Positions 1 through 64,000 of a DNA stretch of 64,000 nucleotides are shown here, in pieces. The stretch covers positions 25,173,667-25,237,666 of the forward strand of contig NC_054884.1 of assembly GCF_018320785.1 (NCBI RefSeq). The letters run 5' to 3'. Each line of letters opens with the position of its first letter. The first letter of the stretch is position 1. The notes beneath the pieces were generated by a model that was not told the origin of the DNA, searched no databases, and saw nothing but the letters and a program-made list of their open reading frames with translations. The DNA is from Cheilinus undulatus. Its lineage: Eukaryota > Chordata > Actinopteri > Labriformes > Labridae. Position numbers and translations under genes: made by a program.

Positions 1-889
1 TTTTCATGTCTTTTTTTCCTATGAATATTTCGACACTGAGTTTTGTCGTTGTTCCTAAATAATGGGAAATAAAAATGGAAAAAGTGAGGCAAAGAACCCA
101 GCCATGACTAAGACGATCGCCTTGGAGAGTCCTCCAGTCATTTTAGCCTCCCACACTTAATTGACTTTGCATTATTCAGTCTATTTGGCATCTTTCAGAG
201 GTCATCAATTCATTCATTGGTCACTTCAATGATACAGTTAATCCATTTAGTCTAATTTACTTCTCTGTGAGCCTCCACCCTGAAGGAGGATCCAGCCTCA
301 GCCCTCATCTGTCAGAGACCCTGGCATCCATCTGTGTGTGCCCACTGCTGCCAAGTTCATCTTCACTGTCAGGCAGGGTGTATCAGGGTGTGGAGCCTCT
401 AAGGCGCCCACAGTCTAGCCGGCATTGTATAACATTTAAAAAGCAGCTTTAATACCCCAGAGTGTTAACATTTCTGCTACTTTATAGGTCAAGTGGTTTG
501 TCTGTGGTAAATTAAAAGAAATGGAAAGCAAGGTTTTTTTCTTTTTCCCTTAAAACATGAAAGGGTTTACAATATTTATGAGTACTTCAACATGCAGTTA
601 GAAAAAGTCCATTTACTGTGTTAGTCTGACTAAAACTGGACATTTAAAATGCAGAGAAACATGTTAGTTGGACTAAAATCGTGCTAAGAATTTCTCAGAG
701 TTGGTCAGAAAAAACTGATTTGTCTCATGGTTTAACAAGAGCTAAAATGTTGTAATAGCAGGAGTGTTGCAACAAAAGAAGTGATGAGAAAGCATTTTAT
801 TGGATGTATTGGCCCTGATTTTCACAATGTGAAAACTGTTTAAACATGCTGACTTAAACTTCAATCTTAAATGTCTTTGTCTGCCTCAG
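1..889. other. ADAM12 intron, no exon seen
   Basis: Intron leading to the first visible ADAM12 exon (acceptor ctgcctcag ending at 889). No coding segment was recognised. Positions about 585-715 match the end of a repeat also present in UROS intron 8 (39221 onward): both read as a cagttagaaaaagt start followed by two spaced copies of a gactaaaa/actggac motif. Confidence 0.6.
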
Positions 890-3800
890 ATGTGTCTGAA
901 TCGTCAGTGCCAGAACGTCAGTGTTTTCGGCGTGCATGATTGTTCTGCAAAATGCAGTGGTCGAGGGGTGAGTACAGCACCTTTCCCTCCCTCTTTCCTC
1001 TTCATTTTGTGTGGTTAAAACCTGATGTGATTGCTCTTTATCTCAACCGCTCCCCTGTCGGAATTAGCTGTTTACTTAATATCCCATCCTCCCTCCTCAC
1101 ACAGACGCTCATTTTGGCTGTGATTTGCTCAAAATTCCCAATATACGCCAGTTAGGGAGCCATTACACAGCCTCACAATCAATCATCCTGGCTGCTGAAA
1201 GGTTCAATCAATTAGACATAATGGCTTCATTCATGCTCAGCTCTGAGTGCCATTCATCATACTCCCAGGCAGTCGTCCTTGTCCCCAAAATACTGTATAG
1301 AAATCTGAAGGCTGGGCTTTATTTGGCTAAAGCATGGCACACAGTTTGACTTTGAGAGAGGGGAGCATAGTTATTGGATTTTGCTTTAAATGTCGCCCAA
1401 CAAATGTCAATGGGTGGGCCTGTTGGGGATGAAATATGAGGCTTTATGGTGTTACCCTTAAATTGACTGGTAGAGGCTTTGACAGCTGAATCAAAGCTAG
1501 AGAGGAAACTCTTTATTGTCTCTTAAAATGAAACATCCCCAGTTATTATAATGCCATATTTGTTTGTCCAGCTCCAATTAAGACGTATCTATAAAGCTGT
1601 AGAGACAGTTTTACTCACAGAAATAAAAAGATGTTGCTCCTTGAGGAGACAGGGCAACCCTGCATGCTCAGATTAGATCAAGATGTTGCCTTGGAAAGAG
1701 GCCCTCACCTGCTCCACATTACCCTGCTGGGAAATCCTTGTAGAATTTACCATTCCTTTTTCTCTGCAGGACAGGAAGACAAGGAAAGAGAAATAAAAAA
1801 TGGAATAAGGCAAAAAAATAAGTTTTTATACCAGATGTCAATGCAATGTGAGGCCTTGCAGGGCTAAATTGTGGATGAATCTGCAAACTGTACTGCACAC
1901 AAAAGATCTGCACCCTTATTTGCAGACTTCAAGGCCTACTATGCACATACTTGTCCCTATACAAATAAACATTAAAAAACACACAATAAATTTACATTTT
2001 TTAACCTTTAAAAGCAATTTAAAGCAAAAACACTTTCATTTCTGATTCCTAAACACAGGCACTAGCTTCCTATTGAAAAATTCAATAGATTGATTGATGC
2101 ATTTCTGAAAAATAATCAGTAGATTAATCCACTCTGAAAATAATCATTAGCATTGTGTTGTTGCAGTCACTGATGCAGTGCATCCAGTTTCATAACAGAA
2201 CTCATTTGTCACCATTAGCGTTTGCTGCATATTAAAGTAGTGTACTATTAGGCATATGCTCAAATGTTGCATGAAAAAGACAAGCTGATGATTGCATTTT
2301 GGGCTCATCTAACAGGTAATTGCCCCTTTAATCTACTGCAGGTGTGCAACAACAACAAGAACTGTCACTGCGAGGCTCACTGGGCGCCGCCGTTCTGTGA
2401 CAAGGCAGGTTTCGGAGGAAGCGTGGACAGCGGGCCCATCAGATTAGCAGGTAAAGCAACAAAAGTTCACTAAAAGGCTGTTTCTGTTGCAGATTTTTTT
2501 CTGCTGCAGACCGCTGCTAGAAAGACAACACAGACAGCTAAATCTCACATTGTGTTGTTAAGTTAATCTGAGATCAAACCAGTAGAGGAAGAGAAAGAGT
2601 AGGAGACAAAAAGCAGCCCGCTACGTCAGAGGATCAACAAAATTGAACAAGACACATGAAGTAAACACCAACTGAACAAAGTATGGGATACGACAGTGAT
2701 CTGGCAAAAACTCATCAACCAAGTACAGCTTGATTTTTCAGCCCAGTTCAACTTGTCTAACATCATCAGTGGAGATGTTCTGTTCAATGTGAGCTATAAC
2801 AGCTGAGAAGGCTGATTTTAAGGAGGCTTAAATATCTGTCACTGTAGTTATTAAAAAGGAAAATGTATGCGATTATACTATAAATATTTATTTTCAATTA
2901 GCCCACCTTATTCCTAAGCTGCTTGATCTAAGTTTTCAGTAGTTGTGAGTTCACTCTCTGTTATCTATATCTAAGTTAGCTCCCGTAATGTGAGTTTTAG
3001 CAATGTTAGCTTTTGCAAACATAGCTAAGCTAACTAAGCTATGTAGATAAGGCATATACATGACTGACATAGCTGCTTTGTGAGCTTAGCTTTAATAATG
3101 TTTGCTGTGTAGTTATGTTAGCTCCTCTATATATAGCTAAGTTAGCTTCAGCAAGTTAAGCTGTAGCAACCCTTGCTTTAGCAATGTGAGCTTCAGCAAA
3201 CCTAACTGAAGCTAACTTAGCTTTGTATATAAGGTAGATATGTAGCATATGCAGCTGCTCTCTGAGCCTAACTTTAGCTATGTAAGCTACTTTAGGTATA
3301 TAGCTACATTAGCTACATAGCTTAGTAGCTAACAGAGCTACGGGAGCTACACTATCTGCATTAGAATGTTGTCATGGAGGATGAACTTTTTTTCTGTAAG
3401 TAGCCTGTTTATTCGACTTTATTAAACAATTTGTAATCAGGTTTTGCAGGTCAGTTTTGAAAGTTTTAGCCTGTATCCCCGTTCTGAGATACAAGGCATC
3501 TTAGATGAACGGTCTGTGAAAGTGGCTGTCAGTGATGTACAGTCTGCAGCCAGACTGCCTTGGGATAGTCTAAGAGTAGAAGTTTTTAAAATGCAATAAA
3601 GTGGACAGTTAATCATTAATAACTGTAGATTTGAGATTAATCATGATTCAAAATTTCCATAATTTGACGGCCTTCTAAAAATCTATCCAATTTCGTCCAC
3701 ATGCTGCAGAGGTTAGCTGTGCAAATTGCTTTTCCTGGTTTATGTTCTAACACTGCACCCCACAGAGGAGGCCTGCCTCACACTTTTTGGGCATGGTGTC

Positions 3801-6800
3801 TCATTTACGCATAACAAAAGGAATAAAAACAAATTCATCAAACTATCCTTGTGTTTTTGAGCAGACAATGGGAGTCTCACCGTGGGCATCCTGGTTGCTC
3901 TCCTCACTGTCATGGGAGCTGCTCTAATCATCTGCATCAAGAGAAAAACCCTCCTCAGCCTCCTCTTCACCAGTAAAAAGAACCAGCTTGAGAAGCTGAG
4001 GTAACTTTTTTCAGATCATAATTAGGTCATTAACAAAATCACAGAATATATTGAATTCATTATTTTTCAATTCCAGATCAGTGAGTGCTGCCATCAGCGG
4101 ACCGTCCCCTCCTAACCAGCCCCCGTCAGCCAGCACAACTTCCCCGTCTCGCCCGGCTCCGCCTGTCCCCCACAGCGCCACCATCTTCAAGGTCACTGCT
4201 CCGCACATCGTCAACAACAGGCAGACCACAAACACACAGATTAGACATCTTAGGGACCGTCTCTGAGTCAAACAAACGCAGGATCACCAGCGCTCTGCAA
4301 CACTCCTCACAAATCATCCTCAGCAGGATTGACGTGTTGTTTTCACACAAATGGCAGCTCATTCAAATCCAATTAAATCCTCCCCTGTGTTTGTGGACAT
4401 GTGGAGGAGGTGGTGATAATGGAGTCTGCGTGTTCTTGACACTTGAATACATCTCTTGTCATTAACAGCTGCCTGCTAAAACAGAAATTGATTTATCTGC
4501 ACATGAGGAATGTTTACTGTCTGCTTACTTGAGATGTCAACCCATCCTGGTGGGGGTAATTGAGGGACAGAGCAGGGTTTTTTTTTTCCTGTAATTCCTC
4601 CATACCCGTGTTTCTTAACTACTTTATTACCTCCTTGACACCCTTTGTAATGGGAAGAGGCCTGTGATCGATCTCTGAAATGAGAACAGCTGTGTCAGGA
4701 TTGACATTTATGCTTCATGGTGGCACACAGCAAGGAAGAGGAAAAAAGCTGTTGTGCATTAGCATGAGTTTTCAGTTAGCCGCATGTGGTTTTCATTTGG
4801 GGTCAACGGTAAGAAGAGAAAGGATGTAAGGCTGTTTGATGTCAGCACAGTGCAGGTGAGGTCATTTTCCAGGCAGAGTGAGCTGCGCTAAACAACAGTT
4901 TGTGTGCCTTTTTGGTTACAACATGCACATCTGGTCAGTCTACATGCAAAGAAAAGTCATTTTGGCTGTTTTCTCTGTCTGATCTGTCTCACTGGGATCT
5001 TGCGTAGCCTCTTTACCTTTGATTTAGGCTCTTTGATGGGTTACCTGAAGAGGACTTGAAGTAAAGTGAGCAAGCAAAAGAGGAGCATTTGATTTATGCA
5101 TGTCTGATGACGTCAGGAAGAGCAGCGCAGGAAGAGGAGAGGTTTTAACATGACTGTTTCTGATAGGAAGCAGGCGCTCTTTCTTTTGACCAACCCCTCT
5201 GTCTTTCATCTTTTCTCTACAGCCTCCTCACCGGGGGCCCGAGGCAGTGCTCCCACCAGCACCCTACCCCTCCCACCACAGCCTGCATAGACTGCCCCAG
5301 TGCCCTCCGGTTCACCTCAGCCACCCTGTCCCTCTGTCTCTCACCCTGTCCCTGTCCCCAGGCCCTGTGCAGCCAAGACCTCCTTTGCCTCCTCCTCATA
5401 TCCATGTTGCACCCCGTGGGGCGCCATTTCGTAACACGTCACGCCACAACTCCTGCAGGATGGTCATGGTGAGTAACTTTTGTAATCCCTCTGCTGTGTC
5501 TTGGTGAAACCGTTTTGTTTGTTGAGTTTTTTCTTGGTTCTTGTATACTGCAAGCATCCTGACAGGTAGGTAGGTCCATAAAATAACCATCTTAACTGAG
5601 GGTGCTAGCAGGCAAACTTAAATTCTAGGTTCCAAAACAGCCACATAAATATTAAAAATAGAGCCAGACTTCCTGAGGATGAGGAAGGTACAGAAAAGAT
5701 GAAACGGCAACTGGAGGGAGTGAGCGTGTCCAAATATCCCAGGGTGGTAAATTTGCTGCCACTGGTATTCTGTGGAGTTGCGTTGCAGGCTGTCAAAGTT
5801 GAGGGGAAAGAGAAAGGCAGAGGTTCCTGCTGTTAAATCCCTCTAACTTAGTGATTCTCAAAGACTCGTATTTGCCTTTAATCCAGTTTGACTTGTACCC
5901 TCTGGGTGAGTCAAGCAGAGAGTCTTAGAGAGAGAGATCGAAAAGACAGAGGAGAAACGTGATATAGAGATGGAGTGAGGGGAAAGATAATGAGTGAAGA
6001 AAATGATGAATAAAGGATACAAGAGCCTGAGGTAGATATCCTTTAGCTAAAACGATCACTAGTATGGGCTTCATATCAGTGTGGCTTTTTTGATATGCAA
6101 AAATATGCGTGCTTTTCTGCAGGAAAATAATTGTAAAGTTGATGTTGAACCTTTGCATTGCCATGTCAGTGCAGAAAACATCGACTTGTAGATGTTAAAG
6201 TTGATTTCAACTCAAAATGCATTACATCTGCAGTCAGATCAGTAGACTTTATCCCCTTTTAAATGGATGTTCTTAATGGAGCATCAGTAGATAGGTTTCA
6301 AAGCTATCTAGTCATAGTGAATTTTATGGCTTTTAATTTTGAGATCTAGTCTGAAAAATCAAACTATCTGGCCATATCAGCTTATTTGGAAGATAAATTG
6401 TCAACTTTTTCAAAGTTTGAAGTAAGAACAGTTTGGATACTTTGATACTTTCTTGATACTGCATGTTTTATTTGTTATATTTCATGTTAATTTAATGATC
6501 AGTAGTATGGAAAAGTACAAAACTTGTTCAAAAACTACATCTAAGGCAAGGCAGCATTATTACTTGATTGTATTTTATGTACAAAGGCAACTCAGCATGA
6601 TTTATATAAGTAAAGGAAGCATCAAAAAGAACATAAAAAGACATTTGTGAAAATACCACTATAGAAAGTAATGCGAAAAATAATTCCCCCCTCCTGAATT
6701 CTCATTTTTTCTGCATAATTGTCACACTTACATGTTTCAGATCATCAAACAAATTTTAATACTAGACAAAGTAGAAAGTAGAGCCTGTCTGACAAAGTGA

Positions 6801-9800
6801 AGTAGACCAAAAGATCTCAAAAAGCAACACATCATGCCATCATATAAAAAATGCAAGAACAGATGAGAAACAGAGTCAGTGACAGTCTGCAAAGGGTTAC
6901 AAAGTCTTTTCTAAGGCTTTGGGACTCCGGTAAACCTCAGCAAGAGCCATTAGCCACAAATGGGGAAAACTTAGAACAGTGGTGAACCTCCCAGGAATGA
7001 CTGGCTTACCAAAATAAATACAAGAGCGCATCAAGGACTCATCCAAGAGATCACAAAAGAACCCAACAAACATCTAAAGACCCGCAGGCCTCACTAAGAA
7101 CTACGAGTATCTCCTAAAGGAAGTACAAATAATTGAGAGGGGACAGAGGAGGTCTAAGATTAAAGAATTTCACTGACTCAGAAAAGGCCATTGCATATTA
7201 ACCCTGTAACCAATGAATGAGGAACACTGTACACTTACAGTAATTTTGCCTGAAATAACTTAATAGTATTTCTAAGCATATAAACATGTAGGCATTTTAT
7301 GGATATAGTTAAAGAGCTATGATATGGAAGGGTGTGTGTACTGGGGCTATAAATGCTTAAATGGTCAGGTTTAAGCTAGCTGTGATCTGCTTCTCTTAGG
7401 TCTGTCATGAACTAAAATGTTGCTCTAAAAAGTATGAAATGTCCTTTTTCTTACCTTGGAAAACACGACACATAGTTTCCAAGAACTTCACGTTACAAAG
7501 GTTTATCGTACACCTGTACAACAGATAAAGCTCTCTGCAAATTTTTTGACTTGTAAAAGTAGCTTTGCCTTTCAGATGTTCCTTCTTAATGTCAAAGTGT
7601 GAATCTGAAAGTGGAAGCCTGTTGGCAGCAGACTTCACCGACAGTGTCTTTAGCAGCTGTTTGGCAGCTTTAAGACTTTGACAGAGCTGTTTTTTTCCCC
7701 CCACACACTGAAAGCTCTCTGCTGGGGGTCTGGGAAGAGCTTCACCTGAAGAATTTTCAGACAGACTTGGATTTTTAAGATGATTTTCAAAATGTTCTTA
7801 TCATGGACTTTGCTGGCATTTTGTGCCATTTCACTTTATTCTTTTGAGACTCATTTTTCTACTCTTGCTCTTTGTTGGAAAGGTTTTTCAGGGGTCTGTT
7901 TCTGAGAAAAACACTCTTCTCATCTCTTTGCTGATTTTGTCCTGTACATGTGAACGTTGTGTTTTTGACTGCTTTCTTTCAACAGCAGGCCGATTAACAG
8001 AGACATTTCAAGGCGTTATGTTTACGCCGCTGTGATGTTTTGCCTTCAATAAAAATGGCATGGGGGCATAGTGGGGACAGAGTGATCCTTCCCCCTGGGC
8101 CTGGGCTTCAGAGATACACTATATGGAAAAAAGTATTTGGCCATATCTGTCTATTACTGAATTCAGGTGTTTCAATCAGACCTGTTGCCACAGGTGTATA
8201 AAATCAAGCACCTAGCCATGCAGTCTCTGTTTCTGATAAACAAAACTGGCCATTCTGAAGAGCTCAGTGACTTCAAGTGTGGCACTGTGGTAGATGCCAC
8301 CTTTGCAATAAGATTGTTTTTGAAATTTCATCCCTTCTGGATTTTACAATGTCTGTCAAATGAAATTGTATTATATTCCACAATGCACTATACAACCAAC
8401 CAGCAGAGTAAGTGTCATCAAGAAGTTTGGGGTGGAAAATGTAAAAAACAAGTAGTTTTTGACACCTACCCCCTCAGCTGCAGTTTTAAACATTAAAACA
8501 ACTATGGAAATAGTTATCCTTAATACTGATGAATTGGTTTGCTTTTTAGCTCATTAAGAACTCATTAAGAACTTCTAGCAGGAGCTTTTAATTAGGTAAA
8601 CCTTCAACAAGAATATGGAAGAAAAGAGAAATAAACCTGGCACAAAAAGTAAGTAAATTTGAGTTTGGTAGATTATTTCTTTGTTGTAACAATTCTTCTT
8701 GGCAAGAAATCTTATACCACTGGAAAGCCTGTTTATTTCTCTTTTAAATGGTGTTACATTTGTAAGGAACATGCATTTGTGGAATGAGCAGCAGAGCTGA
8801 GGATGTGGGTTGCGCCCATGAAAAATTTGCCAAATCTACTCTGCCAATGCCAAACAGGTTATTCTGCCATTGACTCTTGTTTGATGGATTGGATGATTGA
8901 AATCTGAAGAAACAAGACATATTGGCAATTAAAAAATTTATTCTTTTAACAAACAGGAGCCTCAGTAGCGTGTGGAAGAACCATACACAGCCACAACAGT
9001 CTGGCATCTCCTCCTCATGCTGGTCAAACACTGCTGTTGAATGGCATCCCGTTCTTCAACCAGCATTTGCACTTACTCAGCTCAGCTGCTCCTCCCACAA
9101 TTGCATGTTCCTTACAAATGAGACACCATTTAAAATGGAAATAAACAGTGTAAGATTTATTGCTAAGAAGTATTGTTACATCAAAGAAATAGTCTACCAA
9201 ACAAAAATGTCCTTACTTTTTGTGACACGTTTATTTAGTAATACACTACATTTAATTAAAGACAAAGCACTTGTAGTAGCATGGATGTTAAACTGTTATC
9301 TATTAATGCATGGAGGTTAACAGATACATCATATTTCAGATATATTTTGTGGCTTTTTATGCCTTTATTTTAGAGACAGGATAGTGGACAGAGTCAAAAA
9401 AAGAGGGAGAAAGAGAGTGGGGAATGATATGCAAGAAAGGAGTCACAGGATAGATTTAAAACTGAGCCTCCACTTCAAGGACTACAGCTTCTGTACACAG
9501 AGCGCACAAACTAACCACGTGGGCACTGGTGCCCCGACAATTAAAGAAATTTTTGAAGAAGAAAGAAAAAAAATCCTTTTATGTTGAAAGAACATAGATT
9601 CATTTGAAAGTGGAATAAACTTGAGAAGGAAACAGATGGAATGGAAAAGTAAAATACAAATAAACTGAGCACACAGAAGGATCCCAGCCTCGTCTTTCCA
9701 TTATTTTTATTTTATTCATTTATTATTTTTGCATTTTTCCTTCTGAACCTTTCTCTTTTTTCCTCTTTTTGCATTTTATCACCCTCATAAAGTCTTTTTT

Positions 9801-11585
9801 TTCCCCAAAAAAATTGTAAAACTGAAGTGGGATAAGCGAAGAAGCAATCAAGGTGGATATCATGTGGTGTTAAAACGTGCATTTAAGTAATAAGAGAAGT
9901 TGGCCAAGTGCAGGACGATTATGGCTTTTTAGTATGATGAATGAATAACACGGCATTAATAGTGCAGAAGCTTGCCAGGAACAGAATGAACTTCATTGAA
10001 CTTAACACAATGCATGCGACTTCGGTAAAACATTTAATTTCGAAGTATTCATGTTTTGAATCTTCGGACCAGATTCGACACCCCAGTGAGGCCTTAGGTC
10101 GGCTTGTTTGGCTCCTTCCTCACTCATGTTTTAATTTCTCCCATATAGAGAAGATTGGGGCCGGGTAGAAGGACTACTATATTATGATATTAGTGTTTTA
10201 GAGAAGATTAAAACCACATGACATGTTCCTCTCATTGAAGGGGCATGAGGAGGGCTGGCCTTAAAGCCTGATGCTGCAGTTATTATCTGACTGAGAGTGC
10301 CATCTGGTGGAGATTGAAAGTAATTTGTAGTCCATTTGAAAAGTCCAAAACTGCTATTCAGGCCCTTTCCTTTCCACTTTTTCCTCATGGAAAAAAAAAA
10401 AAAACTGTGTAAAAAGTACAAGCTACCAAAGGTGGAGTACCAAAAAAGATGGTATCTCCCTTGTATTAGCGTCTTTAATGCAGCAAATGAAACGTGAAAA
10501 CCTGGCTGTTAATGTAATTTCAGTGTCAGCTCATTATTTCATTTTTTTTATCCTAGAGCTTTGGGTCCTTCAGACGGTGGCTCAGAAACTACTTATAGTT
10601 TGAACAGGTCATTATCGTGGCATACAGCATCTATATAAAGTAATAAATAAATCATTGTCAATATAATTTGGCGCTTTTTTTTGCCAAAAAAAAACCTCTT
10701 TAATGTAGTGAAATCAGAGGACTCAGAGAAAATGTTACTGAAGAGTATAAGTCAGGGGACGGATACAAAACATTTCCAAGGCACTGACCATAACCCAGAA
10801 TTCAGTTCAATCTTTCATCAAGAAATGGAAGGAATATAGCACATGTGTAAATCTGCCTAGATCAGGCCGTCCCCACAAATTGAGTGACTGTGCAAGAAGG
10901 AGACTAGTGAGAGAGGCCACCAAGACACCTATGACTTCTCTGAAGGAGTTACAAGCTTCAGCAGCTGAGATGAGAGAGACTCTGCATTCAACTGTTGCCT
11001 GTTTTTTCCCAGTAAAAGCTTTATGGGAGATTGGTAAAGAGAAAGCCACTGTTGAAAAAAACTCAAAATAAATCTCAAGTGGAGATTGTCACTTGGACAA
11101 AAGTTCTTTGGTCTGATGAGACCAAAATGGGGCTTTTTGAGCATCAGACAAGACCCTAAACACTGCACAACACCACAAACACACCATTCCCACTGTAGAG
11201 CATGGTGGTGGCAGCATCATGCTGTGGGGATGCTTTGTGGCAACCTTATCTATGTTTTGTGTCTCTAGGAGTTGGAGAAGCCCAGTCCTCCTCAAAAACC
11301 CCTTCCAGCTGATCCAAGGACCTCCCGTGTGCTTCGAAGCCCCTCTGTAGTCCAAGGACCTTCATCCGTTTGTGGCCCTGCAGCAGTATCTGTCTTACCC
11401 CGACCCGTTCGCCCTCTCCCACGCCCGAACAGGCAAGTTACATCCTCACATTTATTTAGAAAAACAACATATGATGCTTGCTTACCTTACTTTTTACTCT
11501 TTGTTCCTCTTCCAGACCCAGTCCCAAGCAGCCTCCGACACTACCAAAGCCTTGCATAATCGCCAACATCAAATACAGCAGCTGA
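890..11585 (+). CDS. adam12: ADAM12 (meltrin alpha), 3' part: seven last coding exons
   Basis: Membrane-anchored metalloproteinase-disintegrin; the window enters the gene in an intron, so the signal, pro-, catalytic and disintegrin domains lie upstream. Coding exons read as 890-967, 2342-2450, 3865-4000, 4077-4191, 5223-5468, 11269-11432 and 11516-11585; phases join without a stop to give 305 residues. Order: end of the cysteine-rich domain ([18 protein letters not shown]), an EGF-like module ([20 protein letters not shown]), a juxtamembrane stretch, a transmembrane helix ([20 protein letters not shown]), a basic stop-transfer [14 protein letters not shown], then a proline-rich tail with an SH3-type site [12 protein letters not shown] that I recall almost unchanged in mammalian ADAM12. 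The C-terminus is NIKYSS. Known role of the family: myoblast fusion and shedding of growth factors. The donor after 4191 (gtcact) is weak, and reading through it meets a stop at 4266, so a shorter tail is possible. The intron at 11433 uses a GC donor. ADAM19 is the main alternative; the tail motif and the DHX32 neighbour favour ADAM12. Confidence 0.93.
968..2341. other. ADAM12 intron with possible conserved non-coding segment
   Basis: Intron between the cysteine-rich and EGF-like exons. About 1100-1270 is free of simple repeats and has homeodomain-type ATTA and CAAT motifs (caatcaattagacataatgg), the look of a conserved enhancer, but nothing in the sequence proves it. The rest shows no recognisable feature. 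Confidence 0.3.
2940..3580 (+). repeat. AGCTA-core interspersed repeat, copy 1 (ADAM12 intron)
   Basis: Core about 2960-3360 made of degenerate short units such as ttagct, agctac and catagcta, followed by a non-repetitive 3' arm (gaatgttgtcatggaggatgaac, then tttattaaacaatttgtaatcaggttttgcaggtcag, then gttctgagat with cagtctgcagccagactg near 3560). The same arm follows the core in the other copies, so this is a family of dispersed elements, not a locally grown microsatellite. Confidence 0.75.
6680..7150 (+). mobile_element. Tc1-like transposon remnant, family A
   Basis: Degenerate 5' part of a Tc1/mariner-type element, sense orientation. Recognisable stretches are agaccaaaagatctcaaaaa with acatcatgccatcat, then cacaaatggggaaaacttag and ggaatgactggcttaccaaa, which I recall from the start of fish Tc1 transposase genes. 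The reading frame is broken many times. The same family lies in inverted orientation at about 48230-48720. Confidence 0.7.
8110..8500 (+). mobile_element. Tc1-like transposon remnant, family B (5' end)
   Basis: Begins with the typical terminal motif cactatatggaaaaaagta and continues with attcaggtgtttcaatcaga, caggtgtataaaatcaagca and agagctcagtgacttcaagt, the known 5' part of a fish Tc1 family. It is cut off around 8500. A longer copy of the same family is in DHX32 intron 2 (21845-23300). Confidence 0.75.
8641..9226. mobile_element. Non-autonomous DNA element with ~150-bp inverted repeats
   Basis: Left arm 8641 to about 8800 (cacaaaaagtaag ... tttggtagattatttctttg ... aaggaacatgcatttgtgg) is repeated in reverse complement at about 9076-9226, ending cttactttttgtg. 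The arms are about 80-90 percent alike by eye. The middle, e.g. gtgtggaagaaccatacaca, resembles internal sequence of a Tc1-like family with long terminal repeats, so this is a deletion derivative of it. Confidence 0.8.
9345..9560 (-). mobile_element. tRNA-derived SINE
   Basis: On the plus strand the tail comes first: gcctttattttagagacagg, then gagagtggggaatgatatgc, and the tRNA-like head near 9500-9540 (gcgcacaaactaaccacgtg, ggcactggtgcc), i.e. the head is on the minus strand. This arrangement is typical of an abundant teleost SINE. A second, head-only copy is at about 43417-43495. Confidence 0.7.
10700..11245 (+). mobile_element. Tc1-like transposon remnant ending just before an ADAM12 exon
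   Basis: Sense-oriented, frame-broken Tc1-type transposase sequence: ccatttccaaggcactgacc region, agatcaggccgtccccacaa, agtgagagaggccaccaagacac, tctttggtctgatgagacca and the hallmark gcatcatgctgtggggatgctttg ([13 protein letters not shown]). It ends about 25 bases before the exon at 11269, so the branch-point region of that intron probably lies in transposon-derived DNA. Confidence 0.8.
11433..11515 (+). other. GC-AG intron in ADAM12
   Basis: The exon ends cgcccgaacag and the intron starts gcaagt, then ends ctcttccag before acccagtcccaag. Phase 2 is kept and joins to the last exon ([10 protein letters not shown]). A GC donor with otherwise perfect agreement (CAG/GCAAGT) is the usual form of such minor introns. 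Confidence 0.75.
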
Positions 11586-12482
11586 GACTTTGGCCCAAGG
11601 GGACATTGTTGTGATAAGACACTTAAAAAAATAATTTTGCACTATGAAAACTCTGAAAACCTTAAAAAGATGGCGGCTTCTCTGAGAATCAGTAGACGTG
11701 CCATGTCCCTTTTGGTGCTCTGTCTCTAAAATGGTGCTACGAGTCTGAGCTCAGGTACATGTAAAGTATTTATATTCTGTATTTATTGCCACACAGTGCA
11801 CTGTGCCAGACACTTTTACTACACAGTAGCAACATAGAATTTTAAATTTGCTTTTTACAGCATTTTTTTAATCAACATATGATCATCAAGACAAGTGTTA
11901 GGAGATTTTATTGAAAAAAAGGCAAATCTGTGAAATTGCGATTGCAGGAATGTTTATGTGAAATATCTTTTAATGAAGGGAACACTACATTTTTGTTAGC
12001 ATTTTGTTCTTTTAATTTCAAGAAGAGAAAAAGAATTTTGTGCAGTGACACAAGAGAACATGTAGTTTGTTTTGAAGGCAGTATTTCTTTTCCTGAAGGT
12101 TTTTGCTCTGAGTAGCAGTGTTGAGCCAGTCGGACAAGGCTTGAATCAACCACTGAAAGAGAAAAGTGGTTTTGTTGCATCTTTTCTGCCAAGTTTTCTT
12201 CAAATCTGGAGAGGAGAGAGTTGAAGTTCTAGGTTAATCCATCTCACATATTCACAGAGCTGGGCACACATCTGTTCATCTATTAATTGTTCATTTTCAG
12301 CATTAATTTTGAATGTTGACTTTCATTTGAAAAAACATTACTGAATCTTTACATTCTTTAAAACTCAGTTTCATCATGTTTAAAGCCAGAGCATAAGAGA
12401 GCTTACTTAATGCCTGAAAAGCCAAAATGCTGCCAACTATGGGCGCTTTTGTTGTGAAATTTTCAGGCAAGAATATCAGTGT

Positions 12483-12513
<31 letters not shown>

Positions 12514-13250
12514 GAATGTAAAGTGTTTTGATTAAATAATTTACTGGATTTGAATATGTGGTTCTCAGCTGGTCTTGTCTCAGGACCTACAACCAACTAT
12601 TTAATGAGAAATCATGACCCAAATTTCTGAAAATGTTCATTTTTTTATGAAAAATATTGCAGGGAGGATCTTAAATGGAACAAAAGATATGATTAAATAA
12701 ACAGACAGGACAAAACAAACATGTTTAAGAAGTGCATCATAACAGAAGTCCTGGGAGGACATGCATGCATACATTTTATTTCACTCCATTTTCTGTGACA
12801 GCCAAGGCCAGATTAACATGACTGTGCCCCTGGGCATCTGCTACCCAGTGAACCTACCAACGCTTAATGCCCTTGCTACCACAGAATCAACAGTAAAGAA
12901 CAGTATTCAGGCCAGTCAGTGCTTTAATATCCCCGAGTCAAGTCAAGAACACATGTCCAAATGTTGAATCTGGCCTTTTAAGTTTAAGTAAATACTGCTA
13001 CATAGCACTTGGGAGTGCCACTCAGTTAGAAGCAGCAGGCTATTCAAAGGGTCTGTGACCCATTGCTTTCCTCAACAGTGTCTGGGCAATGTCCAGTTGT
13101 CCTCATGCTTACACCAGCCTTGGTGGCAGCACCTGAATTTTGGTTGATTTTTAGAGATTTCAGGAATTTAACACATTCATAGGAAAGCCAGCTTCAGCTG
13201 TTAGCCCAGGGTGTGAAGTTGAATAAATCAAGTCTAAGAAAATAACTAAA
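11586..13250. other. ADAM12 3' UTR and intergenic DNA
   Basis: Sequence after the ADAM12 stop. No early AATAAA was seen; a candidate poly(A) signal AATAAA is at 12696-12701 (weak), and an ATTAAA at about 12532. Near 12555 begins a hAT-like end (gtggttctcagctgg). No coding exon recognised. Confidence 0.4.
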
Positions 13251-13264
13251 ACAAGACAGATCAT

Positions 13265-13860
13265 AGTGAGACACCGGATCTGTCAGAACAGAAACACACA
13301 GCAAAACTTTCAAAATAAAATTGGATTCTGGTTTGGATAAGGGTTTAGATCAGGGTTGGGCTAAATAAAAAGTGAAAAACCTGACCTGTAAAACCTGATT
13401 ACAACACATTTAATAAAGCCAAATAAATGGTCTACTTACAGGAAAAATCTTGTCCTCCATTAATTACACTCTAACATAGCTAATGTAGCTAAGGCTAAAG
13501 TTAACACAGCTACTTAAGCTACATAGATTACATAGCTACTTAGCAAAAATAGCTGAATCTAAAGCTAAAGAAGCTACTTTAGCTCTGTTTACTATGTAGG
13601 TCTCATAGCTACATAACTAACGTAGCCATTTAGATAACTTTGCTACTTTAGCTACTTTAGAATATGCTATGTTTCCTTAAGCTAGACCTGTTTTGGAAGT
13701 TTTTACACAAACAATGGCTCATTCTAGCTTTGTAAGCTTTCACTAAAGCTATTGTAGCTACATTGTCTTACATTCCCGTAAGGCAGCTAAAGCGAGCCAG
13801 CATTCGCCTACAAACTTCTAAAACGTGTCTATACATAATTTAATCCTGGATTAGACAGCT
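13265..13860 (-). repeat. AGCTA-core interspersed repeat, copy 2 (inverted)
   Basis: Core about 13470-13780 of tagct/agcta units. On the minus strand it is followed by the family's 3' arm: ggaggacaagatttttcctg, taaatgtgttgtaatcagg, and the end gttctgacagatccggtgtctcac. This is the only copy found in reverse orientation. Confidence 0.75.
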
Positions 13861-13971
13861 GATCTTTTCTTGGTTTTATTTATGAGATGTTGCTCAGTCT
13901 GTAATGTCTGCAGTTGAGTTATTTTATGAACTGTCAGACTGTATCTATCAACTAAGCACTTAGAGAGCGCA

Positions 13972-14195
13972 GACCTCCGCCATTAGCCCTATCTCACGAT
14001 AGTGAAGAATCCTTTAAAAAATTCCTGGATCCAGACGGTGATCCAGATCACTCCCAAAATCTAATCAGTTCTTCCTTATGCCATTTCTGTCATTTCCCGA
14101 AAATTTCATCAAATCTGTCCATAACTTTTTGAGTTATGTTGCTAACAAACAAACAAACAAACCCTGCTGATCACATAACTTCCTTGGCGGAGGTA
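13972..14195. mobile_element. MITE-like repeat with short inverted ends
   Basis: Bounded by agacctccgccatt and cttggcggaggt, an inverted pair. Interior includes atttcatcaaatctgtccat, aactttttgagttatgttgc and a (aaac)n run at about 14144-14160. I recall the same sequence as a common dispersed repeat in fish but cannot name its family. It lies between an inverted AGCTA copy and a detached AGCTA 3' end. Confidence 0.55.
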
Positions 14196-14244
14196 ATAAA
14201 GTTGAATTCTTTAAAAACTTCTGAAACATACCGTTAAATTATGT

Positions 14245-14340
14245 CCTTTCTGTTCTGACAGATGCAGCGTCTCACAATAGTGGTTTGCAAAAAGGGATGC
14301 CAGACATCTGGGGTCTGCAGCCAGACCACTTTCAACCAAA
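14245..14340 (+). repeat. Detached 3' end of the AGCTA-core family
   Basis: Reads tctgttctgacagatgcagcg, then ctcacaatagtggtttgca and ggggtctgcagccagaccac: the terminal segment shared by copies at 46620-46710 and 62815-62885, but without any AGCTA core. Confidence 0.6.
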
Positions 14341-17300
14341 ATTCCCTTGTTATCACAGAAAAAGAGAGAAATGATAAATAAATGGAGATATTAAAGCTTG
14401 GAGCTTCCCAAACAGGTTCCCAACCCACTTTTGGGTCCTGATCCACCAGTTGAGAACCACTGATTTACAGTGTTTTTGTTGGAATATTATGGTCAAGAGA
14501 GAACGGTAAAGCTTGAAATGGAAAGTTATATGACTATAAATCATTATTTGTTTGCTGGTGGCCTGGTAGATGGCATAGATTGGATGGCTGGGTCTCAAAA
14601 TAGTTGGAATCACAACTTTGATCTATGGTGTAATACTTAAACACAGCAGCTGTTTAAGTGACTGTGATAATAAAATAACCACTGGCAGACCATTAGACTT
14701 TCATAAGGAAGCAGTTTAAATGTTAACTTCTGTTCATTTCGATCAAAATGAACTATTACTGCGGTTAACATGTTTTTGAACAAATCAGTGGTTAACTGAT
14801 TCAAAATTTCTGCACATACAGTATTTCAGGAAAGGTAACAGTGAAGTGTCACTGATTCTGTTTCATTTAACAGTCCTTGAGGAGCTCACTTTGGGGATGT
14901 AGGGACACGTTTTAAATGGAGTTTGGAAGCAAAAAGGGGAGGATAAAACATACATCCCACGGAGAGGATCTTTGAAATATTGCTCTGCTTGAAGTCATCT
15001 GCGCTTTTGACTATTTCCCTGTGTGCTCAAGGAATTTTTGTGTTGTTTAATCATGAAATCAATGAAGACTTTCTCAAAGTTTCAGCTGTACAGATGTCAT
15101 TTAGGTACGCACACTTCTATAGGGTTCGTGTGAGGATTTTAAGGTGACATATCATACCCATTTTCCAACTTTTAACACAGTCCCTTGTGGGTCTGCATGA
15201 AATGTCTCTCCCATGCTTGGGTTGAAAAATAACATGGATCAGGCACCAGAGGTTGACCCTGTATAAACCAACTCCAAACAGCCTTTGTCTGAGTGGTCTA
15301 TTTTTGTGGGTGTCTCTTCAAATAAATGAGCTCTTTTTCTAAGATACAGCTGTGTAGTGAGAAATACCTGATTAGAGGCTGGTATTGTTATAATTGCAAC
15401 AAGGAGAGCAGATTCTGACTGGAAAATTAGAATTTTGTTCTTTCAGACATATAAAAACCACAGAAAAAGGACTGGGTTGGCTAATTTAACATTTCCTGGG
15501 TCAACAGATACTCCAGATACCTTAACACAGGTGCAAAAAAACTGAAAAGGGGGCCTCTAAATGATAGATACCCTTTGAAATCTGTAGTGGAAAAGGAAAT
15601 ATGCACTTATCATACAGTTATTCATTTTCTAGTTTTGTTACCCTTTTAATTTAGCTAATGGGGGATATCTTGAGCTCAACAGTGTGGTTCTGGAGGTAAA
15701 AGTCCCATTCAAACTCACGCCATCTGAGTGTAAAATGATGGTTATACTCCTGCAGAAAACACAAGTTCATACACTATGAACCTTGTTTAGATAAAACACA
15801 GTTATGTTGCCATCGAGAGTTAAAAAACTACACTACCCACAATCCTTGACTGTCTCACTGTAGCACTGTAATGTAGAAAAAATGTCTGTGTACAGTTTAA
15901 AAGTTTGAAAAGCTATCATTAGCAATGAATTTAGCGAATCACAATGGATTGTGGGAGTTTTTGGGATGCTTGTTGTCTCAGTTCCTGGATACAAAATGCT
16001 GATGTATGGAGGATTTGAACTGGGCAATTTAGTTCCAGAGCCAAATCCCTCATAAAAGTGGGCAGTCACTGTTGAGCTCTGTTAGATTTCCGGTCATTAA
16101 AGCATGTTTTATTCATCAGAATAAATTCCTTTTTTCTTTTTTTTTTTTTTACTTGATTGCAATGCAGCATATATACATTCACGTCAAAGCAACATTTCCT
16201 TTAAGCGCAGCTCTTGGTGAAATATGTAGGCTCGTATCTGACTTTTGTTACTTTTGATACTGTTCTATCTTTATAATACTGCACTACTTGTACATGCCTT
16301 GCTTTGTTTCTATGCTTTTCCAATGCTCTCTGTGTCCATGTGCAAGCAGGCAGTCACCCGACTGCACATTTTGTCCATCATATTTCTTGTAAGTTGTGTT
16401 ACAGGTGAACACACTTCCATGGAGAATGCTTTTTATATAATGATTGTTTGATACATCATATGTAAAGAAAAATCTTCAAATGTCAGCGTCTAGTTGTGGT
16501 ATTTTGAACACTCAAGCAGCATAAGTAAAACTGTTTTTTAACACAGATTATATTTGTAATTAATCATTGTTCTGGTTTTCTTTGCTTTTACACACTATGT
16601 ACATGTCTCTGTGAAGTTTACTATTGCTGGACAGTGAAATATTAAAACATTTCTCTTACCCCTGTGTACAGATTCTACATCTCCATGTAGAATCTGTATA
16701 GAGACTGCAGAGGAGGGTTCAGTTGTCTACAGCCTCGCATCAAAGCCTCGCTTCATGTAAAGAACACAATCAGAGGTGGAAAAAGTACACCACTATAGTG
16801 CACGAGGAAACATAAAGTTACTCTGGTTAAAATTACACAAGATAATATCAAAAGTATTTTGAGTTTACTTTAAGTACTGAGTAGCTAGAGAATAGATCTC
16901 CAACCAGATTGCTCAGGTAAAGTCACACCTCTGTAATAAAGTTAAATGCACAGCAAAATTGACAGTGTTAAATCTTATAGCTTTAAGTTTATCATTTTAA
17001 AATGCATCTATACTGGTCCAGCTACATGTAGTTAAACTAATATTTTAAAGTGATAAATGTTATACAACAGAGCTGCAGTTACTCTTGAAAATCCGTGGCA
17101 AGTTGGGTCTCCACCTGCAAGAATCAAACAGAGAGTCAGCCTAATAGCAAGGCAATGTATACTAATGCACAATGTGTCTTCAAGGAGCCCCCACAGTCCT
17201 AGACAGGAGCTCTAACTCAGTGGATAACTTCACTCATAGTGTCTCACATCGAAAAAAAATAGCAATCCACTGAAAAAGTTACCAAAAGAACCCAAGTAGG

Positions 17301-17450
17301 GATCACTGTACAACAGGCAGCCTCCAGACACAACTAAACACATATAAAACACATGTAAACACTCTGCCCAAGGGCATGATGGGGAACTCTGCCCACAAAT
17401 CCCGAAAAATTCAAGTCAGTCTGGCTGCAGACTGACATCAACCCTCACAG
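14341..17450. other. Intergenic DNA between ADAM12 and DHX32
   Basis: No exon recognised. A hAT-type end (ccagttgagaaccactg) is at about 14446-14462. A T-rich run is at 16130-16150. The stretch from about 16774 (agaggtggaaaaagtac) resembles the end of a hAT-type repeat that is better preserved at 18829-18995. Confidence 0.4.
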
Positions 17451-17460
17451 ACCAGTCATC

Positions 17461-17912
17461 TGAGGTCGCACTCACACTAGGCCATCCGTACCGTGCCTGG
17501 GCCCGTTTCAGCCTAAAGTCTGGTACGTTAGGCCAGTGTGAGTGCAATCGTTGTGTGCTTCACCGCGGCATGCTTCGAGGCCCCGGCACAGAAGGACGAG
17601 GTGGGCCTAGGCACGGCACGGATGCAAATGAAGGAGCACAGGCGCGGATGCCAGATCAGATATCGTATAAATCTATTGCTATTTTACAGCCTAAAAATCA
17701 ACACTTATGTATACTGAGTCATCAACACGTATAAGTTCATCAACGGTGGATGCTTCATGTGATGACGTCGGCACGTGACGTATCCGTGCTCAGGCCTGGA
17801 TGCGTTGAGCAGTGTGAGTGCGGGCCAAAGGGGGGACGGGGAGGGGGTCAAATGGGCTTTTGCATGGTAAGAATACGACACGGTACAGATGGGCTAGTGT
17901 GAGTGCACCCTG
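17461..17912. mobile_element. Non-autonomous DNA element with ~40-bp inverted ends
   Basis: Left end ggtcgcactcacactaggcc then atccgtaccgtgcc; right end, reverse-complemented, gggtgcactcacactagccc then atctgtaccgtgtc. The body is GC-rich and CpG-rich relative to its surroundings (caccgcggcatgc, gacgtcggcacgtgacgta). No transposase reading frame. Target duplication not clear. Confidence 0.7.
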
Positions 17913-17934
17913 AGACACCATCCACTGCTGTAAT

Positions 17935-18600
17935 TTGCCAGTATGTTTTAGGTTTTTTTGTATTAAGTTTTATTCATAGCCAAAGTCTGGCTTTTACAGT
18001 CATGAAATAACCACATTGCACATATTACAGACAAAGAAAGATTTCATAAATAAAACAGAGATAAACAAGGTTGGCTCACCTTAGCTCCTTTAGCTTTAGC
18101 TTTTTTTTTTTTTTAGCTAAAACATTATTACACTAACTACTTGATTAACAATACTACAGAGGCCAATGTAGCTAAGTTAGCTTAAGCAACGTGACTTTTA
18201 TCAATCATAGCTAAAGCATGTAGCTTACATAGCAGCTTTGCGAGCTTAGATTTTGCTAAATCAGCTATGTAGCAATGTTATCTACATAGTTTGTTCAGCC
18301 AATAGAGCTAAGTAAGCTATTATTGCTACATTAGAATGTTTTCATGGAGGTTGAGCTTTTTCCCCATAAGCAGACTGTTTACTAGCTTTTTTAAACATTT
18401 TGTTATCAGATTTTGCATGTCAGGTTTTTAACTTTTAATCTTTATTGCCTTCACCCTAACCCACACACTTAACAGGAGTATAAATATGACTTTTTTTTTA
18501 GAGTTTTTGCATGTATTTCTGTTCTGAAAGAGATTTAAATTAACAGTCTGTGAGAGTGGCCATCAGAGATGTGCCGTGTGCAGCAGGACCCCTCTTCCAG
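17935..18600 (+). repeat. AGCTA-core interspersed repeat, copy 3
   Basis: A 5' arm (attcatagccaaagtctggc, atgaaataaccacattgcac, aacagagataaacaagg) precedes the core (18080-18330), followed by gaatgttttcatggaggttg, a taaacattttgttatcag segment and the end gttctgaaagag. The 5' arm matches the one in copy 4 near 45810-45905, showing that the element has conserved sequence on both sides of the core. Confidence 0.75.
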
Positions 18601-18828
18601 TGTGCGGGGCTTAGATCAACTGACACTGAGTTGAAATAACACTGCTGGATCAACTCTGTCAAGTAACTCTGACAATGAAGGCCATTTCACTCAGAAAAGA
18701 GTTCAATTTCACTTTGGGAGTTGAAGTCAATGCCAACCTGTTAACCCTGACATATCATCTCTTTAGTTTTTGCTGTTTTGGGATATGATGTGGAATCATT
18801 CTCTCATTGTGTCCTGCTGTGTAGTCAA

Positions 18829-18995
18829 AAGAGGTGGAAAAAGTATAATAGTATTGCACTCAGGTATAAGTGCAGTCACTGAAGTTGAAACTTACTCAAG
18901 TAGAAGTAAAAGTGCAGATTTCAAAATTAACTTAAAGGACAAACACTTAATTACTGTAATCTAAGTACATTTGTAATTAGTTACTCTCCACCCAT
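18829..18995. mobile_element. hAT-type MITE
   Basis: Starts agaggtggaaaaagtata, continues with ctcaagtagaagtaaaagtg and ends ttagttactctccaccca. This is the familiar layout of a short fish hAT-like repeat whose ends read as inverted CAGAGGTGG-type motifs. Confidence 0.55.
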
Positions 18996-19938
18996 GCTCA
19001 CATCATAATAAATTATACTCCTCTTTGTTCTCCAATAATGATGACAGAGCAGTGTACCAATAAGTTGTTAGTTGGGTGGGTAAAACACAACAGTGAGGAG
19101 GTATTGCAGTTGAATCTAGAAAGTCTTCATCTATGAACAGCCCCACTCTTTTAAGCTACAGGTGAGTTATTTATCCCAGTTCTTCGTAGAGATTAAGCAA
19201 GGACATTTCACATTCAATGTCGAGCAGGTTTTCAGAGTTGTGTTTTAAAAAATGAAAATGTTATTAGAATAATTGTATATTAGAAATAATGTTGCTCAAA
19301 GATTTTTGGTGGAACTATTTTTGCCAAAAGTCTATTTGAGTTCAGGATGGTGTTAAGAAAATTGCATACAAATGACTAAAGGGGGTAAAAAGCCCGGGTT
19401 GTTTGCCCCCTTTAGCTCCGCCCTTGACTCATTATTAGAGATGCTGCATGACGAGCATTGTTGCTACTCACGTGAGTGTTAGAAATGAGTTTGTTGTAAT
19501 CTGTATGTAATAATTACTGGAGCATATTTTCAAGTCGTTGTTTGTGGTTAATTTTGCAACTCTTTATCTCCTCGACAACAGATAGGCCATGTGTATTAGC
19601 ACTCTGGATTTGAACAAACAAGAGATTATGACAAGCTAGTGGACAAGGCTCGCCATTGAACGGAAAAGCTCCATGTCGATGGATACACGAGTGGAGCCAC
19701 GTTGGGGAGAAATTACGCGCAGGTGCGCACAGCGAGTCAGCCGTGAATAGAGCAACTTCAGACTTTAAACAGCTCAGGAAAGAGACAAGAAAACTACAAT
19801 CTGGTTACCACAGAGAGAAATTTGTGAATTGTGTTGTTGGAACGGATTTTTAGCCTTAAAAGGAAGTAATGGAACCGTAGCTCTGAAACATTTACGCGCC
19901 CGTGTCCGGTTAACAGACAACTAACATATTTTTGAATC
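18996..19938 (+). promoter_or_regulatory. DHX32 upstream region
   Basis: Non-coding stretch before the DHX32 start codon. CpGs become denser toward the gene (tttacgcgcccgtgtccgg at about 19890-19910); no TATA box was seen within 150 bases of the start. This fits a CpG-type housekeeping promoter, but the transcription start cannot be fixed from sequence alone. Confidence 0.4.
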
Positions 19939-27720
<7,782 letters not shown>

Positions 27721-28383
27721 TTTGAATGTATAAATGTAAAACTTCTGGCCTGTTTTTTATCACCAGGGTCTGAAACATTGTATATTTTTGTTTAAAAAAA
27801 AACTGAAGACAAAATACTCTGGTGATGGATGCTGACTTATTGCAGCAGTTGGAGCAAAGGCTTGAAGAGATTGAAGCTGGCTGTTGGAACTGCAGAACTG
27901 AAGCCACACCTCTTCAGATCCTCAAAGTACACATTTAACTTACTGATTAAATGTAAAAAAAAAAAAAAAAAAAAAAAAAAACCTCTTAGGTTTGCAAGTA
28001 CACTGTCAGTTTTTGTTATGTTTTCTCTTGTATTTCCTCCTATATGCTGCTATTCTGGTAAAGAATCTCTCAAGGAGATGAACTTGTCAACAGATAATTA
28101 TGACATCACATCCAATCTTTTTTGTAATAGCCAATTAAAACTAAGCTCAGAAAAGTTAAAAGTTGGAAATAATCAGCATAAAATTAGCAATCAAAACAGA
28201 GTTAATGTTTTCGAAAATGTTATTTGAGACGTATTTAAACCTGATCATGTGATCCATGTCCATCTGGTTACATAGAGGTCTACTCAGTGAGCTTTACTGT
28301 AGCCAGTCCACAGGTTTAAGGCCTCATTCACACAGGCAGGTAGTTTTGAAAATGGAGGTTTTCCTCCTCCACTTTCCAAAATG

Positions 28384-28850
28384 AGAGCCATTTTGGTCCT
28401 TGGGTGTAACTGTCACTTTTTGACAGTGTGCAAAAAAATTTTTATGTGTAAAAATCAGTAATGCCAAAAATTACAGACAGATACCAGGCTCTGATGACCA
28501 GGACACAAATCAACCTTACATGTATTAAATAACTTTTTTTGTTCACTTTTAACATCTTAAACACAGGGGGCACGGTGACAGAACCTGGCATTTAAACGGT
28601 TATATTTCTTGAAATGTACAAGTTCTTTCTTTGAGGGTGGATTGGTTTGACAAAAGATGTTAAAAAAACACTATGATATTATTATGCCTAATGTATGAAA
28701 TGAGCCATTTTGGTCCTTAAGGGCTTATGCATTGCATTTTTTAACCTTACACTTTGCGCAGAAATAATGCATAAAATTCAGTGACATAAACTAGACTCTG
28801 ATGACCAGGACAAAAAAAAAAAAAAAAAAAAAACTACTTCACAGGTGTTC
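28384..28850. repeat. Tandem duplication, offset about 310-320 bp
   Basis: Both units start gagccattttggtcctt (28384 and 28702), share a middle with an incomplete match and reach ctctgatgaccaggac (about 28489 and 28796). The second unit has then acquired an A run. Origin unknown. Confidence 0.6.
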
Positions 28851-30451
28851 AAAAGATAAGGGACATGGAACATTTTTTAATACTCAAGATAGTTTTGCGT
28901 GCACGCAGAAAGTCGTTGGTTTAACAGTATATCACTAGTATTGCACACTTGCAAGGAACCAAGAAGCTGAGCGCCCCTCAAGGTCTGATCCTGAAATTAT
29001 CTTTGTAAAACCACATTATGTGCTGCTCGGAGCCTTCCAGGTCAATTGTTGTCTGTCTGTCCTTCACTATGCAGACAAAGCAGCTCATTCAGACAGCAAT
29101 GATGTCCTTGGCAATAAAAAATATTGCTATTCCTCTGCAATGACCATTTAATCTTAAGCCCTTTAAACCAACCACAGCTGGATCTCATCTAATCTCTGTT
29201 CATCAACACACAGTGGCTGTATGAATGTGTAAGCAAGTATAAAGTTAACCTAGCAATGTTAGTGCTAGTACAAGTCTGGTGTCCACTGCTCTTATATTAA
29301 TGACTGTGAAAGTATTGCACAGCAGTAACTTAAAATACAAACTGAGTTTCTAAATATTGTTGCCCCTGATTGAGTTTTCAGAGATTATAAAAGCTGTTTA
29401 CATGTGTACAAAAGGCAGAGAACTCCTTTTTCAAAAACACCCACCTGTGATCGATGCCTTGAATCGTCTTGCTTCAATTCTAGACAGCTAATGTTCTGTC
29501 CATCTTAATAGGAAGTCTATGCTGGAGATTAAGACAGCTGACTTGACAAGCTGGTGCTGTACAATGTTGCGAATTGCGTAATAGTTTTCCTTCTCAATTG
29601 TGGTCCAAAACCGCATTTAGTCTCCTTTAACTTGCCCTCCAGGTACTGTGTTCTCAGTCCTTTTTCCTGTTCTGCTCTCCAGCTCTACATTGTCTGACTG
29701 AAATGTTCAAGTTCTGATGGATGACTGTTCAGATCAGCAGCAGCAGATGAATGCTGTCTATTGATGTGCTTTAAAGGGAGAAAAAGATCCCTCTGTCACA
29801 CCTTATTATGATGTAGCCAGAAGTTTTTACATTTAAAGGACTGTCTGATGCATGAAGAAACTACAACACAAGTCATTTACTGGTTTCACCCATTTCTTAT
29901 GGAAAATGTTTATATTCATAAGTTCTGGTATGACATCTTTTTACAGCATGTGAAACATTACATGTTGACATGCTACAAGGAGGAAAAGCATTGTATGGAA
30001 ATGCAGATACAGTATACATTTATTGATGATGCTTATGATCAAGTTATGCAATCAGCAAAAAACTGGGTTTAATATTTTTTTTAAGAATTCTATTTAATAA
30101 TTCGACTGGCAAATGTGATATCTGAGAGCTGTTGTCAGTAATAGTAATGATGCTTCATAGTCAATTATTTCATAATCTTGTAAAGAATTTTGTAAAAAAA
30201 TGCTTTTGATCTGTATTCATATTCACATGATGTTATATCTGTATTATCTGGCAGTATCAGCACAGTGTCTTCTGCATTGTATCTGTAAAATACAAATTTG
30301 TAAAAACTGCATCACTAAAATCTCTGGAAACTATGCCAGCTTTATGATACTTGTTATAAGTATAAAAACTTTGTCTTCTAAAGTCTATTTGAGAGTATAT
30401 TGAACCGTTTCCAAAGTCTGAAAGAATTAATCGTGTGCATAGACGACTATG

Positions 30452-30457
30452 TTTATT
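30452..30457 (-). terminator. BCCIP poly(A) signal candidate
   Basis: AATAAA on the minus strand, 7 bases past the BCCIP stop (30465). If used, the 3' UTR would be only about 25-35 bases. Confidence 0.4.
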
Positions 30458-30464
30458 GTGAGGT

Positions 30465-33400
30465 TCACACAGTCAGGTATTCTTTGAGTTTGTCCATAAT
30501 GGCAGGCATTCTGTCTGCAGGTATCAGCATCACAGTCCTGAAAGGTTTCATGGGAACGTCATCAAATGACCACCGTCCACTCAAACAGGAGTCTGCCTCT
30601 TCTTGGACCGAGTAGTGGAACTTCAGGATAGCTTGCTGTTAAGAGAACACAGACAGGACTTCAATGCAGGAATATATAAAAATAAACTAAACTTTTACAT
30701 CATTAGTTTATTTTTTGAGGGTTTAAATACATTAACAAACATCAGGCCTGCCTGCAGAATTGGCAGTAGCATTGGTGCTGGCATCCTTGCAAAAAGTTAC
30801 TTCAATTTTTGGGGGTTCTGATGTTTAAATTACCTATTTGGGCAACTTTTTAAATAACATTTTCATCACTGTTTCCAACCATTTTTTAAATTTTTTGTTT
30901 TTACGCTTTGAACCCATTTATGCCTCTTTTAACCAATTTCTGCAACTTTTTAACCACTTTTCACCATTTCCAACTATTTTTGCCCCCTTTTAACTAATTT
31001 TTCCAAATTTTTCTGAACCACTTTATAACCATTTTAACCCCTTATTTTGCCACTTTTAACCAATTTCCCCCAAGTAACCACTTTTGTCAACTTTTTTTGC
31101 TAGTTTTAATCTATTTTAACCCAATTTTGCCATTTTTTCTTTACATTAAATTCAGTTTCTTCTGCTTCATTCTCTGGCATGCTGATGTATATGCAGATCA
31201 TGGCTTAGATATGAAATCTGACATCACTTTCCTAATGGTTTGGTTCAGTGTGTTCATCCACACTGTTAACATTACTTAAAAAAAAACAAAAGTAAAATAT
31301 TTTTTTGGAAAAGGAGTTTAAATTTTGAAAAAGGCTGTATTGTACTCTAGCATAAATTAATACATTTGTTTTTATTTCTTTGATAATAGTGGTTAGTATT
31401 CAGGTTAAATATAAAAAAGGGTTATCACAGCTTAACTTTACAATGGACCAGGACTTTCCAGACCGTCACTGGCATCCCATTTGTCTGGGCCCCAGAAAGC
31501 TCTCCCTTTATCACCCCTTATGGATGACCTTGACAAATATTAAACACACAGTCAATGACTTCTGCTACTATGTATTTGCAGTTACCTCATAAAAGAATTC
31601 TTCCTCTGCATTGACAAACATGTACTCTTCTTTGGGTGCTCCTCTGGCTGGAATACTCTTGCTCGTCTCTTTGCAGGTTTTGCTGATCATCAGACAGTAG
31701 TGGCATTTCCCGCTTGGCTTATTTGTCCTCTGAGCTTCAGCGATTTCATCTCTAGCGGACAGAAGAACATTCAGTTAATTTTTGCACACAACACTTTCAA
31801 AGGACTGATCAAACGGAGCCGGTTAGAACCTACTGGAGCTGTTTGTGCAGCGGGAGGGCGATCTGTGGAGGCACGTTGATGAAGCGCTCACTCAGCAGGA
31901 GACCCACAGGCTTGCTGGTGTCACTGAAGATCTCCTCCAGCTGTTCTGACATGCTGTGAGTTGAGTTCTTCTCGCACTGGTCCATGATCAACTCCTTTAC
32001 CTCCTCCACACACTGAACACCCTGATTTATTTAACCAAACCCAGACAAAGAGAATAGTTTAAACAAGGACTTCCACAAGTTGGTTTTTCTTATTATCAGA
32101 ACTGATTTTAGACAGCCATAAAAAATGATTTGGTTTAGTTTGTACAGAAGTAAGAACAATTTACAAAGTGATTTTCATAGAACAACAAATATGTTTGTGT
32201 GAGAAGCTGATGTTACCTTTCTCTCAGTGAGGTTGAGCATAGTAATGAAGCCAAACACTTCATCTGGGTCGTCATCGTCACTGTCTTCTGGTACCTCTGC
32301 TTGCTAGAGGGAAAGAACGGAACAATAAGATTGACAAAAAACTTTAAGCTCACTTTTACAGATGAGGATGAAATTATTAGCCCTCCTCTGAAACTTTCAG
32401 TTTTCCCAAGTATTTCTCAAGTGCCGTCAAACATGTAACATTTATGTGTGTAACATTTTTGGCTGACTGCTGAGGTCAGCCCTACAGATGGCTCTGTCCA
32501 TATACTGGCTGAGTGAGTGATGCTTCTTTGAGAGCCCTACCATACAGAGTTGGGTTTGCTTGGACTGAATGCTGTCGCTAATGACTGCCTCCACCGTGTT
32601 AACTAGAGCCATACATACAGAGCTGCGCTACGGGCGGGGTTTACTTGTGCTGAAAGCCCTCTAATGGCTGCCTCCACTGCTGTAAAATACTCAGATATAG
32701 CTTTAGCCTCTGTTTAACCAGAACTGTGCCACATTTTTGTATGACAAAGCATAAAAACAACCCTATTAGCTTTTCATGTTGGGACAGATGCTTCCCTAGT
32801 GCAGTCATTAGCTGGGTCTGAGCCGCAGCTTGTCTGTATAAGACACGTCTGACAACGTGTCTTATACAGACAAGCGCTGAGAGCAACATGGAAAGCTTTC
32901 TGTGACAGAAAACAATATTGTCGCTCTTCTGCCGCCCCGCTTTGGTATGACTGGTAGTTACAGTGAAAGGGTTACCTGTTGTATACAGCTAATGACTGCA
33001 CTAGCAGGCCTGCTAGTCATTAGTGGGGTCTGAGCTGCAGCGGCACTTCTATCTGAACCAGACAATGTGTCTAAATCCAAACAAGCACAGAGAGCAACAC
33101 TGAAAGCTTTCTGTGACAGAAAAAACAATGTTCTCGCTCTACTCCCGGTCTGTTTCGGCGTGGCTACCCGATCATTGTGGTGGCCTTGTCCAGTATTGTC
33201 CACCGTTAGCTGTTAGCTTGAATGTCGCAGTAGGACCGAGGCAGTTTACTCCGAAATGGACCACTGTTCTTGTTAACACCAGAGCAGAGAACCACACCGA
33301 CAGCTTGTCTTGTGCAGAGGAGGGGTTTTTGCCCTTTTCTTGTAGTGTTGTCTGTAATGGGATGGGGGTTGGTGACGGTGCTCTGGGCATGTTGTCCAGA

Positions 33401-34806
33401 GAAAGAGGACAACATGTAGCTTTTTACTTTTCAGTAACCACTTACTATAACTTTGGCTAAAAACAAATAAACTACTAACAATCATGACAAAATCACTGTG
33501 CCAGAACACACATTTCAGTCAGGCATTTCAACAGGCATCCCAGATAGTTACAGTCATATGACTGTTTTAACCTAGTCTTGTTTCCAAACATCCTAGTTTT
33601 GTTTTGGATGCTTACATACACAACACTGTATATTTTTCTCTTGTTTTTTTTCTTCTTTTTTTGTAGCATCAGCAGTTCTTTTTCTCAAGTCTAAACTGAC
33701 TTATTTTGTTTCTGCCATGATGCTTTCTCAGTGGCTGCTCAAACATTACTGTGTGTAAATTAGAAGATAACCCTGGGCTTTAACTTGATTTTACAAGCTT
33801 TGAGAATCACAAAGTTGAAGCAAACATAAAGTTCTAAATGGGTCTGATAATTCAAACCCTGATAGTTTTAGTGAAATACTTTTTTAAATGAATGTAAGTA
33901 TCCAAATTAAACTTAAGTGTTGGGAAAAGCTGTGATAATATTCCTTGTTCTGTTTTAGATCACTTGGGACAACTGAAATTTTATAGGTAGCTAATAATTT
34001 TGTCCTCATCTATTAAGCCTAGGATAAGTTCACATTGTTTGGTACTCTTACCTTGATAACACTTCCAACATGACTCTGTTGAATGATGATGTCTGTCATC
34101 TCTGATGTGTTTACATGAGCCTTTAAGAAAATCTGAGTACAAATATAACAGAAGCGACAGTGATTAATGAAGCAATGATTGTGCTTAATATACATATGGA
34201 CATGAAAGATGGTAAAAAAAAATCCCTACCTGTTGTAAGAGCTTCTTGATACCATTGTAGTCATTGTGTGAAACAGCGTGAGCTTCAAAGTCCACAATGA
34301 CCTCCTGAATTTGAAACAACAACAAAGAGCAGTCAGCAAATAACAATGGCTGTGAAAACTAGTTAGTTGCGTGCTGGTTTTATGAGTTTCAGGAGTTGTT
34401 TACTTTTAAGTGGGAGAGGCATGGTACACACTGTGCAGTATAACATACATTCATTTCACACAACCAGAACTGACTAACAGCCATACTTGGTCTTCACGAC
34501 GTGTTAAGGTTATTCCATTGTATCTCGTTAAGTATCCCAATTAAGTTTAATCCTGTTTGACAGCCCTAGTACACAAATCTTCCTGGTAGCATTAGCCGAC
34601 AGCTGAGTTATTTAGCTAGCTGGCTAGCAAGGCCATGCTAACCATTCTCATTCAGTCCGTCTTACCTCATTGATTTCCTCCTCTGACGCCTCACTGTCCT
34701 CCTCCCCGGAGTCATCATCATCCTCCAGATTCTCATCAGAACTGTTATCCCTCTCCTCCGGGTTTTCACCCAAACCTACTGCCCTCTTCTTTGCAGACGA
34801 AGCCAT
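30465..34806 (-). CDS. bccip: BCCIP, BRCA2 and CDKN1A interacting protein
   Basis: Complete gene on the minus strand. Coding exons in transcription order 34806-34666, 34304-34230, 34132-34052, 32303-32217, 32021-31834, 31751-31586, 30635-30465; 909 bases, 302 residues plus stop (human about 314). All phases join and every boundary shows AG/GT on the complement. The N-terminus MASSAKKRAVGLG is followed by a strongly acidic stretch (about residues 14-46, Asp/Glu-rich), then the BCCIP/Bcp1 fold: VDFEAHAVSHNDYNGIKKLL, SVIK, DEVFGFITMLNLTERK, KPVGLLLSERFINVPPQIAL, RTNKPSGKCHYCLMISKT, and the C-terminal WSFDDVPMKPFRTVMLIP ending MDKLKEYLTV. Known role of the family: nuclear protein in BRCA2/RAD51-dependent repair, p21 regulation, and (yeast Bcp1 and vertebrates) ribosomal protein chaperoning. 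Tail-to-tail with DHX32 and head-to-head with UROS. A minus-strand AATAAA (30452-30457) sits only 7 bases after the stop. Confidence 0.96.
30836..31135. repeat. Degenerate minisatellite in BCCIP last intron
   Basis: About a dozen irregular units of roughly 20-28 bases on the pattern aaccacttttaaccaattttgcc. Unit borders are blurred, so it is old. Confidence 0.65.
32460..33180. repeat. Duplicated segment with perfect palindrome in BCCIP intron
   Basis: Segments 32812-32945 and 33010-33180 share gtcattag-ggtctgag, a core gagagcaaca-tgaaagctttctgtgacagaaaa and caatgttctcgctct-like ends. The first carries a perfect hairpin (32828-32875, see finding). Intron 3 of BCCIP (32304-34051) shows no exon. 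Confidence 0.65.
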
Positions 34807-35717
34807 GCTTCAACATACAACACACGTTGTGGCAGAGTGGGCGGGACAGCGCTGAAAGTTCACCAACGGAATGACGCTGTAGGAAACTGAAACTGCGAAG
34901 CCGCCATTGTGGCTCCAGCTGTACAAGACCGTCGGTTGCTTTGACATTCTCTCGAGCCGCAATGTTAGCTAGTCGCTCGTTGGTAAAATGGAATAAACCA
35001 TTTCAGAAGAGGGGTTTGTAATAGTGCTAAACTGTGCTAAAACTATGTTACTGTAAAAAATACATACTTTGAATTATTGTCACAATTATAAAGCTTTCAT
35101 TTCTATATGGATAATAGATTATTGAGTGCAATTTTCATTCTTTATTAATTGGTCATATATTCCTATCTTGTACCCCCCCCCCCTCTTATCTGTGTCCGTA
35201 GTCGTCATGCAGTAAGAGGAAGAAACAACTGAAGGTACATACATTTAGTGTTGTATTCAATCATAATTGTGTATTTTGTTTATGTTTTGCGCAATACAGT
35301 TGGCATGAATCAATGAATAGATTACTTGTTGTATTAAGGCTTTACGGTTGGGCTAATGACGGTAATGCTTGGCATTAGCGTGTCCTGCTAATGTAAACAA
35401 TAACAAAGACTACATGAACTGTTTTAGCAACATATTTACTGCATACACTGCAAAATCTGAGAGGAAGTAATTGCCTTTTTTTCTTCTTGTGCAAACGTGA
35501 ATCAACAGTTCTGTTATCAGGAAGTCGCATATTCCAGTGAAGGGTGTAACTCAGTTGATTGTACCCCCACACCCTTGTCCTCAGTGTTTTTGCGGTTATT
35601 CATATTTGATAGTGGCTGAAAATTTCAAAGACACCTCCATATTTCTCCGTGGTCCGTTCTCTTGTTTTCTACTTTAGGATTAATTTCCTTGATCCTTGTT
35701 TTTAAGTCTTGGTCAGG
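34807..35717. promoter_or_regulatory. Bidirectional BCCIP/UROS promoter region
   Basis: 911 bases separate the two start codons. No TATA box stands close to either. Near BCCIP lies a YY1-type site (34900-34912; minus strand cacaatggcggc) typical of housekeeping promoters, and CpGs cluster at 34925-34980. A possible UROS non-coding exon ends at 35234 (tgaag/gtacat), to splice to the acceptor just before the UROS ATG (ggtcag, 35711-35716). A C run (35172-35184) lies between. Confidence 0.6.
34900..34912 (-). promoter_or_regulatory. YY1-type site near BCCIP start
   Basis: Minus strand reads cacaatggcggct, agreeing with the YY1 core ATGGCGGC, about 95 bases upstream of the BCCIP ATG. A site this close to the start often fixes initiation in TATA-less genes. 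Confidence 0.45.
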
Positions 35718-38700
35718 ATGCATGTACTGCTTCTAAAAGAGCCAAGAGAAGGGGAGTCAGGACATGATCCTTACATTAAGGTAGATTTACTGTTCTTTAA
35801 ATCCACTTGCATTGTTTTCATATGTTTATTCCACAACGCTGTTATGAATTTCACAAAAATACTTAATTATGTTTCTTTACACAGGAGCTGGCATCTCATG
35901 GACATAAAGCAACCCTTATTGCAGTGCTGTCTTTTAAGTTTGTTTCATTAAACAACTTATCAGATAAGGTAAATTCCAGCATTGCAGTCAGGTTTTGTTT
36001 CTTGTGATTCATCATCATGCTTTTTGCTTTCTGTGTTGTGCATCTGCTCATAAACTATTCTCGCTTTCAGCTTTTCCAACCAGAAAAACATGGGGGTCTT
36101 ATATTCACCAGTCCAAGAGCAGTTGAAGCTGTGAAGATGTGTTTAGAGGCTGAAGGAAGAAGTGAAGGTAGGAGTGTGCTTAGAAAAGAAACACTTAAAG
36201 AAATTAACTATTGCTACATATATGTTTTATGTGTTAAAGACACATAAGAAGATTTTTTTGTGTAATTATACTTATAAATGAGAAGGCTATTTAAATGCCC
36301 ACTTAGTCTATCTTTAATTAAGGCTATAGGTAACCAAATAATGGGGTTAAAGGACTAGCTAAGAGAGTCTACTAGAAGGTAGCAGCTGTAAAAGTTGTGA
36401 GATCATATCAAAGGCATGTGAAATGCAGTTTGACATTCATTTATTCTTAAAACTATTTACTACTTAAAATTACTATTGAATAAGCACCTTGAATTATGTA
36501 TGATTAGGAAAGCATTCGGATACCCTTCATATTTTTCAATTTTGTTATGTTGCAGCCTGATGCTACAGTTAAAAAATATTTTTTATCGTCATTAATCTAC
36601 ACTCAGTGGCCCATCATGACACAGTGAAAACAGAATTTTAGAAAATGTTGCCAGTATACAAAAAAAAATTGTGAAATATCACAATAATATTTAATTCAGA
36701 CCTAAGCAAAAACACTGGAAAGTTAGCTCAGGTTCCTCTCATTTCTCTTGATCTTTGCAAAGATGTTCCTTGATGGGAGTTCATCTGTGGTAAATTAAAT
36801 TGATTGGACATGATTTGGAAAGGTATACGCCTCTCTATAGAAGGCTTTATAGCTGACATATCAGAGCAAAAACCAAGCCATGAGGTCAAAGGAACTGCCT
36901 ACAGAGCTCAGAGACAGGATTGTTGCAAGGCACACAAAAACCTTCTGCTACACCAAAGGTTCTCAAGAGCACGGTGGTCTCCATTATTCTCAAATGGAAG
37001 AAGTTTGGGACAACAAAGACTCTTCCAAGAGCTGGCCGCCTGACCAAACTGAACAATTAGAGGAGAGGCCTTAGTGAGAGAGGTGACCAAAAACCTGTTG
37101 GCCACTGTAACTGAGCTCCAGAGATCCTGTGTGGAGATGGGACAAAGCTCTAGAAAGACAACGATCACTGCAGCCCTCCACTGATCTGGGCTTATGCTAA
37201 AGAGGCAAGACAGAACCCTCTCCTCAGTGCTCAACACAAGGAAGTGCACTTGGGAGTTTGAAAAAAACTACACACGATAGCCAGGGACTGAATACTCCCG
37301 TCAATGTGTTATTTCAGTATTTTTTTTTTTATAAATTTGCAAAATTTTCTAAAATTCTGTTTTCACTTTGTCATGATGGGGTACTAAGCTTCGACTGTAG
37401 CATCAAGATGTAACATAACAAAATTTAAGAAAGTGAAGGGAGTCTGAGTACTATCTGAATTCAGAGTATGTTTGCACAAAGTTCAATGGCATACCTAGAT
37501 TTGCATCAAAGCACACGTTTAGAATTTGTTCGTGTATGTCAAAGAGATGAAATGTTTAATAATGCCACTAAATTCGTAAATCATCAAGCTACTGAAGATA
37601 TAATCTTTGCGTCTACATATATGATATTGGAACTGGATCATTTTTAACAAACTTGCAGTTGAGTGATGTCTATTGAATCACCTTCCTTTTAATGATTATG
37701 AGATTTTTATGTGGAAAAAATCCCTGAGACAGACCACAACAGTGCATATTGTGGCAGGCATGCTGGCTTACTGTTTGATTCATTGTCTACCTAAGAGCAT
37801 CATCATCTTTTACAATTAAGAGTGGGTCAAAACTGTGAAATTTTTGCTGAATATGCTCTCTACCATATCTCCAAATCAGATAAATCAAGGCTTTGACTCT
37901 GGCTTTTTGAAGTCAACAGCAGCAAGAGACTTGCTTATACTAAAATCAGACTATCTTCATCCTCTGGGAGTTTCCTTGATATCAAATATTTCTCTGCTTC
38001 TTTAAGAATGGAACAGCTCAGTGAAGGACAAGTGGAACATGAAGTCAATCTATGTGGTTGGGAAAGCAACCGCTGCATTAGGTAAGACTTTGAAAGAAAT
38101 AAAACGTGTCCCTTCCTATTCTGATGCTAATTGCAGTAAAGTGTGGCAGGCAGCAGGTGCTGACAGACATGTGAGAAGTTGTTACTACCCACAGTCTTTT
38201 GGAAATGGGTTGTACATGAGTGACAGTTTGGTGTGAGACAGGGCAAATACTTGCAGGCGTAGCACCTGTCTGACGTGTGCTGTGACTCTTCCTGTAGTGA
38301 CAATTAATCCTTTTGATGTCCATTTTCTACGAGTTTTGTATTCAGTAAGGGGTAATGACAGAACTCATGATATGATAACGCATTTTATTATCATGTTTAT
38401 GATATGGTTTAATCACAGTTTTTGCAGATTTTTATAAAGACAAAGGATTTAAGTAAATGATGTAATGTCTTGCTAACATCTGTGTTGTATGTCTATTAAT
38501 CCCAATAGTCTTTGTGTTTTTCTCCTTGCACAGTACAAAATCTGGGCCTGAACCCTCTGGGCGAGGACACGGGGACGGCAGATGTCCTATCACGTGTCAT
38601 CATTGAACGTATGACATGATGATATACTTCCACATTTTTCACAGTGAATCTTAACTGAGGATTTATGATGGTTCTGATAATTAATTTGACCTTATATTTA

Positions 38701-40605
38701 ATTCTCATTGCAGGAGAGGACACAAATATCCCCCCACTTTTTTTCCCCTGTGGCTCCATTAAAAGAGAAGTGTTGCCTACGGCTTTAAGGGAAAATGGTA
38801 AGCACTTTCCCTTTGTGCCTCAGAGCTTACACTCAAGGTGATTGAAGTCCCACCAGGATACACTAATTATAAAATAATAATTGTGCTACCTTTATCACTG
38901 CTGGGATCCGTTTCTTTTGTCACCAGGAGTTCCTCTGGAGACGCTGACTGTCTATCAAACTGCTGAACACCCAGATCTGGAGAAAAATCTCAAGAACTAT
39001 TTCAGAGAGCAGGTAAACTTCTCTTCTGCCGCTTTTTAGAAAGATTTTTTTTTTTTTTTAAAGCAGAAATGAATGATTCATCTGTATTTTTCCAGGGCGC
39101 ACCAGCTAGTGTGGCTTTCTTCAGTCCTTCAGGTGTGAAGTTTTGCCTGGATGTGGTGCGCCGGCTGTCAGGTGAACAGCTGACTCAGATAAAGGTACCG
39201 CTGACTCATAGTCACACTCAGTGTGTTTACATACAGTTAGAAAAAGTTGAACTATTATGTTGATCCAACTGAAACTGGACTTCTTAAATGCAAGTAGATA
39301 CATTTGTCTGATTGAAATCATACTAAATTAAATTTCTCAAAGTCAACTAAGACCTCGATTATGTGGTTGGAGATCAATTTACTTTTGCATCTATACAACT
39401 CAAACAGGCAAAATAGGACTAGACTTTCACTTTAATCTGGAAATCTATGAGCATTAATGCAAACGTTGCAATATTGAGTACTTTTCAATATCAACTTGAG
39501 CTACAGCACACTGGTATCGTACCACCAGTAACATTTTATTATTATTTATCATACAGCTGGTTAGCAGCTTGCTAACTTTTTAGCAAGGACATCAGGAACC
39601 AGGCCCAATTGGTAAGAGCAGTACTTGCCAGTTTCCAGTGACCATTCACCCTTAAGACTGAATGGCAGTAGATTAGATAACAGCTGTAGCAATGTGATAA
39701 AACACCATTGCTTTGCATTTTGTGCTACAAACAATCAAAAAGCCATAATTTCTGACATGTTTTCATCCTCATTGGACAAAAGAGTGTAGTTCAATTAGGA
39801 GGGACTTAATATGAGTTTGACTATAATTTATTTTACATGTTTGGGAACTTTTAAAAACATGAAATGTCTTTGGCGGATAGACTACATTGTGTTGTCTTTA
39901 TGAACTTGAAGGGGTAGTGAGGCTTACAGTCGGCTAGGATGCCCCCTATGGGTTCTGATGTTGGATAAGATGAGGAATGGACTTCTGAGGAGCTTGACCC
40001 AGACACCAATGAGATGTAATAGAGGTGGCTGAGGTGGAGGAGGGTCACAGCGGTTGAACTCAAACAACAGACTATTCCTTAAACTGTACCCTTGTTTTAA
40101 GCATACTTTAAGCTTTTAAATAACTAAAGACCTTGTGTTTCCCATTTACCACCATTCATTTTAATAAATTGTTTTAACCTAGAGAGGGGCGAGGATTGCA
40201 TTGTTGTTGCAAAATACCCAGAAGAATAACTCTTATCCATTCTAACTAGCTGAAAGAAGACATATTGCCACTGGACTCACACACTTCCCTCAAGAAGTTG
40301 ATTTTCCCCCTGGACACGTACAGTAGTCCAGTTAACTATCTTAATCGACCAGAACCTTAGGTTAGTTTAGCTGTGCATGTAAACATAATGAGATAATTTA
40401 GACCCTTTGGAACAACTTCAGTGCCTGTAATAATCACTTTAAATTGTTTTTTTTTTATTTCCAGTTTGGAGCCATAGGGCCCACTACAAGAGACGCCATG
40501 ACAGCAGAAGGCCTGTGTGTCAGCTGTACTGCAGAAAAACCAACTCCAGAGCACCTGGCTGCGGCAATAGCTGAAGCTCTGCAAGCACCATCGACATGCT
40601 CTTAA
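35718..40605 (+). CDS. uros: UROS, uroporphyrinogen-III synthase
   Basis: Fourth enzyme of haem synthesis: it closes linear hydroxymethylbilane to uroporphyrinogen III while inverting ring D, in the cytosol. Coding exons 35718-35780, 35885-35968, 36071-36167, 38007-38081, 38534-38608, 38714-38797, 38927-39012, 39096-39194, 40465-40605; 804 bases, 267 residues plus stop (human 265). The start MHVLLLKEPREGESGHDPYIK matches the vertebrate N-terminus; an acceptor-like ggtcag directly before it suggests a non-coding first exon upstream. Family blocks are in order: GGLIFTSPRAVEA (57-69), IYVVGKATAAL, LFFPCGSIKREVLP, ETLTVYQTAEHP, GAPASVAFFSPSG (189-201) and FGAIGPTTRDAM (222-233), ending CTAEKPTPEHLAAAI. 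UROS has no cofactor; binding is by residues spread over two domains joined by a two-stranded linker. Diverges from BCCIP; MMP21 follows closely. Intron 3 carries a Tc1 deletion derivative and intron 8 a MITE-like repeat. Confidence 0.97.
36509..37456 (+). mobile_element. Tc1-like deletion derivative with long inverted repeats (UROS intron 3)
   Basis: Ends are inverted copies of about 110-120 bases: left ttcaattttgttatgttgca ... cccatcatgacacagtgaaa; right, reverse-complemented, aaattttgttatgttacatc ... ccccatcatgacaaagtgaaa. The middle is the N-terminal part of a fish Tc1 transposase (WSPLFSNGRSLG frame-broken; attctcaaatggaagaagtttggg; acagagctcagagacagg). The C-terminal half is missing. 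The same family in antisense is at 61320-61740. Confidence 0.85.
39221..40385. mobile_element. MITE-like element in UROS intron 8
   Basis: Left end tgtttacatacagttagaaa and right end (reverse complement) tgtttacatgcacagctaaa form an inverted pair; both are followed by actgga-type motifs. It fills most of the 1.27-kb intron. The left end is related to about 585-715 in the ADAM12 intron. Confidence 0.55.
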
Positions 40606-40814
40606 ATCTGTCCACTTTGTCTTTGTTCTGTGTATAATCTGTTTACTTTATGTTTTGACATTTGCTGTTTTATTTCATGGATGATCTTTTGCGTGTACAT
40701 AAGCTTATTTGCACTTAAATGTAGCTTTCTTTGACAGAAAAGCTTAAAAATGTGATTTAATATAATTCTTTATGGCTGCTCAAGGAAGTTGAGGATGCTG
40801 TGTTTGATTTTGAA

Positions 40815-40820
40815 AATAAA
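40815..40820 (+). terminator. UROS poly(A) signal
   Basis: Canonical AATAAA, 210 bases after the UROS stop. Confidence 0.7.
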
Positions 40821-41101
40821 CTTCAGGCAGTGTGATGATGTGGACAGGTTGGTCAGTGGTCATTCATTGTAAATTACCCTAATCTTTGTGTCCCATTCAA
40901 GGCAGGTGTTGGCAGTCTTTAGCTGTTGTTGTCCACATGAAAGCCAAAGTTTTACCTCCTTTCCACAGGTCAACAGTCCATTTAAAACCAGTGAAGCATG
41001 TATCACACATCCACATAATTCAGTCAAGTTGGAGACAGTAAAGTCAGGTTTACCCAGAGACTCACACCTTTAGATGGGTGTGGAGAAGCTCAGCGCATGC
41101 C

Positions 41102-41107
41102 TATAAA
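41102..41107 (+). promoter_or_regulatory. MMP21 TATA box
   Basis: TATAAA preceded by tgcc and followed by gctgcac, 55 bases upstream of the ATG. This predicts a very short 5' UTR of about 25-30 bases. TATA promoters suit tightly regulated, tissue-restricted genes, unlike the neighbouring housekeeping UROS. Confidence 0.65.
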
Positions 41108-41161
41108 GCTGCACTTAGGTGTCTTCCTCACTTGTAATCACAGGAGTAAAACAACACCACG

Positions 41162-44100
41162 ATGCTGACTTCTATCCAGCTGATCTTTTTGCTTTTTTGG
41201 ACGAGCATTGGCTCAGCTGATGCAGAGAGAATCTTTCATAATCGGGACCATTCTGACGTGCAGAACCTAAACTTGCATCAAGCTGAGGTTATAAACGACA
41301 AGTACTCAGCAGAGGTAAAAAAAAAAAAACAGCATTCAGTTTCACTAAATTCCAACTCTTATAGTTTGATCTTTGGAGGTTTAAATGTAACACTCCTCTT
41401 GTTTTATAGTTATTTCTCTCTAGATATGGATTCATTAAACCGGTGAACTGGGAGGAGGTCCAGTTTGAGGATGTTGACACATCATTCACTGAAGACCTCC
41501 TGGATGACTTTCAGGGTAAGATCCAAGAAGGAACCTCACTGCATCGTTCGAGAGATTCTCCTCGTGTTGGGGATCCGGATGGCGGAGACACTTTCACAGA
41601 GAGCCAGGCGTTTATTTCAGCACTTGAGGAGTTTCAGAGGGTGTCAGGCCTCCCAGTCACTGGCGTGTTTGATGAGGCCACAAAGGAGGCGATGAACAAA
41701 CCGAGGTGTGGAGTCCCTGACAAGGAGATTCATGAAGAACTTGAGAGCGGTAGTAACTCAGACATTGAGGACAGTTTTAGTGAGACTTTTAATGAGACTG
41801 AGACTAACAGCACAGTGAGTGAAACAACCAGTGATGCTTCATTTAGTGCCGAAAACACCTTTAAAGATGACACATTCAATTTTAATGACACGGAAAGTGT
41901 CCTCACGAGCATTTCCAATGACACCAGCAGTAATTACACTGATGATTCTGATGCATTTGATCCCATTTCAAATAAAACGTCTCCAACTGATATCAGCTCA
42001 ACCAGGAAAACAGTAAACATCAGCATGGGCCTTGATCAGAGTAAAGCAGTGCAAAGTAGAAAACGTCACCTGGCCGCTCTCGTATCCAGAAACAGGCAGA
42101 AGAGAGATTTGAGTGACACAGGTTACATGGCTTTTTGTAAGAGGGTGCTGAAGTGGAGGCTGATAGGAGAAGGCTACAGCAGTCAGCTGTCCATTGAAGA
42201 CCAGAGGTACATCTTCAGACTGGCCTTCAGGATGTGGAGCGAGGTGTCTCCGCTGGAGTTTATAGAGGATACACGCTCTCCGTTGGAGGATGTGGACATC
42301 AGGCTGGGCTTTGGTACAGGTGGGTCTGACTAAGGCTTTAAAGACGTATTACAAAGTATGTGACCAAAGAAAACAGTTGTTCAGTTTGAAGATAGTGGAC
42401 TCAGGATGTTTGAGGGGCAGGGGCAAAAATGATAAAAAAGGCACCTGCAATAGGCTGTAGGGCACCAGCCCATAAGTTTAATCCATGAAAAGGGCCCCAA
42501 AAAGGGCATTTTTAAAAATAAATGTTTCCACTAAAAAGGTACAAAAGAGGGAGTATGTAGAATTTTGCCCACTTAAAGGGCTCCTTAGAGGGCACTTTTC
42601 TGAAAATGTTCCCACCGTGAAGAAACCAAATGTAAATTTTGTCCACTAAAAGTGTTCCATAGCAGGACCTTTCAAAATTTCCTACCAAGAAGCAAAGGGG
42701 AATTTTGTTTAGTTTTGCCCTCTAGGAAGACATCAAAAGGGAACTTTGTTTAATTTTCCAAACCAAAAACAACCAAAGAGCACACTTTTTCAAAATGTTC
42801 CCAATGAAATGGAACCAAAGCAGGCACACTGTGAAATTTTCCCTTCTAAGTAGGTTCCAAAGAGGGCCCTTTTCAAAATTACTCCACTAAAAAAGTACTA
42901 AAAAGTGCAGGGTTATATACTGCCTATTGAAAAGGCTTTATATCAAATTTTAAGGGGACTTTACCACATTTATCTTCTATTGGGGAATCCAAAAAGGGTA
43001 CTTTCACAATGTTTTTTCACACATTAGGGTATCATGGAGGTTGCAGGTGACTGCCCCCTCTGCCCCCCTTTGTTCACTAGTGATCTCAGCTTTTAAAGGA
43101 AAGGTACTTTATTTATAGAGCACCAGCTATACATATAGCAATTCAAAGTGCTATACAGAGTCAAAAACAAGGAATTTAAAAAAGTGTAACTGCTTTGAAA
43201 TGTGACCTTTTAGCTAGATGATGTGTTTGCAGGAGTGAGTATGCATCAAAGAATCCATTCTACTTTTTCTCTCTGCATTTTCCCATTACAATAAGAGAAC
43301 AGGTGAATAATACGTCAAATAATAGCAAAATATATGATGATACACTGTGGACTCAGGATATATAAGAAGCAGGGGCAAAAATTATTTAAAAATTATTATA
43401 AATTTTTTTACTAAGGGCCACAGGCTGGATTCGTACCCAGATCGACCATGGTGCGCGCCTAAAACCACTCAACCACCTGCGCGCTCCCGTAATTAGTTTT
43501 TAATTCCTTGTTAAGATTGAACTTTTTAATTATGATTACACCAACTTTACCTCTGTAGTAAAACAGAGATAAACAGGAGACGATGACTTCTTTTACCAAG
43601 GAGCTTATGGCACATTACTGCACCCTAGAATAGTGGTTCTAAACTGGAGGGTCAGGATGCAAAATTGGAATTCAGAGCAACTTTTAGGGGGTTGCAAATA
43701 TGTTCTTTGAATAAAAGCATCTTAAAACTATTCCAAACCTACTTGTTTTGTTATGTGTCTTTGATTTGTCTCATGTGTTCTACTGTATGAAGTCCAAACT
43801 GCACTATTTCTTATCAGAGAGTATGATTGGTTAATAGAATAACAGAAATTTGGGATGCAATTTTTCATTGAGGACCTGATAGAGGGTCCCGAGACCCTCC
43901 CAGCTGAGAACCACTGCCTTAGAGGGCACTTAATCATGTATTGTCCACTAGAGGGGCACCCTAGAGAGCTCTTTATTATATTTTGAAGACACTTAACCAA
44001 ATTTTGCTCTCGACAAGTGCTATCCAGAGGGCTCTTTATCCCATATTGTCCACTGGAGGGCACCCTAGAGGGCATTTTGTCAAATTTTGTCCTCTTACAG

Positions 44101-45616
44101 TGCATCCTAGGGGGCTCTTAAGCACATTTTGTCTACTGAAAGGGCACCCAAAGCTTTTGATTATGTTTATCTATGATAGGGGCATCCAAGAGGGCACTTT
44201 TATGGTGCTTCTTAAACATTAGGGCACAAGAACCTCCTCTGAACCAAGCAGTGATTTGATATCAGTTTGCTTTACTCAGAAACATTCATAGAAATGTCCT
44301 TAAATGGCCACAACAGATAGGCTATTTACTTTTACTCCATTTAGGTTTATTTCAGATCCTTACTTTTCCACTTCAAGCAAGAAGCTCCATTTTTACAATT
44401 ATTTTGCACACAAGTGTCTGGGCTTCTACAACATAAATGAGAGAAGAATATGCTCCATGTCTGCAAATAGAGAGGGAATGTTGAGTGCCTACGCAAAACT
44501 CTGTTTCTTCTCTTTCTCACCATCATTAGGCCTGTTTTTATTCTACACAGGAAGGCACCTGGGATGCAATCAGAGGTTCGACGGCACTGGTCAAGAATTC
44601 GCCCATGCCTGGTTCTTGGGTGACATACACTTTGATGACGATGAACATTTTACCGGTCCCAATGCTGGCAGTGGAATCAGCCTCCTCAAAGTAAGAAAAC
44701 AACAGTTTGATTTAATAAACCAACAGCCACAGCTCATTTAAGTCTTACTACCGTTTTATTCTTTCCTGTTCTAGGTGGCTGTTCATGAGATCGGCCATGT
44801 TTTGGGCCTCCCTCACATCTACAGACAAGGCTCTATAATGCAGCCCAGTTATCTGCCCCAGGAGTCTGGCTTTGAGATGGACTGGATGGACAGAAAGGCC
44901 ATACAGCACCTCTACGGTAACAGCACCATCTGGTGGACACAGACACATAGACCTAGAGGGGGTAGATGGAGGATTATTCCCATACAGAAATAAACAGAAT
45001 AACAGAGAAAAAAATGTATAAAATGTTCTTGTTTTTGATCCAGGGGGCTGTAAAGGCCGATTCAACACAGTGTTTGACTGGATCAGAAAGGAAAAGACGC
45101 CCCATGGGAATGTGGTAATTCGTTTTAACACCTATTTCATGAGGGACGGCTGGTACTGGCTGTATGAGAACAGAAATAACAGAACACGGTATGGAGATCC
45201 AGTCGCTCTGCAAATTGGCTGGCGAGGAATCCCCATGGATGGAGTGGATGCTTATGTTCATGTGTGGTCCAGGAAAAGAGATGCTGTTTACTTCTTTAGA
45301 GGTGAGAAAGGATCATCCTCATTTATTAATACAGTGTGTGCTGATATGTGTTGTAGCTTGTCTCTATGGTGAGATATTATACATTAGAGGCCTAAAGATA
45401 TATTAAGCCAATGCTTTTTTCACCACAGGTACTCAGTTTTGGAGGTACGACAATGACAATGATCAGGCATTCAGACAGGACCCTGAAGGGCACCGCTATC
45501 CCAGGTTAATCTCTGAAGGTTTCCCGGGGGTCTTTAGTCCCATTGACACAGCATTTTATGACAGGAGAGACTCCCTCATCTACTTCTTCAAAAACACTCT
45601 TGTAAGAAGACATTCT

Positions 45617-45658
<42 letters not shown>

Positions 45659-47484
45659 TTCAAATGTTGGAGAGGGATCTGGCTGAAGACAGCAGATCTC
45701 AAACGCCCCCTCTTGCAGACCACTACTATGAGACACCACCTCTGTCAGAACAAAGTGCTGTAAGTTGCAAGTGCAAAGTTTGAGAAGATTTGTTTTTTAA
45801 TTCATCTTTATTTATCATTTAAGTCTGGTGGTTACATTAATGAAATAACCACACTGCTAACATTAAAGCCAAAGCAACATTTCATAGATTAAACAGAGAA
45901 AAAAGGTCAGCGGTCTAACCCAGGATTAATTATGTATAAACTCATCTTAGAATTACTTACACACTCAGTGGTTCGCTTTAGCTCAGCTAGCTTTAGCTAA
46001 AGGTAACATAGCTACACTAACAACATAATTAAAGTTACTAAATAAGCCAATATAGCAACGTGAGCTCTACCAAAGGAAGCAAAAGCTAACATCGCTACTT
46101 AGGTACTGTGGCTACATAGCTGCTTTATGAACTTAGCTTTAGCTATGTTAGCTTCATAGCTCTGTTGTTTAAAGCCAAGTAGCTGCACGAGCTATTTAAT
46201 TAACATTACGACTTAAGCTGATGTAGCTACTTTAGCACTACTTGCTTCAGCTAACCTAACTAAAGGTTACATAGCTAATGTAGCTATGTACCAAACATAA
46301 GGAATAAATTAAAAACAGCTTAATGTAGCTATTGTAGCTTTGGCAAATGTAGCATAAGCTGAAGTAGCTTTGGCTATGCTAGCTATGTGACCTATGCTAG
46401 CTATGTGAGCATGTATAGCTTATGTAGCTAACAGCTTGTAAGCTTTGACTTTAGCTGCGCTAGCTGCATTAGAATGTTTTCATTTAGGACTAGCTTTTTT
46501 CCTTTTAACAGGCTGTCTACTCTGCTTTATTAATGATTTGTAATTAGGTTTTTCAGTACCGTACCCTATCCCTGGAATTTCAGCTCAGTTTTATTTTGAA
46601 AGTTTTAAATGATTTCCTGTTCTGACAGAAGCAGTGTCTCATAGTTCAAGTCTGCAAGAGGGGGGATCTGAGATTTGCAGTCTGTAGCCGGACTGTCTTG
46701 AAATGTTGGGCAGTTGAGGGCAAAGAAAGTACCTCTCTTGATTTTATGGCTTACATGTGAAAATCTTACACAAAAATTAAAATCTGTGTAAGTGTATTTA
46801 CACATAGACTTTGGGATTTCATATGAGAACTGATTGACCAATTAAGAGATTAAATAAAATGAAAGTGGGCAGATGCACTTCCATCCCAGCCCCATGGGCA
46901 TCCCAAGTTTTTGCCCTGGGCCCCTTTAAATTTGGATACAGCCCTGGGCTAGAACTACAGTTTCCTTCTGTGGTTTTTAATTGAACCATGTTAGTTTGTA
47001 GTACAAGTTGACATACAATAAGGAAAGTCTTAGAGAGAACAAAGCCTAAGTTAATTCTCTTGTTTCTCAGCTTTATATCCATGCAAACAAACCTGCTTCA
47101 CATCTCCTGTGATTTGTTTGTGTGTCGTAATTAAATTGATTTCCACAAAAGAGGCAAAACAATTATCTGTTCAAACAGGTGTATGCCTTCGACGTGGAAG
47201 CCAACAGCTTGGCAAGAGGCTTCCCCAGAAACATCAGAGATGTTTTCCCCGCAGTGCAGAGTGGAGACCATCCAGATGGCAACATTGACGCTGCCTACTT
47301 CTCTTACACCCACAATGCCATCTTTCTACTCAAGGGCACGCGCTTCTGGCAGGTGGTGGGCAGCCGAAATCGCTGGCGCCGGCCCTTTCTGCCGCGGAAT
47401 GGCCTGCTGCCACACAAGGAGGTGGATGAGCAGTGGTTTGACATCTGTAATGTTCATCCCACGGCACTCAAACTCACACGGTGA
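41162..47484 (+). CDS. mmp21: MMP21, matrix metalloproteinase 21
   Basis: Secreted zinc endopeptidase needed for left-right axis formation in vertebrates (known for the family). Coding exons 41162-41314, 41410-42319, 44551-44690, 44775-44916, 45044-45301, 45429-45601, 47179-47484; 2082 bases, 693 residues plus stop, against about 569 in human. Order: signal peptide ([21 protein letters not shown]), prodomain with LFLSRYGF and a peptidoglycan-binding-like helix ([23 protein letters not shown]), cysteine switch PRCGVPD (Cys151), a long acidic Ser/Thr/Asn-rich insertion, furin site RNRQKR (278-283), catalytic domain with [11 protein letters not shown] (405-415) and Met-turn SIMQ (421-424), then hemopexin-like repeats with [21 protein letters not shown] and a closing Cys (DICNVHP). 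Acceptor 41409 was chosen over 41423 because only the former keeps the frame and restores LFLSRYG. Extra length is mostly the insertion in exon 2. TATA box upstream at 41102, poly(A) signal at 47884. Confidence 0.96.
43417..43495 (-). mobile_element. tRNA-derived SINE head
   Basis: Minus strand has a tRNA-like A box (tggttgagtgg) and B box (ggtacgaatcc) 40 bases apart, then cctgtggcccttag. The long acceptor side is missing, so it is a SINE remnant and not a tRNA gene. Confidence 0.7.
43628..43920. mobile_element. hAT-type MITE
   Basis: Inverted ends agtggttctaaactggaggg and (reverse complement) agtggttctcagctgggagg. The 8-base flanks ccctagaa and ccttagag match at 6 positions, fitting an aged 8-bp hAT target duplication. 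Confidence 0.7.
45615..45657 (+). repeat. (CTTT)n microsatellite in MMP21 intron 6
   Basis: About ten CTTT units starting 14 bases after the exon 6 donor (gtaaga at 45602). Confidence 0.9.
45661..46710 (+). repeat. AGCTA-core repeat, copy 4, with terminal inverted repeats (MMP21 intron 6)
   Basis: The most complete copy. The left 92 bases (45661-45752) are an imperfect inverted copy of the right end (46619-46710): both, read in the same direction, give ctgacagaggtggtgtctcat / ctgacagaagcagtgtctcat and then a gtctgcaagagggg, gagat-tgc, cagcc-g(a)ct-t series. Inside: 5' arm 45790-45960, AGCTA core 45975-46470, 3' arm 46470-46618. No reading frame of note. Confidence 0.75.
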
Positions 47485-47905
47485 GGATGCAGAAGCAGAG
47501 ACTCTTTAAACAACAGGTATGATCTACCCACTCACCTGTTGTCTTGTGTATTTTAGACATCAAATTTTTTGCTCCTCTTGTATTTTTGAGATAAAATTTG
47601 AGATCTTCAAGACAAAAACAGCAGAATATTACTGTTGGCATTTATTTCAATGAGGATTTCTATAAATATATACGCTGTCTGTCTCTCACTGAAAGGTGCC
47701 AAATGCATATTGGCGTGAAAGAAATCCTGGAGGACCTTTTATGATTAAGATATATAAAGCATTACAGAGAATATGTATATTTATAGAGCGTTTGCTTATT
47801 CTTCACACTGACACCTCTTTCAACTTATAGATGCGTATTAGAGTGCTGGCTTTAAGCAGTGTACCAATGGTGAATTTTGTAAAAATAAAGGTATATGAAA
47901 TTAAA
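47485..47905 (+). terminator. MMP21 3' UTR with poly(A) signal
   Basis: AATAAA at 47884-47889, 400 bases after the stop. Confidence 0.6.
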
Positions 47906-48079
47906 AACACTTTAAATGGCAATTTTTCTTCTCTAATTTGCATTTAAGTCTCCAGTTACCATTATTACACAGATGGGAGTAATCAGTTAAGTTAAATTAA
48001 TCCTTAATTGGGATACTGATAAACTCTTACCTGGTTTGAGCAGTAGACATGAACAGCTTTACACTATGAGGCCTAAGGA

Positions 48080-48720
48080 TATTGTTCTTTCATCAGCTAC
48101 AATGGAAATGTACTCAAGAAACAGAGGTTGTTTTTATGGTTAGCCAAAGACTATTTAAAAAAAAAAAAAGGACAGTACAACAGCTCTCCAAAAGAGCAAC
48201 CAAAACACTGACCTGCTGCATAACCCAAGTGGGCTTGAGTTTGAGGTTAAAAACTGATGCCGGACATTCTCCTTCAGTAATTTTTTTTGGTAAAGAGCAG
48301 ATTGTAAAGTCCACAGAATATTTCCCCAAATTTTTGGGATCATCAAGATGTTTTTTTGGCAAATGTGAGACAAGCCTTTGTGTTCTATTCATTCTTTCCA
48401 ATCATGAACACTGACCTTACCTGAGTCAAGTGAGGCTTGCAGGTCTTCTGATGTTGTTCTGGGTTCTTTTGTGATGTCCTGGATGAGTCATTGACGCACT
48501 CTTGGAGTAATTTTGGCCACTCCTCGGAGGCTTCACCAATGTTTCAAGTTTTCCCCATTTGTGGATAATGGCTCTCAATATGGTTTGCTGGAGTCCCAAA
48601 GCCTTAGAAATGTTTAGATCATGGCATGATGTGCTGCTTTTTGAGATCTTTTAGCCTACTCCACTTCGTCAGACTGGTTCGATTTAATTGATTTCTTGTT
48701 TCCAGCTAATTGCAGGTGGA
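48080..48720 (-). mobile_element. Tc1-like transposon remnant, family A, antisense
   Basis: Reverse complement of the family at 6680-7150: tttttggtaaag...acagaatattt, gggatcatcaagatgttttt, ttttgtgatgtcctggatga, gacgcactcttggagtaat, catggcatgatgtgctgctttttgagatctttt. Contains a further stretch of transposase absent from the 6680 copy. Frame-broken throughout. Confidence 0.7.
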
Positions 48721-48959
48721 AACCAAGAGGAAAGAAATATATGTTAACCAGAAAACATGGTGCAGCACCTTTAATAAACCCAGCTCTTTCCCATCCATCC
48801 CAGTCAAACAAACTTTTGAGCCGATTTATCTCAGAGGTGGTTGGAAAAAAATCCTATCTAAGGATCTGTTTCTTTAAAAACCCTGTCGTTGTGAGAGGTC
48901 TAGTTAAAGATTTACACGCTCTCAATCAAAAGGGAGCTTATTGAAATTTAGATTGAAGC

Positions 48960-49350
48960 AAAATGATTGAAAACAGGCCTCACCTTATTACTTAATGCTG
49001 TTCCATTTCATAGTAATCATGCGAGCGCTGTGCAAAGAAACAGACATCGATTCAGTGATCGATATGTTACTTGAACACTCTTTTTAATTCAGCTCATCTT
49101 CGGAAGATTAAGCTCCTGGTGGGCCACGGATAACTAGCCTAGTGCTCCAGGCGCTCCGTAGGCTATATTAATAAATTGAAGTAGAAATCAATTACAAGCA
49201 AAGGAACAAAATGTCACGGCAAGAGGCTACAGAGACGGATGTCATGAGAGCGGAGGGTTTACAGAACGAGGTGCTGTTTCTCTACAGCAGGCCAAGTTCA
49301 TTATGTTTGTGGAAGGCCAGATTAGAAAAAGAGAAGTCAGAGGGGTGAGA
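48960..49350. other. Candidate conserved non-coding element
   Basis: About 49010-49340 is complex, repeat-free sequence with balanced composition and homeodomain or TALE-like motifs (tcgattcagtgatcgatatg, ctatattaataaattgaag, atcaattacaagc), unlike the AT-rich repeats around it. No exon signal. Whether it is conserved cannot be judged here. Confidence 0.3.
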
Positions 49351-49974
49351 CATGTAGATCCTAATGTAAAACCTCTAAAACCAAGCTTCTTTGAATTGAA
49401 TATTTCACTTTTTAATTTTAGAACGGTGCTAGGCTGTTGTATTTAATCCTGTATTCTAGAGATAGTTTCTCTCCTAAATGTAAGCCTTAACAGCCTAAGT
49501 CTGATTAGGCTGGTACGTTTCATTACAGCATTTCTGTGTCCTTAAAAGTACCCTGCATTTTTAGATGCGTTTTCTTGATTTTTTTTTCATAATAGTGTCT
49601 TTTATACACAGGCACATGCAAGATCCTCATCTTCCTCTATGGAGCGTCATCTCTAAGCCTTTCTTATTAACCTCCTGAGACCTGAGCTTTTCATTGGAAT
49701 ACAATTTTAGTTCCTCTGACTTATTTGGGATCATGAGGACCTGAAAAGTTTAAAAACTCCACCTTGTCTCTGAACAGGAATCAGTTTTGACCAAAAATGA
49801 AGTCCACAAATCTCCTGAAGGTCCTATTTCTACAGAGAATACAGTACTGGTTTGGTTTTAGAGCATTTCATTTGGCCGTGTGTCAGCTGGTCAGCAAACG
49901 TCAGTAAGAAATGGTGTCAGTCATTTAAAGAGGTATGGTGGAGTCTTTTTGAGGATGGAGGGTAAGGACTTGTT

Positions 49975-51040
49975 TCAAGCATCAACAATATTTCCAATTT
50001 TTATTCCCGAAGTCCACACAAATTCCCCCAAATTTTAAAGAAACTAACCTAATACTTTTTCAAAATTATTCAATATAATTTAGTATTCCATTTAATAACC
50101 ATAATAACATAAAGTAACCCATAGAATTATTTCCTTGATGTTTCAGTGAAACTTTGTGCTTGAGCCTAAACATTCCAATAAATATTTCCAAAATAAATCC
50201 ATGTAAATTCCTGGACATTTTTTGAGCAACAATCCTCCCTACAGTTTCTATCATATTCCCCAAAATGTACAAATTCATTCTCCAATATCCATGAAATATA
50301 TGGAATATTCCCCAAACATCCAGACAAAATCCTTAAAATTTCTATTAAAGTGATAAAAAATTCAAAGAACAGCTCCCCTCATTCCCCCAAAAGTTAGAAT
50401 CACATTTTCCAGATTTCACTGAAAATACCTGAACATTTCAAATCAAATTCAGACAAAGCATTCTAGTCTAATCCTAAAAAACTTCTCAATATATTTCCCA
50501 AATTCCCATGAAAATGCCAGAAAATTTCCAAACAAATTTTCCCAAACATCCAAACATATTTACTCAAATTCCAATGAAAGTATAACAAATACATGAATGA
50601 ATAAATAAAGAAAGAAAAGTAAATTTCCCCCAAAAGTTGTAGTGAAACTCTCCAAAATATAGTCAAATTTCCAGAAAAGTGCTTTCCAACCAAAGTCCTA
50701 ATAATTTACAAAAAAATTTCCCAAATTTCAAATTTAAATGCCAAAATATTTCAAATCTTATTCCCCCAAAACATTCAAATCAAATTCTGAAAATTCTAAA
50801 CTTAAGTCCCAAATTTACATGAAAATCCCTGAAGATTTCTAGACAAATCCCCCCAAACATCCAAATTTCTAAAATTCCCATGAAAATACTTACAAAGTTG
50901 AAGCAAACGTCTCCAAACACTTCCCATGGAACTCTCTGAAATATACAAACATATTCCCCAAATTTCCAGTAAAATCATTGAAAATTCTCCAAAATGTCCA
51001 TGAAAATTCCTAAAAATGTAATTGCATCCCAACATTTTAA
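49975..51040. repeat. 1-kb degenerate minisatellite
   Basis: Dozens of variable units of about 25-40 bases on the pattern ccccaaatttccatgaaaat followed by tcctgaaaatttc. It is low in G on the plus strand throughout. No coding meaning. Confidence 0.75.
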
Positions 51041-51714
51041 GTGAATTACTTAAACTTGGGTGGGAATTCTGGGCAATTATGAGTTAATAGTATGAATAAT
51101 GTGCCATGGCCAAAAAAAAAAAAAAAACCTGAATACCACTGTGGTAGATCAAGTTTGGTACAATCAGAAAGTTGTAAGGAAAAGAATGTTACCTTTTGAT
51201 AGCAACAGTTTGATAACCAGCCAAAATGTCCTTAGAGCTGCTTTAACATCAAAACAGCTTATAAATGCTCAAATAAAAAGTTCAGATATCAAACAGAGCT
51301 CTGATCAACTAACTGAACAGAAGCTCTGTTTGGCTGTGTCAACAGAGTGGGAGGTAGTGTCTCTTGTTGGAAAATATTTTCTTCTAGCAGTTTCTTTTTA
51401 AATATTTATTTTAGAAATGATAAAGAACCTGATTGGGGTAGCTAAAGGCTTTTCTTCCATGAGCAGTAGCTGTTCCTTTCCTTTTTTTGTTTTCTTGTAA
51501 ATTAGTATGTTTTAATTATTCAGAAGTTTTAGAACAAATGGCTGGTGCTTCTTGCTTTGATTTAACATAAACATTTAGCGACTTGAAAAGATAAAAAAAG
51601 TTACAGATATATATTATGTAGGCGCCAAGCCGGTAGTCCCCCCACATTTTTTGCCATACTGCCATTCGCCACATTGATAGTGTTAGTTAAAGCTCATTTC
51701 CTCATAGCTTGTTT

Positions 51715-53082
51715 GGTAACATTTTATTTGAAGTTTTATTCATAACACTGGCATTATGCTGTCATTATCATGACATGACCTGGCATTAAAGGGGCTCTAT
51801 GTAAGATTTTTGCTTTAAAACTTCCCACTTTTGAGTATATAATGGTGTTCCCCTTATCCCAATGTGAAGAATGAGGCTCTTTATGTCGTCCTTGTTTGCC
51901 TGTATAAGCCTGTGGAGTCATTTCTCTGTGAAGAATTCGGGCCGAATTTTCCTCGAAATCTCAACGGAAGTGACGTCAGGTACTTGTAATGCACACACTC
52001 CCTTGCTCTGTTTATACCTGACAACGGCGTGTTGAATGGAGAAGAGAGAGAAACAGCAATGGAGAAGGCTGCTTCCACAAGTAAACGACCGGTTAGTTCG
52101 GCTCAAACACCCACACAAACTCCGCGAAAACATAAAAAACTAAGATTTTCTTTCTGTTGAAAAGGTAAGGCATCACTCCGGACCATGAAATACAATGTAG
52201 TGTTTTATGTTGTATAATCCATACGCTACATCACGTTGGCTTGCTTACTAAGATACTCTCCAAACAACTAGAATGTCACGTTGCTCATTTAGTGTTTTCC
52301 GGATAATATTACATCTTTTTCTTGCTCCCTGGCACTGGACTCAACTTACTGAATTTATTTTTTGATACTTAGTTCACAAAATATCTTCAACACATAATGT
52401 CAGCTATCTACCTGCGGTTGTGGCACCATTATCAGAGCTAAGCAATGTTAGCCCTGTTGCTTCTGCTCTAAAACGTGTCCCATTTAATATACATTACACA
52501 TTACACACGTAAAAATACAATAAAATTGGTCAATGCTGCACTAAGAGAGAAGTTGTTCATTCATAGAAATGGTCACGAAAATATCGTCCTTTTTTAATTG
52601 CCTCATGTGAACCAATATTTAATTCTGTGCTTTGTCTGCACTAGAGGTTCAAACATACTTTATTCATTTTCATTTTTATTTCGTGGAACCTTTAAGCGTT
52701 ACTTCACTTACCTCCTCTGTAGACATGATGCCAGTAAATCACCTTGGTTTGCGTATAACAGCTGATAAACCGGAGGCTCGTTCATGAGCAAGGAGCGCAC
52801 TGTTGTGGACAAGCAACACAGTGTTGTTGTAGTTCGCCTAATGGCCGTAACTGTCATTAAGTGTCATTCGCTAAAATATGACACCTTTACTGCAAAGTTG
52901 GCATTTTTTCGGAAGGCATAATCATGATAACTTGACATTTGCGGTCAAGGTGTCATAATCTGGCGAATGACCCTTAATGGCAACATTCATGAAGACCTAT
53001 TCATGTTAATGACAGGTGTCATGTCATGATTATGACAGCATATTTTCACTCTTATGAATAAAACTTCAAATAAAGTGTTACC
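51715..53082. mobile_element. Complete hAT-like element with 8-bp target duplication
   Basis: Flanked by a perfect direct repeat gcttgttt (51707-51714 and 53083-53090). Ends are inverted over about 75 bases: left ggtaacattttatttgaagt and right, reverse-complemented, ggtaacactttatttgaagt, continuing through tttattcata and gctgtcat-atcatgacatgac. An 8-bp duplication is the mark of the hAT superfamily. No transposase reading frame, so non-autonomous. About 900 bases of it are a second element nested at 51786-52695. Confidence 0.85.
51786..52695. mobile_element. TTAA-flanked element nested in the hAT-like element
   Basis: TTAA at 51786-51789 and 52692-52695; ends aggggctctatgt and, reverse-complemented, aggttccacgaaat share AGG-TCC-like bases. 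TTAA targets are used by piggyBac and Kolobok elements. It contains a short open stretch near 52059-52160 (MEKAASTSKRPVSSAQ) followed by a gtaagg donor-like site, perhaps a relic first exon. Confidence 0.55.
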
Positions 53083-53090
53083 GCTTGTTT

Positions 53091-54470
53091 TGTGCTTTTG
53101 TAACTTTGGAGTTGTTATCTTGAGACACTGTCATAAATCAGGACATTATAATGGAAACAACAGGTGTGCTATCTCAAGATAATGAGAAAAATGAGTGGAG
53201 TTCTCAAGAAAACATCAAGTATGAAGCTACGTAGCTACATTATCTGAGTCGCTAGAATGCATCATTATCTTGAAATGACAATATAAATACATGATATGGA
53301 GAAATAACCAAGTATGCATGCATTTTTAAGGCTAGTTAATGTTCTGTAATCCAAAAGAAGACACATTTGTAAGAGTCTAATCTGTTTGTGCAGGACCTTG
53401 ACATGTCAGCAGGAATAATTGATAGACTAATATTGAGTCCTGTACATGAGATGATGCAGTGCAGTCAAAGCTTGTGATCTGTTTATTTACCCCTTTATGA
53501 AGCCTCATACATCTCCTGCAGCCTGGAGTCCCTCATACAGAGAAATCTAAAATACAAACCGTTATTCACACATGCTGCAGCAGTGCACAGCTCAACGATC
53601 TAACAGTGAACAGTGATCTATTGAAGCTCCCTCCTCTCTGCACCGCGGGCCTCTTTGGATGCGACGAGGATAAATGAGATCAGTCATGCTGATGGAAGAA
53701 GCAGCCCCAGAGAGATACACAAACCTATGTCGTGGCACAGGAATCCACACGGGAGGCACTTCAGAGACAGGAGAATGGGATTTAGACTCCTGCAGCACAT
53801 TTTTAACGCACACATACACAAAAATCTCCAAAACTCTGCCAAGACGTGAGAAAAACTTGCACTGCTGTTGCCTCATTTCTTGTCTCGGAGCGGTGTGGGA
53901 AAACACAGGAATGAATCACTCCTAGTGTCATTTCCACTGAGTGTCACAGAAAGTGTGTCTTTGTGTGCGCCATGGGATTAGCTCAATAAACTGCTGCATT
54001 TGTAGATACAGTAATGCTGTGTTAAAATGTATCATCTGCAAGACTCAGCCTTTCAAGCAGATCCTTATTGTCCCATTACAGATCTCTGAGGTTAAATAAA
54101 TAGCGAGTTCAAGGATAAATCACTTTCAGTATGCTCACTGAAAGGCAACACTTATGCAGTAAACAGCTCAGAGATTTCCACTGTGATAGAAATGATTTTT
54201 GTCTGTGAGTCACACCTCCTGGGATGGATAGGGAATTTTTTTTTAATCAATTTCTTGCATTTTTAGATTGATAAGTGGTACTTTTTCACAATAAATGTGA
54301 GGATATTTGCCAGCACTGTGGAAATCATGAGGTCCTGGGCTCTGATTGATAATCCTATGAAGCCCTGAAGGACTTACTTCCATTTTATTTCACTCCATTT
54401 CTCATTAAATCTGGCAATTTATGGTACTTTTATTTTCTGGAGATCTCAATCCAAGAGTTGTAGTAATCCT
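53091..54470. other. Intergenic, nothing recognised
   Basis: Unique-looking sequence; no exon, gene or known repeat recognised. Open stretches at about 53590-53925 lack any recognisable protein motif. Confidence 0.4.
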
Positions 54471-54479
54471 GGTCTTTTA

Positions 54480-55640
54480 AGCAAAGTCAAAGTTTTCTGT
54501 TTTTACATACTGAGAACCATTTGATAAATAAAAATGAGAAAAAGGGTCAGAATCCTAATCTGGGATTAAAGACCTATTTTAGAAGCAGTTACACAAACAG
54601 TGGTTTGCTTTCATTGGTTATCTTTAACTAAAGCTAACAAACCTATGCTAGCTACATAATCATTGTTACTACATATGCCAATGGAACTATGTTAGCTTTA
54701 GCAAGGTGAGCTTTGGAAAACATAGCTAAAGCTAACAAAGCTAGCTAACATATCTATGTTGCTTACATAGCTGCTTTTTGAGTTTAGCTTTAGCTTTGTA
54801 AGCTGCAAAGCTCTGTTATCTACTTCCAAGTTAGCTTAAACAACGTAAGCTCTAGAAAATGTAGCTAAAGCTACTTAGATAGCATAACCACATAGCTAAC
54901 ATAGCTGAATTGTGAGCTTAGCTTTAGCTACATGTATCTATTATTATAGCTAGGTTAGCTTTAGCAGTGTGAGGTTTAGCAAACGTAGCTAAAGCAAACT
55001 TGGATAACATATCTACATAGCTGCTCTGTGAGCTATGTTTTAGCTACCTCAGCTACATAGCTCTGAAAAGTAAGCTTTTGAAAACTTTATGTTGCTACTT
55101 AGATAACATATCTATGTAGCTTACATAGCTGCTTTGTGAGCTTAGTTTTTGCTGTGTTTACTATATATGTCTGTTCCCTGTAGCTAACTTGGCCTAAGCA
55201 ACGTGAGCTTTAGAAAACTGAGCTAAAGCTTAGTTTGCTATTTAGCTAACATAGATGCATAGTTTACATAGCTGCTTTGCGAGCTTAGCTTTTTGCTCTG
55301 TTAGCTACATAGCTCTGTTAGCTACATGGCTCCACTATCTGTGTAACTTACACAGCTTACACAGCTAATGGAGCTATGTAAGCTGTGCTTGCTGTGAATG
55401 TTTTAATGAGAGACAAGCTTTCCTCCTGTAAGTAAACTGTTTATTCTACTTTATTTAACATTTTGTACTTAGGTTTTGTAGGTCAGGTAATTAACTTCTT
55501 GCTTTTGGTATCCTAACCCATATCTTAACCCTAAATGGGAGTTTAATCTGATTTTATTCTGAAAATTTTAGTATTTCCGTTCTGAGATATACGGCGTCTC
55601 AGATGAACGGCCAGTCTTGATAGAAACAGGGTCTTACCTG
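54480..55640 (+). repeat. AGCTA-core interspersed repeat, copy 5 (longest core)
   Basis: Core about 54610-55400, the longest of the six, with a higher-order pattern: gctttgtgagcttagctttagc recurs roughly every 110-160 bases, alternating with agctaacatagctacatagc. The 3' arm gaatgttttaatgagagaca and gttctgagatatacggcgtctcag follows. Confidence 0.75.
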
Positions 55641-55899
55641 GTTGCAGGCCAGCCCACAGATACTTTAGCTGGGTCCCGTAAAGGCCCTGAAAATGGTCCC
55701 CCTTAGAAGTAATTTAGTATGGTGGCTGTGACTTCTTAGAAGAATGCAAATCCAAAGCGCTTTGCATTAACAGAAAACATAGATGCAAAAGCTATGACTG
55801 AAAGACTAAAGTAGCTGTAACATTAATGCAAACAAGTGAAATAAAACTGCAAGAAGCTGCAACACAACCTCAAGAGGCTGAAGACAAAAACATAAGATG

Positions 55900-56350
55900 T
55901 GTGTTTGCACATTTTGTCTATTTACAATGATTTAACCAGGAAAACCTCATTGAGAATAACAAGATTGTTTACAAGATTATTCTTGCCAAGATAGGCAGTA
56001 GCATATTTAACAGACACAAAGACACAGACATAAAGAACAGAGCAATTACAATAACAGAACAACCAAATCCTGAGTCACAGTCTTCAACCTGATGCATCTT
56101 CCTATAATGCGTTCAGTCTACTTTTAAAAAGATTTAAAGGCATCAGGTCGGAGATAAGGTCTCCTTTAGTAAATTCCAGACTGCAGGAGCACCTGAAACT
56201 CTTTTTGTCCATTTTAAGACAGATTTTGGGAACAGATTGTAAATGTAAATTGAGTGACTGAGTCACGAAGTGAAGATTGTGGCTCAAGACACTTTTCATA
56301 TGCATAAAATTACACAAGTTTGAGAAAAGCAGATTGAGTTTAGCTTATGA
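55900..56350 (+). repeat. Dispersed repeat fragment
   Basis: The stretch aaccaggaaaacctcattgagaataac ... cttgccaagataggcag is familiar to me from many fish genomes as a dispersed repeat. I cannot assign a class. Confidence 0.4.
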
Positions 56351-56434
56351 TTAAGGATAGTCAATGATTTAGCTCATGATTGGTCAAAGAAGGCAACTCA
56401 CTCGATCACACACACTACAATGGTGAGTTGAGGA

Positions 56435-57390
56435 CTTATTTATTTTATTTAATTTATTTATTTTATTTTGCAAAATACATGATATGACAGAAATAGATAA
56501 ACAGTGCAGGAAGAGGCAGAAAACCCTCAGAGCTTACTTGAAACCTCCACCTAAATACAATTAAAAAATAAACACAATATTACACAAAAACAAAGAAAGT
56601 CAAAGTTGACCAACAAAAAGTAATACAAACAACGATTAAATAATTCTGAACATCCAGTAACATTTAAAACATATCAAAAACATTTATAAAAAGTGATTGA
56701 AAGGGGTTTATGAATACCTGTATGTCAGATTATGGTTGATTACAAGATCTGACCTGACCTCACCTGTATTTTCACCAGAAAACTAATCCAACAACAATAA
56801 ACTTGAAATAAACAAAAATAACATTCCCAGGTAAAACAATGCAGCAGAAATGAGACAACAGCAGCCAAAAGTTTCTTTAGACATCTTTTGTAACATCTCA
56901 AAGTCTGACAATTTTTTGCAAGGTGGGAATAATTGTTCCATATTTTGGTGCCCCTATATCTTTATGCAAATTGGCCCCGGCTTGTTAAACATTTAGGAGG
57001 ATGAAGATCTAGGGCTTGAAGTGCTGCATGAAAATGAACGTGTGAGTTTGTTTTAAAAAGAATTTTAAAGTGCTCTGGGATTTTATTTTCATATAATATC
57101 AAATAGATAAAAATGCATACTTGAGAAATATTTATGTCATGAATGTTCAGAATTTGAAGTTTTTCAAACACAGGAGCAGAAGAGGTATACGAGTCTGAGT
57201 GTGTCGCCAGTTTAACAAACTGTTTCCTGAAAAGCAGAATTTTTTTGAAGCACTGTTGGAAAAGTACTGGCCCAAACTAAATTGCAAAAAAGAAAAGGAT
57301 AAATTAAGCTGTAATAAAGAGTAAGGAGACAACTGGTGTTGACAAAATAGGCAATCTTTTTTTATGATACCAAAAGATTTCTTAATCTTT
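56435..57390 (-). mobile_element. LINE fragment, 3' end of a reverse transcriptase ORF
   Basis: On the minus strand the translation LYYSLIYPFLFCNLVWASTF (about 57256-57318) is followed, after a frame break, by FEKLQILNIHDINISQVCIF (near 57110-57170) and ALDLHPPKCLTSRGQFA: the order seen at the C-terminus of CR1/L2/Rex-type reverse transcriptases. The element ends at a (TAAA)n-like tail at 56437-56470. 5' truncated and full of stops. Confidence 0.75.
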
Positions 57391-60300
57391 GAGCTAACCC
57401 AGTCAACTTAAGATTCATTATAAATGTAAATGGCCCAGTATTCACTTTTAAACTCTTCTCTTATTTTGAAGGTCATTTCTAAAGGTTTCTGATAATTTTC
57501 TTTTTATTGCTTGGGTAAAACGTTGCTTTTGTTTAGGTAGTTAACAAACAGGAAGTAAGGTGAAAAGACAATCTGAAAACGCGATGAAAACTGCTGAAAA
57601 TATATTTCAAAACAGTAAAATAACGGCGATTTTTCTGGTTAAGCACGCTGCTGTTTGGGGAACCAGGTTTGTATATTATTTATTTTACACGTTCGTCATT
57701 ATAGAGACACTTTTAAGTGCTAAATCGTAGCTTTGTTGAATGTTAGCATATGTGTGGGCTAGCAAGTTTCTGCATCTCTCACAGCCACCTCGGTTATCTC
57801 AGCTAAAATCATGGCAGAGCGAGGGGGTGGCTTATGGAGCTTAAGCCCTGAATGTTTTCTTAAACGCCCTGAATCTTTCAGGTGGGTTGAAGGTGTGATG
57901 CTTATGAATGTCATGATAGAAAAATGCAAAACAAAACAAGCAATGAACAATTAGGCTTTGCTGATCATAACACGGGAATGTAATTCTTAATGTCAAACTT
58001 AAGAAAAAAATTTAAAACATTGTTCTATAAATAACATTTTCAGCATTTTTGTGGATAAATCAATATCTCTTGCCCCATATGTTGCTTTCTATGTTCTTTG
58101 AAAATGCAAAGTACATTTGTAAATTTTTGCACCAAATAACTACCCCACCCTACTTAAAAATAATAATAATAATAATAAGAGACATTTTTTTAGGAGAAAA
58201 TTAAACTTCAACAAGGCTTTAAATGATTTTGAGAATGATCATTTTTAGCACAATTAGATGAAGAAGAATTGATGTAAGCACTGAAAGTTTTTTTTGGGGA
58301 GTTGAACTGTGTCAAAATAATGCATAGATTTGTTGACATTCAAATCTAAATATCTTTTTAAAATCACAAAAAATAGTACATGCAAAATAAAATTAGGGGA
58401 AGTTTTCCCCACTCTCTCTTTGGGCGTAGCCTTGGATATTTAACAGGTTAAAATATATAACATTGAAGTCAAGGTTTTAACATTTAAAACATTTAGAAGA
58501 GCTAAAATGATTTCAGTTAGGAACACTCTCGTCACACATTTGATCATTTTATTATAAAATTATAAAAACAGTTTTATCTGGCAGTCAAGGTGCTGCTCAA
58601 AAGATGCTCCCTGGGTTAGTCAAGCAGCATGGTTTGACCTTCCAGGGAGCGCATATTGCAATACCCCCATATCAATGGATACATTACTGGCAACGTGTAC
58701 AATAACAATAATTCTAAAGCAATTTATAAATAGTTGCATGAATTGCAATTTGAGGGTGCAACAAGCTTTATGCTATAAAGGAGGAGACTGGGGTGGAGGA
58801 AGTTAAGCCTTGGCAGCATTAACACGTTAATGCCAACAGGGATTTGTGAGAAAGACGTCATTTTTAAATACGCTGCTGTGTTGAGAGAAAGAGCTGTGAT
58901 TGGCTGTGGGTGCTGGGAGGCAGTAAGTGGGATCAGCTGGTTGTCAGCTGTTCATGGCTGGGCGTATGACTACCAGGAAGGAACTGCTTTACAAAATAAA
59001 ACTGTGAGAAACATTAGATTGAGAGGCAGAGCATCTTTCAGCAAGGGGCTGCTTACAGTAAACCTCGGTGCCCCCTGGTATACAGCATCCCAAGATTTAT
59101 GGCATTGAGAAGATGCATGCATATAGAAAATCAAGAAAAAATTCTCTCTAAAATAAAAACCCAGTCGCAGCTTTAACTTCATAACAAGTTACTCAATGTG
59201 AAGCTAAAGCCAGAGAATCGTCAATCAAAAATCAGAGGTATTTAGACTCAGTCACATCACCCTGAGACAGAGGAATAGCAGTAACACACTGTGATACACA
59301 CACTATATATCAAGAGATCATTTTTCTCTGTGCATAATTTTCCTCTTAATCTCCTGAATATTATATATCTTATATATCATACATTTTATATGACTACCTT
59401 TATCTTTTATTGAACTGCCCTGCAACTTTACATATGGATTTTTCCCTCTATCTAAACAGTGTGAAGTGAAGTGTTGCTGCTGGATAAGATTGAAAATGCA
59501 CCAAATAATGTTGTGCCTTCAAGCAGTGTGAACTCATCTGTCATACCACAAACAAAAGAGGCCAGTAGAGGGCGATCTAGACACACAGAAGTTAATTAAA
59601 AAGCCCCTGTGCACACTCTGTCAGGTTTAATTTCGTATGGTAAATTTCGATTCATTTTTTGATGCACTGATTTTCACTTTATTGGCTTGTTTTTTATTAA
59701 ACCTCAAAGTTTTCCTGAGTGAGAAAATCAGCAATTGGAAGAAAATGTGTCAGAGTGTGTTCATTGAGAGAAATTCTGTGATTTTGGACCTGCTGCATGT
59801 TATACAGCTGGAGTTTTTAAGACGGTCCTGGTGCATGTCGATGTTCAAGCTTTAGAAATGGGAGACTTCTTCCCAAGCACTGCCCCCTGTTGTCATTGAC
59901 CCATTTTGGAAATGCTGACATGTACTGTATGTGGTTGTTTCTGCTTTAAATGACAGGTTATGGTAATGCATTTACCTGGCTCTACACGCTCTGTATGCAA
60001 CATTTGAAAAGGGAATTTGTTGCTGCTGCCAAAGAATCCACCGCCACCCTCGGGGTAGAGTGCGGATCAGCATTTATTCTGCAGTAATAAGCGCGGAATT
60101 CAGACTTTCCTGAAAAGCGGATTGTGAGTTGAAAGTTGTTGTGCGCATTAACTCTGAGTGGCACCGTTAACAAGGCTCCGGCTTGTTTACAGTGGTTCAA
60201 AAATCAAGCAGTCTCTCACCTCGCCGAGGAAGAGACACTTTTGAAACATACACTGTCAAAGGAACCAATGCAGATGTTTCCCCCACATGTGTCCTTCTCC

Positions 60301-60690
60301 CTTCCTTTTTTCTTCTCTCTTTGCCCTCACATAAAGACGGCGGGATTAAAAGAGAAAAACACTGACTGATGCCTTCACGACTGCCTCTCAATTTCACATT
60401 CAAATCAATATTTCAAAAGCTCTTATCATCAAATACTTTCCAGGCAAAGTGCTCCTCACTAAGTATCTTTAATGTCGAGGAGAGGTAAATAGGATTTGGA
60501 ATTCACAAACCCTGGCTTTCATGCTCTCATTATACCGTGAAGAAAAAGGAACTCTGTTTTTGTGATGGGAAAGTGTGTAAGTCTGCGGTAAAAACAGCAT
60601 TTCAGACACAGAACAAGTATATTTATGACTTTTTCTCCTTCCTTGCTTACATGTGTAAGCAGGAGTCACTATGCCAAATGGAAATAGTAC
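57391..60690. other. Intergenic, little recognised
   Basis: No exon recognised. An (AAT)n run is at about 58157-58178. The remainder looks like unannotated AT-rich spacer. Confidence 0.4.
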
Positions 60691-60990
60691 AGTAATTACA
60701 CGTCTTCTCTTGAGAATAGTCCATGTATCACACAAGCTAATTTGAATGAGGAATCTAAATCATGCAAGTGTAATTAAGCGTTGTGTAGTCTCATGCATAA
60801 TGCAGCCTGTAGGTATAAGCACTAAATACCTGGTAAACAAATAGAGGGGGTGTGGGGGATGATTTGTTTGTCATGCCACAAGAAATGTGACTAATAAAAG
60901 CAGCCGGCCCTTTCATTCGCCTCCGTATGCGGTGAGAGGAATTTCTCCCACCAGCCCAGTCATAAGCTGAACCTTGCCCTTTGCCTAAGG
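60691..60990. other. Candidate conserved non-coding element
   Basis: Repeat-free, with several ATTA/TAAT and AATAAA-type motifs (aatcatgcaagtgtaattaagcg, catgcataatgcag) and CpG-bearing segments (gcctccgtatgcggtgagag). No splice or coding signal. Offered only as a lead. Confidence 0.25.
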
Positions 60991-61319
60991 AGCAGTTTTA
61001 GAGACAAAACAAGGAGCTTTCTAATGCTGTCAGTCTGAGTGGCAGCTGCAGGTTGAGGGGGGAGGGACGAGGCTGTCCTACGCATGGCCACACAGAAGTG
61101 ACCGCCTGGACCCCAAGTCTTCAAATTTGAGTGAAAGGAAACATACGTGCCACGTTTCAGCTTTGTACTGGGTTTGTTTACTTGACTTTTGAGGGGTCAG
61201 AGCACAAAAAGACTCTCTGTTTTACCTTGTACTGTTTTTAGCTTTCCAGACTGCTTCAGTTGGACTCTAAGGAAGTAGTCCCACTGACAATGAAATCATT
61301 TGGCTTATCAAGAATGTGT

Positions 61320-61740
61320 TCAGAGACAGCAGATAAAAATCCTGTTGGATCTCTGGAGCTCAGTCAGAGAGACCATCGAGTTCTTATCACCTCTCTTACT
61401 CCCCCAGTTGCTTAGTTTGGCCGGGCGACCATCTCTTGGAAAAGTCTTGGTTGTGCCAGACTTCTTCCATTTGAGAATTATGGGGGCCACTGTGCTCTTG
61501 GGAACCCTCTGAGCTCTGCAGGCGGTTCCTTTGACCTCACGGCTTGTTTTTTGCGCTGATATGCATTGGCAGCTATGAGGCCTTTTATAGAGAGGTGTGC
61601 GCCTTTCCAAATCATGCTAAATCAATTTCATTTACCACTGGTGGACTCCAGTCAAGGTGTGGAAACATCTCCGCAAAGACCCAGAGAAGTGGGAGGGAAC
61701 CTGAGCTAGATTTCAAGTGTTTTTGCAAAGGCTCTAAATA
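61320..61740 (-). mobile_element. Tc1-like remnant, same family as 36509, antisense
   Basis: Plus strand shows ggagctcagtcagagagacc, cagttgcttagtttggccgg, cttcttccatttgagaatta and ggccttttatagagaggtgtg, the reverse complement of the transposase N-terminal region present in UROS intron 3. On the minus strand ILKWKKSGTTKTFPRDGRPA (61440-61500) is readable. Both ends are worn away. Confidence 0.8.
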
Positions 61741-62199
61741 ATGCCAATATGATATTTCATTTTTTTATCAATACAAAATTACAGACTAAGCAACATTTCA
61801 TGAATTAAACACACACACAAAAAAACTGGTACTGGGAGGGAAATTTGGCCCTGGCATTTTTGGCTTGAACCAGCCTAACACAATGTGTTGAAATGGCATG
61901 AATGTTCCCTTGCCCCCCTTATGGATGTGTAGCACTACCGCAATTTTTTTTTCCCAAACTGTGACATAGCTCTGAGGTAATTGTCATAGACATAAGTAAA
62001 GGTGTGTTTTCTCTCTTTTTTATTACTTGTGATCAGAGGTGAGTTTGGTTGACAACAGCCAACTGTCATTATAAGGGAAACAACCAATGGGCCGCTCCCC
62101 CTGCTCTACGGGCCAGTGATTAGCAGAAAAAAACCCCTCATACCAGCCCCAAAATTCATTGGCTCACAAGGAAAATACCTGGTGTGCCAGATTGCTCGT

Positions 62200-62890
62200 C
62201 CATTCCTGGGTCTAATCCAGGATTAAATTAGGTTTGGACCCGTTTAAGAAGAAGTTATGCAAAGTTGCTTGCTCTAGCTTTGTTCGCTTTTGCTAAAGCT
62301 AGCATAGCTATGCTAACTAAGTAATCAGTGTTACTATGTAAACCAATGAAGCAACATTAGCTTTAGCAATGTCAGCTTTAGCAAATGTAGCTATTAATAA
62401 TATAGCTACGTTTGCTAAGTAGGTGAGGTAGAAACATTTCCTTTAGAAAACACAGCTTAAGCTAACATAGTTCTATTAGCTGTTGCTTTAGCTATGTAAG
62501 CTAAGTGGCTACTTTATGTGAATAAATTATGGATTTATGAGATTTAAAGGGTGTAATGGGTGTACAGTCTTCAACTATGCAGGTTTATTAGCTAACATGC
62601 TTTCATTAGCTTTAGCCTAAGCTGTGTTTTCCTGGAGGACAAGCATTTTTTATGTAAGCACACTGCTCGCTTTTCTTTATTAAACATTTTGTAATTATTT
62701 TTTGCGAACTTTTTACTTTTGGTATCCTCACGTTTACCTTAACCATTACCCTAACCCTAACTGGAGGTTTAATCCGCTTTTATTTTGAAAGTTTTACCAT
62801 ATATTTCTGTCCTGACAGAAGCTGCGTGTCACAGTAGTGGTCTGCAGCAGGGGGCGTCTGAGATTTGCAGCAAAACTGTCTTGAGTTTTC
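62200..62890 (+). repeat. AGCTA-core interspersed repeat, copy 6
   Basis: 5' arm taatccaggattaaattagg (also in copies 4 and 5), core 62270-62620, 3' arm catttttt...aaacattttgtaatt and end ctgacagaagctgcgtgtcac ... gtctgcagcagggggcgtctgag. Confidence 0.75.
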
Positions 62891-64000
62891 TACAGAAGAG
62901 GAGGTATGTGGTGTACCAAAGCAGTGCTACAAGAAATTGGCTTGCATGCAGAAAAGTAAAGCACTGTACTTTTTTTTTTTTTTTTTTAATAAAGTTGTCA
63001 TTAATCCTGATTTTGTTAAATACCTTGAGTAGCTTTCTTTAAAAGTCACTAAATTACATGGAGCAGACAACCTGTCTTGATAGCTGTGCAAATTTCCGGT
63101 GGCTAATACACTCAGCACTGATATGTACCTCATACAAGCCCCCTTCAAAAATACCAAACTAATGCTTTAATGTTACATGCAGCTGTTACTACATGTCAAC
63201 AAAACTGCCAACATCTCTGGAGCCCCTTTATTTTCCTGTGAGCATTACCTGCTTATCAGATACTCATAATACACTGAGGACCAAACATGGAAGTAGTCGA
63301 ACATTGAGGTTTGTCTTTTCCTCCATCTCTCTGCCGTGTCTGCCTCCAGATCCTGCCCTGATTCACTCCTCACCTCAGCACCCCCATCCACCCATCCTCC
63401 TCCAGCCTCCCCTTTTCCACCAGAGGAACAGATGGGGTTTAACTCAGGGAACCATGGTTGGATGTGAACAGTCTTTTACTCGAGGTGGGGGGGGGGGGTC
63501 ACACTTTGTGATACATGCCAGTATGTGTGAGCGTTCATGTGTGTGTCCAGGTTTCACTTTCAGACTAAATTTTGGCTTGATGACATTTTTTTCCCTTCTT
63601 TTTTGTAAAATGATGCAGATCTGTTGGATTTAAGTAGCTTGCAGTTTATTAACAGATAGTATTAGCAGAGCCCTAGAATGGGAGATCAAGATTTTGCCCA
63701 TTTACATTTTAAAAATAAACAATATACACCCTGTTTGACCAAAACTATGATATGTTCCTGGCCTATAACAACGTACTGTTTGTGTGGAAAACTCATCGAA
63801 CTTTGACCATATAGTTAATAAAATATACTATAACTTTAAAAGTGATTTTGAACTGTCTTGCAAGTAAACACAAACAGTGTCATCCCATTCATTACACTGT
63901 TACGCACCATTTATGAAGATTATACCCATTAAAATTTTGAAATAGAGGGAGAAGCAGAAAAAAGAAAAGTAAGATGCAGAAAAAAGGAGAGGGAGGGGCA
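62891..64000. other. Intergenic, nothing recognised
   Basis: A T run at about 62970-62988 and a G run at about 63485-63498 are the only evident features. No exon seen. Confidence 0.4.

Follow-up and report, generated by a model that had tools for sequence, protein, structure and literature searches.

A dispersed AGCT-cored repeat in Cheilinus undulatus with the features of an old, MITE-like DNA transposon family

MITEs that carry internal tandem repeats are known from several animals, among them Xmix/Xstir and miDNA4 of Xenopus and pearl/CvA of bivalves (PMC9659126). Xmix (T2-A1) with Xstir is a non-autonomous element with terminal repeats in which an internal segment has been amplified (PMC6004289, PMC9659126), and the family described here shares this design. 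However, Xmix inserts at TTAA, carries an AGGRR tip, and is put with Kolobok (PMC6004289), whereas our family has other tips and 8-bp target-site duplications of varied sequence. In miDNA4 of Xenopus tropicalis, likewise, a satellite motif arose inside a MITE and spread along with it; miDNA4 is put under Tc1-mariner (PMC9659126), unlike a family with 8-bp duplications. The pearl/CvA elements are non-autonomous class II elements tied to satellite repeats (PMC9659126), but their hosts belong to another phylum, and the likeness to our family is one of description.

Two further systems are similar in part. The foldback transposon Tetris of Drosophila virilis is also non-autonomous and has tandem repeats that seed longer arrays. 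Its repeats measure ~220 bp and lie within the terminal inverted repeats (PMC4079207), whereas our family has its array in the middle, flanked by unlike arms; the foldback (Tetris-type) arrangement, with tandem repeats placed in long terminal inverted repeats, was not found. The CMITEs of Acropora corals are MITEs whose conserved interior is unusual and of unknown origin, but they are tied to piggyBac-like elements and themselves form tandem arrays (PMC2872659), while our array is internal. The family thus adds to a known kind and is perhaps already catalogued; a named fish family of such build appeared neither in the literature searched, which included few subscription journals, nor in the accessible part of a fish review (PMC7599744).

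We analysed a stretch of 64,000 nucleotides from Cheilinus undulatus (hereafter the window), in which a preliminary description had recognized six copies of a repeat with an AGCTA-rich core. All six are real. A BLAST comparison of the window with itself linked six regions mutually at 65-93% identity, through their arms and core, and the AGCTA density maxima fell at the six places named before. End models derived from genome copies, one for the 5' side and one for the 3' side, matched all six. A 3' arm pattern matched three times in the window (copies 1, 3, and 5) and a core pattern four times (copy 1, copy 5 twice, and copy 6), versus no match to either in 100 shuffles. The further claim that every copy has both arms held only in part: arms and core link all six, but both ends are visible in copies 2, 3, and 4 only. 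The features are as follows; for copies 2, 3, and 5, how far they extend was judged by reading the tips in the sequence.

2994-3562, forward strand: copy 1, with core, 3' arm, and 3' tip (...CTGCCTTG); core matches run from 2994 and the right-end model covers 3352-3562
13244-13251, no strand: left target-site duplication of copy 2, AACTAAAA, identified by eye
13252-14333, reverse strand: copy 2, with both tips (5' tip at 14333, 3' tip at 13252), interrupted
13957-14194, no strand: nested insertion in copy 2 (~240 bp); column 145 of the left-end model lies at 13956 and column 151 at 14195
14334-14341, no strand: right target-site duplication of copy 2, AACCAAAA, 7/8 match to the left one, identified by eye
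17411-18596, forward strand: copy 3, with a piece of 5' terminal repeat at 17411-17467, the remainder from ~17909, and the 3' tip near 18596
17468-17908 (approximate), no strand: nested insertion in copy 3 (~440 bp), with inverted tips of its own, GCACTCACACTAG / CTAGTGTGAGTGC
45662-45669, no strand: left target-site duplication of copy 4, AAATGTTG
45670-46700, forward strand: copy 4 (locus L001), 1031 bp, both ends present
45670-45752, forward strand: 5' terminal inverted repeat of copy 4; 45678-45752 matches 46692-46618 inverted, at 80%
45976-46470, forward strand: AGCT-word core of copy 4, with the limits used in the core self-comparison
46618-46700, reverse strand: 3' terminal inverted repeat of copy 4, from the self-comparison of the window
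46701-46708, no strand: right target-site duplication of copy 4, AAATGTTG, a perfect match to the left one
54503-55619, forward strand: copy 5, with 5' arm from model column 202, core, 3' arm, and 3' tip
61778-61811, forward strand: separate 5' arm piece of copy 6, model columns 201-234
62208-62883, forward strand: remainder of copy 6, with the end of the 5' arm, core, 3' arm, 3' terminal repeat, and tip

Two of these copies, both interrupted, had been misread. A "detached tail" at 14245, previously taken as evidence of transposition, belongs to copy 2 itself, being the 5' terminal repeat separated from the rest by the nested insertion; model columns 145-151 are present on either side of this insertion, and the 3' terminal repeat of copy 2 lacks its inner part. 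Similarly, the true start of copy 3 lies ~520 bp further left than first placed, behind the insertion of ~440 bp. The core of copy 5, at ~770 bp, is the longest in the window, and its 3' tip lacks the inner terminal repeat. Copy 6, also interrupted, spans 61778-62883 overall. Neither the end models, nor would-be duplications, nor a relaxed model run upstream revealed an intact 5' end for copies 1, 5, and 6: the sole convincing piece was 61778-61811, and for copy 1 neither 5' arm nor 5' terminal repeat was detected. To the eye, the terminal repeats suggest two subfamilies, with copies 1, 3, and 5 in one and copies 2, 4, and 6 in the other. The nested insertion of copy 2 has GACCTCCGCC near its start, CAAA repeats in its middle, and GGCGGAGGTAATAA near its end; it looks rather like an RTE-type tail.

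The family extends across the whole genome (1,173,462,691 bases on 46 contigs). With copy 4 as query, 68 matching stretches were obtained; scoring covered the best 40 out of 4,730 first-look candidates. A terminal-repeat pattern (35 places, at most 3 mismatches) matched 931 times (448 + 483) and the 3' arm pattern (29 bases, at most 3 mismatches) 1,420 times (723 + 697); the reversed control of each gave 0 matches. The first 100 places of each pattern were listed, and among the matches listed both patterns combined reached every contig from C1 to C24. Family size can be put, fairly but roughly, at several thousand copies because the terminal-repeat pattern catches just one end in the window and the 3' arm pattern three of the six copies there. 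Arms differ from their consensus by 16.7% on average (median 16.8, range 9.8-27.3; 101 alignments outside the window record); thus, the family is old. No viral contig matched the terminal-repeat pattern exactly.

Genome copies also define the order of parts. From the 5' end inward come the tip, GAGAGGG followed by GTCTGGCTGCAG, a terminal repeat of ~80 bp, and a 5' arm that reaches to about column 300; the AGCT core, the 3' arm, the second terminal repeat, and the 3' tip TGTCTTG follow. The 5' tip (GAGAGGGGTCTGGCTGCAG) and the 3' tip read inwards (CAAGACAGTCTGGCTGCAG) are near-mirror images, not exact ones, and the two arms are unlike each other. The tip consensus ends at one and the same place in 48 5' ends and 31 3' ends, the outermost base being G in 26 of the former and, read inwards, C in 20 of the latter. 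It had been noted that copy 4 repeats its 3' end inverted at the left. The inverted match stands, but it does not set copy 4 apart: terminal repeats occur at both ends in many genome copies. The distance from GTCTGG to GTCTGG between the two tips ranges from 680 to 1484 bp in 23 loci rather than being uniformly short, and since core length varies, we loosened the strict definition of a MITE accordingly.

The strongest proof of transposition is the target-site duplication, which the preliminary description had suggested looking for at the true ends with a length of 2-9 bp and which proved to be 8 bp long. We scored it by rule in the 23 loci whose ends both begin at column 12 or before (L055, the same place as L010, was dropped). 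The paired flanking 8-mers were identical at 0.522 of positions versus 0.296 after permutation, and none of 5000 permutations scored as high. At least 6 of the 8 positions match in eight of the 23 loci, where 0.75 loci were expected and no permutation gave more than 5; the other 15 match at fewer than 6. When the register was shifted by 1-4 bases, identity dropped to 0.23-0.36, and a ninth flanking position matched in 6 of 23 loci, about background. The register itself came from a scan of 441 combinations of offset and length, in which the top rows agree on a single register. An earlier, hand-picked set of 21 loci, which left out L017 and L033, served for permuting nine combinations: the two in the leading register gave identities of 0.554 and 0.519 (p = 0.0000), the seven others 0.27-0.38 (p from 0.03 to 0.76). 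The duplications vary in sequence between loci, and a TTAA target site of the Kolobok (Xmix) type was not found. In copy 3 no 8-bp duplication was seen, the 8-mer at its 3' flank being absent before its 5' tip; age may explain this and the weak duplications at the 15 loci.

Taken together, these results make it very probable that the repeat is an old, non-autonomous, cut-and-paste DNA transposon family, MITE-like and ~0.7-1.5 kb long, with terminal inverted repeats of ~80 bp and target-site duplications of 8 bp. The view that the copies are transposed DNA elements with terminal inverted repeats was thus borne out. The element itself appears to lack a transposase gene. An autonomous element, with hAT the likeliest source, would have provided the enzyme in trans; this enzyme would cut at the tips and re-insert the element with 8-bp staggered cuts, and the family would later have died.

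hAT-derived MITEs are small and non-autonomous and have 8-bp target-site duplications, and the hAT tip motif is YARNG. Our family departs from them in that its tips fit this motif partly (5' GAGAG and 3' CAAGA, each at 4/5 positions) and in that no partner was found in the sample searched. We regard hAT as the likeliest superfamily, though unproven, because hAT domains abound in the genome and KDZ is almost absent: at least 150 hAT-domain matches from 765 candidates versus a single KDZ match from 9. It is quite possible, if not probable, that the family derives instead from a different superfamily that also makes 8-bp duplications (P/THAP9-like, Zisupton/KDZ, Merlin, or a Mutator variant); it would have moved by cut-and-paste all the same. 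Duplications of 8 bp are common to several superfamilies, terminal repeats of ~80 bp are long for hAT, and one KDZ-domain place does exist in the genome. Against this, besides the imbalance in domain counts, no element ends occur within 1.5 kb on either side of the KDZ place, although a long element could extend beyond that distance. The autonomous partner with the same termini that had been envisaged did not appear at this place or at 8 loci taken from the hAT-domain places (1.5 kb on either side, a small and short-range sample), the best matches of element ends there being at chance level (E 0.5 and 0.28). Among 149 typed hAT places, the one nearest to any of the 100 terminal-repeat matches listed (of 931) is 12.4 kb away. 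Seven loci were read for a partner (L031, L034, L038, L040, L041, L052, and L056); no transposase-like ORF was seen by eye in the first five or within the window copies.

We then turn to the core. In 82 AGCT clusters totalling 27,441 bases (the window plus all loci except L001, the L010/L055 place entering twice), the spacing from AGCT to AGCT is strongly uneven: 9 bases is commonest (398 times, 6.1 times the mean), followed by 15, 30, 6, 21, 17, and 18. Cluster length varies from tens of bases to ~1.3 kb. The longer units differ by copy, measuring ~139 bp in copy 5, 137 in L023, 74 in L057, and ~300 in L047. Tandem Repeats Finder reports small pieces of core alone, with periods of 17, 18, and 15, probably missing most of it since the units are too diverged. 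The core consists of AGCT words whose spacing is often 6, 9, or 15 bases, set inside longer units that differ by copy, and it lengthens or shortens in single copies, presumably by slippage or unequal exchange.

That the core expands as a minisatellite, as the preliminary description had it, is clearest in L057. Here a 174-bp self-match at offset 74 has 97.7% identity, versus arms that are 18.9% and 17.4% off consensus; this array therefore grew long after insertion. Self-matches of at least 60 bp at more than 80% were found in 5 of 56 cores among the matches listed (L052, whose array is not AGCT, was dropped). Most of the longer self-matches lie at 65-80% and are about as old as the family, strong growth after insertion being clear in L057 only. 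Other minisatellites also occur at the ends: in L052 the terminal repeat is followed by a CTCC-rich minisatellite with a self-match at offset 84, and in L056 by a CCCTAAA-rich one behind which an AGCT core lies.

Could the core be functional, its AGCT words serving as transposase-binding or hairpin-forming sites required for movement? We consider this unlikely. AGCT columns are indeed better conserved than other core columns (0.78 over 44 columns versus 0.69 over 82, in 41 sequences), but the alignment may favour repeated words and the measure is biased to the terminal repeat, by which half of the 60 loci were picked. The earlier suggestion that the core can fold fared unevenly when compared with dinucleotide shuffles: four of the six window cores reach z < -2.5, but cores 3 (z -0.94) and 4 (-1.65) are not clearly beyond their shuffles and one of two flanking control segments is (z = -3.42), while the two arms of copy 4 are not. 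Moreover, a self-complementary repeated word folds trivially. Foldability is suggestive only. Less likely still, and quite doubtful in our judgement, is that the core acts as a hairpin-forming, self-expanding module that aids spread, through transposase loading or replication stalling, and that a single family so seeds local clusters and many independent birthplaces of minisatellites throughout a genome.

It is very improbable that the AGCT array spread as a minisatellite of its own and merely happens to adjoin unrelated transposon ends. The wide range of core lengths and the growth of some arrays alone would suit such an origin, as would 7 of 30 loci chosen by terminal repeat alone: six of them (L031, L034, L036, L038, L041, and L051) fall under the core cut-off and L052 passes it through its other array only. 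In L038 and L041 the 5' arm is present and the AGCT core is absent within the stretch examined. However, the other 23 of the 30 pass the core cut-off (22 plus L055, which equals L010), and three of the seven misses, L034, L036, and L051, retain weaker AGCT stretches. The start of the core aligns across loci together with the 5' arm; it is therefore ancestral and was carried by the element.

The distribution of copies is not quite even. Among the matches listed (237 places), copies separated by 2.5-60 kb form 12 pairs versus 4.3 expected (Poisson p = 0.0017), a hint of clustering and no more, since the lists are ranked by mismatch and the expectation is taken from separations of 1-6 Mb. The window is dense, with 3 arm-pattern matches versus 0.077 expected per 64 kb, and was chosen for its copies. 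Local hopping or regional retention could explain the clustering. Such crowding is what a single local segmental duplication of the six window copies would also give, but this reading is refuted by the separate target-site duplications, which differ between copies 2 and 4, and has against it the strong divergence among copies, the inversion of copy 2, and the matches on all of C1-C24 among those listed.

In an old transposon family with this build, every copy pairs its own clock, the arms, with its own array, the core. A large set of dated insertions that all began as the same sequence could thus reveal when minisatellites arise from a transposon, and how fast. For those annotating this genome, at least part of its AGCT/TAGCTA-rich "minisatellite" is the interior of a transposon.

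Several other observations were made in the window. No Rfam family matched at gathering thresholds. Frames of a matrix metalloproteinase gene occupy 41410-47484, with Matrixin in 41410-42333 and hemopexin at 47140-47484 (above cut-off) and 45022-45372 (below cut-off); copy 4, between the hemopexin frames, probably sits in an intron. Fragments of a Sleeping-Beauty-type transposase HTH (PF25787) occur at 10751-11071 and 61320-61616, at 24.1 and 24.9 bits against a cut-off of 43, and the second lies a short way before the separate 5' arm piece that belongs to copy 6. A second dispersed repeat forms an inverted pair, 36654-37127 and 61347-61774, with 71% identity over 487 bp. Finally, in the 3' arm of the family, for instance at 62740-62775, CCCTAACCCTAAC stretches resemble telomere repeat words.
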